Made by a program: the position numbers and the translations under genes | The notes under the pieces: model-generated | Seen by the model: the letters and a program-made list of their open reading frames with translations, nothing else | Told to the model about the DNA's origin: nothing | Databases searched by the model: none | From: Isoptericola sp. AK164 | GTDB lineage: Bacteria > Actinomycetota > Actinomycetes > Actinomycetales > Cellulomonadaceae | DNA length: 64,000 nt | NCBI RefSeq assembly: GCF_029643425.1 | Contig: NZ_CP119106.1 | Coordinates: 62,001-126,000 of the forward strand | Reading direction: 5' to 3' | Shown: positions 1 to 64,000 of the stretch, in pieces | Position numbering within the stretch: position 1 is the stretch's first letter | Layout: each line of letters opens with the position of its first letter

Positions 1-1
1 G

Positions 2-1156
2 ATGGAGGTCCTGGCCGCCGCCAACACGCGACGCAGCGCCGGGCACGACGTCCTCAACCTCTGCGCGGGCGAGCCGTCGACGGGGGCGTCCGACGTCGTG
101 CGCGAACGCGCCGCGGAGATCCTGCGGCGCGCCGACCTCGGCTACACCGAGGCGATGGGTGTGCCCGCCCTGCGCGAGGAGATCGCCGGGCACTACCGGC
201 GGTGGTACGGCCTCGACGTCGACCCGGGCCGGATCGCCGTGACCACGGGGTCCAGCGGCGGGTTCGTGCTGACGTTCCTGGCCGCGTTCGACGTCGGGGA
301 CCGCGTCGCGCTCGCCCGGCCGGGCTACCCCGCGTACAAGAACATCCTGGCGGCGCTGGGCTGCGAGGTCGTCGAGATCGACTGCGGCCCCGAGACGCGG
401 TACCAGCCCACGGTCGCCCAGCTCGACCAGGTGACGGCCGACGGTCCGCTCGCCGGTCTGATCGTGGCGTCCCCGGCGAACCCGACGGGCACGATGATCC
501 CCCCGGCCGAGCTCGACGCGGTCGCCCGCTGGTGCGCCGACCACGAGGTCCGGCTGGTCAGCGACGAGATCTACCACGGCATCGCCTACGGCACCGAGCT
601 CGGCCAGGCCACGGCGGCCGTGCACGACGGGCGGGGCGCCGTCGTCGTCAACTCGTTCTCCAAGTACTGGGCGATGACGGGGTGGCGGCTCGGCTGGCTC
701 GTGCTGCCCGAGGAGCTGGTCGCCCCGGTCGGGGCGCTGGCCGGCAACGTGGCGCTCTCCCCTCCCGCCCTGGCCCAGCACGCGGCGATCGCCGCCTTCT
801 CCCCCGCCGGCTACCAGGCGGCGGCCGACAACGTCACGCGCTACCGCGCCTCGCGGGCCGCGCTGCTGGAGCGCCTGGACGAGCTGGGCTGGCGGCCGGT
901 GGCCCCGGCGGACGGCGCGTTCTACCTGTACGGCAACATCTCGCGGTTCGGCCTGGACGCGGTCACGTACTGCTCGCGGCTGCTGGCCGAGGCGGACGTC
1001 GCGATCACGCCCGGGACCGACTTCGACGGCCGCGCGGGCGGCGACTGGGTCCGGCTGTCGTTCGCTGCCGACCCGTCGACCGTCGCGCGGGCGGTCGACC
1101 GCATCGTGGCCTGGCAGGACGGGCTGGTGCGCACGGACGGCGTGCCCCGGACATGA
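2..1156 (+). CDS. PLP-dependent class I/II aminotransferase, 5' end probably outside the window
   Basis: Fold-type I aminotransferase, probably acting on an amino acid or a related amine; the substrate cannot be read from the sequence. The PLP-binding lysine is in SFSKYWAMTGWRLGW (about residue 221 from the first visible Met). The upstream SPANPTGTM and DEIYHG motifs and the C-terminal WVRLSFA arginine motif are all present. The visible reading begins with MEVLAAANTRR. Family members normally carry 15-25 more residues before this point (the helix leading into the small domain), so the true start is most likely upstream of base 1 and this entry is 5'-partial. It ends at a TGA followed closely by a strong hairpin. 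Confidence 0.9.
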   Translation: MEVLAAANTRRSAGHDVLNLCAGEPSTGASDVVRERAAEILRRADLGYTEAMGVPALREEIAGHYRRWYGLDVDPGRIAVTTGSSGGFVLTFLAAFDVGDRVALARPGYPAYKNILAALGCEVVEIDCGPETRYQPTVAQLDQVTADGPLAGLIVASPANPTGTMIPPAELDAVARWCADHEVRLVSDEIYHGIAYGTELGQATAAVHDGRGAVVVNSFSKYWAMTGWRLGWLVLPEELVAPVGALAGNVALSPPALAQHAAIAAFSPAGYQAAADNVTRYRASRAALLERLDELGWRPVAPADGAFYLYGNISRFGLDAVTYCSRLLAEADVAITPGTDFDGRAGGDWVRLSFAADPSTVARAVDRIVAWQDGLVRTDGVPRT

Positions 1157-1160
1157 CAGC

Positions 1161-1192
1161 GCCCCCGCACCGGGACGATCCCGGAGGGGGGC
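1161..1192. terminator. Bidirectional stem-loop between convergent genes
   Basis: GCCCCC (1161-1166) pairs with GGGGGC (1187-1192), and the inner CCGGGA (1170-1175) pairs with TCCCGG (1179-1184) around a CGA loop. It lies between the convergent aminotransferase and the small membrane-protein gene. No T-tract follows, as is common for actinobacterial terminators. Confidence 0.65.
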
Positions 1193-1212
1193 GGTCGGCG
1201 GGTCGGGTCCGC

Positions 1213-1557
1213 CTACCGCAGCACGGGAGGGGCGACGGCGCCGACGTGCTCGGCCGCGGGTTCGCGGGGGGCGACGTCCACGCGGGTCACGGCGCGGCCG
1301 GTGCGGCGGGCCTTGCGGATGACCGCGAGGGCCTGCACGCCGATGACCATCCAGGCCACGTTGGCGAAGACCGAGGGCCAGACGCCCTCGACGGCGGCCA
1401 CGAGGAACAGCGTGGAGGTGGCCGTCAGGTTGGCCACCTGGAACGGCAGGGAGTTCGGGGCCCAGCGACCCTTCGAGACCATCGCATACGCGACGAGTCC
1501 GATCAGAGCTCCGAACCACCCGAGCCCGGTGATGACGAGCGACAGGGTCTGCGACAT
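1213..1557 (-). CDS. Small membrane protein, CBU_0592-like family
   Basis: 114-residue protein with three or four predicted membrane segments: LVITGLGWFGALIGLVAYAM, the SLPFQVANLTATSTLFLVAAVEG stretch, and VFANVAWMVIGVQALAVI. The basic stop-transfer RKARRTGR is followed by a polar tail. The pattern resembles the CBU_0592-like transmembrane domain family, whose function is unknown. The start is supported by a GAAGGAGG ribosome-binding site about 7 nt upstream. It is divergent from the LysR-family gene at 1741, which could make it a regulatory target of that gene. That link is inferred from position only. Confidence 0.7.
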   Translation of the reverse strand: MSQTLSLVITGLGWFGALIGLVAYAMVSKGRWAPNSLPFQVANLTATSTLFLVAAVEGVWPSVFANVAWMVIGVQALAVIRKARRTGRAVTRVDVAPREPAAEHVGAVAPPVLR

Positions 1558-1704
1558 GCTTAGCCTCCTTCACAGGTGTGGGGACGGACGTGTCCTGGGA
1601 CGCGCCGTTGTGGGGGGTGCGCCGGGGTCCGGCCCGAGGGGCGGAAAGCGTGTGCTTCCAGCGGCGCGGGCACCATTCTGGAACACGAATCCGCTTCAGG
1701 ACAA

Positions 1705-1734
1705 TCGAACAAAACTTTTGAAGCAGGTTAGTAT
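1705..1734 (+). promoter_or_regulatory. Promoter of the LysR-family gene, probably giving a leaderless mRNA
   Basis: TCGAAC at 1705-1710, an 18-bp spacer and TAGTAT at 1729-1734. The predicted transcription start falls at or within a base of the ATG at 1741, and no Shine-Dalgarno sequence is visible. The patch is much more AT-rich than its surroundings. Confidence 0.5.
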
Positions 1735-1740
1735 CTCTAC

Positions 1741-2649
1741 ATGGCCACCGACCCACGAAGACTTGCCTTCCTCCTTGCCGTGCACCGGTCGGGAGGCGTG
1801 CTCGCGGCAGCAGATCTTCTGCATGTCACCCCCTCGGCGGTGTCCCAGCAGATCGCCCGTTTAGAGGCCGAGGAGGGCTTTCCCGTCCTCGACCGCGGCC
1901 CCCGAGGCGTGAGCCTGACCCCGGCCGGCCGGGTGCTGGCCGACGCCGCCGAACGCATCGAGGCCGAGCTCCTGGAGGCCCACCAGGAGATCGCCAACCT
2001 CGGCGAGGGTGTGAGCGGCACGGTGACCATCGGCGCGTTCCAGTCCGCGATCCGGTCCGTCGTCGCCCCGTTGCTCGGACCGTTCGCCGAGAACTACCCC
2101 GGCGTCACCCTGGACGTGCGCGAGCACGAGCCGGCGGACGCCATCCGCATGCTGCGGGGTGGTGACCTCGACGTCGTCCTGCTCGAGCGCGACGTCGAGG
2201 TCGACTCCCCCGCGCCCCGCGGCGCGCACGACATCCCCCTGCTCGACGAGCCCTGGCTGCTCGTCGTGCCGTCCGCGCTGCCCCGACCCGAACGGTTGGA
2301 CGACCTGCGCGACATGCCGTGGATCGGCGCCGTCCAGAACACCGCGGCGGACCGTGCGCTGCGTCGCCTCGGCCGCACCCTCGGCACCACGCTCAGCGTC
2401 CGGCACGCCTACTTCGACTTCGACACCGCGCTCGCCCTGGTGGACGCCGGGCAGGGCATCGCGATGCTGCCGGCGCTCGCCGTGCGCCGCTCCGAGGCTC
2501 CCGAGGGGGCCGAGGTCGTCGCCATGCCGGGTCTCGGCACGCGCCGCATCGTGGTGCGCCACCGCTCGACGCGGCACGAGCCGGGCCCCGCCGTGCGTGC
2601 CGTCGTCGACACCATGGTGGAGGTCGCCCGCGACCTGGAGCTCACCTGA
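1741..2649 (+). CDS. LysR-family transcriptional regulator
   Basis: 302 residues, the normal LysR length. The N-terminal winged HTH covers about residues 1-60 (LAVHRSGGVLAAADLLHVTPSAVSQQIARLE...LDRGPRGVSLTPAGRVL). The rest is a LysR-type periplasmic-binding-like effector domain (VTIGAFQSAIRSVVAPLL, then MLRGGDLDVVLLE). It has no ribosome-binding site but a promoter placed for leaderless transcription. The divergent neighbour at 1213-1557 is the most obvious candidate target, as LysR regulators often control the divergent gene. The inducer is unknown. Confidence 0.92.
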   Translation: MATDPRRLAFLLAVHRSGGVLAAADLLHVTPSAVSQQIARLEAEEGFPVLDRGPRGVSLTPAGRVLADAAERIEAELLEAHQEIANLGEGVSGTVTIGAFQSAIRSVVAPLLGPFAENYPGVTLDVREHEPADAIRMLRGGDLDVVLLERDVEVDSPAPRGAHDIPLLDEPWLLVVPSALPRPERLDDLRDMPWIGAVQNTAADRALRRLGRTLGTTLSVRHAYFDFDTALALVDAGQGIAMLPALAVRRSEAPEGAEVVAMPGLGTRRIVVRHRSTRHEPGPAVRAVVDTMVEVARDLELT

Positions 2650-2655
2650 TCCGCT

Positions 2656-2684
2656 CCCGGCCGGGGGCGGCGCGGGCGGCCGGG
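2656..2684 (+). terminator. Stem-loop after the LysR gene
   Basis: CCCGGCCG (2656-2663) pairs with CGGCCGGG (2677-2684). It lies just after the LysR stop codon and directly before a possible -10 element TAGACT (2685-2690) that could drive the gcv riboswitch transcript. Confidence 0.45.
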
Positions 2685-2737
2685 TAGACTGGCGGCGCTC
2701 GACCGCTCGACCACAACCGAACACGCCGCTCGAACCG

Positions 2738-2930
2738 TGCCGGGAGAGTCTGCCGCCCGTCGGCAGCGCCGAAGGAGCAAGACCCCTCCCCGGGAATCTC
2801 TCAGGCCCCTGTACCGCCACGGTGAGGCAACTCTGGAAAGCGGTCCGCACCGGCGGGCCCGCCGACGGTGCACACCGCGTCGCCACGTGCGGCACGGCCA
2901 AACTCTCAGGCCCATGACAGAGCGGGGAGG
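2738..2930 (+). promoter_or_regulatory. Tandem glycine riboswitch upstream of gcvPTH
   Basis: Two glycine aptamers in series. The first has GGGAGAGTC (2742-2750), the hallmark CGCCGAAGGAGCAA (2767-2780) and AATCTCTCAGGC (2795-2806). The second begins with ACTCTGGAAAG (about 2830-2840), has GACGGTGCAC (2864-2873) in place of the CGAAGGAGCAA segment as is usual in actinobacterial second aptamers, then AACTCTCAGG (2900-2909) and GACAGAG (2916-2922). It ends about 35 nt before the GTG of gcvP, so glycine should control expression of the glycine cleavage genes. Confidence 0.95.
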
Positions 2931-2962
2931 GTCCCGGCCCACCGACCCTCGGAGCGCTCCTC

Positions 2963-5863
<2,901 letters not shown>

Positions 5864-5870
5864 GGGACCC

Positions 5871-7025
5871 ATGACCACCAAGAAGTCGCCGCTGCACGAC
5901 GAGCACGTCGCCCTCGGTGCCCACCTGACCGCGTTCGGGGGGTGGGACATGCCCCTGCGGTACACCTCCGACCTGGCCGAGCACCGGGCGGTGCGCGGCG
6001 CGGCGGGCCTGTTCGACCTGTCGCACATGGGCGGGATCAGCGTGACCGGCCCGGAGGCCGCGGCGTTCCTCGACCACGCGCTGGTCGGGAACTTCTCGGC
6101 GCTGCGCCCGATGCGGGCGCGCTACACGATGATCTGCGCCGACGACGGGGGAGTGCTGGACGACCTCATCGTCTACCACAACGGCACCGACGAGTACTTC
6201 GCCGTGCCCAACGCGGCGAACGCGGACGCCGTGCTCGTGGCGATGCTGGAGCGCGCGGCCGGGTTCGACGTCGCCGTGCGGGACATCTCCGCGAGCCTCG
6301 CCCTGATCGCCGTGCAGGGTCCGCGCGCCGAGGAGATCCTGCGCGAGGTCCTCACCGAGGATCCTGAGATCTCCGGCGGGACGGCGCTGGACGACCTGCG
6401 CTACTACGCCTGCCTCGGGATGCGGTTCGGCGCCGAGGGCGTCCTGGTGGCTCGTACCGGGTACACCGGCGAGGACGGGTTCGAGATCTGGGTCGACACC
6501 CCGCACGCCGTCGCGCTGTGGCGGGCGCTGCTCGCCGCCGGCGAGCCGTACGGACTCGTCCCCGCCGGGCTGGCGGCCCGCGACTCGCTCCGGCTCGAGG
6601 CCGGCATGCCGCTGTACGGCAACGAGCTCGACACCACCACGACGCCCTACGACGCGGGGGCCGGCCGCATCGTCAAGCTCGACAAGGCGCACGACGACGG
6701 CACGCCGGTCGACTTCGTCGGGCGCGAGGCCCTGGCAGCCCGCAGCGAGGCCGACCCGGAGCGCGTGCTCGTCGGCCTGCGCGGGACCGGACGCCGTCCC
6801 GCGCGCTCCGGGTACACCGTCGTGCGCACCACCGACGGCGGCGGCGTGGGGGAGCAGGTCGGCACGGTCACCTCCGGGGTGCCCTCGCCGACGCTCGGCC
6901 ACCCGGTCGCCATGGCGTACGTGCGCCCCGACGTCGCCGCGGAGGGGACCGAGCTCGCCGTCGACGTGCGCGGCCGGGCCGAACCGTTCGTGGTGACGGC
7001 CATGCCGTTCTACCGTCGCGGCTGA
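5871..7025 (+). CDS. gcvT: Aminomethyltransferase, T-protein of the glycine cleavage system
   Basis: 384 residues, slightly longer than the typical ~365. Transfers the methylene group from aminomethyl-lipoyl-GcvH to tetrahydrofolate, releasing ammonia. Typical segments are SPLHDEHVALGAHLTAFGGW, LFDLSHMGGISVTGPEA, ARTGYTGEDGFEIW and ARDSLRLEAGMPLYGNEL, and the C-terminal OB-like part ends in AMPFYRRG. It starts 7 nt after the gcvP stop with GAGGGACCC as ribosome-binding site, so the two are translationally close and co-transcribed. Confidence 0.97.
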   Translation: MTTKKSPLHDEHVALGAHLTAFGGWDMPLRYTSDLAEHRAVRGAAGLFDLSHMGGISVTGPEAAAFLDHALVGNFSALRPMRARYTMICADDGGVLDDLIVYHNGTDEYFAVPNAANADAVLVAMLERAAGFDVAVRDISASLALIAVQGPRAEEILREVLTEDPEISGGTALDDLRYYACLGMRFGAEGVLVARTGYTGEDGFEIWVDTPHAVALWRALLAAGEPYGLVPAGLAARDSLRLEAGMPLYGNELDTTTTPYDAGAGRIVKLDKAHDDGTPVDFVGREALAARSEADPERVLVGLRGTGRRPARSGYTVVRTTDGGGVGEQVGTVTSGVPSPTLGHPVAMAYVRPDVAAEGTELAVDVRGRAEPFVVTAMPFYRRG

Positions 7026-7082
7026 GCGTCGACCGACCCCCCCGTCCCCGAAGACCCCGTCCTGCAACCGAGGAGCCCCAGC

Positions 7083-7451
7083 ATGGCCGACTACCCCAGC
7101 ACCCTGCGTTACTCCGTCGAGCACGAGTGGATCGACGACGGCACCCCGGCGACCGTCGGCGTGACCTCCTTCGCCGTCGAGGCGCTCGGCGACGTCGTCT
7201 ACCTCGAGCTGCCCGAGGTGGGCGCCGAGATCGAGGCCGGCACCGTCGTCGGCGAGATCGAGTCCACCAAGTCCGTCTCCGAGCTGTACTCGCCCGTGTC
7301 CGGGACCGTCGTCGAGGTGAACGACACGGCGGTCGACGACCCGGCCCTGGTCAACTCCGAGCCGTTCGGCGCGGGCTGGCTGTTCAAGGTCGAGGTGTCC
7401 GGCGAGGGCCAGCTCCTCAGTGCCGAGGAGTACGCCCAGCACGCCGGATGA
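7083..7451 (+). CDS. gcvH: Glycine cleavage system H-protein
   Basis: 122 residues, the lipoyl carrier of the glycine cleavage system. The lipoylation lysine is K63 in [18 protein letters not shown]. The fold motif [10 protein letters not shown] is at the N-terminus and [13 protein letters not shown] follows the lipoyl hairpin. The start is supported by GAGGAG 8-9 nt upstream. Third gene of the gcv operon, 57 nt after gcvT. It needs lipoylation enzymes encoded elsewhere. Confidence 0.97.
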
Positions 7452-7457
7452 CGGCGT

Positions 7458-7472
7458 CCGGAGGCACTCCGG
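7458..7472 (+). terminator. Possible stem-loop after gcvH
   Basis: CCGGAG (7458-7463) and CTCCGG (7467-7472) around a GCA loop, 7 nt after the gcvH stop. It is short and without a T-tract, so only a candidate. The rest of the gap to 7724 holds no supported gene. Confidence 0.35.
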
Positions 7473-7724
7473 CGATGTCGTGATCGAATCGTGATGTAGG
7501 TTCGGGGAACTCGCGGCCATGACCCTCTTCGCGCCTCTGACCTGCGATGACGACGGGTCGCGGAGGGGTGGCCCGGTGCCGCAGGGGTGTCGTGACGGGG
7601 GTCGTGGCGCCGTTCCTCGACGTGACCCGCGTCATGAAGAGGCTCCGTTCCCCTCTCACATCCATGACGGCAGATCCCCAGGTCGATCGTCAGCGATCGG
7701 CGGCCGTCATGGAGGAACGGAACG

Positions 7725-7958
7725 ATGAGTGCTATCGAACTGGAGCGCCCCTCGCTCAGCCCGAGCCTGACGCGCCGGGAGCAGGTCGTGCTGTCGAACT
7801 TGTCCGAGGACGTGACGCTGGAGCAGATCGCCAGCAAGCTCTACGTGACGCGCAACACGGTGAAGTCGCAGGTGCGCAGCGTCTACCGCAAGCTCGGGGT
7901 CTCCACCCGGGCCGACGCTGTCGCCTGGGCTCGCCGGGCCGGCCTCGGGTCGAGCTGA
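7725..7958 (+). CDS. Stand-alone LuxR-type helix-turn-helix protein
   Basis: 77 residues consisting almost only of a GerE/LuxR DNA-binding domain: SLTRREQVVLSNLSEDVTLE, then IASKLYVTRNTVKSQVRSVY, then RKLGVSTRADAVAWA. The recognition helix TRNTVKSQVRSVYRKLG is intact. There is no receiver, PAS or autoinducer domain, so it either binds constitutively or acts with a partner. GGAGG (7711-7715) gives a well-spaced start. Similar single-domain LuxR proteins are common in actinobacteria and their targets are mostly unknown. The gap of about 270 bp upstream, with TGATCGAATCGTGATGTAGG around 7480-7500, is the likely promoter region. Confidence 0.85.
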   Translation: MSAIELERPSLSPSLTRREQVVLSNLSEDVTLEQIASKLYVTRNTVKSQVRSVYRKLGVSTRADAVAWARRAGLGSS

Positions 7959-7964
7959 TCCGCG

Positions 7965-8021
7965 GCGACGGACGCCTCGCCACCTAGTCGGGGGATGTCG
8001 GTGGCGAGGAACGTCCGTCGC
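7965..8021 (+). terminator. Long stem-loop after the LuxR-type gene
   Basis: GCGACGGACG (7965-7974) pairs with CGTCCGTCGC (8012-8021), and CCTCGCCAC (7975-7983) with GTGGCGAGG (8001-8009). A 2-nt bulge separates the two helices and the loop is 17 nt. The 19-bp total stem starts 7 nt after the stop codon. Confidence 0.65.
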
Positions 8022-8076
8022 AGGAGTGTGACGTCGACGACGGCACGAGTGCGCCGCGGGATGACAGACTCCCGCC

Positions 8077-8496
8077 ATGACTCGTCGCCTCGTCGTCGCC
8101 GCCGCGATCGTCGACGCCACCGAGCGTCCGCGTCGTCTGCTCGCCGCGCGACGGTCGCAGCCCGCCGAGCTGGCCGGACGCTGGGAGTTCCCCGGCGGCA
8201 AGGCCGAGCCGGGGGAGCACCCCGTCGACGCCCTGCACCGTGAGCTGCACGAGGAGCTCGGGGTCGGGGTCGACCTCGGCGACGAGGTCGTGGGTCCCGA
8301 CGACGGCGGCTGGTTCATCACCGACCGGCACGTGCTGCGGCTCTGGTTCGCCCGCGTGGTCTCCGGGGCTCCGGAACCGCTCGTCGAGCACGACGAGCTG
8401 CGCTGGCTGGACGCCGGCTCCCTGTGGGACGTGCACTGGCTCGACGGGGACGTGCGGATCGTCGAGGAGCTCGCGCAGACCCTCCAGCCGAGGTAG
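8077..8496 (+). CDS. Nudix hydrolase of the MutT (8-oxo-dGTP diphosphatase-like) type
   Basis: 139 residues. A full Nudix box lies at residues 41-63: G41, E47, R55, E56, E59, E60 and G62, followed by V63. It is preceded by GRWEFPGG, the signature of MutT-like (deoxy)nucleoside triphosphate pyrophosphohydrolases. The likely role is sanitising oxidised nucleotides; the precise substrate is inferred. The stop codon TAG (8494-8496) lies inside the first unit of the 20-bp tandem repeat, so the last residues (QPR) are encoded by repeat sequence. The gene end may therefore have been reshaped by the repeat. Confidence 0.92.
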   Translation: MTRRLVVAAAIVDATERPRRLLAARRSQPAELAGRWEFPGGKAEPGEHPVDALHRELHEELGVGVDLGDEVVGPDDGGWFITDRHVLRLWFARVVSGAPEPLVEHDELRWLDAGSLWDVHWLDGDVRIVEELAQTLQPR

Positions 8497-8720
8497 GCAA
8501 GATCCGGCCGAGGTAGGCAACGTTCGGCCGAGGTAGGCAACGTTCGGCCGAGGTAGGCAACGTTCGGCCGAGGTAGGCAACGTTCGGCCGAGGTAGGCAA
8601 GATCCGGCCGAGGTAGGCAACGTTCGGCCGAGGTAGGCAACGTTCGGCCGAGGTAGGCAACGTTCGGCCGAGGTAGGCAACGTTCGGCCGAGGTAGGCAA
8701 CGTTCGGCCGAGGTAGGCAA
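8488..8720. repeat. Tandem array of a 20-bp unit, 12 copies
   Basis: CCGAGGTAGGCAA recurs 12 times at exact 20-bp intervals (its AGGTAGGCAA part at 8491, 8511 and so on to 8711). The full unit is CGGCCGAGGTAGGCAACGTT. Of the 11 linkers, nine read CGTTCGG and two (8501 and 8601) read GATCCGG. Each unit joins two 6-bp palindromes, CGGCCG and AACGTT. The array overlaps the Nudix stop codon and fills most of the gap to the MOSC gene. There are no unique spacers, so it is not a CRISPR array. Function unknown. Confidence 0.97.
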
Positions 8721-8785
8721 CGTCAGCCTGTCCGACGGCGGCACCGACTCATCGTCGAGAGCCGGACGGTGCGAGACTCGGGCGC

Positions 8786-9349
8786 ATGGCGGCCTTCGAG
8801 TACGCGGTCGAGATCGAGCACCTGCTCGTGTCTCCCGAGCACGCCTACTTCGGTCGGCCCCGCGACGGCGCCGCGCACGTGCCGACGTCGGACCGGGACG
8901 AGGCGGAGGTCGTCGCCGGGAAGGGGATCGTGGGGGACCGGTTCTTCGGCAAGGCGGCGCACATGGACGCCGCGGTCACCGTGTTCGCCGCCGAGGCCCT
9001 CGAGGAGATCGCCCGCGAGCTGGGGACCGGGCCCCTCGACCCGCTGCTGACCCGCCGGAACGTCGTGCTCCGTGGAGCCCAGCTCGCGCCGCTGATCGGG
9101 CACGAATTCACGCTCCGGTCCCGGGACGCCACCGTGACCCTGCACGGCGGCCGCCCGGCGAACCCGTGCCCGTGGATGGACCGCATGCTGGCCCCGGGTG
9201 TGCACGCCGCGATGCGGGGTCGTGGGGGAGTGCGGTGCACGCCGGTCTCCGACGGGGTGCTGCGGCGAGGACCTGCGGTGCTGGTCAGCCCCGTGGCGCT
9301 CGATCCGTCACGCGCGGGGGAGGCCGTGCGGCGGCCGCGACTGCCGTGA
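8786..9349 (+). CDS. MOSC domain-containing protein
   Basis: 187 residues. Resembles stand-alone MOSC (molybdenum cofactor sulfurase C-terminal) domains: EIEHLLVSPEHAYFGRP, KGIVGDRFFGKAAH, DPLLTRRNVVLRG, and the conserved cysteine in PANPCPWMD near the C-terminal half. MOSC proteins bind the molybdenum cofactor or transfer sulfur; bacterial relatives such as YiiM reduce N-hydroxylated compounds. Which applies here is not determinable. The ATG start has only a weak ribosome-binding site. The upstream 20-bp repeat array separates it from the Nudix gene. Confidence 0.85.
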   Translation: MAAFEYAVEIEHLLVSPEHAYFGRPRDGAAHVPTSDRDEAEVVAGKGIVGDRFFGKAAHMDAAVTVFAAEALEEIARELGTGPLDPLLTRRNVVLRGAQLAPLIGHEFTLRSRDATVTLHGGRPANPCPWMDRMLAPGVHAAMRGRGGVRCTPVSDGVLRRGPAVLVSPVALDPSRAGEAVRRPRLP

Positions 9350-9411
9350 CGTCCTGACAGCGACGGCGGACGGCGCGGCGTCGCCCGGACGGTGCGGGCT
9401 ACGCTGGTCCC

Positions 9412-9630
9412 ATGAGCGACTTCCAGGTCAACCGCGCCCCGCAGAACGACGCCCCCGGGGCCATGCTCGGGCGCATCATCGTCTCCTTCGTGCTCTTCGT
9501 CGCGGGGCTGGTCCTCATCGGTGTCGGCGCGGTCGCCGACCCCTCGCTCGCCCCGTTCGTGTTCACCGGCGGCATCGTCGCGGTCGGGCTGGCCTTCGGC
9601 CTGCCGATGATCGGCGGCACCGAGCGCTGA
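9412..9630 (+). CDS. Small two-helix membrane protein
   Basis: 72 residues with two hydrophobic helices (IIVSFVLFVAGLVLIGVGAV and FVFTGGIVAVGLAFGLPM) joined by a short loop, and a polar N-terminus. No family recognised. It is followed 8 nt after its stop by a 65-bp perfect palindrome. Confidence 0.7.
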   Translation: MSDFQVNRAPQNDAPGAMLGRIIVSFVLFVAGLVLIGVGAVADPSLAPFVFTGGIVAVGLAFGLPMIGGTER

Positions 9631-9638
9631 CCGCACGT

Positions 9639-9703
9639 CCGTTGTGGGCATGAAATCTGCAGTCCTGAGCCGCTCAGGACTGCAGATTTCATGCCCACAA
9701 CGG
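9639..9703. terminator. 65-bp perfect palindrome between convergent genes
   Basis: The arm 9639-9670 (32 nt, beginning CCGTTGTGGGCATGAAATC) is matched without mismatch by 9672-9703 around a single central C. It lies between the convergent small membrane-protein and FBP genes, so a bidirectional terminator or a transcript-end protector is the simplest role. The length and perfection far exceed an ordinary terminator. Confidence 0.75.
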
Positions 9704-9790
9704 CGAGCGGGTGACGCAACGGCGAGCGGGTGACGCGACGGTGAGCGGGTGACGCGACGGTGAGCGGGTGACGCGACGGTGAGCGGGTCA
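9701..9790. repeat. Tandem 19-bp repeats, about 4.7 copies
   Basis: Units of CGGYGAGCGGGTGACGCRA at 9701, 9720, 9739 and 9758, with a partial copy from 9777 that runs into the end of the FBP gene (stop at 9788). The first unit overlaps the last bases of the palindrome. Confidence 0.93.
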
Positions 9791-10288
9791 GACGGTGCTG
9801 CGCACCTGCTCCACGAACGCGGTCACGCGCGAGGTGAGCCCGGCGATGCGGCGCTCGACGACGGCGGCACGGGCGCCGTCGTCGTCGGCCCCGGCCTCGG
9901 CCAGGGTCGGGCGACGCCGCACGTTGCGTGAGCACCGGAAGTCGGTGCAGATCAGCGTGCCGATGGTGTTGCCCTTGCGGCCGGACGCCCCGCCGCGCCG
10001 GGCGACGAACATCGCGACGTCGCCGGGGTCGCCGGCGTGCTCGCACCAGGCGCACATCGCGGAGCGCCGGTTGCCGGTCTCGGGGGCGCGCAGGATGATG
10101 CCGGTCGGTGCCCCGTCGATCTCGGCGACGACGTAGGCGGCGAGCGGCTGCTTGCGGTCGCGCCAGCCGAGGTACTCGAGGCGGTCCCACCGCTGGGCCT
10201 CGAGGTCGGGCGGGAGCAGGCGCTGGCGCTCGCTGCGGGTGGCGTTGACGAGGGCAGCGCGGAGCTGGGTCTCGGTGAGGGGAATCAT
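9788..10288 (-). CDS. FBP-type (FusB/FusC-like, elongation factor G-binding) treble-clef zinc-finger protein
   Basis: 166 residues. The C-terminal half carries four cysteines, C79-x2-C82 (MCAWCEH) and C114-x4-C119 (LICTDFRCSRNVR), the arrangement of the FBP C-terminal treble-clef zinc finger. The N-terminal part (TETQLRAALVNATRSERQRL) forms the helical region. Relatives of this fold in staphylococci (FusB/FusC) bind EF-G and rescue it from fusidic acid. In actinobacteria the family is widespread with an uncertain role, so resistance should not be assumed. Confidence 0.85.
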   Translation of the reverse strand: MIPLTETQLRAALVNATRSERQRLLPPDLEAQRWDRLEYLGWRDRKQPLAAYVVAEIDGAPTGIILRAPETGNRRSAMCAWCEHAGDPGDVAMFVARRGGASGRKGNTIGTLICTDFRCSRNVRRRPTLAEAGADDDGARAAVVERRIAGLTSRVTAFVEQVRSTV

Positions 10289-10482
10289 GGGTCGGCTTTC
10301 GGTGAGCGGGGTCAGGGCAGGCTGGAACCCGGGCCCCGCGCCGACCGGCCGATCCCGGCTGTCAGCGTCGTGGGGCCCGCGGGGCGGCGTCGGCCGAGCA
10401 GGCCTCCGCGGCCACCCCGCTCCCTGTGACGCGCTGCATCACTCGCTCCTCGGTGTCGGACTCTCCGGTGGCCCACCCGGAC

Positions 10483-10519
10483 GGCGGGCCGCCTGCGATC
10501 GTCACACAGGCGGCCCGCC
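10483..10519 (-). terminator. Terminator of the metF-metE operon
   Basis: GGCGGGCCGCCTG (10483-10495) and CAGGCGGCCCGCC (10507-10519) form a perfect 13-bp stem with an 11-nt loop, about 40 nt downstream of the metE stop. The remainder of 10289-10482 shows no supported gene. Confidence 0.75.
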
Positions 10520-10560
10520 ACGTCCAGGCCGTTCTCCCGAGCCGTCGGCCCCGCGAGCGG

Positions 10561-13011
10561 TCAGAGGCCGGCGCGCACCGTCCGCGCCGCCTCGACGAGG
10601 TGCCGCAGCGACGGCTCGACCTCGGCGTACCCGCGGGTCTTGAGCCCGCAGTCGGGGTTGACCCACACCAGCGCCGGGTCGATCGACGACGCCGCGAGCC
10701 CGAGCAGCTCGGTGACCTCCGCCGTCGACGGCACCCGGGGGGAGTGGATGTCGTAGACGCCGGGGCCGACGCCGCGGGCGTACCCGGCCTCGTGCAGCTC
10801 GGGGACGACCTCCATGCGTGAGCGCGCCGCCTCGATGGAGGTCACGTCGGCGTCCAGGCCGTCGATCGCGCCGATGACCTCGCCGAACTCGGAGTAGCAC
10901 AGGTGGGTGTGCACCTGGGTCGACGCGGCGGCCCCGGCCGTGGCCAGGCGGAACGACCCCACCGACCACGCCAGGTAGGCGGGCTGGTCCGCGCGCCGCA
11001 GCGGCAGCAGCTCGCGCAGCGCCGGCTCGTCCACCTGGACGACGGCGGTCCCGGCGGCCTCGAGGTCGCTCACCTCGTCGCGCAGGGCGAGCGCCACCTG
11101 GTTCGCGGTGTCCGCCAGGGGCTGGTCGTCGCGCACGAACGACCAGGCCAGGATCGTCACCGGCCCCGTGAGCATGCCCTTGACCGGCTTCGACGTCAGG
11201 GACGCGGCGTACCGGGTCCACTCGACCGTCATCGGCGCCGGGCGGGTCACGTCACCCCACAGGATCGGCGGGCGCACGCACCGCGACCCGTAGGACTGCA
11301 CCCAGCCGAGGTCCGTCGTCGCGAACCCGTCGAGCAGCTCGGCGAAGTACTGGACCATGTCGTTGCGCTCCGGCTCGCCGTGCACGAGCACGTCGAGGCC
11401 GACGTCCTCCTGCAGCGCGACGACGCGGGCGATCTCCTCGCGCATCGCGGTGCGGTAGGCGTCGTCGGCCAGCTCGCCCTTCGCCCACGCGGACCGGGTC
11501 CGGCGGATCTCGGGGGTCTGCGGGAACGACCCGATCGTCGTCGTCGGCAGCAGCGGCAGGTCGAGGCGGTCGCGCTGGGCGGCGACGCGCTCGGTGTGCG
11601 CACCCCGCTCGAAGTCGGCCGGGGCGAGGGCGGCCAGGCGCTCGCGCACGGCGGGGACGACGACGCCGGCTGCGGCGGCGCGGTCGGCCAGCGCGGCGCT
11701 CGCCTCGTCGAGCTCGGTGCGCACGGACTCCGGTCCGTCGGCGATCGCCCGGGCGAGCACGGTGACCTCGGCGACCTTCTGGTCGGCGAAGGCCAGCCAC
11801 CGCCGCAGCGCCGGGGTGCGGCCCGCGCGCTCGGCCGCGGGGCCGTCCCAGGTCTCGTCGTCGACGTCGTGCGGGACGTGCAGCAGGGACGTCGAGGTGC
11901 CGACGGCGAGCGATCCGGCGCCGAGCCCGCGCAGGGCGTCGAGGGTGCCGAGGCGCGCGGCGAGGTCGGTGCGCCACACGTTGTGCCCGTCGACGACGCC
12001 GGCCACGAGCGTCTTGCCGGCCAGGCCCGGCACGGTCCCGTCGGGGCCGGACCCGGTGGGCACCGCGCCCTTGACCAGGTCGATCGCGATCGCGTCGACG
12101 TCGGTCGCGGCCAGCAGGGCGAGCCCGTCCCGCGCCGGTGCGCCGTCGGCGCCCGCGGTGGCCAGCCCGCCGAAGGGCGCGGCCACGAGGATGCGCGGCC
12201 GCTCCGGGGTGACGTCGAGGGCGTCGTCCGCCGACGCGGGCGCGAGGTCGGTCGCCAGGGCGCGGTAGGCCGACGTGATCGCGGCGTCGACCCGCGCCGG
12301 ATCGGCGTCCACGGTGTCCGCCACGAGCACGGGCTCGTCGAGCTGGACCCACGGCACGCCCACGGCGGCCAGTGCGCGCAGCAGCTCGGCGTACGCGGCC
12401 ACGACGTCGTCGAGCCGGTCGAGCGGGTGGAACCCGTCACCGGCGTCGTCGGCCGCCTTCGACAGGGCGAGGAACGTCACCGGGCCGACGAGCGTCGGGC
12501 GCGTGGTGACGCCGGCCTCCTTGGCCTCGGCGTACTCGCGCACGATGCGGTGGTCGGCGAACGAGATCGGCGTCGCCTCGCTGATCTCGGGGACGAGGTA
12601 GTGGTAGTTCGTGTCGAACCACTTGGTCATCTCCAGCGGGGCGTCCTCGCCGCGGCCGCGGGCGACGGTGAAGTAGCCGTCCAGGTCGAGGGAGTCGTCC
12701 TCGTCGTCGATCAGGTCCCGGAACCGGGCCGGGACGGCGCCGAGCAGCGCGACGACGTCGAGCACCTGGTCGTAGTAGGAGAAGGTCCCGGGGACGGACC
12801 CGTCGTCGGGGTCGAGGCCGAGCGCGACGAGCCGCTGCACGGTCTCGCGGCGCAGGGCGCCGGCGGCGACCTCGAGGTCGACGACGTCGGTGCGGCCGGC
12901 CCAGTAGGCCTCGACGGCGCGCTTGAGCTCGCGGCGACGGCCGATCCGCGGGTAGCCGAGGATCGTGCCGCGGGTGAACGGTGTGGTGTCGGTGGGGGTC
13001 GGAGAGGTCAT
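10561..13011 (-). CDS. metE: Cobalamin-independent methionine synthase
   Basis: 816 residues, somewhat longer than the E. coli enzyme (753). Transfers the methyl group from 5-methyltetrahydropteroyl-glutamate to homocysteine. The zinc ligands are visible as H703 and C705 in [11 protein letters not shown] and C788 in NPDCGLKTR; all are shifted by 62 from the E. coli positions 641, 643 and 726. The N-terminal substrate motif [12 protein letters not shown] is at the start. ATG at 13011 is chosen because AAAGGA precedes it by 6 nt; longer readings upstream are the shadow of metF. It lies 92 nt downstream of metF, under the same riboswitch. Confidence 0.97.
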
Positions 13012-13103
13012 GAGCAGTCCTTTCGCGGGCACGCGGGCGGCCTCTGGGGACGACGGCGCACCCCGGCGACGCGGTCGGCGGCGCGGGGGAGCGGCACGTC
13101 GGG

Positions 13104-14120
13104 TCAGGGGACGGCCGGTGCGGGGGTCGGGATGCTCGGTACCCACGGCCGGCCGGCCAGGTCTCGGACGTCGGGCGCTGCGTCGTCGGGCGTCGTCGTC
13201 CGGCCGCCGAGGTGAACACCCTCGAGCAGGTCCAGAGCGGGGCGGTACTTGTTGAACGTGTACACGTGCAGGCCGGGGGCGCCGGCGTCGAGCACGCGCT
13301 GGGCGAGCTCGGTGCCGTACGCGGTCCCGTAGGCGTACTGCGCCTCCGGGTCCGGCCGGGCGTCCAGGGCGTCCAGCAGGTGCTGGGGCGCCTGGACGCC
13401 GGTGAGCTCCTCGACACGACGGAGCCGACGTGGCTCGGTCGTGGGCAGCAGCCCGGCGAGGATCGGGATCGTCACGCCGGCCGCGCGGGCCTCGGCGACG
13501 AAGTCGGTGTACGAGTCGGCCTCGTAGAAGAACTGGGTGATGGCGAAGGAGGCGCCGGCCTGCTGCTTCTCCAGCAGGCGGTGCACCTCCTGGGTGCGGG
13601 TCGTCCCGGCCTGGACGTTGCCGTCGGGGAAGGTGGCCACCGCGATCGTCAACGGGCGGGCGGCGCCGCGCACGGCGGCGGCCGGGTCCGCGGCGCAGCG
13701 GCGGGCCTCGACCTCGCGCAGCAGGTGCACGAGCTCCACGGCCGAGTGCACGCCGCCGGCCGGGGGGCGCCAGTCGGGCTGGTCCTGCGGCGGGTCGCCG
13801 CGCAGCGCGAGGAACGACCGCACGCCGGCCTCGAGGAACTCGTCGACGACCTCCGAGACGTTCTCCCGCGAGGCGCCCACGCAGGTCAGGTGGGCGATCG
13901 GCAGCACCGGAGTGCCGGCCAGCAGGCGGGAGACGACGTCGCGGGCGGTGTCGCGGTCGCCGCCGCCGGCGCCGTAGGTCACCGAGACGAAGTCGGGGCG
14001 CGCGGCCACGAGCCGGCGTGCCGTCTCCCAGAACCTGGGTGCGGCGTCGGGCCGCCGCGGCGGCATGAGCTCGAAGCTCACCGTCGGGCGGTACGGGTAC
14101 GTCGGTGCCTCGGCGACCAT
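13104..14120 (-). CDS. metF: Methylenetetrahydrofolate reductase
   Basis: 338 residues. FAD-dependent reduction of 5,10-methylene-THF to 5-methyl-THF, the methyl donor used by the adjacent MetE. Typical segments: [10 protein letters not shown] at the N-terminus, [37 protein letters not shown], and [16 protein letters not shown]. First gene of the metF-metE operon. The ATG sits a few bases after the SAM-clan riboswitch, whose 3' end contains the GGAG ribosome-binding site. Repression by S-adenosylmethionine at translation initiation is therefore expected. Confidence 0.97.
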
Positions 14121-14124
14121 GCGT

Positions 14125-14225
14125 CACTCCATCGGGCCTGGTGTTGAGCACCTTCGTCCTCGGGAGGCTTCCGTCGGAGAACGGGTTGCTGCGGCGTCGT
14201 CGAGCCAGGACTCTCGGCCGCTCTG
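14125..14225 (-). promoter_or_regulatory. SAM-clan riboswitch (SAM-I/IV-like) in the metF leader
   Basis: Read on the minus strand, the leader has GAGAGTCCTGGC, GACGCCGCAGCAACCCG and, after a variable hairpin, GGTGCTCAACACCAGGCC followed by CGATGGAG. This matches the S-box core layout (GGC...AGCAACC...GGTGC..ACCAGG). The last GGAG is the metF ribosome-binding site, suggesting control of translation rather than termination. The exact SAM-I, SAM-IV or SAM-I/IV-variant class cannot be decided by eye. Confidence 0.8.
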
Positions 14226-14241
14226 GATGGCTTGTCGTCCG

Positions 14242-14271
14242 ACCCTACGGGGCAGTTCATCCCGCGGACAA
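14242..14271 (-). promoter_or_regulatory. Promoter of metF-metE
   Basis: On the minus strand, TTGTCC (14271-14266), an 18-bp spacer and TAGGGT (14247-14242). The predicted start near 14235 gives a leader of about 115 nt that is almost entirely the riboswitch. Confidence 0.5.
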
Positions 14272-14326
14272 GCGATGTCGCATGGTGAGACGAATGCGGT
14301 GTGGTGGCTGAACGTGGGGAGGCGGC

Positions 14327-15229
14327 TCAGGGGACGAGCACGACCTTGCCGTCGCCCCGGCCGCTCTCGACCAGCGCGTGGGCGCGTGCCGCCTCGTCGA
14401 GCCGCAGGACCTCGCCGAGCGTCGTGGTGAGGTCGCCGCGCGCGAGGGCGGCGACGTCCTCCGCCAGGGCGTCGCGGTCGCGCCGGGCGCCGGAGCTGAA
14501 GGTGATCCCGAGGTCGGACGCCGCCGGGTCCGCGATGGTGACGATGCGGTCCGTCCCGCCGCGCAGCGTGATCGAGTCGGGCAGGACGCCCGCGCCGGAG
14601 GTGTCCAGCACCGCGTCGACGCCCGACGGCGCCAGGTCCCGCACCCGCTCGACGAGGCCCGGCCCGTAGGTGGTCGCCGTCGCGCCGAGCGTCGTGACGC
14701 GATCCTGCTTCGCCGGCGACGCGGTGCCGATCACCGTCGCACCCCGGCGTCGGGCGAGCTGCACGGCGAGCTCGCCCACCGATCCGGACGCGCCGTGCAC
14801 GAGCAGGGTCTCGCCGTCGGCCACCCCGAGCACACGCAGCGTGCGACGCGCCGTCTCCGCCGAGACCGGCACGGTGACGGCCCGGACCGGGTCGAGGCCG
14901 TCCGGGACCGGGGCGAAGATGGAGGTCAGGGCCAGCTCGGCGTACCCGCCGGTGTCGGCGAACCCGACGACGCGGTCACCGGGCCGCACGTCCGTCACGT
15001 CGTCGCCGACGGCGTCCACGACGCCCGCGACCTCCAGCCCCGGCACGGCGGGGAACTCCGGCAGGGGGACGCCGGGGATCCGGGCGGCGCGGGTCTTGAG
15101 GTCCCAGCCGTTGACGGCGGCTGCCTCGACGCGCACACGGACCTGGCCGGCGGCCGGTTCCGGCGCCGGGACCTCGGCGGGGTGCAGGACCTCGGGTCCG
15201 CCGAGCTCGGTGAACACGATCGCGCGCAC
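14327..15229 (-). CDS. Zinc-free NADP-dependent medium-chain dehydrogenase (quinone oxidoreductase-like)
   Basis: 300 residues. MDR superfamily: GroES-like N-terminal domain (FTELGGPEVLHPAEVPAPEP, VPGLEVAGVVDAVGDDV, PGDRVVGF) and a Rossmann domain with LLVHGASGSVGELAVQLARR near residue 145. The catalytic-zinc cysteine and histidine pattern of alcohol dehydrogenases is absent, placing it with quinone oxidoreductase or enoyl-reductase types. Its substrate is unknown. It is separated from metF by the metF promoter and riboswitch and is transcribed on its own. Divergent from the NYN gene. Confidence 0.88.
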   Translation of the reverse strand: MRAIVFTELGGPEVLHPAEVPAPEPAAGQVRVRVEAAAVNGWDLKTRAARIPGVPLPEFPAVPGLEVAGVVDAVGDDVTDVRPGDRVVGFADTGGYAELALTSIFAPVPDGLDPVRAVTVPVSAETARRTLRVLGVADGETLLVHGASGSVGELAVQLARRRGATVIGTASPAKQDRVTTLGATATTYGPGLVERVRDLAPSGVDAVLDTSGAGVLPDSITLRGGTDRIVTIADPAASDLGITFSSGARRDRDALAEDVAALARGDLTTTLGEVLRLDEAARAHALVESGRGDGKVVLVP

Positions 15230-15369
15230 GGGTTCCTCCTGGGGGCTGCGGACGGCAGGTCCGTCGAGCGTCTCACGACGACGTGACGAGTCCCCGACGG
15301 ACGAGCGGTCAGGGGCGGCGCCGCTGCGCCGGCCGGGCCCGCCGGGCCCTGGGCCGTAGGGTGGGGGCC

Positions 15370-16575
15370 ATGGAACGTGAAGAGCGCCTGGCCGTCTTCC
15401 TCGACTACGAGAACCTGGCGCTCGGCGCCCGGGAGCACCTGGGTGGGATGCAGTTCGACTTCGGTCCGATCGCGGACGCCCTCGCGGTGCGTGGCCGGGT
15501 GGTCACCCGCCGGGCGTACGCCGACTGGTCGTACTTCGACGAGGACCGGCGGATGCTGACCCGCCACCAGGTCGAGCTCATCGAGATGCCGCAGCGCATG
15601 GGCGCCTCGCGCAAGAACGCCGCCGACATCAAGATGGTCGTCGACGCCATCGAGATGGCGTTCGAGCGCGACTACATCACCACGTTCGTCATGTGCACCG
15701 GCGACTCCGACTTCTCGCCGCTGGTCACCAAGCTGCGCGAGCTCGACAAGAACGTCATCGGCGTCGGGGTCGAGAAGTCCACCTCCCGCCTGCTGCCGGG
15801 GGCCTGCGACGAGTTCCTCTTCTACGACCGGCTCGAGGGCGTCGACGTCCCCGACGAGACCGAGCAGACCTCCCGCAAGAAGTCCCCGGGCAAGCGCTCC
15901 GGGGGCTCGACGACGCGTGGCGGCGGGGGACGCCGCGGCACGGCGTCGTCCGGGGCCACCGAGACCGCCGAGGCCCCGTCGTCGGCCGCGAAGAGCCGCC
16001 GGAAGAAGACCGAGCCGACCCCGGAGCCGGCGCCCGAACCCGCCGTCGAGCCCGAGCCCGCTCCGGCACCCGAGGTCGACGAGGACGACGCCCCCGCCGT
16101 CGAGCCGGCGACCATGGAGGTCAAGGTCGCCCAGACGCTCGCCGGGCTGCAGGCCTCCTCGTCCGGGTCGGTGACGGCCTCCCAGCTCAAGCGCACCCTG
16201 GTGCGCAAGGAGCCGACGTTCAGCGAGTCCGACTACGGGTTCCGGACGTTCACCGAGTTCCTGCGGTACCTCGCCGACCGCGACTTCGTCGTCCTCTCCG
16301 ACGGTCCGTCGACCGGCGACCCCGTCGTCGAGCTGCCGGCCCAGCCGGACAGCGCGCACGCCTTCGACCTGCTGCGCGTCGTCGTCGGCGAGACCGGGGG
16401 CAGCACGCCGCTGTCCGGCCTGAAGAACCTGCTGCGCAAGCAGCGCCCCGACTTCTCGGAGAAGGCGCTCGGCTACCGCGGGTTCCTGCAGTTCTGCAAG
16501 GGTGCCGAGGCCGCGGGCGCGGTGCGGCTGGCCTGGGACGACGAGACCGAGGACTACCTCGTCAGCCTGCCCTGA
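15370..16575 (+). CDS. NYN-domain ribonuclease with two OST-HTH (LOTUS) domains
   Basis: 401 residues. Residues 7-155 form a NYN (PIN-like) nuclease domain: FLDYENLA with D12, NAADIKMVVD with D87, and CTGDSDFSPLV with D112 and D114, the acidic metal-binding set. A Lys/Gly/Pro-Glu-rich disordered linker covers about 165-245. Two OST-HTH/LOTUS domains follow at about 248-312 and 328-392, each ending in a YGFRTFTEFLRYL- or LGYRGFLQFCKG-like motif. This architecture suggests an RNase guided to particular RNAs by the LOTUS domains; the target is unknown. The start at 15370 keeps the nuclease motif complete; longer readings upstream lack homology-like features. Confidence 0.92.
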   Translation: MEREERLAVFLDYENLALGAREHLGGMQFDFGPIADALAVRGRVVTRRAYADWSYFDEDRRMLTRHQVELIEMPQRMGASRKNAADIKMVVDAIEMAFERDYITTFVMCTGDSDFSPLVTKLRELDKNVIGVGVEKSTSRLLPGACDEFLFYDRLEGVDVPDETEQTSRKKSPGKRSGGSTTRGGGGRRGTASSGATETAEAPSSAAKSRRKKTEPTPEPAPEPAVEPEPAPAPEVDEDDAPAVEPATMEVKVAQTLAGLQASSSGSVTASQLKRTLVRKEPTFSESDYGFRTFTEFLRYLADRDFVVLSDGPSTGDPVVELPAQPDSAHAFDLLRVVVGETGGSTPLSGLKNLLRKQRPDFSEKALGYRGFLQFCKGAEAAGAVRLAWDDETEDYLVSLP

Positions 16576-16634
16576 CGCCGCGCCGCGAGGTCGGCGCCGA
16601 GGGGCGCGGGGAGTCCCTCGGGCACAATGGTCCG

Positions 16635-17282
16635 GTGACCTACCGCGTCCTGAAGCTCATCCTGTCGCTCCTGGTGTACGTGTTCCTGCGGCCCCAGGTC
16701 AACGGACTGCACAACCTGCCGCGGCGCGGGCCGGTCATCCTCGCGAGCAACCACCTGTCGTTCCTCGACTCGATCATCATCCCGCTGGTGACCCCGCGGC
16801 ACGTCACCTTCATCGCCAAGGCCGAGTACTGGACCGGCCACGGGCTCAAGGGCCGGCTCTCGCGGTGGTTCTTCACCACCATGGGGCACATCCCCGTCGA
16901 CCGGGAGGATCCCCGGGCCGGGCAGCGGTCCCTGCAGGACGCGCTCCAGGTGCTGCAGCGCGGGGACGCCTTCGGCATCTACCCCGAGGGCACGCGGTCC
17001 CGCGACGGGCGGCTGCAGAAGGGGCACACCGGGGTGGCGTGGCTGGCGCTCGCCGGCCCCGCGCCGATCGTGCCCGTGGCGCTGAAGGGGACCGACAAGG
17101 TCCAGCCGGTCGGCAAGCGGCTGCCCCGCCCCTACCGCGGGATCCAGGTCGACTTCGGCTCGCCGATCATGCCGCAGCGCCAGCTCCCCGCCGGCATGCG
17201 ACCGGCGCAGGCGCGCCGCGAGCTGACCGACGAGGTCATGGCGTCGATCCACGCGATGAGCGGCCAGGAGCTCGACGCCTGA
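16635..17282 (+). CDS. 1-acylglycerol-3-phosphate acyltransferase (PlsC-like)
   Basis: 215 residues from a GTG start. Acyltransferase motifs: NHLSFLD (H40 and D45, the catalytic HX4D), HIPVDRE, and YPEGTRS (E118) for phosphate binding. A hydrophobic N-terminal segment (VLKLILSLLVYVFL) anchors it to the membrane. It would add the second acyl chain in phospholipid synthesis, though actinobacteria carry several paralogues and the actual acceptor may differ. Lies 59 nt after the NYN gene on the same strand. Confidence 0.9.
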   Translation: MTYRVLKLILSLLVYVFLRPQVNGLHNLPRRGPVILASNHLSFLDSIIIPLVTPRHVTFIAKAEYWTGHGLKGRLSRWFFTTMGHIPVDREDPRAGQRSLQDALQVLQRGDAFGIYPEGTRSRDGRLQKGHTGVAWLALAGPAPIVPVALKGTDKVQPVGKRLPRPYRGIQVDFGSPIMPQRQLPAGMRPAQARRELTDEVMASIHAMSGQELDA

Positions 17283-17286
17283 CCTC

Positions 17287-17308
17287 CAGGGGCCCCGCCG
17301 GGGCCCTG
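17287..17308. terminator. Stem-loop between convergent plsC-like and App1-like genes
   Basis: CAGGG (17287-17291) pairs with CCCTG (17304-17308) and an inner CCC/GGG helix follows after one mismatch. Located just after the acyltransferase stop and before the stop of the convergent gene. Confidence 0.45.
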
Positions 17309-17317
17309 CCGGGTCGG

Positions 17318-18466
17318 CTACCCGTCCAGCACCCCGGGCAGGCGCCCCAGCCGCTCGGCCAGCACGGCACCGTCGCGGCCCCGGACCACCGGCGTACCGG
17401 GCTCCCCGCCGCCGGCCGGGTCCGCCGTCGTCGGCCCCGTCCCTGGTTGTCCGTGGCCCGCGCCCTCGTGCGCGGCGTCGCTCCCGGCGTCGCTCCCGCC
17501 CGGGTGCGCGACCTGCCGGATCGCGACCGCGCACACCCGGTCCGGCCAGCGCTGCACGGCGTCGGCGTAGATCTCCGGGTCGTGCTGCCCGTCGTCGCCC
17601 ACCAGCAGCCACCGCACGTGCGGGAACCAGGACATGAGCAGGTCGATGCTCGCCCGCTTGTGCTGCGGGCCGCTGCGGAACCATCCCGTCAGGGTCGGCC
17701 CCCAGTCGGTCAGCAGCAGCGGGCCGGCCGGGTAGCCGCTGCGGGCCAGGAAGGCCCGCAGGGCCGCGGCCGTGTTCCACGCCCCGTTGGAGACGTAGAA
17801 GAACCCGGCGTCCGGGTGCGCCTCCTCCAGCGTGCGGTACAGGGCCGCCATCCCCGGCACCGCCCGGCGGGACCCGGCCCGGCGCACGAACGTGTTCCAG
17901 GTGGCCAGCAGCGGGCGGGGGACACCGGTCACCAGGGTGGTGTCGTCGATGTCGCTGACGACGCCGAAGCGTGTCGCGCCGTCGAGCACGAGCAGCGGCG
18001 CCGGGAGCGAGGGCGCCTCCGGCGACTCCAGGCTCGTCAGCACCGCCTCCTGACGCCCGGCCGGCAGCGTGTCCCCCTCCGGCAGCGTGAGCTCGAGGTC
18101 GATGTACCCCGACCGGTCGGTGACGGCGTCGACCTCGTGCGTGCCGACGCGGACCCGGACCGGGCTGTCGGGTGCCGGGACCGTGAGGAAGTGCCGGAAC
18201 CCGCGTCGCAGCGGACGACGGTCGTCCCGCCGCGCCGCGCCGGCGGGAGCGAGCAGCACGCGCGCCATCACCCGCACCTTCTCCGGCGTGCCGTACCCCG
18301 TGTACACGAGCAGGCGCGGGCGCCAGCCGAGCCGGCGCAGCATCCGTCCCACGACGTCGTAGAAGGCGTCCTCGACGACGGCGGCCAGGTGCGGCCGCTG
18401 GGACGGGTGCGCCGTCGGCGCCGCGCGCAGGTCGTGGTGCCGTTCGTGCCCCTCGGATCCGTCCAT
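17318..18466 (-). CDS. App1-like phosphatase (DUF2183) protein
   Basis: 382 residues. The C-terminal App1 catalytic domain contains FGVVSDIDDTTLVTGV, the DxDxT motif of HAD-type phosphatidate phosphatases, followed by FFYVSNGAWNTAAALRAFL and WLLVGDDGQHDPEIY. The N-terminal region (LRRLGWRPRLLVYTGYGTPE, then a beta-rich part) is usual for bacterial DUF2183 proteins. The yeast relative dephosphorylates phosphatidic acid, which fits loosely with the adjacent PlsC-like gene that makes it. ATG at 18466 is chosen over much longer readings that run through the next gene. The C-terminal tail is low-complexity. Confidence 0.85.
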   Translation of the reverse strand: MDGSEGHERHHDLRAAPTAHPSQRPHLAAVVEDAFYDVVGRMLRRLGWRPRLLVYTGYGTPEKVRVMARVLLAPAGAARRDDRRPLRRGFRHFLTVPAPDSPVRVRVGTHEVDAVTDRSGYIDLELTLPEGDTLPAGRQEAVLTSLESPEAPSLPAPLLVLDGATRFGVVSDIDDTTLVTGVPRPLLATWNTFVRRAGSRRAVPGMAALYRTLEEAHPDAGFFYVSNGAWNTAAALRAFLARSGYPAGPLLLTDWGPTLTGWFRSGPQHKRASIDLLMSWFPHVRWLLVGDDGQHDPEIYADAVQRWPDRVCAVAIRQVAHPGGSDAGSDAAHEGAGHGQPGTGPTTADPAGGGEPGTPVVRGRDGAVLAERLGRLPGVLDG

Positions 18467-18542
18467 GGCGACATTCGACCAGGTCGGGAGCGACAGCGCG
18501 CGTTGCGCTGCGCCGTCGCCGTGCCGGTGGAACGATCGGCGC

Positions 18543-19001
18543 ATGGATCTCGCCGAGCTCACGAAACCGACGACCACCTCCCTGCCGCGGACGATCGCCC
18601 GGGTCTGGCTCGGGCTGACCCTGGCCGGCGCCGGCGTCTCGCACCTGACCGTCGCCCGTGAGGAGTTCCAGGCCCAGGTGCCGGGCTGGTTCCCCGTCGA
18701 CGAGGACGTCACCGTGCTCGCCTCGGGCGTGGTGGAGATCGTCGTCGGCGGCTCGCTCGTGGCGCTGTCGCGGTGGAAGGTGGCCGTTGGCCTCGTCGCC
18801 GCGGCGTTCTTCGTCGTGATCTTCCCCGGCAACGTCGCCCAGTGGCTCGAGCACAAGGACGGGTTCGGGCTCGACACCGACGCCAAGCGGTTCGGCCGGC
18901 TGTTCTTCCAGCCGGTGCTCGTGGCGCTCGCCCTGTGGTCGACCGGCGCCTGGGCGGCGACGCGGCGGGCGCTGGACGACGGCCGACGCTCCGACGGGTG
19001 A
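18543..19001 (+). CDS. DoxX-like small membrane protein
   Basis: 152 residues with four hydrophobic helices: TIARVWLGLTLAGAGVSHL, VLASGVVEIVVGGSLVAL, VGLVAAAFFVVIFPGNVAQW, and FFQPVLVALALWSTGAW. The pattern GxxHL...FPGNVAQ is that of DoxX-like/DUF417-like membrane proteins of unknown function. The ATG at 18543 is preferred over a longer reading that overlaps the divergent App1-like gene. The 76-bp gap upstream holds both divergent promoters. Confidence 0.75.
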   Translation: MDLAELTKPTTTSLPRTIARVWLGLTLAGAGVSHLTVAREEFQAQVPGWFPVDEDVTVLASGVVEIVVGGSLVALSRWKVAVGLVAAAFFVVIFPGNVAQWLEHKDGFGLDTDAKRFGRLFFQPVLVALALWSTGAWAATRRALDDGRRSDG

Positions 19002-19030
19002 GCATCCGCCGCCGTGCCTAGCATGCAGCG

Positions 19031-19480
19031 ATGGGTGACACCGACCTGCCCGACGGCGAGCACACGACTCCTCCCGGCGTCTCCGACGCCACGGTCGAGG
19101 CGCTCGGCGCGCTGAGCGAGGCGTTGGAGACGGTCGAGCGCGCCCGTGGCCACCTGTACACGTTCCACCAGCTCACGGGCGAGGCGGACCTGGCGCTCGG
19201 CGCCGCCGTCGACCAGCTCCGTGAGGCCGGGCACGACGACGTCGCGCAGCGGATCGCGGACGACCTCGTCGGCCGCAACGTGCTGCCGGGCCGGTGGACC
19301 TTCCAGATCGTCGAGGACTACGACGACGGGTACTGGCAGGTGTTCCGCGACCACGAGCGGCGTGCCCGCGAGGAGCTCGTCGGAGGCGTCCGGCACCTGG
19401 CCGAGGCGCGGATGAAGCAGGACCGCCGGACCCCCGGGCGCCCGGGGCACGAGGTGTCACCGGCGGACGTCGAGCCCTAA
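19031..19480 (+). CDS. Conserved hypothetical actinobacterial protein
   Basis: 149 residues, soluble and acidic, mostly helical: SEALETVERARGHLYTFHQL, EADLALGAAVDQLREAGHDD, RWTFQIVEDYDDGYWQVF. No function recognised. The compact conserved-looking core with a WTFQIVE-x-YDDGYW motif suggests a real gene. It overlaps the convergent tag gene by 4 bp at the stop codons. Confidence 0.75.
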   Translation: MGDTDLPDGEHTTPPGVSDATVEALGALSEALETVERARGHLYTFHQLTGEADLALGAAVDQLREAGHDDVAQRIADDLVGRNVLPGRWTFQIVEDYDDGYWQVFRDHERRAREELVGGVRHLAEARMKQDRRTPGRPGHEVSPADVEP

Positions 19481-20067
19481 CGGCCGGACGCGACGTCCTG
19501 ACCGGTGACGACGGGGCACGTGGCCAGGTGGTCGTCGACCAGGCCGCACGCCTGCATCGCAGCGTACGCCGTCGTCGGCCCGAAGAACCGGAACCCCTCG
19601 GACTTCAGCGCCCTGGCCAGCGCCGTCGACTCCGGGGTGGTGGCCGGGACCTCGGAGGGGGACGCCGGCCGCCGGTCGCGCGGCGGCGGGGCGAAGGACC
19701 AGAACAGCTCGTCGAGCGTCCGTCCCGCGGAGTGCAGTGCGACGACGGCGCGCCCGTTGGCCACGGTCGCCTCGATCTTGGCGCGGTTGCGCACGATCCG
19801 GGCGTCGTCCATCAGCCGCTCGACGTCGTCGGGCGTCATCGCGGCCACGGCCGGCGGCTCGAACCCGCGGAACACCTCGCGGAACGCCTCGCGCTTGCGC
19901 AGGATCGTCAGCCACGACAGCCCCGACTGGAAGCCCTCCAGCGCGATGCGCTCGAGCAGGGCCGCCTCCCCGTGCACCGGGTGGCCCCACTCGGTGTCGT
20001 GGTACGCGGCGTAGAGCGGGTCGTCGTCGCCGAAGCACCGGGGCGCGGGACGGTCGGGCTGCGTCAT
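19477..20067 (-). CDS. tag: DNA-3-methyladenine glycosylase I
   Basis: 196 residues. Removes 3-methyladenine from DNA in base-excision repair. The zinc-snap ligands match the E. coli enzyme: C11 (RCFGDD), H23 (AYHDTEWG), H180 and C184 (DDHLATCPV). The catalytic-site segment LLERIALEGFQSGLSW with E44 and the KREAFREVFRGF helix are present. Lies 14 nt downstream of the ketosynthase gene on the same strand, so it may be read with it. Confidence 0.96.
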   Translation of the reverse strand: MTQPDRPAPRCFGDDDPLYAAYHDTEWGHPVHGEAALLERIALEGFQSGLSWLTILRKREAFREVFRGFEPPAVAAMTPDDVERLMDDARIVRNRAKIEATVANGRAVVALHSAGRTLDELFWSFAPPPRDRRPASPSEVPATTPESTALARALKSEGFRFFGPTTAYAAMQACGLVDDHLATCPVVTGQDVASGR

Positions 20068-20081
20068 GGCCCCAGCCTGCC

Positions 20082-21287
20082 CTACGGCGCCGACACCACG
20101 AGCGAGGCGCTGTGCCCGCCGAACCCGAAGGCGTCGACCAGGGCGTGCCGCGCCGTCGTCGGCCGCAGCGCGGTCACCACGTCCAGGTCGATCTGCGGGT
20201 CGGGCTCCTCGAGGTTGAGGGTCGGGGGCACGGCGCCGTCACGCATCGCGAGCAGGGCGACCAGCGCCCCGAGCGCACCCGAGGCGCCCAAGAGGTGACC
20301 GGTCGAGGCCTTCGTGGCCACCACCGGTGGCGGGGTGCCGAACACGCGGCCCAGGGCGCGCGCCTCGTTGAGGTCGCCCGACGGCGTGGAGGTGGCGTGG
20401 GCGTGCACGAGGCCGACGTCGCCCGGGTCCAGATCCGCCGACCGCAGCGCCATCCCGATCGTGCGGGCCTGGTTCCCCGGCTCGCCGCCGACGATGTCGT
20501 GGGCGTCGGAGGTCAGGGCGCCGCCGGTGACGGCTCCGAGCACCGGTGCCCCGCGGGCCCGCGCGTGCCGCTCGGACTCCAGCACGAGCACGACGCACCC
20601 CTCGCCCATGACGAACCCGTCCCGGCCCTGGTCGAACGGGCGGGACGCCTGCTGCGGGGCCTCGTTGCGGGTCGACATCGCCCGTGCCCGGGCGAAGCCG
20701 GACAGGCACAGGTCGACGATGCTGGACTCGACCCCGCCGCAGACGACGACGTCGGCGTCCCCGGACCGGATCATCGACCGGGCGGTGAGGATCGCCTCGA
20801 CCCCGGCCGCGCAGGCGCTCACGGGCGCCCGCGCACCGGCCCGGGCGCCGAGGTCGATCGAGGTCCAGGCGGCAGGGCCGTTCGGCATCACCATCGTGAT
20901 CGCGTGCGGGCTGACCCGGCGGTGCCCGCCGGTGCGGAACAGGTCCTGCTGGGAGACGGTGGTCCCGAAGCCGCCGTTGGCCGTGCCGACGGCCACCCCG
21001 AGCCGTTCGGGCTCGACCTCGGGAAAGCCGGCGTGCTCCCACGCCTGGCGGGCCGCGACGACGGCGAGCTGCTCGCTGCGGTCCGTCCGGCGCCGCAGGG
21101 CGGTACCGAGGGGATCCGCGAAGGCGTCGTCGACCTCCGCGGCGATGCGCACCGGGATGTCCTGCGCCCAGTCCTGCGTCAACCGGTCGACGCCGGAGGA
21201 CCCGGCCGTCAGCGCGTGCCACGTCTCCTTGGTGCTCAGGCCGACGGGGGTCACGGCCCCCAGTCCGGTGATCACCGTCTCGTGCAC
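20082..21287 (-). CDS. Beta-ketoacyl-ACP synthase II-like ketosynthase
   Basis: 401 residues from a GTG preceded by AAGGAGG (21305-21299). KAS II/FabF fold: HETVITGLGAVTPVGLS at the start, the active-site cysteine C159 in VSACAAGVEAI, first catalytic histidine in HATSTPSGDLNE, second in STGHLLGASGA, and the C-terminal NAFGFGGHSASLV-type segment (DAFGFGGHSASLVV). No acyl carrier protein, reductase or malonyl transferase lies nearby, unlike the main fab operon. It may serve a side pathway or be a spare elongation enzyme; FabF is a family-level call. Confidence 0.92.
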   Translation of the reverse strand: MHETVITGLGAVTPVGLSTKETWHALTAGSSGVDRLTQDWAQDIPVRIAAEVDDAFADPLGTALRRRTDRSEQLAVVAARQAWEHAGFPEVEPERLGVAVGTANGGFGTTVSQQDLFRTGGHRRVSPHAITMVMPNGPAAWTSIDLGARAGARAPVSACAAGVEAILTARSMIRSGDADVVVCGGVESSIVDLCLSGFARARAMSTRNEAPQQASRPFDQGRDGFVMGEGCVVLVLESERHARARGAPVLGAVTGGALTSDAHDIVGGEPGNQARTIGMALRSADLDPGDVGLVHAHATSTPSGDLNEARALGRVFGTPPPVVATKASTGHLLGASGALGALVALLAMRDGAVPPTLNLEEPDPQIDLDVVTALRPTTARHALVDAFGFGGHSASLVVSAP

Positions 21288-21445
21288 GCGTCCCCCGTCC
21301 TCCTTCGCGCCGTCCGCAGCCCGGCGCAACCTTCTGCGGCCACTGTGCCGCATCCGGGGCGGATGTGCGGGATGGGGCGTCGGCGTGCCGCTGACCTGCA
21401 GTTTTATGGAGGACTGGGCGGGGACGATGCGCCAGAGTCGGCACG

Positions 21446-21465
21446 CCTCGCCCGCTCCAGCGAGG
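21446..21465 (-). terminator. Possible small stem-loop after the macro-domain gene
   Basis: CCTCGC (21446-21451) and GCGAGG (21460-21465) directly downstream of the macro gene stop. Only 6 bp, so weak. Nothing else is recognised in the gap 21288-21467. Confidence 0.3.
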
Positions 21466-21467
21466 GC

Positions 21468-21989
21468 TCAGCCTTCCGCGGTGCGGGCGAACGCCTCGCG
21501 GACGTCCTGGCTGAACAGCACGAACCGCACCTCGTCCAGCGCCGCCGGGTTCTCGTCGTCCCAGGCGCGGACGGTGTCGACAGCGATCCGCGCGACCTCG
21601 TCGGCGTCCCAGCCGTAGACGCCGGCGCTGACGGCCGGGAACGCGAGGGTGCGGGACTTGGCGTCGGCGGCCAGCCCGAGCGACGTGCGGAAGCACGAGG
21701 CGAGCAGCTCCGGGTCGGTCTCGCCCTGGTGACGGTTGGGCCCGACGGTGTGCACGACCCAGTCGGCCGGCAGGTCGAAGCCGGGAGTCACGACGGCGTC
21801 GCCCACCCCGAGGCCGTCGGGGAGCGTGGAGCGGCGCAGCGCGCGGCAGGCCTCCAGCAGCCGCGGCCCGGCCGCCGCGTGGATCGCGCCGTCCACCCCG
21901 CCGCCGCCCAGCAGCGAGGAGTTGGCGGCGTTGACGATCGCGTCGACCTCGACGGTGGTGATGTCGCCCTGCTCGATGGTGATCTGCAC
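21468..21989 (-). CDS. Macro domain protein (ADP-ribose binding or hydrolysing)
   Basis: 173 residues, a single macro domain: QITIEQGDITTVEVDAIVN, AANSSLLGGGGVDGAIHAAAG, VVHTVGPNRHQGE, and TLAFPAVSAGVYGWDADEVA. The NAANSSLLGGGGVDGAIH and SAGVYG loops match MacroD-type hydrolases that remove ADP-ribose from proteins or deacetylate O-acetyl-ADP-ribose. The GTG at 21989 has GAGGAG 9-10 nt upstream and gives a domain that begins exactly at the fold; longer readings add only low-complexity sequence. Confidence 0.93.
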   Translation of the reverse strand: MQITIEQGDITTVEVDAIVNAANSSLLGGGGVDGAIHAAAGPRLLEACRALRRSTLPDGLGVGDAVVTPGFDLPADWVVHTVGPNRHQGETDPELLASCFRTSLGLAADAKSRTLAFPAVSAGVYGWDADEVARIAVDTVRAWDDENPAALDEVRFVLFSQDVREAFARTAEG

Positions 21990-22162
21990 GGGTGCGCCTC
22001 CTCGGGTGGGGTCCGTCGTCGACACTCTCGACGGTACGCCCTCGGCCCGGCCCCGGTCAGCGGACGCCGGCGTGGACTGAGCCCGAGGGTTCGTCCACGA
22101 TGACGGGGCACGGCGGGTCACGACGCCGTGCCCCGTCGTCGTGCCCGCCGTACCGTGTGCCC

Positions 22163-23488
22163 ATGATCGCCGCCTGGTTCACCCGCGCCCGGGAGTCGTT
22201 CTGGTTCCTGCCGACCGTCCTGGGCGTCGTCGCCCTGGTCGCCGCCAAGAGCCTCGTCGCCGTGGACCGCGTCCTGGCCGAGGCCGGGGTCACCGACGTG
22301 CCGATGCTCGACACCCTCAGCGCGGCCGGGAGCAGGGCGGTGCTCACGGCGATCTCGGGGTCGGTCCTGACCGTCGCCGCGACGTCGTTCTCGATCACGA
22401 TCTCCGTGATGGCGACGACGTCGTCGGTGTACGGGCCGCGGCTGGTGCGCAACTTCATGGCCGACCGCGCCAACCAGGCGGTCCTGGCGGCCTTCACGGG
22501 CACCTTCCTCTACGCGCTGGTGGTGCTGGGCGACATCCACCCGGACGAGTCCGGGGAGCCGGTGCCGACGCTGGCGATCCACGCGGCGATCGTGCTGGCG
22601 GTGGTCAACGTCGCCGTGCTGGTGTTCTTCATCCACCACATCGCCCAGTCGGTGCAGGTCACGACGCTGGAGCAGCGGGTGCGGCAGGAGCTGGAGACGG
22701 CGGTGGACACGGTGTTCCCGGCCGAGCCGGCCGACCACCAGGTGCCGGCGGACCACCCGGTGCACGCTGTCGCCGAGTCGGCGGGGGAGCCGCAGGTGCG
22801 CGCGCGGAGCACCGGGTACGTCGAGCACGTCGACCTCGCGGCCCTCGTGCGGCGGGCGCGCGCCTGCGACGGCCTGATCGAGCTCGTCGTCGGCCCCGGT
22901 GACCACCTGGTCGAGGGGGAGCCCCTCGCGCGGGTGCGCGGCGACGTCGACGACCTCACCGAGGCCGTCCGCTCCGCCGTCGTCCTCGGGCCGGCTCGCA
23001 CCCCGCACCAGGACGTCGCCTTCGCGGTGCAGGACCTCACCGAGATGGCGGTGCGCGCCCTGTCGCCGGGGACCAACGACCCCTACACGGCCGCCTCCGC
23101 GCTGGACGCGCTCGGGACCGCGCTCGTCCGCGTCGTCTCCCGCTCCCCGGCGCCGCGCGGCCGTGCCGACGCTGAGGGCACGGTGCGCCTGGTCGTGCCG
23201 TGGCCGACGGCGGAGGAGCTCGTCCGGTCGGTCGTCACCGCCCTGCGCACCTACGGGCTGGGAGCGCCCGTCGCGCTCGACGCGCTGCTCCGGCTGCTCG
23301 ACCGGCTCGAGGGCGCGGCCCGGCGACCGGGTGTGCGCGCGGCGCTGCGCGACCAGGTGGAGGTGCTGCGGGCCGCCTACCTGGCGAGCGAGCCGTTGGA
23401 CGTGGACGCCGCCGCGGTGATGGACCGGCTGGACGCGTTGCGCGGACGCCTCACGACGGCGCCGGACCCGTCGACTCCCGCACGATGA
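22163..23488 (+). CDS. DUF2254 membrane protein
   Basis: 441 residues. Four N-terminal membrane segments (SFWFLPTVLGVVALVAAKSL, the ISGSVLTVAATSFSITISVM region, AVLAAFTGTFLYALVVLG, HAAIVLAVVNVAVLVFFI) followed by a cytoplasmic part with STGYVEHVDLAALVRRARA and ALSPGTNDPYTAASALD, the signatures of DUF2254. Function unknown. The 3' end overlaps the convergent regulator gene by 38 bp. ATG at 22163 precedes the first membrane segment directly. Confidence 0.88.
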   Translation: MIAAWFTRARESFWFLPTVLGVVALVAAKSLVAVDRVLAEAGVTDVPMLDTLSAAGSRAVLTAISGSVLTVAATSFSITISVMATTSSVYGPRLVRNFMADRANQAVLAAFTGTFLYALVVLGDIHPDESGEPVPTLAIHAAIVLAVVNVAVLVFFIHHIAQSVQVTTLEQRVRQELETAVDTVFPAEPADHQVPADHPVHAVAESAGEPQVRARSTGYVEHVDLAALVRRARACDGLIELVVGPGDHLVEGEPLARVRGDVDDLTEAVRSAVVLGPARTPHQDVAFAVQDLTEMAVRALSPGTNDPYTAASALDALGTALVRVVSRSPAPRGRADAEGTVRLVVPWPTAEELVRSVVTALRTYGLGAPVALDALLRLLDRLEGAARRPGVRAALRDQVEVLRAAYLASEPLDVDAAAVMDRLDALRGRLTTAPDPSTPAR

Positions 23489-24626
23489 GCTGCGGGCTGA
23501 TGGCCACGCGGTGCACGGGCCGGGCGGGGTCGGCCAGGCGGCGTGCCACCAGGTCGACGGCGGCGCGGCCCACCCAGGCCCGCGGCGGCCGGACCGCCGT
23601 CAGGGCCGGGCTGAACAGCTCGGCCACCTCGTCGTCGTAGGAGGCGACGGACAGGTCGCCCGGGACGGAGAGACCGTGGTCCACGGCGCGCTGCACCACG
23701 GCCGAGGCCTCCGGGTCCGAGTGCACCAGCAGCGCCGTCGTGCCGGAGGCCACGACGGTCTCGACGACCTCGTCGACGACGCCCGCGAACTCCGGGGTGC
23801 GGCGGTCGGGGGCGAGGCGTTCGAAGTGCTCGTCGGTGGTCAGCCCGAGCTCGGCGCAGGCCGCACGCCACCCCGCGGCCACCTTCCGGGACGTGGGGGA
23901 CTGGCGCGACAGCACGAGGCCGACGCGGCGGTGGCCGAGGTCGGCCAGGTGGTGCACCGCCATCAGGGCGCCGAGGGCGTGGTCGGAGACGACCGACTCC
24001 AGGGCCTCCCGGTGCGGGGCCAGGGCGGCCTCGCGCTCGACGAGGACGTGCGGCAGCCCGCTGTCGACCAGCCACCGCGCGGCCTCGGCGCCGTGGCCGG
24101 CGTCGGTCCGCGGGGCCACGATCAGGGCGTCGGCCGCCACCGACCGGGCCAGCCGCTCCAGCGTGGGGCGTTCGTCCGTCGTGTCGTAGGAGGACCCGCG
24201 CAGGACGATCCGCAGGCCGTGGCGGCGGGCCTCGACCTCCATGCCGCGCACGACCCCGGGCCAGTAGTAGTCGAGCGAGGGCACGAGGACACCGATCGTC
24301 CCCGTGCTCGAGGCCGGGCCGACCGCGCCGGGGGTGTCCGACGGCGTCGCCGACGGCGCGGGCCCGGTGCCCGGGGCTGCCGGCGGTCCGGGCGCCCGGC
24401 CCGCCGGTGCCCCCGGGGTGCCCACCGCCACCGCGCCGCCGTGCACGCGCCGCAGCAGCCCCTCGCTCTCGAGCTGGCCGATGTCCCGGCGGATCGTCAC
24501 CGCGGTGACGTCGAGCTCGGCGGTCAGGTCGGCGACGCGGACGACGCCGTCGCGTTCCAGCGCCGCGAGCAGGTGTGCGCGGCGCTCCGCCGGGAGCGTG
24601 GAGCGGTGTTCGGGCCCGGAGCTCAC
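23451..24626 (-). CDS. Hybrid transcriptional regulator: DeoR-type HTH with LacI-type sugar-sensing domain (first paralogue)
   Basis: 391 residues. The N-terminal DeoR-type winged HTH (residues 12-68) includes RVADLTAELDVTAVTIRRDI and LLRRVHGGAVAV. An Ala/Pro/Gly-rich linker covers about 70-110. A periplasmic-binding-protein-like sensor (IGVLVPSLDYYWPGVVRGME, HLADLGHRRVGLVLS, SVASYDDEVAELFSPALTAV) ends in LIVRESTG, as in LacI/GalR proteins. It is divergent from the GH59-like gene, and a direct-repeat operator lies between them (24807-24826). A close paralogue sits at 34387-35511. Likely a repressor released by a sugar or uronate from the locus; the ligand is inferred only. Confidence 0.9.
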   Translation of the reverse strand: MSSGPEHRSTLPAERRAHLLAALERDGVVRVADLTAELDVTAVTIRRDIGQLESEGLLRRVHGGAVAVGTPGAPAGRAPGPPAAPGTGPAPSATPSDTPGAVGPASSTGTIGVLVPSLDYYWPGVVRGMEVEARRHGLRIVLRGSSYDTTDERPTLERLARSVAADALIVAPRTDAGHGAEAARWLVDSGLPHVLVEREAALAPHREALESVVSDHALGALMAVHHLADLGHRRVGLVLSRQSPTSRKVAAGWRAACAELGLTTDEHFERLAPDRRTPEFAGVVDEVVETVVASGTTALLVHSDPEASAVVQRAVDHGLSVPGDLSVASYDDEVAELFSPALTAVRPPRAWVGRAAVDLVARRLADPARPVHRVAISPQLIVRESTGPAPS

Positions 24627-24749
24627 ACGTCCTCCTCGATCGACGGCGCCGGCCGGCGCGCACGGTGCTGGAGGTCAGGGTGCCACGACCGGGCAGCGAG
24701 GGAGACGAGCCCGCGCCGTGATCGGTTCTGATCACCCCCGTGTGATCCG

Positions 24750-24778
24750 TGGACAGTTGCCGGGAGCGCCCCTAATCT
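24750..24778 (+). promoter_or_regulatory. Promoter of the GH59-like gene
   Basis: TGGACA (24750-24755), a 17-bp spacer and TAATCT (24773-24778). The predicted start is near 24785, which places the operator at roughly +22 to +41. Confidence 0.55.
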
Positions 24779-24806
24779 CACTCGTGGAGTGCGCACCGAC
24801 GACCTC

Positions 24807-24826
24807 AAACGATCAATAACGATCAT
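24807..24826. promoter_or_regulatory. Operator of the hybrid regulators, copy 1
   Basis: AAACGATCAATAACGATCAT, two AACGATC direct repeats with a 10-bp period. The same arrangement (17 of 20 positions identical) recurs at 37499-37518 in the lyase/DUF2264 divergent promoter. The downstream position relative to the promoter fits repression. Binding by the neighbouring DeoR/LacI-type hybrids is inferred. Confidence 0.7.
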
Positions 24827-24909
24827 ACCAGGAGTGGCGCACGAGCGGCACCGCGGCCCTCGACGACGTGGCTCGCGGTGCCGGGACTTCAACGGGGAAG
24901 GAACGACCC

Positions 24910-27900
24910 ATGAGACGACCACGCGCGTCACGCGCCGCCGTGTCGGGTCTGCTCACGAGCAGCCTGCTGGCCGCCACGCTCACCGCGACGGCTCTGCCGA
25001 GCGCGGCCGCCGAGCTGCCCGAGACCGTCGATGCCGCCGCCCACCTCGGCGCCGGCACGGTCGCCGGCACCTCGCTGCCCGCGACGCTGAGCGACGGCAC
25101 CACGGACCACCCGGTGACCTGGGAGATCGACGCCGACACGTTCGCCGTGCCGTACACGACCGTGCCGGTGACCGGCACCGTCGACGGCGGCACCGTGACC
25201 GCGCAGGTCGAGGTGCTGGCACCGGCCGAGAACCCGCTGGTCTACTTCGTCGACGCGGGCCGGAACGGCGACTCCCAGGACCGTCCCTACTCGACCGGGC
25301 CGACGCCGTCGCGCGCGTTCAGCGCCGTGACCACCCTGGACGACGGCACGCTCGTGAACGACGTGCCCGACCAGGAGTTCGTCGACGGCGAGACGACCTG
25401 GGGCTGGACCTCGGACGCCCAGGACAACTACAAGATCTCCGTCACCGGCGGTGACCCCGACCCGTACGACGTCGACACGCTCGCCGCCTACGACAAGTAC
25501 GAGCTCGGCGCGCGCACCAACGGCGACGCGATCACCTTCCGCCTGGACCTCGACCCGGGGACGTACACGCTGTCCAGCGGCTTCTTCGAGTTCTACACGG
25601 GTGGTCAGGACCGCCTGCGCGGCATCACGCCCGTGATCACGTACACGGTCGACGGGGCCGAGCAGAGCACCACCCTCGACGAGGCCACGCTGAGCACCCC
25701 GGCCGGCACCGAGAGCCGGCTGCTCGAGACCGACGCGTTCGAGATCCCCGCCGGTGCCACCGACGTCCGGCTCGCGTACACCCGGACCGCCGGCGAGGCA
25801 CCCTCGCTGAGCTGGTTCGCCGTCGCCGCCGGGGACGCCGAGGAGACGATCGACGAGGCCGCGCACGCCGTGCCCGCCGTGACCACCGACATCACCGTCG
25901 ACGGCGCCGACGTCGCCGCCGACAACGTCCACGGCCTGACCTTCAAGGGCTTCGGCGTCCTCAGCGCCAACTCCACCAGCGCCGTCCTGCTCGACTACAA
26001 GTCGGAGCACCCCGAGAAGTACGCCGAGATGCTGCGGATCCTCTTCGGTGGCGACCACCCGGTCATGCGCCACGTGAAGATCGAGATGGGCGACGACCGC
26101 AACAACTCCACCGGCTCCGACGTCGCCACGATGCGGACCCCCGACGAGCCCGCCAACGTGCGGCGGCACCCCGGCTTCCAGCTGGCCGCCGACGCGATCG
26201 CCGTGAACCCGGACGTCCAGGTGTCGATCCTGCGCTGGAACGCCGTGCCCTGGGCGGACACGAACGACAAGATCTACGACTGGTACAAGAACACGATCCT
26301 GGCCGCGTACCGCGAGTACGGGTACATGGTCGACTACGTGAACCCGGGGGTGAACGAGCACGCCGCCGACCTGGGCTGGACGAAGGAGTACGCCGAGCGC
26401 GTGCGCACCGACAGCACGGGCTACGTCAGCGACGACGCCGGGCTCGCCGGCTTCCGGGACGGCGAGGCGGAGCTGTTCCACCAGATCCAGGTCGTCATCT
26501 CCGACGAGGTCGGCACCGGCACCTTCGGCGACGAGATGGTCGCCGACGCCGCGCTGCGCGAGGCCGTCGACGTCGCGGGCTTCCACTACAACACCAACGA
26601 CGACGGCGGCGGGCACTTCACGCGGCTCGCGGAGGAGTTCGACACCGAGATCTGGAACTCCGAGGCGCAGGCGACCTTCAGCAACTCCTCCTTCCGCCAG
26701 AACAACAACGTCGCCGACCCGACCTCCGAGGGCACCGGCATCGGCGGCACCGGCAGCTCGCTGGAGATGGCGAACACGATCGTCAAGGGGTTTGTGAACT
26801 CGCGGCGCACGCACTTCGTGTACCAGCCGGCCATCGGCTCGTTCTACGAGGGCGGGCAGTACTCCTTCAAGGAGCTCGTCAGCGCCCGCGACCCGTGGTC
26901 GGGGTGGATGCACTACGACGCCGGCCTGGCCGTGCTGCAGCACTTCTCGAGCTTCGCGGTCACCGGGTGGGAGAACGCCGACAACACCGCGGGCGTCTGG
27001 CGCGCCGTGCCCGAGGCGAGCACCACGACCGCGTCGGGCACCAACCCGGTGAACGGCCGCAACGGCGGTCCGAACTATCTGACCCTGGCCGCCCCGGACG
27101 CGTCGGACTTCTCCACCGTGCTGGTCAACGACTCGGAGTTCCCGCGCGCCTACCGGATCACGCCGGAGAACCTCGACCTCGGCGCCGACCCGACGCTCGC
27201 CGTCTGGGAGACCCGGGCCGCCGAGGACGGCGAGGCGTTCGACTCCCGCTACAAGCAGCACGTCGCCGACCTGACGGCCGACCTCGACGGCGCGTACACC
27301 CTCACCGTCGCGCCGTTCTCCATCGCCACGGTGACGTCGCTCGACGTCACCGGTGACGCGGGCTGGACCACGCCGCTGCCGGTCGAGGGCGAGCGCACCG
27401 TGCTCGACGCGCGTCCCGAGGAGGGCGTGCTCTGGTCCGACGACTTCGACTACACCGGCAAGACCGTGCCGGTCGTCGGGGTCGAAGGCACGCTGACCGA
27501 CGAGACCGAGGACTTCACCGCCTCCCGCGGCGGCGACACCGGCGCGATCCCGCTGTACACCTGGGACCGCAACGGTTCCTTCGAGGCGTTCCTGGCCGAC
27601 GACGGCGAGCGGGTGCTGCGCCAGCAGGTCGACCGGGAGGGCACCGGCGTCGGCGGCGCGTGGAACGGCGGCGACCCGATCACCGCCGTCGGCGACCGCC
27701 GGTGGACGAACTACCGGGCCACCGTCGACGTCCGCTTCGAGCGGGCCGCCGCGAGCGACAACTACGCGGTGCTCGGCGCCCGTTCCAGCGGGGGCGGCAG
27801 CTCGAACAACCTGAACGGGACGCCGTACGCGCTCAAGCTCGTGTCCGACGGCACCTGGCAGCTCGTGCGGTACGGCACGGTGCTGGAGTCGGGCAGCCTC

Positions 27901-29994
27901 GACGGGTTCGACGCCGCGGCGTGGCACGAGCTGTCGGTCCGGGCCGCGGGCGACGAGATCACCGGCTGGATCGACGGCGACGAGGTGTTCTCCTGGACCG
28001 ACCCGTCCCCGGTGCTGTCCGGCTGGGTCGACCTGGCCAGCGGGTTCCACTGGACGCAGTTCGACGACCTGACCGTCGAGCGCGTCGACGACGAGGTGCC
28101 GCACTACGGCGAGTACCTCGACGGCCTCGAGACGAACGACCTGGCCGACCCGCCCGCCACGGAGCTCGTCTACGGCGGCGAGTGGCGGCACGCGAACGGC
28201 GGCTCCATGTACGAGTACATGCGGTCCACCTCGACCAGCCAGGGCGAGGGCGCGTCGCTGACGTACACCTTCACCGGCTCCGGCCTGGACGTGCTGGGGC
28301 CGAACGACGGCTCCGCCCGCCTCGACGTCACCGTCGACGGGGAGCCCGTGGCGGTCAACGCCGCGACGCGGGACGCCGGGCACTTCCAGCAGGCGTTCGA
28401 GCTGCGGGGACTGCCGTGGGGCGAGCACACCGTCACCCTGACGGTCACCTCGGGGACCCTCCTGGTCGACGCCGTCGGCGTGATCTCCTCCCCGGCGTCG
28501 GGGGCGACGGACGCCGCGGCGCTCGCCGAGGCGGTGGCTGCGGCCGAGGCCGTGGAGCGCACCGACGACTTCACGGACACCGACTGGGCCGTGCTGCAGC
28601 GCAACGTGGCCGACGCCCGGGCGGCCGTCGCGGACCCGGGGGCCTACCGGCTCACGGGCCACGGCGCCGACCAGCTCGTCGACCGGCTCCGGGCCGCCTC
28701 CGCGCCGGTCGCGGCGCGGATCGTCGGGATCGAGCCGGTCTCGACCGCGACCTACGTCGGCGAGACCCCGTCGGGTCTGCCGGAGACGCTCGAGGCCGAG
28801 CTCGCCGACGGCACCACGCGGGAGGTCCCGATCACCTGGGACCTGGACTCCGTCTCCTTCGACGACGAGTGGGCCACCGTCCTGGTGCCCGGCTCCTACG
28901 GGGTCGCGACCACGCAGGCACGGGTCGAGGTCGTCCCGACCGGGACCGTGGCGTTCGCCGACGTCAACGGCACCGCGGACGGGACCCTCGGGTACGACTC
29001 GCCGTCGTACCTCGCGATCGACGGTCTCGTCGGGGGGCTGCTCAACGAGTCGCCCGACCAGGTCCGCACCGACGGGGCCGACTGGGGCCACTGGGGGCAG
29101 AACGCCGGCGGCAACCGCGCGATCAACTACAAGGGCATCGTCGCGGGCGACTACTCCAAGACGTCCACCACGGGGATGTACACCAGCAACCAGGTCGGGG
29201 CCGAGGTGTCGTACACCATCACCCTCCCGGCCGGGTCGCACACGATCGTGGCCGAGTCGCACACCTGGTGGGCGGCCTGGTCCCGCAGCGCCGACGTGTT
29301 CCTCGACTACGACGGCGAGAGCCACGAGGTCGGGTCGTTCACCCTCGACACGGGCAACCCGACCGAGCTGCTGAGCCACGACGTCGAGCTGGCCGAGGAC
29401 GGGCCGGTGACGATCCGGCTGCGGGCGACGAACAACCAGTCGCCGATGCTGTCCTGGGCGGCGGTCGTCACGCCGCCGGTGGAGGTGACGCCGGAGCGTC
29501 CGACCTGGACCGACGAGTGCGGTCCGGCCAACGTCACGGGTGCTCCCTTGCCCGTCGTCGAGGGCGTCGAGTACGTCGAGACCCGCAAGGGCGACGGTGG
29601 GGTGAAGGTCGTGGCGACGCCGTTGCCCGGCTACGTCCTGACGGACAAGCCCTCGCCGACGAAGAACCCGGACTCGTGGACGTGGACGAAGGGCGACTCC
29701 GGGCTGCCGTGCTGGGACGCCGGCACCCGCTACGAGGCGGGTGACCTGGTGGGTCTGGACGGATCGCTGTGGGAGGCCCTGCGGGAGTCCGAGGCGAAGC
29801 GTCCGGGCGAGCACGCGAACGGCCCGTGGCAGGAGATCGTCGAGACCGCCGACGGCACGGCGGTCTGGACGGAGTCGCGGGTGTTCGTCGCCGGTGACGT
29901 GGTGGTGGCCGACGGCGAACGCTGGGTCGCCCTGCACCGTACCCGCGGGCAGGTGCCGGCCGAGTCGCCGGACCACTGGGCACCCGAGGAGTGA
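24910..29994 (+). CDS. Secreted multimodular glycoside hydrolase, GH59 (galactocerebrosidase)-like
   Basis: 1694 residues. Signal peptide with cleavage near A34. Then an Ig-like domain (35-110), a beta-sandwich module (about 110-320) and a catalytic region (about 327-840). The layout matches galactocerebrosidase: RHVKIEMGDDRNNSTGS, acid/base candidate E483 (VNPGVNEHAADLG), nucleophile candidate E585 (EIWNSEAQATFS), and RDPWSGWMHYDAGLAVLQHF. A lectin-like domain ends in GFHWTQFDDLTVER (843-1060). Further modules are a sandwich domain (1088-1195), a FIVAR-like helix pair (1203-1265), an Ig-like domain (1270-1343) and a malectin-like domain (1347-1523). Two CBM5/12-like aromatic motifs (AGTRYEAGDLVGLDGSLWEA; ESRVFVAGDVVVADGERWVA) close the protein. 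A beta-galactosidase-type activity on an extracellular glycan is inferred. The start at 24910 is set by GGAAGGAA and the signal peptide. Confidence 0.88.
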   Translation: MRRPRASRAAVSGLLTSSLLAATLTATALPSAAAELPETVDAAAHLGAGTVAGTSLPATLSDGTTDHPVTWEIDADTFAVPYTTVPVTGTVDGGTVTAQVEVLAPAENPLVYFVDAGRNGDSQDRPYSTGPTPSRAFSAVTTLDDGTLVNDVPDQEFVDGETTWGWTSDAQDNYKISVTGGDPDPYDVDTLAAYDKYELGARTNGDAITFRLDLDPGTYTLSSGFFEFYTGGQDRLRGITPVITYTVDGAEQSTTLDEATLSTPAGTESRLLETDAFEIPAGATDVRLAYTRTAGEAPSLSWFAVAAGDAEETIDEAAHAVPAVTTDITVDGADVAADNVHGLTFKGFGVLSANSTSAVLLDYKSEHPEKYAEMLRILFGGDHPVMRHVKIEMGDDRNNSTGSDVATMRTPDEPANVRRHPGFQLAADAIAVNPDVQVSILRWNAVPWADTNDKIYDWYKNTILAAYREYGYMVDYVNPGVNEHAADLGWTKEYAERVRTDSTGYVSDDAGLAGFRDGEAELFHQIQVVISDEVGTGTFGDEMVADAALREAVDVAGFHYNTNDDGGGHFTRLAEEFDTEIWNSEAQATFSNSSFRQNNNVADPTSEGTGIGGTGSSLEMANTIVKGFVNSRRTHFVYQPAIGSFYEGGQYSFKELVSARDPWSGWMHYDAGLAVLQHFSSFAVTGWENADNTAGVWRAVPEASTTTASGTNPVNGRNGGPNYLTLAAPDASDFSTVLVNDSEFPRAYRITPENLDLGADPTLAVWETRAAEDGEAFDSRYKQHVADLTADLDGAYTLTVAPFSIATVTSLDVTGDAGWTTPLPVEGERTVLDARPEEGVLWSDDFDYTGKTVPVVGVEGTLTDETEDFTASRGGDTGAIPLYTWDRNGSFEAFLADDGERVLRQQVDREGTGVGGAWNGGDPITAVGDRRWTNYRATVDVRFERAAASDNYAVLGARSSGGGSSNNLNGTPYALKLVSDGTWQLVRYGTVLESGSLDGFDAAAWHELSVRAAGDEITGWIDGDEVFSWTDPSPVLSGWVDLASGFHWTQFDDLTVERVDDEVPHYGEYLDGLETNDLADPPATELVYGGEWRHANGGSMYEYMRSTSTSQGEGASLTYTFTGSGLDVLGPNDGSARLDVTVDGEPVAVNAATRDAGHFQQAFELRGLPWGEHTVTLTVTSGTLLVDAVGVISSPASGATDAAALAEAVAAAEAVERTDDFTDTDWAVLQRNVADARAAVADPGAYRLTGHGADQLVDRLRAASAPVAARIVGIEPVSTATYVGETPSGLPETLEAELADGTTREVPITWDLDSVSFDDEWATVLVPGSYGVATTQARVEVVPTGTVAFADVNGTADGTLGYDSPSYLAIDGLVGGLLNESPDQVRTDGADWGHWGQNAGGNRAINYKGIVAGDYSKTSTTGMYTSNQVGAEVSYTITLPAGSHTIVAESHTWWAAWSRSADVFLDYDGESHEVGSFTLDTGNPTELLSHDVELAEDGPVTIRLRATNNQSPMLSWAAVVTPPVEVTPERPTWTDECGPANVTGAPLPVVEGVEYVETRKGDGGVKVVATPLPGYVLTDKPSPTKNPDSWTWTKGDSGLPCWDAGTRYEAGDLVGLDGSLWEALRESEAKRPGEHANGPWQEIVETADGTAVWTESRVFVAGDVVVADGERWVALHRTRGQVPAESPDHWAPEE

Positions 29995-30020
29995 TCCCGG
30001 AGGGCCGCCTGCCCTGACCC

Positions 30021-30083
30021 CGTCGAGCGTCTCTGTTCCTCAGGAATCCAGCGGTGATTCCTGAGGAACAGAGACGCTCGACG
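30021..30083. terminator. 28-bp perfect inverted repeat between convergent genes
   Basis: The arm 30021-30048 (begins CGTCGAGCGTCTCTGTTCC) is matched perfectly by 30056-30083 around a 7-nt loop. Lies between the convergent GH59-like and MpaB-like genes, so probably a bidirectional terminator, though it is much longer than usual and has no T-tract. Confidence 0.8.
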
Positions 30084-30122
30084 CGTCCCGGACGATGTGG
30101 GTCGGACCGAGCCGGAACCGGG

Positions 30123-30992
30123 TCAGAACAGCGACGTGCCGGTGGCGAGCCTCCGCCGCACGTCACGCAGGCTCCGGGTGAACGGCCGTTCACGCAGCCG
30201 GCGCGGGGCGAGGCGCATGAAGCGCGTCATGCGCCGGTTGAACCGCGCGAACCTCACCTCGTCGTCGGGGGACCACTCGAGGTGCATCAGCTCGCGGAAG
30301 CGCGGCTCCAGGTAGCCGGTGACCAGGCGTACGCGCCACCGCATCAGCCACGGCGGGATCTCGCGGTCGAGGTACTCCAGGTGGACGACGCGCATCAGGT
30401 ACTGCCGCGTCGCGTCGTCCATCTCGAGCTCGTCGAGCGAGGCGGTCCAGTACGCGTCGAAGTCCTCGCGGGTCGCGGGCCACGCCTCGGCCGGGAGCTG
30501 CAGGGTGGTCCCGAACACCATGCCCTGGCGGTAGAACCGCTCCGCGAAGTCACCGGTCAGGGGGCCGTGCACCCGCTGGTAGGCGTGCTCCGCGCCCTTG
30601 TACAGGCACGCGGCGACCCAGAGCTGCAGCGCCGGGTCGAACGCGTCGTAGGTCACCTCGGCACCCTCGGGCGAGCGCACCTGGGCGTGCGAACGGTTCG
30701 TGGCGCGGCGGTAGGCCGCGCGTTCCTCCGCGTCGCCGAACATCGCCACCGCGATGTAGCCGATCGTCGTGCGGCGTCGGCGCGCGGGGTTGAGGAACAA
30801 GTTGCCCTCGTCGACCGTGCTGTCCTTCACGCCGTGGCCCACGGGTCGTGCCGCGAGCTGCATGACGACGTTCGACGTGCCGGCCAGGAGCTGGAACCAG
30901 TTGGCCGACTCGCGCAGCGCCGTCGTCTCGATCGCGTCGAGCGCGTGGCGCCGGTCCGCCTTGGAGAGTCCCACTTCGTCGTCGAGGGCCAT
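30123..30992 (-). CDS. Oxygenase MpaB-like protein (DUF2236)
   Basis: 289 residues from the ATG. DUF2236/MpaB family: SANWFQLLAGTSNVVMQLA, HGVKDSTVDEGNLFLNPARR, RTTIGYIAVAMFGDAEER, RATNRSHAQVRSPEGAEVTYDAFDPALQLWVAACL. Conserved histidines (NRSHAQV, and MHLEW near the C-terminus) are those associated with heme or metal binding in latex-clearing-protein-type and MpaB-type enzymes. The substrate is unknown. A GTG three codons upstream (31001) is possible, but the promoter TTAACA/TATCGT positions the transcript start at the ATG, favouring a leaderless message. Confidence 0.85.
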   Translation of the reverse strand: MALDDEVGLSKADRRHALDAIETTALRESANWFQLLAGTSNVVMQLAARPVGHGVKDSTVDEGNLFLNPARRRRTTIGYIAVAMFGDAEERAAYRRATNRSHAQVRSPEGAEVTYDAFDPALQLWVAACLYKGAEHAYQRVHGPLTGDFAERFYRQGMVFGTTLQLPAEAWPATREDFDAYWTASLDELEMDDATRQYLMRVVHLEYLDREIPPWLMRWRVRLVTGYLEPRFRELMHLEWSPDDEVRFARFNRRMTRFMRLAPRRLRERPFTRSLRDVRRRLATGTSLF

Positions 30993-30999
30993 GCGGCCC

Positions 31000-31028
31000 A
31001 CGATAGCGCACAGGTGAACTCATGTTAA
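31000..31028 (-). promoter_or_regulatory. Promoter of the MpaB-like gene, probably leaderless
   Basis: On the minus strand TTAACA (31028-31023), a 17-bp spacer and TATCGT (31005-31000). The start is expected at about 30993, on the ATG itself. Confidence 0.55.
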
Positions 31029-31058
31029 CTTAGCGATCGTCCGCCGGGTGCCGGACAC

Positions 31059-31114
31059 CGAGCGACCCCGCTCGACGCGCGTCCGGGCAGGACGGCGACG
31101 AGCGGGGTCGTTCG
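31059..31114 (-). terminator. Terminator of the secreted amidase gene
   Basis: A 16-bp stem (one G-T pair) with a 24-nt loop. CGACCCCGCTCG (31063-31074) pairs with CGAGCGGGGTCG (31099-31110), extended by four pairs outside. About 20 nt downstream of the amidase stop. Confidence 0.7.
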
Positions 31115-31134
31115 CGGCGCGGTGGTGCCACCGG

Positions 31135-33999
31135 TCACGGAGCGGCGACCACCTCCACGGCGTCCGTCGGCGCGACGGTCGCCTTCTTGCCGGACAGCGT
31201 GACGTCGAACGTCACCGTCTCGCCGGCGGTCCAGGCAGCAGCGGCGGCGTCCGGCAGGGAGAAGGACACCGACGTGCCGGAGTCCGTCACCCGCAGGCTG
31301 CGCGCACCGAACGTCTCGCCGTCGTACGCGGCCTCCAGCCGGCCGGAGCAGGCACCGGCACCCGTGCAGTCCACGGCGAAGGTGACCTTGGCCGGTGCCC
31401 GGCCCTTCGCCTTGGTGGCGACCGTCGCCGTGGTGTCCAGCACGAAGGCCGGACGCTCGGCCACCGCCTGCGGCAGAGCGGGCAGGGGCTCGACGACCTG
31501 GGCCGGAGCGTCGGCGTCGTGCGCGAGCGCCGGCGTGATCTCCGGCAGCACCCGACCGTCCGTGGCCTGGTCGAAGGCGTACGCCATGCCCAGCAGCTCG
31601 GCGTCCTGGAACTCCTTGCCCTGGAGCTGGAACCCGATCGGGTTGCCGTGGGCGTTGACGCCGGCCGGGAAGATCGCCGTGGGCACCCCGGCGTACGACG
31701 ACTCCGGGTTGATCCGCCCGAAGCTCGGGATGATCGAGTCGTTCAGGTGGATGTCGCTGAGCTCGGCCGCGTAGAGCACGGCGTCGACCCCGTGGTCGTC
31801 CATCCAGTCACCGAGGTCGGCCCGCCAGTCGGCGCGCCACTGCTCGAACGCCCGCTGGTCCTCGTCGGTCATGCGGCCCGCCCCGGTGTACTCCGAGGTG
31901 TTGATGCGGGTCGGGATCCGCAGCGGGCTGCGGGTGATCTCCTCGGGCGAGGTGTAGGGGTTGTCCGGGTGCGCCTCGATCCACTGCGCCCAGCCCTCGT
32001 AGTTGGTGTCCCCGCCGAACTCCCGCGGGCCGGCGTCCGGACCCTCCGGGATCTCGATCACGGTCGCGCCGAGGTCCTCGAACACGGAGAACTGGGCGCG
32101 CAGCGCGTCGCTGACCACGGTCGTGCCGAACGGGTCGTCGAACGCGCCCTCGGGGACGCCGATGACCTTGCCGTCGAGCACGTCGGGCGAGAAGTACTCG
32201 GTCCAGTCGTCCGGGCGGTGGCCGTTGGCGACGTCGTCGAGCACGTCGTCCGGGTTGTCCACCGCGGTGGCCTCCAGCAGGAGCGCGAGGTCCTCGGTGG
32301 ACTGGCTGATGAAGCCGACGTAGTCCTGGATGATCGTCAGCGGCATGGTGCCCGCGCTGCTCTGCATGCCGTCGGTGCCCCGCAGCGAGAACAGGCTCGC
32401 CGCGCCGGCGGGGCCCCACAGCGAGTCACCGGTCTGGGTGCCGAAGCCGGCGGCCGCGAAGCTCGAGGCGACCGCGACGGAGGTGCCGCCGCTGGACCCG
32501 ATCGGGCTGCGCGACGGGTCGTAGGCGTTCCACACCTGGCCGTAGGCGCTCGGGCTGTAGTGACCGTCGTTCGCGAACTCCGCGAGGTTCGCCTTGCCGA
32601 GGATGATGGCGCCGGCCTCGCGCAGCTTCTTCACCTGCCAGGCGTCCTCGGTCGGCTGGTAGCCGTCGAAGACCAGGGAACCGCCCGTGGTGGGCATGTC
32701 CTTGGTGTCGATGATGTCCTTGACCAGGATCGGCACGCCGAGCAGCGGCAGCTCCGAGCCGTCCGCCCGGGCGGCGTCGGCCTCCTCCGCCTGCTCGATG
32801 GCGGTCGGCGCGACGGCGATGACCGAGTGCAGCCCGAAGGGGCCGCGGTCGTAGGCCGCGATGCGGTCGAGGTAGGCCTGGGTGATCTCCGCGGCCGTGG
32901 TCTCGCCGGACTCCATGTCGCTGATCAGGTCCGTGATCGTCTTGCCCACGACGTCGTACGAGGTGCTGGTCGTCAGGGTCACCGGGGCGGCGACCTGGTC
33001 GATCCCGCCCTGGACCTCGCCCGAGGGCGTCGAGCAGTCGGTGACGCCGAGCGCCACGAGGTCGAAGTTCGCCAGGGAGCAGACCTCGGCGGGGGTGAGT
33101 CCTGCGAGGTCGGGGTCCGTGCTCAGCGCGGCGGCCTTCGCCTCCACCAGGTCGACCTGGGAGCCGGGCTCGGGCACCGCGGCGCCGTCCACGACGGCGG
33201 ACGTCTCGGAGAGGCCCGTGACCACGAAGTGCGCCAGCGAGACGGTCTCGCCCGGGTCGATCGTCAGGCTGTTCACGAAGGCCGGGTGGTTCGCCTCGTC
33301 GCCCTCGGTCGGCAGGTCGTTGGTGAACGGGTCGCGGAGGAAGTTGCCCATGCGCTCCAGGGCGGGTTCGAAGCCGGGGCTGCCGAACGCGGTGGCCGAG
33401 GGGCCGTTCCGACTCGCCGACCCCGGACCGTCGCTGGGGGTGTACCAGCTGGCCCACCCGTCCGCGTCGGAGATGGTGGTGTCGCCGTCGGAGGTGCCGG
33501 CGATGGCGCTCTGGTTGGTACCGGTGTCGTACCCGAGCTGGCCGCCGAAGGCGGTCTCGACGGTCACCGGGACGTCGGTGGTGTTGGTGAAGGAGTCGAG
33601 GAACCGGCCGTAGCTCGCGGCCTGGTCGACGCGCAGCTCGCGCTGCACGACGACGCCGTCGACGTCGACGCCCTGCGTGGTGGAGAAGGTGTCCTGCTCG
33701 TCGTAGGTGAGCTCGAAGCCGCGCAGGAGGATCCCGCCGAGCGGCGAGGTGCCCCCCTCGACCTGGATCCGCAGGCCGCCGTAGCCCATCAGGGCCCGGC
33801 TCTCGGTGTCCATCACGCTGCCGGTGTCGACGCCGGGGCTGGCGGCGTCGTGGACGTTCCAGGCGTCCCCGGTGACGACGGGGACGGGGTTGTAGGCGGA
33901 GGCGGGGGCGAGACAGAACGCGGCGAGCGTCGCTGTCGTGACCGCGACGCCCGAGGCCTTCCGGCGGACGCGGTGCCGCCGACGGGACTGCTGGTTCAT
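31135..33999 (-). CDS. Secreted amidase-signature family enzyme with N-terminal and C-terminal accessory domains
   Basis: 954 residues. The arginine-rich N-terminus and hydrophobic core (RRRHRVRRKASG, then VAVTTATLAAFCLAPASA) form a signal peptide. Residues about 37-330 are a beta-rich domain not typical of amidases. The amidase-signature domain spans about 345-830 with the full Ser-cisSer-Lys triad: K427 (GVPILVKDIID), S502 (SPIGSSGGTS) and S526 (GTQTGDSLWGP). The spacings of 75 and 24 residues equal those of fatty-acid amide hydrolase. The C-terminal ~110 residues look like an Ig-like domain. It hydrolyses an amide outside the cell; the substrate could be a peptide, fatty amide or amidated sugar. 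It lies inside the uronate locus, but membership is unproven. Confidence 0.88.
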   Translation of the reverse strand: MNQQSRRRHRVRRKASGVAVTTATLAAFCLAPASAYNPVPVVTGDAWNVHDAASPGVDTGSVMDTESRALMGYGGLRIQVEGGTSPLGGILLRGFELTYDEQDTFSTTQGVDVDGVVVQRELRVDQAASYGRFLDSFTNTTDVPVTVETAFGGQLGYDTGTNQSAIAGTSDGDTTISDADGWASWYTPSDGPGSASRNGPSATAFGSPGFEPALERMGNFLRDPFTNDLPTEGDEANHPAFVNSLTIDPGETVSLAHFVVTGLSETSAVVDGAAVPEPGSQVDLVEAKAAALSTDPDLAGLTPAEVCSLANFDLVALGVTDCSTPSGEVQGGIDQVAAPVTLTTSTSYDVVGKTITDLISDMESGETTAAEITQAYLDRIAAYDRGPFGLHSVIAVAPTAIEQAEEADAARADGSELPLLGVPILVKDIIDTKDMPTTGGSLVFDGYQPTEDAWQVKKLREAGAIILGKANLAEFANDGHYSPSAYGQVWNAYDPSRSPIGSSGGTSVAVASSFAAAGFGTQTGDSLWGPAGAASLFSLRGTDGMQSSAGTMPLTIIQDYVGFISQSTEDLALLLEATAVDNPDDVLDDVANGHRPDDWTEYFSPDVLDGKVIGVPEGAFDDPFGTTVVSDALRAQFSVFEDLGATVIEIPEGPDAGPREFGGDTNYEGWAQWIEAHPDNPYTSPEEITRSPLRIPTRINTSEYTGAGRMTDEDQRAFEQWRADWRADLGDWMDDHGVDAVLYAAELSDIHLNDSIIPSFGRINPESSYAGVPTAIFPAGVNAHGNPIGFQLQGKEFQDAELLGMAYAFDQATDGRVLPEITPALAHDADAPAQVVEPLPALPQAVAERPAFVLDTTATVATKAKGRAPAKVTFAVDCTGAGACSGRLEAAYDGETFGARSLRVTDSGTSVSFSLPDAAAAAWTAGETVTFDVTLSGKKATVAPTDAVEVVAAP

Positions 34000-34386
34000 G
34001 GGTTCTCCTGCCCGGTCGGCTCACGGAGCGGCCCCGCCGACCGAGCGGCTGGTGGTGTCGAGAGTGCCGCCCGCCGGAGAAACTAAGGTCGTAACGTTTC
34101 GATTGCTCGCACGAATTGTTGCTACGACGTTTCGGATTAGCGCTTTACTCCGACGCCGCTCTACCGGTGGCGGAATGCCCATCCCTGCGGTATCAGGGCA
34201 CTTGGAACAGGGCGGATGCCGCGAGAAACCGTGCTGATCGGCCAGGGTCGAGGCGGAGAAATCGGTCGTCGACGGCGATCTGTGCTGTGGAATTCTCACA
34301 CCGTGAGACATGGTGCGGATTTCTTTTTGTCGCACGATATCGCCGCATTGCTCGCTTTCTCCTGCGGGGGTGTCGTGGACGAGCGG
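34000..34386. other. Intergenic region of lowered GC upstream of the amidase
   Basis: 387 bp without a supported gene. It holds two direct ACGTTTCGRTT-type copies (34094-34104, 34127-34138) 33 bp apart, and a 15-bp palindrome TCTCACACCGTGAGA (34294-34308). The AT content is visibly above that of the surrounding genes. It must contain the amidase promoter and the end of the regulator transcript; no convincing -35/-10 pair was found. Confidence 0.6.
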
Positions 34387-35511
34387 CTACCGCGGCACCG
34401 GGCCGGTGGACTCCCGCACCATGAGCCGCGGGCTGATCGCCTCGCGGTGCACGGGCCGGGACGGGTCGGCGAGCCGCTTGACCAGCAGGTCCACGGCGGC
34501 GTGCCCGACGGCGTCCCGCGGGGGGTGCACCGCGGTCATGGCGGGGCTGAACAGGCTCGCCACCTCGTCGTCGTAGGCGACGACCGACAGGTCGCCGGGG
34601 ACGGACAGCCCGCGGTCCATGGCGCGCTGCGCGATGGCGGAGGCCTCGGGGTCCGAGTGCACCAGCAGTCCCGTGGTGCCGGAGCCGAGCGCCGTGCTGA
34701 CGACGTCGTCCACCACGCCGGCGAACTCGGGGCGCTTGCGGTCCGGGGCGAGCCGCTCGAAGTGCTCCGCGCTCGTCAGCCCCAGCTCGTGGCAGGCGGC
34801 CCGCCACCCGGCGGCGATCTTGCGCGACGTCGGCGACTCGCGGGACAGCACCAGCCCGACGCGCCGGTGCCCGAGGTCGGCCAGGTGGTGCACGGCCATG
34901 AGCGCCCCGAGCGCGTGGTCGGAGACGACGGACTCGAGCGCCGCCCGGTGCGGGCCGCGCGCGGCCTCGCGCTCGACGAGCACGTGCGGCACCCCGGAGG
35001 CGGCCAGCCACTCGACGACGTCGGGGGCGGTGCGGCCGTCCATCCGCGGCGCGCAGACGAGGCCCCGGACCTCCTCGGACTCGACCAGACGTCGCAGCGC
35101 CGGGCGTTCGTCCGTCGTGTCGTAGGAGGACCCGCGCAGCACGATCCGCAGTCCGTGCCGCCGGGCCTCGGCCTCCATGCCGCGCACGACCTCGGGCCAG
35201 TAGTAGTCCAGGGACGGCACCAGCACGCCGATGGAACCGGTGGTCCGCGGGTCGGCGTCCGGGGTCTCGGCGGGGGTGTCCTCGCGGCGGTCCGCCGTCC
35301 GCTCCGTCCGGACGGCGACGGCGCCGCCGTGCACCCGGGCCAGCCGGCCCTCGCGCTCCAGGCGCGCGATGTCGCGGCGCACCGTGACGGCGGTGACCCC
35401 GAGCTCGGCGGTGAGGTCGGCGACGCGCACGACGCCGTCGCGCTCGAGCACCCCGAGCAGGTGGGCGTCGCGCTCGGCGGGCAGCGGGGCCCGTGCGGTG
35501 TCCTGGGTCAC
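34387..35511 (-). CDS. Hybrid transcriptional regulator: DeoR-type HTH with LacI-type sensor (second paralogue)
   Basis: 374 residues from a GTG. DeoR-type HTH at about 10-65 (RVADLTAELGVTAVTVRRDI, LARVHGGAVAV), short linker, then a LacI-type sensor (IGVLVPSLDYYWPEVVRGME, HHLADLGHRRVGLVLS, SVVAYDDEVASLFSPAMTAV, ending LMVRESTGPVPR). Very similar over its whole length to the regulator at 23451-24626 except the linker. The GTGA junction overlaps the stop of the upstream lyase gene by 4 nt, so it is translated with it and may be autoregulated through the operator at 37499-37518. Confidence 0.92.
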   Translation of the reverse strand: MTQDTARAPLPAERDAHLLGVLERDGVVRVADLTAELGVTAVTVRRDIARLEREGRLARVHGGAVAVRTERTADRREDTPAETPDADPRTTGSIGVLVPSLDYYWPEVVRGMEAEARRHGLRIVLRGSSYDTTDERPALRRLVESEEVRGLVCAPRMDGRTAPDVVEWLAASGVPHVLVEREAARGPHRAALESVVSDHALGALMAVHHLADLGHRRVGLVLSRESPTSRKIAAGWRAACHELGLTSAEHFERLAPDRKRPEFAGVVDDVVSTALGSGTTGLLVHSDPEASAIAQRAMDRGLSVPGDLSVVAYDDEVASLFSPAMTAVHPPRDAVGHAAVDLLVKRLADPSRPVHREAISPRLMVRESTGPVPR

Positions 35512-37469
35512 GAGCCCTCCCGGGGCGTCAGGGCCACGACCGTGCGCAGGTCGTGTCGGTCGGTGACGTCGAGGTCGAGCCGGGTGAGCCGGTCGCCCCA
35601 GACGTCGCGGAGCAGGGGGTCGTCCAGCGGCCGGTCCACGAGCGCGGCGGGCACCTCGGCGGGCCAGGTCAGCTCCACGGGCGTCGCGTCCTCGAGCGGT
35701 CGGACGACGGCGCGTCCCGGGGTGAGCGTGACGTCCCCGGCGAGCAGGAACCGCACGGTCGTCGGTCCGTGGCCCGCGTCCGGGGCGAGGTCCCAGGCGT
35801 CGGCCACCACGACCCGCGCGGCGCCGTCGGACCGCTCCAGGCGGGTGCTGCGCCGCCAGGACGCGAGCCCCGCCACGGGATAGGCGCCGGCGAGGTCGAG
35901 GGAGAGCCCCTCGACGCCGTCGTCGGTCAGGACCGCGACGTCGCAGGCCGCGAACGCGGGGCCGACACCCTGGGCGGTACCCGCCACCTCGGGCACGCCG
36001 TGCCAGGAGGACTGCATCGTCCAGATGTCGTAGCGGTCGGGCCCGAACGTCTGCGCGGTGTACGTGGGGCGGCCGGCGTCCACCACGACCGGGACGCCGT
36101 CGGACGCGACGACGACGGAGCCGACGTCGTTGTGGTTGTGCGCCTCGCCGTTGTGGCCGCCCTTGGCGGCGAGCGCCAGCCCGTCGGGGGTGCCGGGGCG
36201 CTCGCGGACGAGCAGCACCTGGGTGGACCCCCACCACGTGCGGCGGGGCAGGGGCGGGTCCGCCCCGGCGGCGACGGCGTCGTGCCAGGCGGTGTCGGTC
36301 AGGCCGCGCAGCAGCCGCCCGAGTCCGGCCCCGGGGTCGGCCACAGGGTCGCGGGGACCCACCTGGGCCGCGGCGTAGGCGGCGGCGTCGGCGTCCCCGA
36401 CGGCGCGGGCGGCGCGGTGCAGCGCGTGCCAGGGGTGGACGTCGGTGGGCCGCGCCTGGGAGTCCGCGACGGACAGGTACCAGGACCCGCCGAGCTGCAT
36501 GCGGTGCGGGAACGCGACGGTCTCGCGCAGGGCGGGCGGCACGACGGCGGGGTCGAGGGCGTCGAGCGCGCCGCCGGTGGCGTGCCGGAGCACGTCGAGC
36601 GCCTCCAGCGTGCGGCACGCGCCGTTCCACCAGTAGCCGTAGCCCTCGTCGATGGCGCCGTCGGCGGGTAGGGAGGCGACGTACCGGTCGATGCCCTGCA
36701 GGCACAGGTCGACGACGACGGCGCGGTCGGCGGCGTCGTCGGGGTCGTCGAGGAGGCGCAGGGCGGCGAGGAGCACGTTGCCGTGGATCCACGGGTTCCA
36801 GTTGTGCACGTGCCCGTCCAGGCCGAGCCAGTGCCAGTCGCGACGGCGCAGGAACGGCTCGATCACGCGGGTGCGGGCCTCGTGGCGCAGGCGGGTGCGC
36901 AGGCCGGGGTAGCGGGCGTCGAGGGCCGCGCCGAGCAGGTGGTCGGTCCAGGCGAGCTGGCCGACGACCTCACCGGCCCCGAGGTCGAGGAACGGGTCGG
37001 TGACGGTGGGCAGCACGGCGCCGTGGACGGCCCGGGTGTCGTCGTGGGCGGGCCAGCACCACGAGCTCTGCTCGCACAGCATCCACAGCCCGTCGGCGAC
37101 CTCGTCGGTCCAGGCGTCGTCGCCGGTCACGGCGGCGGCGACCACGGCCCGCGACAGCCGGCGCTGACGGGTGAAGACGAGCTGTTCGTGGGTGTCGCGG
37201 TCGCCGTCGCGGTGCACCCGGACGGCGGTGCTGGCCAGCGGCTGCGGCCAGGGGGTGCCGAGGTCGGAGCGGGCGCGGTCGACGACGGCCGCGGCGGACG
37301 CGCGGTGCAGGGCACCTGTGCCGGGTTCCCACACGCCGCGGTCGGTGGCCGGGGCGAGCGGGAGCGCGGTCCCGGGTGGGCGCAGCAGCTCCCGGAGCGC
37401 GGTGTGGTGGGCCTCCTCGGCGCCGACGGCGGCGGCCAGGGGCCCGGTGAAGCGTTCTGCGGTAGCCAT
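35508..37469 (-). CDS. Heparinase II/III-like polysaccharide lyase, cytoplasmic
   Basis: 653 residues without a signal peptide. The N-terminal half is an alpha-helical toroid with HVHNWNPWIHGNVLLAALRLL and DEGYGYWWNGACRTLEAL, the segments that carry the catalytic Asn/His/Tyr in heparinase II/III enzymes. The C-terminal half is a beta-sandwich with KGGHNGEAHNHNDVGSVVV, the family's histidine-rich signature. It would cleave imported uronate-containing oligosaccharides by beta-elimination, giving the unsaturated ends used by GH88. Exact glycan unknown. GAGGAG abuts the ATG. First gene of a two-gene operon with the second hybrid regulator; divergent from the DUF2264 gene. Confidence 0.85.
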   Translation of the reverse strand: MATAERFTGPLAAAVGAEEAHHTALRELLRPPGTALPLAPATDRGVWEPGTGALHRASAAAVVDRARSDLGTPWPQPLASTAVRVHRDGDRDTHEQLVFTRQRRLSRAVVAAAVTGDDAWTDEVADGLWMLCEQSSWCWPAHDDTRAVHGAVLPTVTDPFLDLGAGEVVGQLAWTDHLLGAALDARYPGLRTRLRHEARTRVIEPFLRRRDWHWLGLDGHVHNWNPWIHGNVLLAALRLLDDPDDAADRAVVVDLCLQGIDRYVASLPADGAIDEGYGYWWNGACRTLEALDVLRHATGGALDALDPAVVPPALRETVAFPHRMQLGGSWYLSVADSQARPTDVHPWHALHRAARAVGDADAAAYAAAQVGPRDPVADPGAGLGRLLRGLTDTAWHDAVAAGADPPLPRRTWWGSTQVLLVRERPGTPDGLALAAKGGHNGEAHNHNDVGSVVVASDGVPVVVDAGRPTYTAQTFGPDRYDIWTMQSSWHGVPEVAGTAQGVGPAFAACDVAVLTDDGVEGLSLDLAGAYPVAGLASWRRSTRLERSDGAARVVVADAWDLAPDAGHGPTTVRFLLAGDVTLTPGRAVVRPLEDATPVELTWPAEVPAALVDRPLDDPLLRDVWGDRLTRLDLDVTDRHDLRTVVALTPREGS

Positions 37470-37498
37470 CTCTCCTCGTTGAGATCAGTTCAGCAGCC

Positions 37499-37518
37499 AA
37501 ACGATCGGAAACGATCAT
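37499..37518. promoter_or_regulatory. Operator of the hybrid regulators, copy 2
   Basis: AAACGATCGGAAACGATCAT, the same direct-repeat design (AACGATC type, 10-bp period) as at 24807-24826. It lies 30 nt upstream of the lyase ATG and just upstream of the promoter for the DUF2264 gene, so one site could control both directions. Confidence 0.7.
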
Positions 37519-37536
37519 CACGGTACAGCAACACGG

Positions 37537-37566
37537 TTGACATGGCGAGAACGTGCCCGATTTACT
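37537..37566 (+). promoter_or_regulatory. Promoter of the DUF2264-binding protein-permease operon
   Basis: TTGACA (37537-37542), an 18-bp spacer and TTTACT (37561-37566). Start expected near 37573, giving a leader of about 65 nt. Confidence 0.55.
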
Positions 37567-37638
37567 TCGAACGTGTTCGGTCAGGGATGACCACATCTGA
37601 TCGCTTCGGCGACCAGTCCATCGACGAAGAAGGACGAG

Positions 37639-39555
37639 ATGCTCGAGTCGACGACGCTCGCCGCAGGGTCCGCCGCCGCGGACGCCTGGGACCGGGACCG
37701 GTGGGCCGCCCACGCGGACCGGATGCTCGCGGCCGTCGTCCCGTTCACCTCTCCCGGTGGCTCGCTGGTCACCCTGCCCGGTGCCGAGGGCGGCTACGGC
37801 CGGGCGATCGACGGCCTCGAGGGCTTCGCCCGCACCTTCCTGCTCGGCGGCTTCCGCCTCGCGGGGGAGCGAGGCGCGGACCCCCACGGCTACGCCGACC
37901 GGTTCGCCACGGGCCTGGACGCCGGCACCGACCCGCACCACCCGGAGCGCTGGCAGCGCTTGTCCGAGCACGCCCAGGCCAAGGTCGAGGCCGCCTCCAT
38001 CGCGCTGGTGCTCGACATGACGCGCCCCTGGATCTGGGACCGGCTCGACGCCCGGGTGCAGGAGCAGGTCGTCGACTACCTCGCCGAGGCCGTCGGCGAC
38101 GACACCTATCCCCGCATCAACTGGGTCTGGTTCCGCCTCGTGGTGCAGACGTTCCTGCGCGGCGTCGGCGGGCCGCACTCCGTGGCCGAGATGCGCGAGG
38201 ACCTCGCCACCCACGACACCTTCGCCCGTCGCGACGGCTGGCTCGCCGACGGCGCGGAGCGGTCCTTCGACCACTACAACGGCTGGGCCCTGCACCTGTA
38301 CCCGACGCTCTGGGCGCGGATGGCCGGTGCCGCCGATCTGGCCGCCGCGCGACGCGCGGACGACGTCGCCCGGCTCGACCGGTTCCTCACCGACGCCCTG
38401 GCGCTGGTCGGCGGGGACGGCTCCCCGCTGGTCCAGGGCCGGTCGCTCGCCTACCGCTTCGCCGCCGCCGCGCCGTTCTGGGTCGGTGCGATCGCCGAGG
38501 TCCCCTCGCACGCGCCGGGCCGGCTGCGCCGTGCCGCCTCCGCCGTCGTCGGCCACTTCGCCGACCACGGCGCCCCCGACGACGACGGGCTGCTCACGCT
38601 GGGCTGGCACCACGCCTGGCCCCGGATCGCCCAGGCCTACTCCGGTCCCGGCTCGCCGTACTGGGCGAGCAAGGGGATGCTCGGCCTCGCGCTGCCCGCC
38701 GACCACCCCGCCTGGACGGCCCCCGCCGAGCCGCTGCCCGTCGAGTCCGGCGACGTGCTGCGCACCGTCGCCGCCCCCGGCTGGATCGTCTCGGGCACCC
38801 GCGCCGACGGGATCGTGCGGGTCGTCAACCACGGCACCGACCACGCCCTGCCCGGCGCCGACGTCGGCGACTCGCCGTTGTACGCGCGGCTCGGCTACTC
38901 GACGGCCACCAGCCCGTGGCTCGACGAGGCGAGCTGGGCCTCCCCGGCCGAACAGTCCGTGACCCTGCTGGACGCCGCGGGACGGGCCAGCCACCGCGCC
39001 GGGTTCGAGACCCTCCGCGCACCGGACCTCGCCGCCGACGGCGGTACCCCGGTCGCGGTCGCCGCCTCCCGCGCCGCCGCGCACTGGCTCGACGTCGCCC
39101 CCGGGCAGCGCGACCACGGCTCCGGACGCCACGGCACGACGGCGCCGGCCGGCACGATCACGACCGCCTCGCTGGTCCGCGGCCCCTGGGAGGTGCGCTG
39201 CGTGCGCGTCGAGGAGGTGCCCGACGGCGCCTCCCCGGTCGCGCTGCGGGTCTCCGGCTGGCCCACGGTCGCCGGCGACGGGCTCGAATCCCGCGTCGAC
39301 CCGCTCCTCGGCGACTGGCAGCCGGTCGTCACCGAACGTGCCGACGCCAGCCCGCTGGGCGACCCCGCGCGCGTGCCGGCGCTGGACACCGCGGTCGAGA
39401 CCGGACGGTGGCTCGCGGCGCTGGTGACCCTGCGCGGCGACGTCCCCGACCGACCCGACCCCCCGGCGGACGACCCCGCCGCCCTCACGCTCGACGGCAC
39501 CGACGCCGTCGTCCGATGGCCCGACGGCGTCACCACGACGACCCGGCTGGTCTGA
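37639..39555 (+). CDS. DUF2264 protein, probable cytoplasmic glycoside hydrolase of the uronate locus
   Basis: 638 residues, no signal peptide. DUF2264 signatures: AADRMLAAVVPFTSPGG-type start (HADRMLAAVVPFTSPGG), LPGAEGGYGRAIDGLEGFAR, NWVWFRLVVQTFLRGVGG, SFDHYNGWALHLYPTLWAR, and GPGSPYWASKGMLGLALP. The fold is an alpha-toroid with a C-terminal sandwich, related to lyases and GH88-like hydrolases. As far as I recall the family is now classed in CAZy as GH154 with beta-glucuronidase members; that is recollection, not sequence proof. First gene of the long operon, with AAGGACGAG before the ATG. Confidence 0.85.
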   Translation: MLESTTLAAGSAAADAWDRDRWAAHADRMLAAVVPFTSPGGSLVTLPGAEGGYGRAIDGLEGFARTFLLGGFRLAGERGADPHGYADRFATGLDAGTDPHHPERWQRLSEHAQAKVEAASIALVLDMTRPWIWDRLDARVQEQVVDYLAEAVGDDTYPRINWVWFRLVVQTFLRGVGGPHSVAEMREDLATHDTFARRDGWLADGAERSFDHYNGWALHLYPTLWARMAGAADLAAARRADDVARLDRFLTDALALVGGDGSPLVQGRSLAYRFAAAAPFWVGAIAEVPSHAPGRLRRAASAVVGHFADHGAPDDDGLLTLGWHHAWPRIAQAYSGPGSPYWASKGMLGLALPADHPAWTAPAEPLPVESGDVLRTVAAPGWIVSGTRADGIVRVVNHGTDHALPGADVGDSPLYARLGYSTATSPWLDEASWASPAEQSVTLLDAAGRASHRAGFETLRAPDLAADGGTPVAVAASRAAAHWLDVAPGQRDHGSGRHGTTAPAGTITTASLVRGPWEVRCVRVEEVPDGASPVALRVSGWPTVAGDGLESRVDPLLGDWQPVVTERADASPLGDPARVPALDTAVETGRWLAALVTLRGDVPDRPDPPADDPAALTLDGTDAVVRWPDGVTTTTRLV

Positions 39556-39625
39556 GCACCGAACCGATCCGAAACCTGTCACGACGGTCTGACGAGGGAC
39601 CGTCCACTCGAAGGAGAGAGCACAG

Positions 39626-40954
39626 ATGAAGCGCACGATCCCCACCGCGGCCGGTGCGGCCGCCGCGGTCGTCCTGGCCCTGACCGCGTGCAGCGGCGGC
39701 ACCGCCGACGAGGCCGGTGGCGGCGGCGGTGACGACACCGCGGCGCCCGCCGAGGACGAGGCCGTCACGTTGTCCCTGGCCGGGTGGAGCCTGTCGACCA
39801 CGCCGGAGTTCCAGACCCTCGCGGACGCGTTCCACGAGGAGAACCCGAACGTGACCGTCGAGCTCCAGGAGTATGACGCCTCGGAGTACGACACCCAGAT
39901 GACCGCCGACCTGGCGGCCGGCAGCGCCCCCGACATGTACGTGCTGAAGAACCTCAAGAACTTCTGGACGTACTACGACGGCGCGCAGCTCCTCGACGTC
40001 TCCGACGTCACCGCCGAGCTCGACCCGGCTACCGGCGGCGCCGACTTCTACGAGGTCGACGGCGCGAGCTGGGCGGTGCCCTACCGCCAGGACTCCTGGT
40101 TCCTCTACTACAACCAGGACCTGTTCGACGAGGCCGGCGTGGACGCCCCGGACGGCTCGTGGACCTGGGACGACTACGTCACCGCGGCGCAGGACGTCAC
40201 CGAGGGGCTCGGGGACAGCGACGCGCTCGGCGCCTACCAGCACTCCTGGCAGTCCGTGGTGCAGGGCTTCGCCCTGGCCCAGAGCGAGGGCGCCGAGCTC
40301 ACCAGCGGCGACTTCGGCTACCTCGAGCCGTTCTACGACCGTGCCGTCGAGCTGCAGGACAGCGATGCCCAGGTCGACTTCGGCACCGTGACCACGAACC
40401 AGCTCACCTACCAGGCGCAGTTCGGCACCCAGCAGGCCGCCATGATGCCGATGGGCTCCTGGTACGTGGCCACGCTGCTGGCGCAGCAGGAGTCCGGCGA
40501 CGCCGACGAGTTCAACTGGGGCATGGCCCCGATCCCGCAGGTCGACTCCTCGACCACCGGCATGGACGCCACCCCGGTGACGTTCGGCGACCCGACCGGT
40601 CTGGGCATCAACCCGGCCATCGACGAGGCCAAGGTCGACGCCGCGAAGGAGTTCCTGGCCTTCGCCGCCGGTGAGGGCGGCGCGGACGCGCTCGCCGCGA
40701 TCGGCATCACCCCGGCCCTGCTGAGCGACGGCGTCGTGGACACCTACTTCGGCCTCGACGGGGTCCCGGGCGACGAGCTGTCGCAGTTCGCGTTCGCCAC
40801 GCACGACACCCGCCCGGAGAACCCGGTCGACCCGGACACCGCCGCCCTGCAGAACATCCTGGGCGACACCCACTCGGAGATCATGTCCGAGTCGTCGTCC
40901 GTGGCCGACGCGATCGCCGGCGCCGAGGACCGCGCCGCCTCCGAGGTCGGCTGA
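39626..40954 (+). CDS. ABC transporter sugar-binding lipoprotein
   Basis: 442 residues. Lipoprotein signal peptide with lipobox LTAC and lipidated C22, a Gly/Asp-rich linker, then an extracellular solute-binding protein family 1 fold: LADAFHEENPNVTVELQEYD, LAAGSAPDMYVLKNLKNFW, WAVPYRQDSWFLYYNQDLFD, QQAAMMPMGSWYVATLL. It would capture oligosaccharides for the two permeases downstream. AAGGAGAG is well spaced before the ATG. Its stop codon (40952-40954) marks the exact start of an 88-bp tandem duplication that separates it from the permeases. Confidence 0.95.
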   Translation: MKRTIPTAAGAAAAVVLALTACSGGTADEAGGGGGDDTAAPAEDEAVTLSLAGWSLSTTPEFQTLADAFHEENPNVTVELQEYDASEYDTQMTADLAAGSAPDMYVLKNLKNFWTYYDGAQLLDVSDVTAELDPATGGADFYEVDGASWAVPYRQDSWFLYYNQDLFDEAGVDAPDGSWTWDDYVTAAQDVTEGLGDSDALGAYQHSWQSVVQGFALAQSEGAELTSGDFGYLEPFYDRAVELQDSDAQVDFGTVTTNQLTYQAQFGTQQAAMMPMGSWYVATLLAQQESGDADEFNWGMAPIPQVDSSTTGMDATPVTFGDPTGLGINPAIDEAKVDAAKEFLAFAAGEGGADALAAIGITPALLSDGVVDTYFGLDGVPGDELSQFAFATHDTRPENPVDPDTAALQNILGDTHSEIMSESSSVADAIAGAEDRAASEVG

Positions 40955-41126
40955 CCCGGAGGTGCAGCGCACGGTGAGGGCCGAGGCACGAGGCACTCGC
41001 CGGAAGCGGAACCGCAGGGTCGGCCGATGGAGCACAGGCTGACCCGGAGGTGCAGCGCACGGTGAGGGCCGAGGCACGAGGCACTCGCCGGAAGCGGAAC
41101 CGCAGGGTCGGCCGATGGAGCACAGG
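40951..41126. repeat. 88-bp exact tandem duplication between binding-protein and permease genes
   Basis: The units 40951-41038 and 41039-41126 appear identical, each beginning CTGACCCGGAGGTGCAGCGC and ending in GATGGAGCACAGG. A third partial CTGACCCA follows at 41127. The first unit starts one base before the TGA stop of the binding protein. Perfect identity points to a recent duplication. Confidence 0.95.
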
Positions 41127-41140
41127 CTGACCCACAGGCT

Positions 41141-41175
41141 CCCGGGGGCACCGCGACGACCGCGGTGCCCCCGGG
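41141..41175 (+). terminator. Strong stem-loop between binding protein and permeases (attenuator or mRNA stabiliser)
   Basis: CCCGGGGGCACCGCG (41141-41155) pairs perfectly with CGCGGTGCCCCCGGG (41161-41175) around a 5-nt loop. In sugar ABC operons such hairpins lower permease relative to binding-protein expression, by partial termination or by blocking 3' decay. Confidence 0.8.
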
Positions 41176-41205
41176 CCACCACACCGCCCAGACACAGGAG
41201 TCACC

Positions 41206-42168
41206 ATGGCGACGATCGCCGTCGACGACCGCAGCAGCGGGGCGTCCGGCCCGAGCCCCGCGGCCCCGCCCGGCCCCCGTCGGCGCCGGCCGGGCAGTCG
41301 GCTCAAGTTGCGCAACACCCTCATCGGGTGGAGCTTCATCCTGCCGAACTTCCTCGGCTTCGGTCTGCTGACCCTCATCCCCGTCGTCACGCTGTTCTAC
41401 CTGTCGCTGACGGAGTGGAACGTGTTCGGCGGCGCCGAGTTCATCGGCCTGGACAACTACACGCGGATGATCGGCGACACCAGCTATCACACCGCGCTGT
41501 TCAACACGATCTACTACTCCGCCGTCCACATCCCCGCCACGCTGGTGGCGTCGCTGGGCCTGGCGCTGCTGCTCAACCGCAAGCTGCGCGGCGTGGCGTT
41601 CTTCCGCACGGTGGCGTTCTTCCCGTACATCACCTCGATCGTCGCCATCGCCGTGGTGTGGAACATGCTGTTCAGCCCGGAGTACGGCCCGATCAACCAG
41701 TTCCTGACGTTCCTCGGTGTGGACGACCCGCCCGGGTGGACGACGTCGGCGGACTCCTCGATGCCCGCCGTGATCATCGTCGGCGTGTGGCGCGAGATGG
41801 GCTACTACATGCTGCTGCTGCTCGCCGGTCTGCAGACCGTGCCGGGCGAGCTCTACGAGGCCGCCCGCGTCGACGGCGCCGGCGCCTGGGGCCGTTTCTG
41901 GAACGTCACGCTGCCGTGCCTGCGCCCCACGATGTTCTTCGTCACCGTGATCCTGACGATCAACAGCCTCAAGGTCTTCGACCTCATCCTCGTCATGACC
42001 GACGGCGGACCCGGCCAGTCGACGCTGGTGCTGAGCCAGTTCATCTACTCCAAGGGCTTCGAGGAGAACCAGTTCGGGTACGCCTCCGCGGTGGCCGTGA
42101 CCCTGTTCTTCATCTGCATCGCCGTGACGATCTTCCAGTTCTTCTGGAACCGCAGGAAGGACGCCTGA
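41206..42168 (+). CDS. ABC transporter permease, MalF/UgpA type
   Basis: 320 residues with six membrane segments after a polar, Pro-rich N-terminus (FILPNFLGFGLLTLIPVVTL is the first). The EAA loop reads ELYEAARVDGAGAWGRFWNV, which docks to the ATPase. Typical first permease of carbohydrate (CUT1) importers. The start codon follows AGGAG by 6 nt. Stop overlaps the next gene's ATG (TGATG). No ATPase gene is present; a shared MsmK/UgpC-type ATPase elsewhere is expected. Confidence 0.95.
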   Translation: MATIAVDDRSSGASGPSPAAPPGPRRRRPGSRLKLRNTLIGWSFILPNFLGFGLLTLIPVVTLFYLSLTEWNVFGGAEFIGLDNYTRMIGDTSYHTALFNTIYYSAVHIPATLVASLGLALLLNRKLRGVAFFRTVAFFPYITSIVAIAVVWNMLFSPEYGPINQFLTFLGVDDPPGWTTSADSSMPAVIIVGVWREMGYYMLLLLAGLQTVPGELYEAARVDGAGAWGRFWNVTLPCLRPTMFFVTVILTINSLKVFDLILVMTDGGPGQSTLVLSQFIYSKGFEENQFGYASAVAVTLFFICIAVTIFQFFWNRRKDA

Positions 42169-43064
42169 TGACCACCGTCTCCCCGACGACCTCCGTCGAC
42201 GCGTCGACCTCGCCGCTGCGGCCCGCCCAGGTGCGCGCCCGGTGGAAGCGCCAGGCGTCCCGCGCCGTCGGCTACGCCGCGCTGCTCGTGGCCGCCGCCG
42301 GCATCCTGCTGCCGTTCGTGTGGATGGTCATCTCCTCGCTGAAGGAGAACAACCAGGTCTTCACCGTGCCGCTGCAGTGGATCCCGGATCCCGTGGTGTG
42401 GCAGAACTACATCGACATCTGGGCGAAGTCCGACATGGTCACCTGGATCAAGAACACGCTGATCCTGTCCGTGAGCGTGACGTTCCTGCAGGTGCTGACC
42501 GGCAGCTTCGCCGCCTACGGGTTCTCCAAGATGCGGTTCCCCGGCCGCGACGCGCTGTTCCTGCTGTACGTGGCGACCATCGCGGTGCCGTGGCAGGCGT
42601 ACATGATCCCGCAGTTCGTCATGCTCTCGAACATCGGGCTGTCGAACACCCTGTGGTCGATCCTGGCGCTGCAGACCTTCAGCGCGTTCGGCGTGTTCCT
42701 CATGAAGCAGTACTACGAGTCGATCCCGGAGTCGCTGTCCGAGGCGGCCCGGATCGACGGCATGAGCGAGTACGGCATCTGGCGGCGCATCATCCTGCCG
42801 CTGTCCACGCCGGCGATCGCCAGCCTGACGCTGCTGACCTTCGTCAACACCTGGAACGACTACCTCGGGCCGCTGATCTACCTGCGCAGCCCGGAGCTGT
42901 GGACGCTGCAGCTCGGTCTGCAGACGTTCGTCGGGCAGTACAACGCCGAGCACGCGCTCATCATGGCCGGCTCGGTGATCTCGGTGCTGCCGATCGCCGT
43001 GATCTTCCTGCTCGGGCAGAAGTTCTTCGTCCGCGGGATCGCCACCACGGGGGTCAAGGGATGA
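42168..43064 (+). CDS. ABC transporter permease, MalG/UgpE type
   Basis: 298 residues, six membrane segments: GYAALLVAAAGILLPFVWMV first, then the NTLILSVSVTFLQVLTGSFAAYGFSK region. EAA loop: SLSEAARIDGMSEYGIWRRI. Second permease of the CUT1 importer. Its ATG overlaps the preceding stop by one base, and its own TGA overlaps the next ATG, so the genes are translationally coupled. Confidence 0.95.
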   Translation: MTTVSPTTSVDASTSPLRPAQVRARWKRQASRAVGYAALLVAAAGILLPFVWMVISSLKENNQVFTVPLQWIPDPVVWQNYIDIWAKSDMVTWIKNTLILSVSVTFLQVLTGSFAAYGFSKMRFPGRDALFLLYVATIAVPWQAYMIPQFVMLSNIGLSNTLWSILALQTFSAFGVFLMKQYYESIPESLSEAARIDGMSEYGIWRRIILPLSTPAIASLTLLTFVNTWNDYLGPLIYLRSPELWTLQLGLQTFVGQYNAEHALIMAGSVISVLPIAVIFLLGQKFFVRGIATTGVKG

Positions 43065-43786
43065 GCACGAGCACCCGACACCAGGGCCGCCGTCGGCTCG
43101 TCAGCCAGGAGATGTACGAGACGGTGTTCGGCACCGTGTACATCGGGCTGGCCACCAACGTCCTGCTCGTGGTGGCCACGCTGCCGCTGCTCGTGGTGCT
43201 GCTGACCACCGACCCGACCGTGTCGTGGCCGGCGTTCGCGCTGCTCGCCCCGCTGCTGGCCCCGGCCCTGGTCGCGGCCTTCGCGGTCTTCACGGCGTTC
43301 TCCACCGACGGCTCGACCGCCGCGGTGCGGACCTTCTGGCGGGCCTACCGCCGGCACGCGCGCCGGGCGCTGGCGATCGGCGCGCTGGCGAGCGCCGCCG
43401 TCGTCGTCCTGGCCGTGGACGTCGTCGCCGTCTGGGGCGCACGGATCGGCGCCGCCGCGATCCCGGTGTTCGGCACCCTGCTGGTGCTGGCCGTGCTCAC
43501 CGCCCTGGTCGCGCTCGCCGCGATCCCGGTGCTGCCCGGGGTGCGGCTGCGCGACCTGCTGCGCACCAGCCTCTACCTCGCGGTGCGCCGCTGGTACCTC
43601 AGCGTCACCGCGCTGGCGGTGCTCGGCCTGCTCGCCGGCGTGGTGGTGACCAGCCCCGCCATCGGGCTCGGGTTCGCCACCGCACCCCTGCTGTTCGTCG
43701 TCTGGGGCGGTTGCCGCGTCGCGCTGCGGTCCGTCGTGCCCGACGGCGCCACCCCGGCCGCGCACGGCACCGCCGTCCCCTCCTGA
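43061..43786 (+). CDS. YesL-like (DUF624) membrane protein
   Basis: 241 residues with about six hydrophobic helices. The N-terminal YETVFGTVYIGLATNVLLVV and the following VFTAFSTDGSTAAVRTFWRAYRR match the DUF624/YesL pattern. YesL-type proteins are encoded with uronate and pectin oligosaccharide transporters in Firmicutes, where their role is undefined; a helper of import is plausible. Overlaps the permease by 4 nt (ATGA). Confidence 0.85.
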   Translation: MSTSTRHQGRRRLVSQEMYETVFGTVYIGLATNVLLVVATLPLLVVLLTTDPTVSWPAFALLAPLLAPALVAAFAVFTAFSTDGSTAAVRTFWRAYRRHARRALAIGALASAAVVVLAVDVVAVWGARIGAAAIPVFGTLLVLAVLTALVALAAIPVLPGVRLRDLLRTSLYLAVRRWYLSVTALAVLGLLAGVVVTSPAIGLGFATAPLLFVVWGGCRVALRSVVPDGATPAAHGTAVPS

Positions 43787-43828
43787 ACCTCCCCACGGTG
43801 CCCCGGCGCCGGAAAGCGAGACCCACCG

Positions 43829-45121
43829 ATGTCCTCCACCGACGTGCGCGACTCCGCGCCGGGCGCCGACCCGCGACCTGCCGACCGCCCCGGGGCGCTC
43901 GCGGCCGCCGTCGACGCCGCCGTGGCCACCGTGCGCCGCAACGCGGCAGCGTTCGGCGCGCTGTACCCCGACTCCACGACCCGCGACGACCGCTACCCGC
44001 TGCGCCCGGCCACCGACCGGTTCGCCGAGGGCGCCAACCGCGACTGGACCACCAGCTTCTGGCCCGGCATGCAGTGGCGTGCCGTCGAGCTCACCGGTGA
44101 CGCCGACCTGCGGGCCGCCGCCCTGGCGCACGCCGCCGACTTCGCCCGCCGCGTGCACGCCGGGGAGGACCTCGACACCCACGACCTCGGGTTCCTGTAC
44201 ACGCTGTCCTGCGTCGACGCGTGGCGGCTGGCGGGCGACGAGGCCGCCCGGGACGCGGCGCTCGCGGCGGCGGACCACCTCATGACGCGGTTCCTGCCCT
44301 CGGCGGGGATCATCCAGGCGTGGGGCGACCTGTCCGACCCGGCCCAGCGCGGCCGGACCATCGTCGACAGCCTCATGAACATGCCGCTGCTGACCTGGGC
44401 GACCCAGGTCACCGGCGACCCGCGGTACGCCGACGTCGTGGCCCGGCACGTGGTGCAGGTGCGCACCCACCTGCTGCGCGACGACGACTCGACCTTCCAC
44501 ACCTTCTACTGGGACCCGGAGACGGGGGAGCCGCTGCGCGGCGGCACCGAGCAGGGTGCCGGCGACGACTCCTGCTGGGCGCGCGGGCAGGCGTGGGGCA
44601 TCTTCGGCTTCGCCCTGCACCACCGCACCTCGGGCGACCCGGAGTCGCTGCGGGCCTCGGAGCGCTGCGCCGAGTACTTCCTCGCGCACCTGCCCGCCGA
44701 CGGCGTGCCGTTCTGGGACCTGGTGTACTCCGACGGAGCGGACGCGCCGCGCGACTCGTCCTCCGGGGCGATCGCGGCCTGCGGCCTGCTGGAGCTCGCC
44801 TCGGTGTCGACCGACGCCGACCGCGCGGCCCGGTACGCCGCCGCCGCGCGGCGGATGGTCGCCGACCTGATCGCCGGGTACACCCCGGCCGCGCCCGAGG
44901 ACGCCGACGCGCTGCTGCTGCACTCGGTCTACGACGCCCCGAAGAACAAGGGTGTGGACGAGGGCTGCCTGTGGGGCGACTACTACTACCTGGAGGCGCT
45001 GACCCGCCTCACGCTGCCCGGCTGGGTCTCGCCCTGGTGGCCGGCCGCCGCGGCCGTGCCCACCCGCCTCACGCTGACCGCAGGCACGACCGCCACCGAC
45101 ACCGACGGAGGGACCGCATGA
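43829..45121 (+). CDS. GH88 unsaturated glucuronyl hydrolase
   Basis: 430 residues, no signal peptide. Removes 4,5-unsaturated uronic acid from the ends made by polysaccharide lyases, by hydration. Catalytic aspartates D119 (DTHDLGF) and D180 (TIVDSLMN) are spaced 61 residues, as in the Bacillus enzyme (88 and 149). Other marks are NRDWTTSFWPGMQW, GDDSCWARGQAWGIFGFA, FWDLVYSD and LWGDYYYLEAL. The pairing with KduI and KduD strongly indicates a uronate pathway. Overlaps kduD by 4 nt (ATGA). Confidence 0.94.
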   Translation: MSSTDVRDSAPGADPRPADRPGALAAAVDAAVATVRRNAAAFGALYPDSTTRDDRYPLRPATDRFAEGANRDWTTSFWPGMQWRAVELTGDADLRAAALAHAADFARRVHAGEDLDTHDLGFLYTLSCVDAWRLAGDEAARDAALAAADHLMTRFLPSAGIIQAWGDLSDPAQRGRTIVDSLMNMPLLTWATQVTGDPRYADVVARHVVQVRTHLLRDDDSTFHTFYWDPETGEPLRGGTEQGAGDDSCWARGQAWGIFGFALHHRTSGDPESLRASERCAEYFLAHLPADGVPFWDLVYSDGADAPRDSSSGAIAACGLLELASVSTDADRAARYAAAARRMVADLIAGYTPAAPEDADALLLHSVYDAPKNKGVDEGCLWGDYYYLEALTRLTLPGWVSPWWPAAAAVPTRLTLTAGTTATDTDGGTA

Positions 45122-45882
45122 TCCTCGACCAGTTCCGGCTCGACGGGAAGGTCGCGCTCGTGACGGGCACGAGCCGCGGCCTCGGCCAGGGCGCCGCCGT
45201 GGCGCTCGCCGAGGCCGGGGCCGACGTCGCGCTCCTGGACCGCAGCGAGCCCACCGAGACGATCTCCCGCATCAAGGCCCTGGGCCGCCGCGTGCACAGC
45301 GTGCAGCGGGACCTCGCCACGGCGACGGCGGAGGAGCTCGACGCCGCCGTCGCGGAGGTCGAGGACGTGCTCGGCCCGGTCGACGTGCTCGTCAACAACG
45401 CCGGCACCATCCGTCGGGCGCCGGCCGCCGAGCACACGGCCGAGGACTGGGACACGGTGCTGGCCGTCAACCTCGACGCCGTGTTCCACCTGTCCCGCGC
45501 CGTCGGGCGGGGCATGCTCGAGCGCGGGTCGGGGAGCATCGTCAACGTCGCCTCGATGCTGTCCTTCCAGGGCGGCATCCTCGTTCCCGGCTACGCGGCC
45601 TCCAAGCACGCCGTCGTCGGCCTGACCAAGGCGCTCGCCAACGAGTGGGCCGGGCGCGGCGTCAACGTCAACGCCGTCGCCCCCGGCTACATGGCCACCG
45701 ACAACACCGCCCCCATCCGGGCGGACGCCGAGCGGGAGCAGTCCATCTCGGCGCGCATCCCTGCCGGACGGTGGGGCACCCCGGAGGACCTCGCCGGGAT
45801 CTTCGTGTACCTCGCCTCGCCCGCCTCCGCCTACGTGCACGGCGCCGTCGTCCCCGTCGACGGCGGCTGGCTCGTGCGCTGA
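45118..45882 (+). CDS. kduD: 2-dehydro-3-deoxy-D-gluconate 5-dehydrogenase (KduD-type SDR)
   Basis: 254 residues. Short-chain dehydrogenase: TGTSRGLGQG nucleotide-binding loop (G17, G21, G23), NNAG at 93-96, catalytic S146, Y159 and K163 (GYAASKH). ILDQFRLDGKVALVTG, APGYMATDNTAPIRAD and ISARIPAGRWGTPEDLAG are typical of KduD rather than generic SDRs. It reduces 2,5-diketo-3-deoxygluconate to KDG. Lies between GH88 and kduI in one operon. KDG kinase and KDPG aldolase are not in the window. Confidence 0.92.
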   Translation: MILDQFRLDGKVALVTGTSRGLGQGAAVALAEAGADVALLDRSEPTETISRIKALGRRVHSVQRDLATATAEELDAAVAEVEDVLGPVDVLVNNAGTIRRAPAAEHTAEDWDTVLAVNLDAVFHLSRAVGRGMLERGSGSIVNVASMLSFQGGILVPGYAASKHAVVGLTKALANEWAGRGVNVNAVAPGYMATDNTAPIRADAEREQSISARIPAGRWGTPEDLAGIFVYLASPASAYVHGAVVPVDGGWLVR

Positions 45883-45902
45883 GCACCGACCGAAGGAGCA
45901 TC

Positions 45903-46721
45903 ATGGAACAGCGTTACGCCACCAACCCGGAGCAGATCCCCGGCCTGACGACGCAGGAGCTGCGCGACAAGTTCCTCGTCGAGGACCTCTTCGTGCCCGG
46001 CGAGGTCCGGACCGTCTACACCCACCACGACCGCATCGTCCTGGGCGGTGCCCTGCCCGGCGCCGAGCCGGTCGCGCTGCCGAACCCGGACGAGCTGCGC
46101 GCCGAGTACTTCCTGCAGCGCCGCGAGGTGGGGATCGTCAACGTCGGGTCCACGGGCACCGTCGTGGCCGACGGCGAGACCTACGAGATGCCGACCCGCT
46201 CCCTGCTGTACATCGGCAGCGGCACCCAGGACGTGACGTTCGCGGGGGAGGGCGCGGCGTTCTACCTGTTCTCCGCCCCGGCCCACACCTCGTACCCGAC
46301 CGTGCTGACGCTGCCCGGCGAGGGCAACACGCTCGAGCTCGGCGACCAGGTGACCTCGAACCGGCGTTCGCTGGAGCAGGTCGTGCACGCCAAGGGCGTG
46401 CAGTCCTGCCAGGTCGTCATGGGCGTCACGCGGCTGCACGAGGGCTCGATGTGGAACACCATGCCGGCGCACACCCACGACCGGCGCACCGAGTGCTACC
46501 TGTACTTCGACCTGCCGGCCGACGCCCGGGTGCTGCACCTGTGCGGCGAGCCGACCGAGACGCGGCACCTCACCGTGGCCGACCGCCAGGCGATCATCTC
46601 GCCGTCGTGGTCGGTGCACTCCGGGGTGGGGACGGCCAACTACTCGTTCGTGTGGGCGATGGCGGGGGAGAACCAGGACTTCACCGACATGGACGCGGTG
46701 CCGCCGACCGAGATCCGCTGA
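45903..46721 (+). CDS. kduI: 5-dehydro-4-deoxy-D-glucuronate isomerase
   Basis: 272 residues. Cupin isomerase that converts the open-chain unsaturated uronate product to 2,5-diketo-3-deoxygluconate, the KduD substrate. The zinc ligands match E. coli: H190 and H192 (MPAHTHDRRTE), E197, and H239 (SWSVHSGVG), all shifted by 6. RYATNPEQIPGLTTQELR is the usual N-terminus. GAAGGAG lies 6 nt before the ATG. Last gene of the uronate operon. Confidence 0.96.
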   Translation: MEQRYATNPEQIPGLTTQELRDKFLVEDLFVPGEVRTVYTHHDRIVLGGALPGAEPVALPNPDELRAEYFLQRREVGIVNVGSTGTVVADGETYEMPTRSLLYIGSGTQDVTFAGEGAAFYLFSAPAHTSYPTVLTLPGEGNTLELGDQVTSNRRSLEQVVHAKGVQSCQVVMGVTRLHEGSMWNTMPAHTHDRRTECYLYFDLPADARVLHLCGEPTETRHLTVADRQAIISPSWSVHSGVGTANYSFVWAMAGENQDFTDMDAVPPTEIR

Positions 46722-46731
46722 CGTCGCCGCC

Positions 46732-46766
46732 CGCCGCGGTGCGTCGCCTCAGGCGGCCACCGCGGC
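46732..46766. terminator. Stem-loop between kduI and the convergent prepilin peptidase gene
   Basis: CGCCGCGGTG (46732-46741) pairs with CACCGCGGCG (46757-46766). It overlaps the last codons of the peptidase gene and probably ends both transcripts. Confidence 0.5.
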
Positions 46767-47417
46767 GAGGCCGAGGGCCGCGCCGAGGATCATGGCGGGC
46801 CCGAAGGGCAGGTCGTCGCGCAGCGAGGTGCGCCGTGCGGCCAGGAGCACCAGCGCGCCGAGGGCGAACACGACGAACGCCGCCAGCGTGCCGTACGCGA
46901 CGGCCTGCCACCCCCACCATCCGAGCAGGAGACCCAGCACGCCGGCGAGCTTGACGTCGCCGAACCCGAGGCTGCTGGGCGAGATCATCGCGAGCACGAG
47001 GTAGACGGCGAACAGGGCGACACCGGCGAGCACCGCCGTGAGCAGCCGGGACCAGTCGTCGCCGAGCGCCGCGGCGACGACGAGCCCGGCCAGGAGCCCG
47101 AGAGCGGCCGACCCGACGACGACGTCGGGCAGGCGATAGGTCGCCAGGTCGATCGGGATCAGCAGGCCGGCCGCGACGGCCACGACGGCGACGGCGACCA
47201 GCTCCGCCCAGGACGTCGCGACGAGCGCGGCGCCGACGCCTCCCAGGCCGGCGAGCGGGCCGGTGACCCACCCACGGAGCAGCCGGGACTCGCTGACGAC
47301 GAACCGGCGCGCCCAGGGCGTGAGGAGGGCGGCGACGAGGGCGCAGCACAGCGCCGTGGCGACCGCGGTGGCGGAGAGCGGAAGAGTCACGAGATGTTCA
47401 AAGCCTCGGGCAATCAT
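46749..47417 (-). CDS. Prepilin peptidase (A24 family) of the Flp/Tad pilus
   Basis: 222 residues with six or seven membrane helices. The two catalytic aspartates are D90 (GLLIPIDLATYRLPD) and D154 (GFGDVKLAG), the GxGD signature. It lacks the N-terminal methyltransferase-type domain of PilD, as in TadV/CpaA proteins. It cleaves the Flp pre-pilin and probably TadE-like pseudopilins. Divergent from the flp gene, whose product it should process. Confidence 0.92.
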   Translation of the reverse strand: MIARGFEHLVTLPLSATAVATALCCALVAALLTPWARRFVVSESRLLRGWVTGPLAGLGGVGAALVATSWAELVAVAVVAVAAGLLIPIDLATYRLPDVVVGSAALGLLAGLVVAAALGDDWSRLLTAVLAGVALFAVYLVLAMISPSSLGFGDVKLAGVLGLLLGWWGWQAVAYGTLAAFVVFALGALVLLAARRTSLRDDLPFGPAMILGAALGLAAVAA

Positions 47418-47486
47418 TTGATCGATCTATTAACGACGTTCTGTCCGATTTTGTCTGCTCTATCCGACCAGAGAGACGGAACGGGA

Positions 47487-47524
47487 GCGGGTGAAAACGC
47501 GGGAATCAGAGATTGTTCACCCGC
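47487..47524. promoter_or_regulatory. Perfect 9-bp inverted repeat in the flp/prepilin peptidase divergent promoter
   Basis: GCGGGTGAA (47487-47495) and TTCACCCGC (47516-47524), 20 bp between arms. In an AT-rich stretch upstream of flp. Could be a dimeric regulator site or an mRNA hairpin; the protein is unknown. Confidence 0.5.
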
Positions 47525-47619
47525 TCATCGGTTGATCCATGTGAGCGCATCTACTTAGCGTCTTCACCAACACCTGGGTGACCCGTGGTCCGCAGCATCG
47601 AACCAGAATTGGACGAATC

Positions 47620-47817
47620 ATGCACCTCCTGAACCTCATCTCTGACCGTTTCATGACCGTGGCGGCCCGCCGCAGCGACCGCGGCGCCTCGGCCGTGGAG
47701 TACGGCCTGCTGGTCGGTCTGATCGCCGTGGCGATCATCGTGGCGGTGACGCTGCTTGGCACCGAGCTGAGCACACTCTTCACCGATGTCGCCAACGAGA
47801 TCCCCGACGTTCCGTGA
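47620..47817 (+). CDS. flp: Flp family type IVb pilin
   Basis: 65 residues. Short basic leader ending before the processing site in DRGASAVEYGLLVGLIAVAI, with the conserved Glu (E27) near the start of the hydrophobic helix, then a short C-terminal tail, as for Flp pilins. It would form the pilus shaft after cleavage by the divergent peptidase. The ribosome-binding site is weak (GGA). A 14-bp hairpin follows the gene. Confidence 0.92.
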   Translation: MHLLNLISDRFMTVAARRSDRGASAVEYGLLVGLIAVAIIVAVTLLGTELSTLFTDVANEIPDVP

Positions 47818-47832
47818 TCTTCGCCGTCTGAG

Positions 47833-47875
47833 GGGCGGTGGTGGCACTTGGCAGCGCTGGATGCCACCACCGCCC
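47833..47875 (+). terminator. Stem-loop between flp and the downstream tad genes
   Basis: GGGCGGTGGTGGCA (47833-47846) and TGCCACCACCGCCC (47862-47875) form a perfect 14-bp stem with a 15-nt loop. It probably lets pilin be made in excess over the assembly machinery. Confidence 0.75.
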
Positions 47876-47905
47876 ATTCATCTCCAGAACTCTCCCGGAA
47901 GGCCC

Positions 47906-48313
47906 ATGTCGACCCACCAAGAGCCACCTAGATCAGAGCGCGGTGCCGCCGCCGTCGAGTTCGCGCTGGTGGCGCCGGTGCTGATCACCCTGGTGATGGG
48001 AATCGTGAGTTTCGGGTACGTCTATCACGTGCAGACAGTGCTCGGAAACGCTGCCCGGGATGGCGTACGGGTGTTGGCTCTTTCTGACGGTGCCGACCCC
48101 GCATCCGAGGCTCGTATGACGGCGATTTCCTCTGCGGCCCCCTCGGTGGCCTTGACTGCCGGCCAGATCAGCGTCACGCCCGCCGCGGGGTGTGACGCCG
48201 CCGGCGCCCCGGAAAACGCCACCGTGGACATTACTGTCAACGACGTGTCGCTTCTCGGCGGCTTCCTCGCCGTCGACCTCACCGGATCGGGGACCATGCG
48301 ATGCAACGGCTGA
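47906..48313 (+). CDS. TadE-like pseudopilin
   Basis: 135 residues. N-terminal SERGAAAVEFALVAPVLITL is the TadE motif (processing site, Glu and hydrophobic helix), followed by an extracytoplasmic domain with a cysteine pair. Part of the Tad assembly. GGAAGG precedes the ATG. Overlaps the next gene by 13 nt. Confidence 0.88.
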   Translation: MSTHQEPPRSERGAAAVEFALVAPVLITLVMGIVSFGYVYHVQTVLGNAARDGVRVLALSDGADPASEARMTAISSAAPSVALTAGQISVTPAAGCDAAGAPENATVDITVNDVSLLGGFLAVDLTGSGTMRCNG

Positions 48314-49353
48314 CCGACCGCCTCCGTCGACTCCGCGCCACCGCCGACCGCGGGGCCTCGGCCGTCCTGGTGGGTCTGCTCGCCATCCCACTGTTCGCCG
48401 TCGCGGCCCTGGCGATCGACATCGCCGCGATGCACGCCGACAAGCAGATCCTGCAGACCGGTGCCGACGCCGCCGCCCTGGCCGTCGCCCAGGACTGCGC
48501 GCGTAACGAGTGCACCGGCACCGACGCGACGGCCGAGGAGATGGCCGACGCGAACACGCCCTTCGGCGGCGAGGCCACCGCGACCATCGTGACCCTCGAC
48601 GAGGCCGCCGGCGTGGTGACGGTGCGGACCGACTCCTCGCGGAACCACTTCTTTGCGCCGGTGATCGGCCAGGACGAGGGCGACATCGCCGCGTCCGCGA
48701 CCGCGCAATGGGGGTACCCGACCACGGGGTCCGGGATGCTGCCATACATCATGTCGTACTGCGAGGTTCTGCATCAGACGGGCGCGACGCCCATCGTCGA
48801 GGACGGTGAGGTCGTCGGGATCGACTTCCCCGAGGACGCCGACCCGGTGACGTTCACCTTCAGCGACCCGAAGGCCCCTAAAGATTCCGGCTGCACGGGT
48901 CCGGCCGGAGCGCACATGCCGGGTGGATTCGGCTGGCTCGAGGCGACGGCGGACTGCACCGGACCGGTCGGCGACGTCGGGGACTGGGTGCCGTCCGACC
49001 CCGGTGAGTCACCCCCGAACACGTGCGACCCCTCGGACTTCGAGGCGCTGATCGGGGAGACGATCTTGGTCCCGATCTTCGACGCGGCCAGCGAGGCGGG
49101 AGGTAGCCACGGCGAGTACCGCATCTTCGGGTTCGCGGCCTTCACGCTGCTCGAGTACAAGCTCACCGGCCAGTACAAGACCGATGGTTCGGGCAACCTC
49201 TGCAACGGTCTGGAGAAGGGCAGTGGCAGCTCGTTGCGATGCATCCACGGCACCTTCGACCGGTTCGTAGACGTGAGTGGCGACTTCGACCTCGGCACCG
49301 ACGGACCCCAGCTCGGCGCCGCCGTCGTCGAGCTCACCCTGACTGAAGACTAG
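48301..49353 (+). CDS. Tad-domain (TadG-like) pilus-associated protein
   Basis: 350 residues. N-terminal DRGASAVLVGLLAIPLFAVA and LAIDIAAMHADKQILQTGAD are the putative Flp pilus-assembly TadG-like helix and the conserved D-x-G/A-x-L-type segment that follows. The rest is an extracytoplasmic, cysteine-containing domain (six or more cysteines) without recognised homology. It lacks the C-terminal von Willebrand domain of long TadG proteins. Confidence 0.82.
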   Translation: MQRLTDRLRRLRATADRGASAVLVGLLAIPLFAVAALAIDIAAMHADKQILQTGADAAALAVAQDCARNECTGTDATAEEMADANTPFGGEATATIVTLDEAAGVVTVRTDSSRNHFFAPVIGQDEGDIAASATAQWGYPTTGSGMLPYIMSYCEVLHQTGATPIVEDGEVVGIDFPEDADPVTFTFSDPKAPKDSGCTGPAGAHMPGGFGWLEATADCTGPVGDVGDWVPSDPGESPPNTCDPSDFEALIGETILVPIFDAASEAGGSHGEYRIFGFAAFTLLEYKLTGQYKTDGSGNLCNGLEKGSGSSLRCIHGTFDRFVDVSGDFDLGTDGPQLGAAVVELTLTED

Positions 49354-49362
49354 GAAGACCCT

Positions 49363-50085
49363 GTGAACCGTCGCATCATCGCGGCCGTCGTGGCCGCACT
49401 CCTGGCGCTCGCCGGGGGCGTGCTCACCTACACCTATGCCGCCAGCGCCGACAGCCGGGCTATGGCGGATCTCGAACCCATCGCGGTGCTGACGGCGATC
49501 GAGACGGTGCCCGAGGGCACCGAGGCTAGCGCGCTGGTCCTCGACGAGACCGTCGAGTCCACCGAGGTGCCGGCTGGTGCCGTCGTCCCGGGGGCGGTGA
49601 GTGACCTGGCCGAGCTCGACGGGCTCGTCGCTACCGCCGACCTGCTCCCCGGTGAGCAGCTCGTAACCGGGCGGTTTGTTGCCCCGGAGGATCTGGACGC
49701 CACAGTCGAGGTGCCAGAGGGCTTCCACACGCTGAGCCGACAACTCCCTACAGAGCGGGTCATCGGCGGGACTCTCGAGCCCGGAGACAGGGTCGGCGTC
49801 TTTGTCTCCCTGGACGACCCCGAGAACCAAGCGACGCACCTGGTCTTCCACAAGGTGCTCGTCACCGAAGTCCGGGGTGGGATCCAGCAGCAGACGACCG
49901 AGGACGGCGAGGAGACCGAGACCGCTCCGGAAGAGGCCATCATGGTCACCATCGCGCTGTCACCGCCGGACGCCGAGAAGTTCGTCTACGCGGCCGAGTA
50001 CGAGAATATCTGGCTCTCCCTCGAACCTGAGGAGGCGAAGGAGGGGCAGACGCGGGTGGTCGACCCGGAGGTGATCTTCGAGTGA
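49363..50085 (+). CDS. CpaB-like Flp pilus assembly protein (SAF domain)
   Basis: 240 residues from a GTG with AGGAAG upstream. One N-terminal membrane helix (IIAAVVAALLALAGGVLTYT), then a SAF/CpaB domain: AVLTAIETVPEGTEASAL, ATADLLPGEQLVTGRFV, and LEPGDRVGVFVSLDD. Likely a periplasm-side part of the Tad machine in the cell envelope. An acidic stretch TTEDGEETETAPEE interrupts the C-terminal half. Overlaps the next gene by 4 nt (GTGA). Confidence 0.87.
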   Translation: MNRRIIAAVVAALLALAGGVLTYTYAASADSRAMADLEPIAVLTAIETVPEGTEASALVLDETVESTEVPAGAVVPGAVSDLAELDGLVATADLLPGEQLVTGRFVAPEDLDATVEVPEGFHTLSRQLPTERVIGGTLEPGDRVGVFVSLDDPENQATHLVFHKVLVTEVRGGIQQQTTEDGEETETAPEEAIMVTIALSPPDAEKFVYAAEYENIWLSLEPEEAKEGQTRVVDPEVIFE

Positions 50086-51298
50086 ACAACGTCCTGCTCG
50101 CCACGGACTCCAGGGCACTCCTGGACCGCGTGCACGCGGCGGCCGACGGCGCCTGCATCGGGGTGCACGCCAGTCCGCTGCCCACCGACCCCGCCGTGTT
50201 CCTCGGCCAGGTCCGTCGCACCGAGCTGCCAGACATCGTGGTGCTCGACGCCACCCAGGCCCGACCGCAGGCGGTCGCCCTCGCCGGCAGCTTCGACCGG
50301 CTCTTCCCCGGCATCGGGCTCGTGCTGGTCGCCCAGCCGGACGACACCCTTGTCATCGAGGCCCTGCGGGCGGGCGTGCGCGACGTCGTCCCCCCGGACG
50401 TGACCGTCGAGCAGATGCGCGAGGTGCTGGCCCGCGTCGGGGACGCCACGCGCGTCCGGCGTGGCGCCGGCCACTCCGGCGAGATGGCGCTCGGTGCGGC
50501 CGGCTGGGACCCGGTGGTCGACGCCTCCGGCCCCAGCCGGGTCATCTCCGTCCTGTCCCCCAAGGGTGGGGTGGGCAAGACGACGGTCGCGACCAACCTC
50601 GCCGTCGGGCTGGCCGCCGCGCAGCCCGGCTCGACGGTGCTCGTCGACCTCGACCTGCAGTTCGGGGACGTCGCCACCGCACTCGGGCTCGAACCGGAGT
50701 CGACCCTCGGGGACATCGTCACCCACGGCGGCCACCAGGACCCGATCGCGCTGAAGACCCGGCTCACCCAGCACTCATCGGGCCTCCTCGTCGCCGGGGC
50801 GCCGAGCGACCCGGCCTCGGCCGACGTCGTCACGCCGGAGCACGTCGGGGCGCTGCTGGACCAGCTCACCGAGCTGTTCCCCTACGTCGTCATCGACACC
50901 GCCGCCGGTCTCGGTGCCCACACGCTCGCCGCCGGGGACCGCACGACCGACCCGCTGCTCGTGACGAGCATGGACGTACCGGGCGTGCGGGGACTGCGCA
51001 AGGAGCTCGACGCCCTCAACGACCTGGGGATGATGACCGACTCGCGTCGCGTGCTGCTCAACTTCGCCGACCCGCGGGCCGGCCTGAGCCTCGGCGACGT
51101 CGAGGCGACGCTCGGGGTCCGGGTCGACCTGTCGATGCCGCACACTCGGGCCGCGGTCGTCTCGATGAACATGGGCGAACCGCTGACGACTCGCCAGCCC
51201 CGCGACGCCGCGGCCAAGGTGCTCCGCAAGCTTCAGGCGACTTACCAGGGTGCCAACGCCCCGCGGGGCCGCAAGTCCGGCAAGAAGGTGAGGTCCTG

Positions 51299-51299
<1 letters not shown>
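50082..51299 (+). CDS. CpaE-like pilus localisation ATPase (MinD/ParA family)
   Basis: 405 residues. An atypical receiver-like N-terminal domain (residues 1-130) is followed by a MinD/ParA-type ATPase: deviant Walker A SPKGGVGKTTVATNLAVG, LVDLDLQFGDVATALGLEP, and VVIDTAAGLGAHTLA. CpaE proteins place the Tad machine. GTG start overlaps the cpaB-like stop; its stop overlaps the next ATG (TGATG). Confidence 0.92.
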
Positions 51300-52803
<1,504 letters not shown>

Positions 52804-52807
<4 letters not shown>

Positions 52808-53733
52808 ACCCGGCGCTGTGGGGGCCGCTCGCCGTCGGCCTCGCCCTCGTCCTCGGCGGGTTCGTGCTGGTCGCCCCGCATCGGGCGCACCTGCCCCGGT
52901 CGCGACGTCGTCCCGAGGCCGCTCCCGAGGACGGCGCGCTCGCCGAGGCCGCCGCGACCGCGACCCGGCTCGTCGCCAAGGCGATGCGCCGTCGCGAGGG
53001 CAGCGTGGCCATCGCGCTCGACCTGGCCGGTGTGCGCCGTCGGCCCCAGGACGTGGTGTTCCTCGTGCTGGTGGGCTTCGTCGTGCTCGGCGCCTTGGGT
53101 CTGCTGATCGGCGGCCCGTGGCTGATGGTGCTCTTCGCGCTCGTGGCGCCGATCGCCACGGTGCTGTGGGTCCGCGTGCGGACCAGCCGTCGGCGGGCGG
53201 CCTTCGCCGACCAGCTCGACGACACGCTGCAGCTCATCGCGGGCAGCCTGCGGGCGGGGCACAGCCTGCTCCAGGCGCTGGCGGGCGTCGCGCAACAGGC
53301 AGACGACCCCACCAGCTCCGAGCTCGCGCGGATCGTCAACGAGACGCGCGTCGGCCGCCCGCTGTCTCTGGCGTTGGAGGAAGCGGCGATCCGCATGGCG
53401 AACGAGGACTTCAGCTGGGTCGCCCAGGCCATCACCATCAACCGGGAGGTCGGCGGCAACCTCGCCGACGTGCTCGAGAATGTGGGCGTCACCATCCGGG
53501 AACGGAACCAAATCCGCCGGCACGTCGACTCTCTCTCGGCTGATGGGCGGCTCTCCGGCATCATCCTCGTCGCCCTCCCCTTCCTCGTCGCCGGCTTCCT
53601 GCTGCTGACGAACCCCACCTACCTGGCCCCGTTCATCCAGAATCCGATCGGGATCGCCGCACTCGTCGTCTGCGCGATCCTGCTCGTCATCGGGACGCTC
53701 TGGATGCGCAAGGTCGTGACGATCAGGTTCTGA
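52804..53733 (+). CDS. tadB: TadB-like inner-membrane platform protein
   Basis: 309 residues. Type II secretion F domain (DQLDDTLQLIAGSLRAGHSL, VAQAITINREVGGNLADVLE) with paired helices at about 80-130 and a C-terminal pair (LIILVALPFLVAGFLLL-like and IAALVVCAILLVIGTLWM). Forms the platform with TadC on which the ATPase acts. GTG start coupled to the ATPase gene. Confidence 0.93.
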
Positions 53734-53734
53734 C

Positions 53735-54634
53735 ATGACGACACCCGTGATCCTCGCCGTCCTTACCGTCTCCCTGGCTGTCGGGCTGGGCATCTGGCTC
53801 GTCTTCGGCGCGTTCGCTCCCGAGCGGCGCCGTGCGGTGGAGAACCTGCACCGCGGCCACGTGGCGACACCTGTGGCCCGGTCGCTGACCGCGCCCACCG
53901 CGACCCGTCCCGCGCAGGCGTCCCTCGGCCGCCGGTTGACCGCCGCGCCGCTGGTCGGCCTGCTCGAACGGCAGTACGTCCGGGCCGGTCGGCCGCCGGA
54001 CTGGCCGGTCGACCGCCTGCTGACGGTCAAGCTGCTGTGGGCGCCGGTCGGCATCCTGCTCGTGCTCTGGGCGGTGGTGAGCAACGCGTCACCGCTGGTC
54101 ACCGGGACCATCCTCGTGGTCGCCATCGTCACGTACTTCCTGCCGGAGCTGCTGCTGCTCAGCAGCGCCCAGAAGCGGGAGCAGTTGATCCAGATCGAGC
54201 TGGCCGACACCCTCGACCAGCTGACGATCGTCGTCGAGGCCGGCGTCGGGTTCGAGTCGGCCCTGTCCCGCGTGGCGCAGAACGGCCGCGGGGTGCTCGC
54301 CGAGGAGCTGACGCGCACCCTGCAGGACATGCGGATGGGGCTCTCGCGGCGGCAGGCGCTGGAGGACCTGGCCGAACGCACCGCCGTCGTCGACCTGCGC
54401 CGGTTCGTGCGCTCGCTGCTGCAGGCGGACGCCCACGGCATCTCGATCGGTGACGTGCTGCGCACCCAGGCGGCGGAGATGCGGGTACGTCGACGTCAGC
54501 GGGCCGAGGAGAAGGCGCAGCGCGTGCCCGTGCTCGTGCTCATGCCGCTGATGCTGTGCATCCTGCCGGTGCTGTTCCTCGTCATCATGACGCCGGTGGT
54601 GCTCGACATCATCGGCGCCTTCATGAACCTCTGA
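53735..54634 (+). CDS. tadC: TadC-like inner-membrane platform protein
   Basis: 299 residues. N-terminal helix, then a second type II secretion F domain (IELADTLDQLTIVVEAGVGF, RRFVRSLLQADAHGISIGDV) with the terminal LVLMPLMLCILPVLFLVIMT helix. Lies one base after tadB. Last gene of the tad operon; its stop is four bases from the convergent PspC gene. Confidence 0.93.
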   Translation: MTTPVILAVLTVSLAVGLGIWLVFGAFAPERRRAVENLHRGHVATPVARSLTAPTATRPAQASLGRRLTAAPLVGLLERQYVRAGRPPDWPVDRLLTVKLLWAPVGILLVLWAVVSNASPLVTGTILVVAIVTYFLPELLLLSSAQKREQLIQIELADTLDQLTIVVEAGVGFESALSRVAQNGRGVLAEELTRTLQDMRMGLSRRQALEDLAERTAVVDLRRFVRSLLQADAHGISIGDVLRTQAAEMRVRRRQRAEEKAQRVPVLVLMPLMLCILPVLFLVIMTPVVLDIIGAFMNL

Positions 54635-54638
54635 GGAC

Positions 54639-54869
54639 TCAGGCGGCGAACGCCTTGCGCTCGTCCGGCATGAGGATCCAGAAGACGATGTACGCCAGCA
54701 CCTGCGGGCCGGGAATGAACACGGACGCGACGGTCAGGACGCGGACCAGCGTCCGGTCCCAGCCGAGGTAGTCCGCGATGCCGGCGCACACGCCGCCGAA
54801 CACGCGGCCCTGGCTCGGGCGGTACAGCTTGCGGGGTCGGGCTGCGGGGACTGCTTGAGGGGTGCTCAT
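54639..54869 (-). CDS. PspC domain membrane protein
   Basis: 76 residues, a single PspC domain: LYRPSQGRVFGGVCAGIADY and LGWDRTLVRVLTVASVFIPG, then AYIVFWILMP. PspC is a membrane-stress sensor component; no PspA or PspB gene is close by. Small stand-alone PspC proteins are common in actinobacteria. Confidence 0.92.
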   Translation of the reverse strand: MSTPQAVPAARPRKLYRPSQGRVFGGVCAGIADYLGWDRTLVRVLTVASVFIPGPQVLAYIVFWILMPDERKAFAA

Positions 54870-54932
54870 GCCTCGACGATAGGCACGACGCTCGCGCCCC
54901 GGTATCCGGGAACCCCCGGGTCCGACCCTGGT

Positions 54933-55499
54933 TCACCGAGCGCGGGACACCAGGTGCTCCGGGACCAGCTCCTCGCCGTGGATCCCCTCCAGCAGCGCGG
55001 CGTCGATCGGCGTGCCGCGGCGGAGCACGCTGATCGATCCGGTGGACTCGAGCAGGGCCACCGCGACGTCGTCGTACCGGTGGACCCCGGCGAGGCGGAG
55101 GGTCGAACGCAGCTCGGCCAGCGTGACGTGGGCGCGGCGGAGCTGCTCGGGCAGCACCGTGCCGTCGGCCATGAGCAGGACGGGCTGGGACGTGATCGCC
55201 CGCGCGCCGAACGGCCGCACGATGAGCGCCCCCGCGATCGACTGCAGCGCGATGAGCGTCAGCATGGCGACCAGCCCGCCGCCGAGGACGGCGACGTCAC
55301 CGAGGGCCGCGCGCCCCAGGATCGCGCCGAACGCGATGATCGCGACGAGGTCGTAGTTCGACATCGCGCCGAGCATCCGCTGCCCGATCACCCGCACCAG
55401 CAGCATCATCGCCAGGTACATGCCGGTGGTCGCGAGCACGACGGCGACCGCCTCGGTCGGGGAGAGCCAGAGCAGGTCGCTCAGGGACTGGTCGAACAT
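54933..55499 (-). CDS. DUF421 (YetF/YcaP-like) membrane protein
   Basis: 188 residues. Three membrane helices (AVAVVLATTGMYLAMMLLVRV, YDLVAIIAFGAILGRAAL, LVAMLTLIALQSIAGAL) followed by the cytoplasmic DUF421 domain with QPVLLMADGTVLPEQLRRAH and LRLAGVHRYDDVAVALLEST. Function is not established; relatives in Bacillus affect spores or stress. Same strand as the PspC gene, 63 nt upstream of it. Confidence 0.9.
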   Translation of the reverse strand: MFDQSLSDLLWLSPTEAVAVVLATTGMYLAMMLLVRVIGQRMLGAMSNYDLVAIIAFGAILGRAALGDVAVLGGGLVAMLTLIALQSIAGALIVRPFGARAITSQPVLLMADGTVLPEQLRRAHVTLAELRSTLRLAGVHRYDDVAVALLESTGSISVLRRGTPIDAALLEGIHGEELVPEHLVSRAR

Positions 55500-55576
55500 G
55501 GCAGACGCTTTCCTCTTCTCGGCGGGGGCTTCCCACCGAGAATGCCACGACTGTCCGCTGGGGCGACGTCGCGCAT

Positions 55577-55645
55577 CCTGCTAGAGAGACAGAACAGGAC
55601 CTGCTAGAACGACATGACAAGGCCTGCTAGGGATGCATGAGCGAT
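55577..55645. repeat. Three 23-bp direct repeats beginning CCTGCTAG
   Basis: CCTGCTAG occurs at 55577, 55600 and 55623, exactly 23 bp apart. The first two units are alike further on (RRGACAKRACARG-type). They lie in the 245-bp gap between the DUF421 and hrpA genes, which otherwise shows no gene. Confidence 0.7.
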
Positions 55646-55744
55646 GCTGCTGACGATGCATCACAGACGTGCCGGAACTCGTGCTCCCGGGTATGGGCGA
55701 TGTCCGTCGGGTCGCTGTGGGCCTCCTGATCCGAGGAACGACGC

Positions 55745-58700
55745 CTACCAGCCGCCGGGCCGGAGCACCTTGCGGATCCGCTTCTCGCTGACCGACCCGT
55801 CGGTGCCGAGCTGCTGGGCGAACAGCGACACCCGCAGCTCCTCGAGCAGCCATCGGACCTCGGCGAGCTCGGCCGCGCGCGCCGGGTCGGGCGCCCCGCT
55901 GGCGTAGGCCTCCCGCGCCTGGTCGTAGACCCCGGTGACGTCGTGGATCTTCCAGGCGAGCTCGGCGTCGCGGTGCGGGTTCGACTCGGCCTTCTCCAGC
56001 CGGTACGACGCCGCCCGCAGGTAGCGCACGAGGTGAGGCACCCGCCGCGGTGGCGTCGCCGCGACGAACCCCTCGTGGACCAGGCCGGCGACGTGCTCGC
56101 GGATGTCCTGCAGCGTGTTGAGCAGGGCCAGCGAGGACGACGCCTTCACCGCGGTCTCGACGGTCCGCCAGGCCGTCAGCGCCGCGACGACGTGCCCGAC
56201 GATCCGGTGGACCTCGTCCTCCAGGTGCCGGCGCACGAACCCGAGCGCCGACTCGTACGAATCGGCATCACGAATCTGTACGGCGACCGGTCCGCCGGTC
56301 GGCGTCCCCGGGGCCTTGTCGGCGTCAGTGCTGGTCAAGGCGATGACGGCGGCGAGCTGCAGGTCGGCGACCAGCGCGTCGGTGTTCCGGTACGGCGCGG
56401 CCGCCAGCGTCAGCGACTGCTTCGCCGACCACCGCGAGGTGATCCGGCCGGTCTGCAGTGCCGTCTGCGACAGCAGCAGCCGCCGCACACCGGCCGCATG
56501 AACGGCGTCCCGGCCCGCGGCGTCGGCCAGCACCCGCAGCGCCACCGACCGAGCGGCACCCTTGGCACCGCCTTCCTCGACCAGCGCCGGGTACCCCTGC
56601 ACCACGACGCCCCCACCGAGATCCGTCGACACCGCCTCCGGCAGCACCCCGCCCGGCAGCTCGGGCCACGTCGTCAGCCCCGTCTGCTCGGCCACGACGG
56701 CTCCGGCAACGGACGTCCCGACGCCGGGACCGCCGTCAGACCGTCCGGACCCGGCACGGTCGTCGGACGCGGAGGGGGATGCGCCGCCGTCCAGCCGTAG
56801 CGGAGGGCCCTCCGGGGCCCGTGAGCGAGGCGGCGCAGCACCGTCCGAGCCCGACGACGCGCCCGAGCCGGACGCCGACCGCGCAGCCTCCTCGAGCGCC
56901 ACACCGACCGCCCCCTTGACGGCCGACCGCACCGCGGCCTCCGCCTGCGGCGCCAGCTTCTTCTGCAGCGACAGCAGGTCCTTGGACTCGTCGAGCACGA
57001 CGGGACCGGCCGGCTGCGCCGCACCCCGGCCGCGCCCCTTCGTCGGACCGGACTTCCGCCGTCGTCCACCCCCGGCGGGTCCGCCGCGACCGGCGGACCC
57101 GGAGCTGTCCGCGGCACCGGAGGCGTCCTCGACCCGGAACGTCATGCGCAGGTGCGCGGGCAGCCGTTCGACGCGCTCGGCGTCCCACACGTCGTCCGGG
57201 ATGACGACGTCGCGCAGCGCGCGCACGGCGCGGGTGAACTCGACGTGGAACGGCGTGGCCATGTCACCGGCGCGCGTGAGGTCCTCCCACGCCGGCACGT
57301 TCGCCCGCATCCACTCGGCGACGGCGGCGCCGACGTCGGGCGCGGGGACGAGCTCGCGGCGCACCGTCTTGGGCAGCGACCGGATGGTGGCGACGCACAG
57401 CTCGTCGAGCAGGCCGGGGACCATCCAGTCGAACCCGTCGGGGGTGACGCGGTTGAGGATCGACAGCGGCACGTGGACGGTGACGCCGTCGGCGTCGGTC
57501 CCGGGCTGGAACTGGTAGGTCAGGGGCAGCGTGACCTCGCCCTGGGTCCAGGTCTCCGGGAACTCGGAGGTGTCCACCGACTCGGCGTCGACGAGCTGGT
57601 CGAGCGTGAAGGTGAGCAGGTCCGGGTCGTCGCGGCGGGCTTTCTTCCACCAGGAGTCGAAGTGGCGCGCGCTGACGACGTGCTCGGGGACGCGCTCGTC
57701 GTAGAACGCGAAGAGGTCGTCCTCGGACGCCACGAGACCCCGTTGGCGCGACCGTGCCTCGAGCTCCTCCGCCTCGGCGAGCAGCCGGCGGTTCTCGGCG
57801 AAGAACGCGTGGTGCGTGGTCCACTGCCCCTCGACGAGGGCGTGCCGGATGAACAGGTCGCGCGCGCCCTCCGGGTCGATCTTCCCGAAGAGGACGGGCC
57901 GGTCGGCGACGATCGGCACGCCGTAGAGCAGCACCTTCTCGACCGCCATGGCCGCACCCTGCTTGGTGGACCAGTGCGGGTCGGAGTAGGTGCGCTTGGC
58001 CAGGTCTCCGGCGAGGTCCTCGGCCCACTCGGGCTGGATCTTCGCGACGTCGCGCGCCCACAGCCGGGAGGTCTCGACGAGCTCGCCGGCCATGATCCAC
58101 GCCGGCGGCTTCTTGCTCAGCGGGGAGCCGGGGAAAATCGCGAACCGGGCACCGCGTGCCCCGAGGTACTCGTTGCGGGCCCGCTTGGCGGCCTGGCGCA
58201 GGGCACGTGCCCGGGCCTCGCCGCGCAGGTGCGCCACGGAGGACGCCTTGATCTCGCCGGTGTCCTGCATGCCGATCTGGGACAGCATCCCGGACAGCAG
58301 GGCGCGGTGGATGGTGTCGCCGTCCCAGGGGCGCCGCCAGTCCGTCTCGTCCGGTGCGTCGTCGTCGGCCGATCCCGTGGTCGCGGGCCGGTAGCGCATG
58401 TCCACGCCGAGCGGCTTGGCCATCTGCCGCAGCTGGGCGACGACGTCCTGCCACTCGCGCACGCGCAGGAAGTTGATGTACTCGCTCTTGCACAGCCGCC
58501 GGAAGGCCGAGGAGCCCATCTGGTGCTGCTGCTCGCGCAGGTACTCCCACAGGTTGAGGTAGGTGAGGAAGTCCGACGTCGGGTCGGTGAAGCGGGCGTG
58601 CGACTGGTCGGCCTGCGCACGCGACTCGGCGGGGCGTTCGCGCGGGTCCTGGATGGACAGGGCGGCGGCCACGATGGCGACCTCGCGGGCGACGCCGAGC

Positions 58701-60352
58701 CGGGAGCCCTCGACGACCATGCGGGCCAGTCGCGGGTCCATGGGCAGCCGGGCGAGCGTCCGTCCGACGTCGGTGAGACGGGTCGTGCCGTCCCGCAGCG
58801 TCAGCGCGCCGAGCTCGGACAGCAGGTTCACGCCGTCGCGCACGGCCCGGGTGTCCGGCGGCTCGACGAAGGGGAACCGCGCGACGTCGTCGGGGGAGCC
58901 GACCACGCCGACGGAGATCATCTGCAGCAGCACCGAGGCCAGCGAGGTGCGCAGGATCTCGGGCTCGGTGAACTCCGGCCGTCCCTCGAAGTCCTCCGGG
59001 GAGTACAGCCGGATCGCGACGCCGTCCGCGACACGTCCGGAGCGCCCGGCACGCTGGTTCGCCGAGGCCTGGCTGATCGCCTCGATCGGCAGGCGCTGCA
59101 CCTTGGTCGCCTTGGAGTACCGCGAGATGCGGGCGGTGCCGGGGTCGACGACGTAGTGGATGCCGGGCACCGTCAGCGACGTCTCGGCGACGTTCGTGGA
59201 CAGCACGATGCGCCGGCCCGGGTGGGACTGGAACACGCGGTGCTGCTCGGCGGACGACAGCCGCGAGTACAGGGGCAGGATCTCGACGTGGTCGGGGCGC
59301 TTCGGGTCGCGGACCCGTTCCTTGAGATGTCCTTCGAGGGCGTCGGCGGCGTCGTGGATCTCGCGCTCGCCGGAGAGGAACACGAGGATGTCGCCGGACC
59401 CCTCGCGCATCAGCTCGTCGCACGCCTCGACGATGCCGGTCACGAGGTCCTTCTCGTCACCGCTCTTCTTCTTCCCGGACCCGGCGTCGGCGTCCGGGGC
59501 CAGCGGGCGGTACCGGATCTCCACCGGGTAGGTGCGCCCGGAGACCTCGACGACGGGGGCGGCGTCGGGCAGCACGTCGACGACGGCGTCCGGTGCGCCG
59601 CCGACCTCGGCCAGGTGGGCGGGGGAGAAGTGGGCGGCGAACCGCTCGGAGTCGATCGTCGCCGAGGTGATGACGAGCTTGAGGTCCGGGCGCCGCGGCA
59701 GCAGCCGGGACAGGTAGCCCAGCAGGAAGTCGATGTTCAGCGACCGCTCGTGCGCCTCGTCGATGACGATCGTGTCGTAGGCGAGCAGGTCCGGGTCCCG
59801 CTGGATCTGGGCCAGCAGGATGCCGTCGGTCATCACCTTGACGAGCGTGGAGTCGGAGGAGGTGTCGGTGAACCGCACCTGGTAGCCGACGACGCCGCCG
59901 GGGGTCAGCGGTCCTGCTCCACAGAGTTCTTCGTGCACGCGCTCGGCCACCGACCGCGCCGCGATCCGGCGCGGCTGCGTGTGCCCGATCTGCCCGGCAC
60001 GGCCCCGGCCGAGCTCGAGGAGGATCTTCGGCAGCTGCGTCGTCTTGCCCGAGCCGGTCTCGCCGGCGACGACGACGACCTGGTGCTCGCGGATCGCCTC
60101 GGCGATGTCCTCGCGCCGCGCAGAGACGGGCAGCTGCTCGGGGTAGGTGATCTCGGGCACGACGACGGCGGCCCGGAGCTCCGCGGCACGGTCCAGCTCC
60201 GCACGGCTCACCCGCGACGGGCCGGTGCGCTGGGCGCCGGGACCGCGTCCCTTCCCGCGTCCGCGCCGCCGTCGTCGGCTACCGCCCGAGGAGCCCGTGG
60301 GACGAGCGGGGTCGTCGACGGGCTGCGGGGCGGAGGAGGACTCGGTGCTCAC
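55745..60352 (-). CDS. hrpA: ATP-dependent RNA helicase HrpA
   Basis: 1535 residues, longer than the E. coli protein (about 1300). DEAH-box RNA helicase: Walker A GETGSGKTTQLP (K103), DEAH at 198-201, SAT motif LVITSATID, then helicase C motifs (STNVAETSLTVPGIHYVVD, QASANQRAGRSGR), HA2 and OB regions and a large DUF3418-type C-terminal domain. A Gly/Pro/Ser-rich insert at about 1080-1230 accounts for the extra length and varies in base composition. The basic Ser/Gly/Arg N-terminus (first 50 residues) may bind RNA. Bacterial HrpA helps rescue collided ribosomes. Confidence 0.95.
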   Translation of the reverse strand: MSTESSSAPQPVDDPARPTGSSGGSRRRRRGRGKGRGPGAQRTGPSRVSRAELDRAAELRAAVVVPEITYPEQLPVSARREDIAEAIREHQVVVVAGETGSGKTTQLPKILLELGRGRAGQIGHTQPRRIAARSVAERVHEELCGAGPLTPGGVVGYQVRFTDTSSDSTLVKVMTDGILLAQIQRDPDLLAYDTIVIDEAHERSLNIDFLLGYLSRLLPRRPDLKLVITSATIDSERFAAHFSPAHLAEVGGAPDAVVDVLPDAAPVVEVSGRTYPVEIRYRPLAPDADAGSGKKKSGDEKDLVTGIVEACDELMREGSGDILVFLSGEREIHDAADALEGHLKERVRDPKRPDHVEILPLYSRLSSAEQHRVFQSHPGRRIVLSTNVAETSLTVPGIHYVVDPGTARISRYSKATKVQRLPIEAISQASANQRAGRSGRVADGVAIRLYSPEDFEGRPEFTEPEILRTSLASVLLQMISVGVVGSPDDVARFPFVEPPDTRAVRDGVNLLSELGALTLRDGTTRLTDVGRTLARLPMDPRLARMVVEGSRLGVAREVAIVAAALSIQDPRERPAESRAQADQSHARFTDPTSDFLTYLNLWEYLREQQHQMGSSAFRRLCKSEYINFLRVREWQDVVAQLRQMAKPLGVDMRYRPATTGSADDDAPDETDWRRPWDGDTIHRALLSGMLSQIGMQDTGEIKASSVAHLRGEARARALRQAAKRARNEYLGARGARFAIFPGSPLSKKPPAWIMAGELVETSRLWARDVAKIQPEWAEDLAGDLAKRTYSDPHWSTKQGAAMAVEKVLLYGVPIVADRPVLFGKIDPEGARDLFIRHALVEGQWTTHHAFFAENRRLLAEAEELEARSRQRGLVASEDDLFAFYDERVPEHVVSARHFDSWWKKARRDDPDLLTFTLDQLVDAESVDTSEFPETWTQGEVTLPLTYQFQPGTDADGVTVHVPLSILNRVTPDGFDWMVPGLLDELCVATIRSLPKTVRRELVPAPDVGAAVAEWMRANVPAWEDLTRAGDMATPFHVEFTRAVRALRDVVIPDDVWDAERVERLPAHLRMTFRVEDASGAADSSGSAGRGGPAGGGRRRKSGPTKGRGRGAAQPAGPVVLDESKDLLSLQKKLAPQAEAAVRSAVKGAVGVALEEAARSASGSGASSGSDGAAPPRSRAPEGPPLRLDGGASPSASDDRAGSGRSDGGPGVGTSVAGAVVAEQTGLTTWPELPGGVLPEAVSTDLGGGVVVQGYPALVEEGGAKGAARSVALRVLADAAGRDAVHAAGVRRLLLSQTALQTGRITSRWSAKQSLTLAAAPYRNTDALVADLQLAAVIALTSTDADKAPGTPTGGPVAVQIRDADSYESALGFVRRHLEDEVHRIVGHVVAALTAWRTVETAVKASSSLALLNTLQDIREHVAGLVHEGFVAATPPRRVPHLVRYLRAASYRLEKAESNPHRDAELAWKIHDVTGVYDQAREAYASGAPDPARAAELAEVRWLLEELRVSLFAQQLGTDGSVSEKRIRKVLRPGGW

Positions 60353-60388
60353 GACCTCTCATTGTCGCAAGAGACGCAAGCTGATAGT

Positions 60389-60877
60389 TCAGACAGAGGT
60401 CGACCACTCCGTCGACGTGCTCATCACGCCGAACATCGAGATGAAGAACACCAGGTAGGCCACGAGGATCAGCAGGCCGATCGCGGTGAAGATGATCGAC
60501 AGCCACAGGCCCCACTTGCCGAGCACGTTGTCGTAGCCGACCTTCTTCGAGTCGGACAGCGCCAGGGCGGACACGATGATGCCGGCCGGAGCGAAGACGA
60601 AGGCGAGCACGAACCCGATGATGCCCATGATCTTGCCGGGCGGGTCCGGCGCGTACGCCGGCGGGTAGGCGCCCTGCGGGTAGCCGGGCTGCTGCGGCGG
60701 GTAGCCCGGCTGCTGGGGATAGCCCTGCTGCTGCGGATAGCCCTGCTGGGGATAACCCGGCTGCTGGGGATAACCCGGCTGCTGCGGGCCGGGCTGCTGA
60801 CCGTGCCCGGGCGGCGGGGTGCCTCCCGGCGGCGGTGTCGGGTCCTCGGGCTGGTTCACCTGGTACGGGTCGCTCAC
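60389..60877 (-). CDS. DUF4190-type membrane protein with Pro/Gln/Gly/Tyr-rich N-terminus
   Basis: 162 residues from a GTG. The first 85 residues are low-complexity with repeated PGYPQQ/GYPQQ units. Two membrane helices follow (IMGIIGFVLAFVFAPAGIIV and LWLSIIFTAIGLLILVAYLV) with the DUF4190-like ALALSDSKK between them. Function unknown; such tails often mediate protein contacts at the actinobacterial membrane. The longer reading upstream is the shadow of the next gene. Confidence 0.78.
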   Translation of the reverse strand: MSDPYQVNQPEDPTPPPGGTPPPGHGQQPGPQQPGYPQQPGYPQQGYPQQQGYPQQPGYPPQQPGYPQGAYPPAYAPDPPGKIMGIIGFVLAFVFAPAGIIVSALALSDSKKVGYDNVLGKWGLWLSIIFTAIGLLILVAYLVFFISMFGVMSTSTEWSTSV

Positions 60878-60971
60878 CAGGCCAGTCTGGCCGACGGGGC
60901 TGCGGCACGCCAGATCCCGGCCCACCGGGCACCGGCGGCGCTGCCACGGGCGGGCGTGATGGAATCGAGAG

Positions 60972-61820
60972 ATGTTCTCCCGCCCTCGGACATCGTTCGA
61001 CCTCGTCCCCCGACGGGTCCGCGTGCACGCCGTGCGTGAGCTGACCGGCTCGCTGGTCCGCACCACCTTCCGCGACGTGCCCGGCGCGGACCCCGACGCG
61101 CCGTCGTCCCTCGCCGCGCTGCGGGCCCCCGGCCCGGAGGACCACGTCACCGTCTTCCTGCCGGACCCGGCCACCGGGGAGCTGCACGCACCGACGCTCG
61201 CCCCCGACGGCGGGCTGCAGCGCACCAGCACGGGCGTGTCGATCTCGCGGGACCTCACGGTCCGGGACGTGCGCACCGTCGACGGCGTCGCCGAGGTCGA
61301 CCTGGACTGGGTGGTGCACGACGGCGGCGGGCAGGCCGCGGCGTGGGCGTCCCGCGCCGCCGCCGGCGACGAGATCGTGCTCGCCGGGCCGCGGCACAGC
61401 GTCGGCGTCCCCGACGGCGTCGGGCGGCTCACCGTCGCCGTGGACGAGACCGGCCTGCCCGCCGCCGCCCGCTGGACCGCCGCCGTCGGCCCCGACGTCC
61501 GGGTGACCGCGATCGTCGAGATCGGCGACGACGTCGCCGAGGACGTGGTCGAGTCCGAGCTCGGCCACGCCGACGTCGAGATCCTGTACCGGACCGACGG
61601 GCCGGGCCAGCTCGCCGAAGCGGTCCGCTCCCTGGGGATGCCGGAGGACGGCGAGTTCGTCGTCGCGCTGGGCGAGGCCGGCGACCTGGTGCCCGTGCGG
61701 CGGCACCTGCGGCGCGAGCTCGGTCTGGACGCGGACCGGATGTCGGTCGCGGGCTACTGGCGGCGCGGCACGGTCAACCACGACCACGAGCAGCCCCTGG
61801 ACCCCGCCGACCCCGACTGA
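60972..61820 (+). CDS. Siderophore-interacting protein (FAD-binding ferric-siderophore reductase family)
   Basis: 282 residues. N-terminal FAD-binding domain (RVRVHAVRELTGSLVRTTF, SRDLTVRDVRTVDGVAEVDL, then DWVVHDGGGQAAAWASRAAA) and C-terminal NAD(P)H-binding domain ending in the typical GYWRRGTVNHD. Reduces ferric siderophores in the cytoplasm to release iron. No siderophore transporter lies next to it. Divergent from the DUF4190 gene. Confidence 0.9.
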   Translation: MFSRPRTSFDLVPRRVRVHAVRELTGSLVRTTFRDVPGADPDAPSSLAALRAPGPEDHVTVFLPDPATGELHAPTLAPDGGLQRTSTGVSISRDLTVRDVRTVDGVAEVDLDWVVHDGGGQAAAWASRAAAGDEIVLAGPRHSVGVPDGVGRLTVAVDETGLPAAARWTAAVGPDVRVTAIVEIGDDVAEDVVESELGHADVEILYRTDGPGQLAEAVRSLGMPEDGEFVVALGEAGDLVPVRRHLRRELGLDADRMSVAGYWRRGTVNHDHEQPLDPADPD

Positions 61821-61829
61821 GCGCCGGGC

Positions 61830-61854
61830 ACCCTCCGGGGCCGGACGGGAGGGT
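61830..61854. terminator. Stem-loop between convergent SIP and YrhK genes
   Basis: ACCCTCC (61830-61836) and GGAGGGT (61848-61854) around an 11-nt loop; the last base touches the YrhK stop codon. Confidence 0.5.
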
Positions 61855-62132
61855 CAGAAGTCCCGGGCGGTCTCGGCGTGCGGCGACCCGAGCCGTTGCA
61901 GGTGCAGGCGGCGCCGCAGCCGGATGCCGGGCCGCAGCAGCATCTGCACGCTGCCGAGGAGGAACAGCCACGTGCCGGCGGTCGCGGTGGACTCGGAGAA
62001 GAACAGGGCCGAGCCGACCACGAACCACAGGCCGATGAGGATGTCGTTGACGATGCTGAGGGTCTCGTAGCGCTGGCGCACCACGAGCTCCTCGTGGCCG
62101 ATGCGCAGGGTGAGGTCGTCGTCCTGGGGCAC
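61854..62132 (-). CDS. YrhK-like membrane protein
   Basis: 92 residues with two helices (VNDILIGLWFVVGSALFFS and TWLFLLGSVQMLLRPGIRL) and the YrhK-type lead RIGHEELVVRQRYETLSIVN. Function unknown. Divergent from the M20 hydrolase gene. Confidence 0.85.
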   Translation of the reverse strand: MPQDDDLTLRIGHEELVVRQRYETLSIVNDILIGLWFVVGSALFFSESTATAGTWLFLLGSVQMLLRPGIRLRRRLHLQRLGSPHAETARDF

Positions 62133-62190
62133 GGTGCCATGGTGGCCCCGGCGGTCGGCGGTCGCACCCGTGGCACGGCATCATGCGCCC

Positions 62191-63438
62191 ATGACTGCGC
62201 TGACCACCGCCGAGCTGACGGCCGTCTACACCGACCTGCACGCCCACCCCGAGCTCGCCTTCGCCGAGCACCGCACCGCGGGCATCGTCGCGGACCGGCT
62301 GCGCCGCGACGGCTTCACGGTGCACACCGGGATCGGCGGCACGGGTGTCGTGGGCGTGCTGGCCAACGGCGACGGCCCGACGGTGCTGCTGCGCGCCGAC
62401 ATGGACGGGCTGCCGGTCACCGAGGACACCGGGCTGCCGTACGCCTCGCGCGAGGCCGGCACCATGCACGCCTGCGGCCACGACGTGCACGTCACCTGCC
62501 TGCTGGGCGCGGCCACCGAGCTGGCCGGGCGCCGGGCGGAGTGGTCGGGCACGCTGCAGGTGCTGTTCCAGCCCGCCGAGGAGGTCGGGGCCGGCGCCCG
62601 GGCGATGCTCGCCGACGGCCTGTACGACCGCGTCGGGACCCCCGACGTCGTGCTCGGCCAGCACGTCATGCCGTTCCCCGTGGGCACGGTGAGCCTCACG
62701 CCGGGGCCCGCGATGGCCGCCGCGGACTCGCTGCGCATCACGTTGCACGGCAAGGGCGGGCACGGCTCGTCCCCGGAGGGCACCGTCGACCCGGTGCTGA
62801 TGGCCGCCGCGACGGTGCAGCGGCTGCAGGGCATCGTGTCCCGCGAGGTCGGGGCGGGGGAGAAGGCGGTGGTCACCGTCGGGTCGCTGCGGGCGGGGAC
62901 CCGGGCGAACATCATCCCCGACCGGGCCGAGCTGCTGGTCAACGTCCGCTCCTTCGACGAGGGCGTGCGCGAGCGGGTGCTCGCGGCGGTCCGCCGGATC
63001 GTCGACGCCGAGGCCGCGGCCTCCGGCGCCCCGCGTGCCCCGGAGTACGAGGAGATCGCCACGTTCCACCTGCTGGTCAACGACCCGGCGGCCTCCGAGC
63101 GCACGGGAGCGGTCCTGGCCTCCGCCCTCGGTGCGCACCGCGAGGCGATCCAGGAGGCCGGCAACGTGCCCACCGTCGTCGCGCTGCCGCCGCTGGCGGG
63201 GTCGGAGGACGTCGGCGACCTGGCCACCGCCGCGGGGGCGCCGCTCGTCTACTGGCACCTGGGCGGGTTCGACCCGGCCCTGTTCGCCGGCTTCGACCCC
63301 GGGGCGGCGACCGGGATGGGATCCCTGCCCGACGGCGTCGCCCCGAACCACTCCCCGCGGTTCGCGCCTGTGGCGGGACCGACGCTCGGGCTCGGCGTCG
63401 CGCTGCTGGTCGCCGCGGCGACCGAGTGGCTGGACTGA
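62191..63438 (+). CDS. M20-family amidohydrolase
   Basis: 415 residues. Metal-dependent hydrolase of the M20D subfamily: LRADMDGLPVTEDTGLPYAS, MHACGHDVHVTCLLGAA, QPAEEVGAGARAML, and GKGGHGSSPEGTVDPVLMAA for the lid domain. Likely cleaves N-acyl amino acids or similar amides; the specific substrate is not determinable. The first Met (62191) begins exactly at the family start. Confidence 0.93.
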   Translation: MTALTTAELTAVYTDLHAHPELAFAEHRTAGIVADRLRRDGFTVHTGIGGTGVVGVLANGDGPTVLLRADMDGLPVTEDTGLPYASREAGTMHACGHDVHVTCLLGAATELAGRRAEWSGTLQVLFQPAEEVGAGARAMLADGLYDRVGTPDVVLGQHVMPFPVGTVSLTPGPAMAAADSLRITLHGKGGHGSSPEGTVDPVLMAAATVQRLQGIVSREVGAGEKAVVTVGSLRAGTRANIIPDRAELLVNVRSFDEGVRERVLAAVRRIVDAEAAASGAPRAPEYEEIATFHLLVNDPAASERTGAVLASALGAHREAIQEAGNVPTVVALPPLAGSEDVGDLATAAGAPLVYWHLGGFDPALFAGFDPGAATGMGSLPDGVAPNHSPRFAPVAGPTLGLGVALLVAAATEWLD

Positions 63439-63456
63439 GCCCGGCCGCCGGAGCCG

Positions 63457-63945
63457 TCAGGCCGCGGCGTCCTCGGTCTCGCCGCGCAGCTCGTCGATCT
63501 GGGTCTGCAGCTGCGCCAGCAGGTCCGCCACCTGGTCGGCGCCGGCGGTGCGGGCCTCCTCGGTGACGTGCTTGACCTCGGCCGAGGCGGCCTCGAGCGC
63601 CACCTGGGCGTCCTGCAGCGCCACCATCGCGCCGTCCTCGGACTCGGCGGCCTGCTCGAGAGCGCCGCGCGCCTCGTCCGTCGCGGCCTGCGCCGAGGCG
63701 ACGGCGTCGGTCACGGACCCCTGCAGCTCGTCGGGGACACCGGTCACCTGCTCCTCGAGCTCGCGCAGGTCACCCTCGATGGCCTCGGCCTGGCCCTGCG
63801 CGTCGTCGATGAACTGCTGTACGTCCGTCGGGGCGGAGCAGGCGCCGAGCATCATCGCCAGGGCGACGAGACTGGCGGCGGCGAACCGGGTGGTGGCCCC
63901 GCGCTGCCTCGTCGGGGCGGTCTGAGTGGTCGGCACTGACGTCAT
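63457..63945 (-). CDS. Coiled-coil lipoprotein
   Basis: 162 residues. Signal peptide with lipobox LGAC (C36), preceded by a basic, Thr-rich N-terminus. The mature part is almost wholly alpha-helical and Glu/Ala/Gln-rich (QFIDDAQGQAEAIEGDLREL to ADLLAQLQTQIDELRGE), a predicted coiled coil. No family recognised. Anchored to the outer face of the membrane. Confidence 0.8.
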   Translation of the reverse strand: MTSVPTTQTAPTRQRGATTRFAAASLVALAMMLGACSAPTDVQQFIDDAQGQAEAIEGDLRELEEQVTGVPDELQGSVTDAVASAQAATDEARGALEQAAESEDGAMVALQDAQVALEAASAEVKHVTEEARTAGADQVADLLAQLQTQIDELRGETEDAAA

Positions 63946-64000
63946 GGACCGATTCTGCCTGGTCAGCGTCGGGATCCCCAGCCGTTCTGCGGTGCGATTC

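What the first reader, a model, noticed from the sequence alone, without database searches (positions are those of the whole stretch)
23451..46721. Uronate-glycan utilisation locus with a GH59-like secreted enzyme
The sequence shows a lyase, GH88, KduI, KduD, DUF2264, CUT1 importer and YesL-like gene together, with a secreted GH59-like enzyme. Lyase to GH88 to KduI/KduD is an established unsaturated-uronate route. Adding a galactosidase-type GH59 and a DUF2264 enzyme suggests a glycan carrying both uronate and galactose-like residues rather than plain pectin or alginate. I know of no described actinobacterial pathway with this combination. The transporter ATPase, KDG kinase and KDPG aldolase are missing and must be elsewhere.
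Basis: partly seen in the sequence, partly recalled or inferred. Interest (0 to 1): 0.8.

Follow-up and report, generated by a model that had tools for sequence, protein, structure and literature searches.

The report
Conserved actinobacterial uronate-glycan utilisation locus
These genes look like a jointly switched system with which an actinobacterium imports and dismantles sugar chains carrying glucuronic acid, probably galactose-rich plant gums, using a lyase and a recently recognised kind of dehydratase that both feed one hydrolase.

Summary
They form two units, each with its own copy of a DeoR/LacI-type regulator (72% identical). A direct repeat, AACGATC-N3-AACGATC, occurs only twice in the 3.58 Mb genome at up to 1 mismatch: before the secreted GH59 gene, and between the lyase and DUF2264 genes. 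This ties GH59 to the uronate operon.

The lyase belongs to the PL33 lineage with its catalytic residues kept. DUF2264 matches the family recently reinterpreted from 'GH154 glucuronidase' to glucuronate dehydratase. Lyase and dehydratase probably both make unsaturated ends for GH88; KduD/KduI continue. KDPG aldolase and a PfkB kinase lie together elsewhere.

In 56 of 80 named actinobacterial loci the lyase sits with DUF2264, importer, DUF624, GH88 and KduD. Neighbours include exo-beta-1,3-galactanase-like GH43, GH30, GH35, GH51, galactose genes and, once beside GH59, rhamnose genes.

GlcA-capped type II arabinogalactan is the best-supported substrate (about 0.55). Glycosaminoglycans remain a live rival. 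No activity was measured.

The parts
23451..24626 (-). Regulator A: DeoR-type HTH plus LacI-type sugar-binding domain, divergent from GH59
   Evidence: Pfam HTH_DeoR 4e-14 and Peripla_BP_3 2.5e-34; 72% identical to regulator B
24808..24824 (+). Operator copy 1 (AACGATC-ATA-like N3-AACGATC direct repeat), about 60 bp before the GH59 start
   Evidence: one of only two genome matches at up to 1 mismatch
24868..29994 (+). Secreted-looking GH59-type enzyme, 1708 aa: GH59 catalytic domain, GH59 C-terminal lectin domain, Big_4, CBM5/12
   Evidence: Pfam; galactocerebrosidase 3zr5 1.2e-11 for the catalytic region; catalytic glutamates E497 and E599 invariant in 16 relatives; signal peptide by eye only
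30123..33999 (-). MPAB/Lcp oxygenase-like gene (30123-31001) and secreted-looking amidase (31135-33999); probable insertion, not part of the pathway
   Evidence: no hit between GH59 and the lyase unit in G005, G006, G007, G016
34387..35511 (-). Regulator B, paralogue of A; start overlaps the lyase stop
35508..37469 (-). PL33-lineage polysaccharide lyase, 653 aa, no signal peptide seen by eye
   Evidence: 8r75 1.6e-77; Foldseek top 10 hits are PL33 entries, 3.6e-36 best; N223, Y279, H444 equal the PL33 catalytic residues
37500..37516 (+). Operator copy 2, in the lyase/DUF2264 divergent promoter
37639..39555 (+). DUF2264 protein, predicted glucuronate dehydratase (family formerly GH154) plus a beta domain
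   Evidence: 9o4u 1.6e-24; Foldseek 8oi4 1.2e-11, 9o4u 2.0e-10; active-site residues kept
39626..40954 (+). Importer substrate-binding protein
   Evidence: PF01547 3.8e-30
41206..42168 (+). Importer permease 1
   Evidence: PF00528 6.9e-19; nearest NCBIfam model UgpA, below its cut-off
42168..43064 (+). Importer permease 2
   Evidence: Frame and start read; conserved in synteny
43061..43786 (+). DUF624 (YesL-like) membrane protein
   Evidence: PF04854 3.5e-4, below cut-off; conserved position
43829..45121 (+). GH88 unsaturated glucuronyl hydrolase
   Evidence: PF07470 4.9e-15; 1vd5 4.2e-94
45118..45882 (+). KduD, 2-dehydro-3-deoxy-D-gluconate 5-dehydrogenase
   Evidence: TIGR01832, 346.5 bits against a cut-off of 338.85
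45903..46721 (+). [quoted passage not shown]
   Evidence: NF002091, 395.1 bits against a cut-off of 250

Best explanation
A two-unit regulon for catabolism of glucuronic-acid-capped, galactose-rich glycans, most likely type II arabinogalactan (arabinogalactan proteins, gum-arabic type). Inferred sequence of steps: the secreted GH59 enzyme, in some relatives with an exo-beta-1,3-galactanase-like GH43, trims the galactan outside the cell. The importer takes up GlcA-ended oligosaccharides. Inside, the PL33-type lyase eliminates whatever sugar is 4-linked to GlcA (in gum arabic that cap is rhamnose), while the DUF2264 dehydratase eliminates water from uncapped terminal GlcA. Both give the same delta-4,5-unsaturated end, which GH88 removes. 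KduI and KduD turn the product into KDG, and a kinase and KDPG aldolase at another locus finish the route. The paralogous DeoR/LacI-type regulators control both units through the AACGATC-N3-AACGATC direct repeat. Shown here: gene content, family assignment, kept catalytic residues, operator uniqueness, conserved synteny. Inferred: every reaction, the substrate, the direction of regulation.
For: Operator: two matches in 3.58 Mb at up to 1 mismatch, reversed control 0; in 58 of 80 named loci within 350 bp upstream of the lyase, reversed control 0 of 80, against 10 elsewhere in 1.63 Mb; upstream of 8 of 29 GH59 genes, control 0 of 29; upstream of the GH43 that precedes GH59 in 3 of the 4 such loci with at least 350 bp held. 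GH59 and window-type PL33 (47% identity or more) co-occur: 14 of 43 against 5 of 353 genomes; GH59 lies next to the lyase unit in genera of four families. Dehydratase: best PDB hits by sequence and fold, with 7 of 8 aligned active-site residues kept (PMC12269599). Galactan context: GH43 and GH59 are adjacent on one strand (gaps -3 to 129 bp) in 6 of 12 GH59-bearing named loci; L134 GH43 matches exo-beta-1,3-galactanase structures (3vsf 4.4e-120; 7bys 'galactan 1,3-beta-galactosidase' 7.2e-61); GH30 in 5, GH35 in 3, a galT-galK-galE run in 5, GH51 in 2 of 80 loci; rhamnulokinase-like and RhaD genes directly beside GH59 in Nocardioides terrae. [quoted passage not shown] The window genome holds a GH43 63% identical to the one lying between GH59 and the lyase unit in Isoptericola sp. 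BMS4.
Against: The five PL33_1 enzymes assayed in PMC11848413 all acted on glycosaminoglycans (parts 1-3 of 6 seen). PL8 lyases also co-occur with window-type PL33, weakly: 8 of 43 against 31 of 353, p 0.046. GH43_24-like enrichment is itself modest (10 of 43 against 28 of 353, p 0.0038) and the window genome has no match to that query at 1e-20. Most of the 80 loci carry none of the galactan-type neighbours. Rhamnose genes were seen beside only one locus. The operator was not found before 21 of 29 GH59 genes. No beta-galactosidase for the final Gal residue is in the window locus, and GH59 specificity is unknown.
Confidence: 0.55

Rival explanations
1. The target is a glycosaminoglycan (chondroitin, hyaluronan or heparosan). 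The cytoplasmic PL33 lyase cuts imported oligosaccharides, the dehydratase converts leftover terminal GlcA, and GH88 cleaves, as in Bacteroides caccae PUL25; GH59 is an accessory enzyme for another residue.
For: All five PL33_1 enzymes assayed act on glycosaminoglycans (PMC11848413); the PL + GH88 + dehydratase trio is biochemically shown for chondroitin (PMC12269599); the window lyase keeps W227, equivalent to the W242 reported invariant in PL33_1; a more distant PL33 group in the same order co-occurs strongly with PL8, 12 of 17 genomes against 27 of 379.
Against: The window genome has no PL8. No hexosaminidase, GH109 or sulfatase was recognised among the accessory proteins looked at beside the core, though only about 20 representatives were scanned by Pfam or NCBIfam. 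GH59 shares the operator, and galactan, galactose and arabinose genes recur beside the operon.
Confidence: 0.22
2. The target is a bacterial or algal exopolysaccharide holding GlcA and Gal (gellan-, xanthan- or colanic-acid-like), not a plant gum.
For: PL33 includes a gellan lyase, though in subfamily PL33_2 (PMC11848413); the hosts are soil, marine and plant-surface genera (titles); GH88 is close to enzymes that act on several unsaturated disaccharides.
Against: Exo-beta-1,3-galactanase-like GH43, GH30_2, GH51 and AbfB-bearing GH43 neighbours fit arabinogalactan better.
Confidence: 0.18
3. GH59 is an unrelated neighbour that happens to lie near a uronate operon.
For: GH59 is far from the lyase in 10 of the 19 strong GH59 genomes of the order sample, and 4 kb of unrelated genes separate them in this window.
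Against: Shared operator unique in the genome, paralogous regulator beside each unit, adjacency in four families, co-occurrence 14 of 43 against 5 of 353.
Confidence: 0.05

Closest known systems
Bacteroides caccae PUL25 (PL35 + GH88 + glucuronate dehydratase BcGDH + GH109), PMC12269599
   Same: A lyase and a dehydratase of the former GH154 family both make unsaturated GlcA ends for one GH88.
   Different: Here the lyase is PL33, the enzymes look cytoplasmic behind an ABC importer, there is no GH109, KduD/KduI are in the operon, and the co-regulated secreted enzyme is GH59.
PL33 lyases BT4410 and BcellWH2_04512, PMC11848413
   Same: Fold and catalytic N/Y/H kept; about 26-28% identity over the full length.
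   Different: No signal peptide seen, different genomic setting, activity unknown. The one actinobacterial PL33 assayed (Curtobacterium sp., described with the PL33_2 group) was inactive on that paper's panel.
BT_3677, founding member of the former GH154 family
   Same: Same dehydratase family; [quoted passage not shown]
   Different: Bacteroides enzyme; the window protein was not compared with its sequence directly.
Gum arabic L-rhamnose-alpha-1,4-D-glucuronate lyases, PL27 and PL42 (PMC8377490, passages)
   Same: The reaction proposed here for the lyase; PL27 also has an (alpha/alpha)6 barrel and a beta-sandwich.
   Different: Different lyase families; reported as Bacteroides or fungal enzymes.
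Streptobacillus moniliformis glycosaminoglycan ABC import locus (recalled; seen only as a citation in PMC13260240)
   Same: ABC import of unsaturated uronate disaccharides followed by GH88.
   Different: Glycosaminoglycan substrate; its gene content was not examined here.

Membership tests
PL33 polysaccharide lyase | Full-length homology and two-domain toroid plus beta fold | tested here: met
   8r75 1.6e-77 over residues 20-639; AlphaFold model mean pLDDT 79.8; ten best Foldseek hits all PL33 entries
PL33 polysaccharide lyase | Catalytic N238, Y291, H444 (BT4410 numbering) | tested here: met
   N223, Y279, H444 in the window protein, invariant in 10 aligned relatives
PL33 subfamily 1 | W at the W242 position (V in PL33_2) | tested here: met
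   W227; a single residue, no tree with characterised PL33 was built
PL33 polysaccharide lyase | Zinc site and lyase activity on a uronate polymer | not tested
   Zinc ligands were not mapped; activity needs the bench
Glucuronate dehydratase (former GH154, DUF2264) | Homology to BcGDH and 8oi4 | tested here: met
   1.6e-24 and 2.7e-23; Foldseek ranks 1-7 are 8oi4, 9o4u or 9nwf chains
Glucuronate dehydratase (former GH154, DUF2264) | Ten BcGDH active-site residues | tested here: met
   Of 8 inside the alignment 7 are kept (N161, W162, F165, Y213, R268, Y272, Y334) and N176 is I; E74 and R78 lie outside it, though E61 and R65 have the same spacing and are invariant in 12 sequences
Glucuronate dehydratase (former GH154, DUF2264) | Dehydration of terminal GlcA | not testable with these tools
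   Needs a 232 nm or mass-spectrometric assay
GH59 | Catalytic domain homology and the acid/base and nucleophile glutamates | tested here: met
   PF02057 1.3e-73 over 293 of 294 positions; E497 (N-E motif) and E599 invariant in 16 sequences; the nucleophile aligns with GALC, the acid/base was matched by eye
GH59 | Beta-galactosidase activity | not testable with these tools
   No bacterial GH59 characterisation was found in the listings
KduI and KduD | Score above curated equivalog cut-off | tested here: met
   NF002091 395.1/250; TIGR01832 346.5/338.85
Complete ABC sugar importer | SBP, two permeases and an ATPase | tested here: inconclusive
   SBP and two permeases present; no ATPase in the locus and none sought in the genome
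Type II arabinogalactan utilisation locus | Exo-beta-1,3-galactanase and beta-1,6-galactan enzymes with uronate removal | tested here: inconclusive
   Related loci carry them; the window locus has only GH59, and the genome has a GH43 relative at 3.33 Mb but no match to the L134 exo-galactanase query at 1e-20

The most novel reading that the evidence does not exclude
This PL33 clade is an intracellular exolyase that removes the 4-O-cap from glucuronic acid at the end of arabinogalactan side chains: rhamnose in Rha-alpha-1,4-GlcA-beta-1,6-Gal, or even methanol from 4-O-methyl-GlcA. Together with the DUF2264 dehydratase it would form a 'universal uncapping' pair in which sugar, methoxyl or hydroxyl at C4 is lost by the same beta-elimination, so that one GH88 suffices for every cap. 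It would be a third Rha-GlcA lyase family beside PL27 and PL42, and the first in Actinomycetota known to me.
Probability: 0.2. Interest if true: 0.75.

Novelty: new variant of a known kind. Interest (0 to 1): 0.5.

Why it matters
If right, a widespread actinobacterial operon still largely annotated as DUF2264, heparinase-like protein and YesL gets a coherent function: removal of glucuronate caps from plant gums by elimination instead of hydrolysis. It extends the lyase/dehydratase/GH88 logic, shown so far in Bacteroidota for chondroitin and (with an unrelated dehydratase) ulvan, to Gram-positive importers. It gives bacterial GH59 a testable role. And it offers a sharp regulon marker, a 17-bp direct repeat, for finding further members in other genomes.

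Tried and rejected
GH4 family PF02056 was searched by mistake for GH59 (PF02057); no match, not used. DUF2264 gave no paper by that name; the link came through PDB hits and PMC12269599. The P29_PDnc ulvan dehydratase was considered as the model for DUF2264, but PMC12269599 states the two are unrelated in sequence. The reading that DUF2264 is a galactosidase (8oi4 title) was set aside because PMC12269599 disputes hydrolase activity for that family. The idea that amidase and MPAB belong to the pathway was dropped. A GH43 cluster of 10 loci was partly a domain artefact: Ricin-B domains joined GH43 and GH5 proteins; on rechecking, GH43 of this kind is in 8 loci (L067, L068, L069, L071, L072, L098, L134, L142), of which L068, L071, L098 and L134 were confirmed by Pfam, and GH5 + Ricin-B is in 4 (L078, L110, L134, L142). 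The Curtobacterium PL33 result was first taken as support for a non-GAG role; the paper describes that enzyme with the PL33_2 group, so it says little about this protein. Searches for a published actinobacterial version: (title/abstract listings unless a paper is named) gave none, which is not proof of absence.

Rows dropped before counts: 23 of 42 GH59 genomes with weaker matches than E 1e-60 were left out of the co-occurrence table. PL33 genomes were split by identity at 47% by me (43 and 17 of 60). L006 (27% identity in the first alignment), L010 and L012 (lyase) and L079 (GH59) were left out of alignments. The 80 named loci are the best 80 of 236 confirmed relatives and include five of the unnamed congeners (L065, L066, L071, L098, L101), so the two sets overlap. 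Genomes of one genus are not independent, so the Fisher p values are only indicative.
Full report
Setting. The window lies at C1:62001-126000 of a 3,576,703-base single-contig genome.

Gene map. From left to right: regulator A (23451-24626, minus), GH59 (24868-29994, plus), an MPAB/Lcp oxygenase-like gene and a secreted-looking amidase (30123-33999, minus), regulator B (34387-35511, minus), lyase (35508-37469, minus), DUF2264 (37639-39555, plus), SBP, two permeases, DUF624, GH88, KduD, KduI (to 46721), followed by Flp/Tad pilus genes. Signal peptides were judged by eye: GH59 and amidase look secreted, the SBP looks like a lipoprotein, and lyase, DUF2264, GH88, KduD and KduI show none.

The lyase. 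Pfam sees only a weak heparinase II/III C-terminal domain (7.9e-6). Against the PDB it matches four PL33 sequences at 1.4e-71 to 1.6e-77 over nearly the whole length and PL35 enzymes far more weakly. The AlphaFold model (mean pLDDT 79.8) has PL33 entries as its ten best Foldseek hits. N238, Y291 and H444 of BT4410, named as catalytic in PMC11848413 (parts 1-3 of 6 seen), align with N223, Y279 and H444; Y470 and F475 are also kept. All are invariant in the ten-sequence alignment. W227 at the W242 position fits PL33_1.

DUF2264. The three PDB hits are two 'beta-D-glucuronate dehydratase' entries and 8oi4, titled a GH154 beta-galactosidase. PMC12269599 (abstract, passages, sections 9 and 10 seen) shows that BcGDH dehydrates terminal GlcA so that GH88 can act, that BT_3677 also dehydrates methyl glucuronate, and argues that the former GH154 family are dehydratases. 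Seven of the eight BcGDH active-site residues that fall in the phmmer alignment are kept in the window protein and are invariant in its relatives.

GH59. The catalytic domain matches PF02057 over 293 of 294 positions and galactocerebrosidase weakly. Two glutamates, E497 after an asparagine and E599, are invariant in 16 relatives. The family name suggests galactose specificity; nothing here tests it.

One regulon. Regulators A and B are 72% identical with nearly the same recognition helix. The promoter before GH59 and the one between lyase and DUF2264 share AACGATC-N3-AACGATC. In the whole genome this occurs twice at up to one mismatch, at exactly these places, and the reversed control pattern does not occur. 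In the 80 named loci, 58 have it (up to two mismatches) within 350 bp upstream of the lyase, the reversed control 0 of 80; outside those regions there are 10 matches in 1.63 Mb. It precedes 8 of 29 GH59 genes examined, including G381 where GH59 and the lyase lie on different contigs. In three of four loci where a GH43 gene precedes GH59 in the same direction and at least 350 bp upstream are held, the repeat precedes the GH43. Direct repeats suit DeoR-type regulators (recalled).

Synteny. Within the genus the lyase is in 9 of 18 genomes and GH59 in 7 of 18; in 6 of those 7 they are on one contig and within about 9 kb. Four congeners have GH59 on the far side of regulator B with no amidase or MPAB hit between. 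In a sample of 396 genomes of the order, 60 have a PL33 relative and 19 a strong GH59; 18 of the 19 have PL33. The same arrangement with GH59 recurs in three further families: G168, G126, G140; G147; G060. Window-type PL33 (43 genomes) and GH59 co-occur 14 of 43 against 5 of 353. Of the 80 named loci, DUF2264 is in 76, GH88 in 61, KduD in 57 and KduI in 47; 71 have DUF2264, SBP, both permeases and DUF624, 56 of these also GH88 and KduD, and 46 all nine genes; ends of contigs and my simple gene caller lower these counts.

Substrate clues. Beside the core in the named loci I found GH59 (12 of 80), exo-beta-1,3-galactanase-like GH43 (8 of 80 after correction), GH30 of the PF14587 type (5), GH35 (3), a galT-galK-galE run (5) and GH51 arabinofuranosidases (2). 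The L134 GH43 matches 3vsf at 4.4e-120 and galactan 1,3-beta-galactosidases; the more divergent L068 GH43 matches the same group at 2.1e-17 to 1.6e-10. GH43 and GH59 are neighbours on one strand in 6 of the 12 GH59-bearing named loci, gaps -3 to 129 bp. In Nocardioides terrae the gene after GH59 is rhamnulokinase-like (best model TIGR02627, below its cut-off) and the next is RhaD (TIGR02632, above cut-off although cut by the locus end). Only about 20 accessory proteins were scanned by Pfam or NCBIfam; others were grouped by BLAST or read by eye. Most loci carry none of these neighbours.

Evidence against. The five PL33_1 enzymes assayed in print act on glycosaminoglycans. PL8 co-occurs weakly with window-type PL33 (8 of 43 against 31 of 353) and strongly with a more distant PL33 group (12 of 17 against 27 of 379). 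The GH43 query is enriched only moderately with window-type PL33 (10 of 43 against 28 of 353) and is absent from the window genome at 1e-20; what that genome holds is a GH43 at C1:3330678-3333638 that is 63% identical to the GH43 of Isoptericola sp. BMS4 and about 31% to L134.

Downstream steps. A KDPG aldolase (PF01081, 8.1e-70) is followed by a PfkB kinase (1.4e-20), with a divergent IclR-type regulator, at about C1:536729-538490. Whether the kinase phosphorylates KDG is inferred from this pairing.

Verdict. The uronate route is well supported, GH59 belongs to the regulon, and arabinogalactan is the best but unproven substrate. It is a new variant of a known kind: the lyase/dehydratase/GH88 logic known from Bacteroidota, in an actinobacterial import operon with a PL33 lyase and a GH59 partner.

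Noticed in passing
window 30021-30083: A perfect 28-bp inverted repeat with a 7-base loop between GH59 and the MPAB-like gene, at one edge of the probable insertion; no T run follows it. Only this one pair occurs in the window.
   Followed up: partly
window 40955-41205: An 88-bp tandem duplication followed by a strong GC-rich stem-loop between the SBP and permease 1 genes, perhaps damping expression of the permeases relative to the SBP.
   Followed up: partly
45 of 80 named loci, e.g. L074:1791-2678: A fumarylacetoacetate-hydrolase-family gene sits between KduD and GH88 in 45 of 80 loci but not in the Isoptericola locus of the window; nearest NCBIfam model is 2,4-didehydro-3-deoxy-L-rhamnonate hydrolase, below cut-off. 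It may mark an alternative, non-phosphorylating end to the pathway.
   Followed up: partly
30 of 80 named loci, e.g. L081:12996-14588: A hexapeptide acyltransferase-like protein of about 550 aa with an unassigned C-terminal part follows the regulator gene; role unknown.
   Followed up: no
order sample of 396 genomes: A more distant PL33 group (33-43% identity to the window lyase) co-occurs strongly with PL8 lyases, 12 of 17 against 27 of 379, suggesting a separate glycosaminoglycan- or xanthan-type role.
   Followed up: partly
window genome C1:3330678-3366771 (L145-L147): A second glycan region with a GH43 + F5/8C protein, two GH127 beta-L-arabinofuranosidase-like genes, two ABC importers and several very large secreted-looking proteins.
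   Followed up: partly
L019 and L149 (Isoptericola sp. BMS4): The lyase keeps only the SBP gene as its divergent neighbour, while another DUF2264-SBP-permease set lies about 30 kb away with a 2-hydroxyacid-dehydrogenase-like gene and a sulfatase-like gene (labels by eye).
   Followed up: no
L069 (Cellulosimicrobium sp. CUA-896): GH59 appears as two overlapping reading frames in this draft contig, a frameshift or an assembly error.
   Followed up: no
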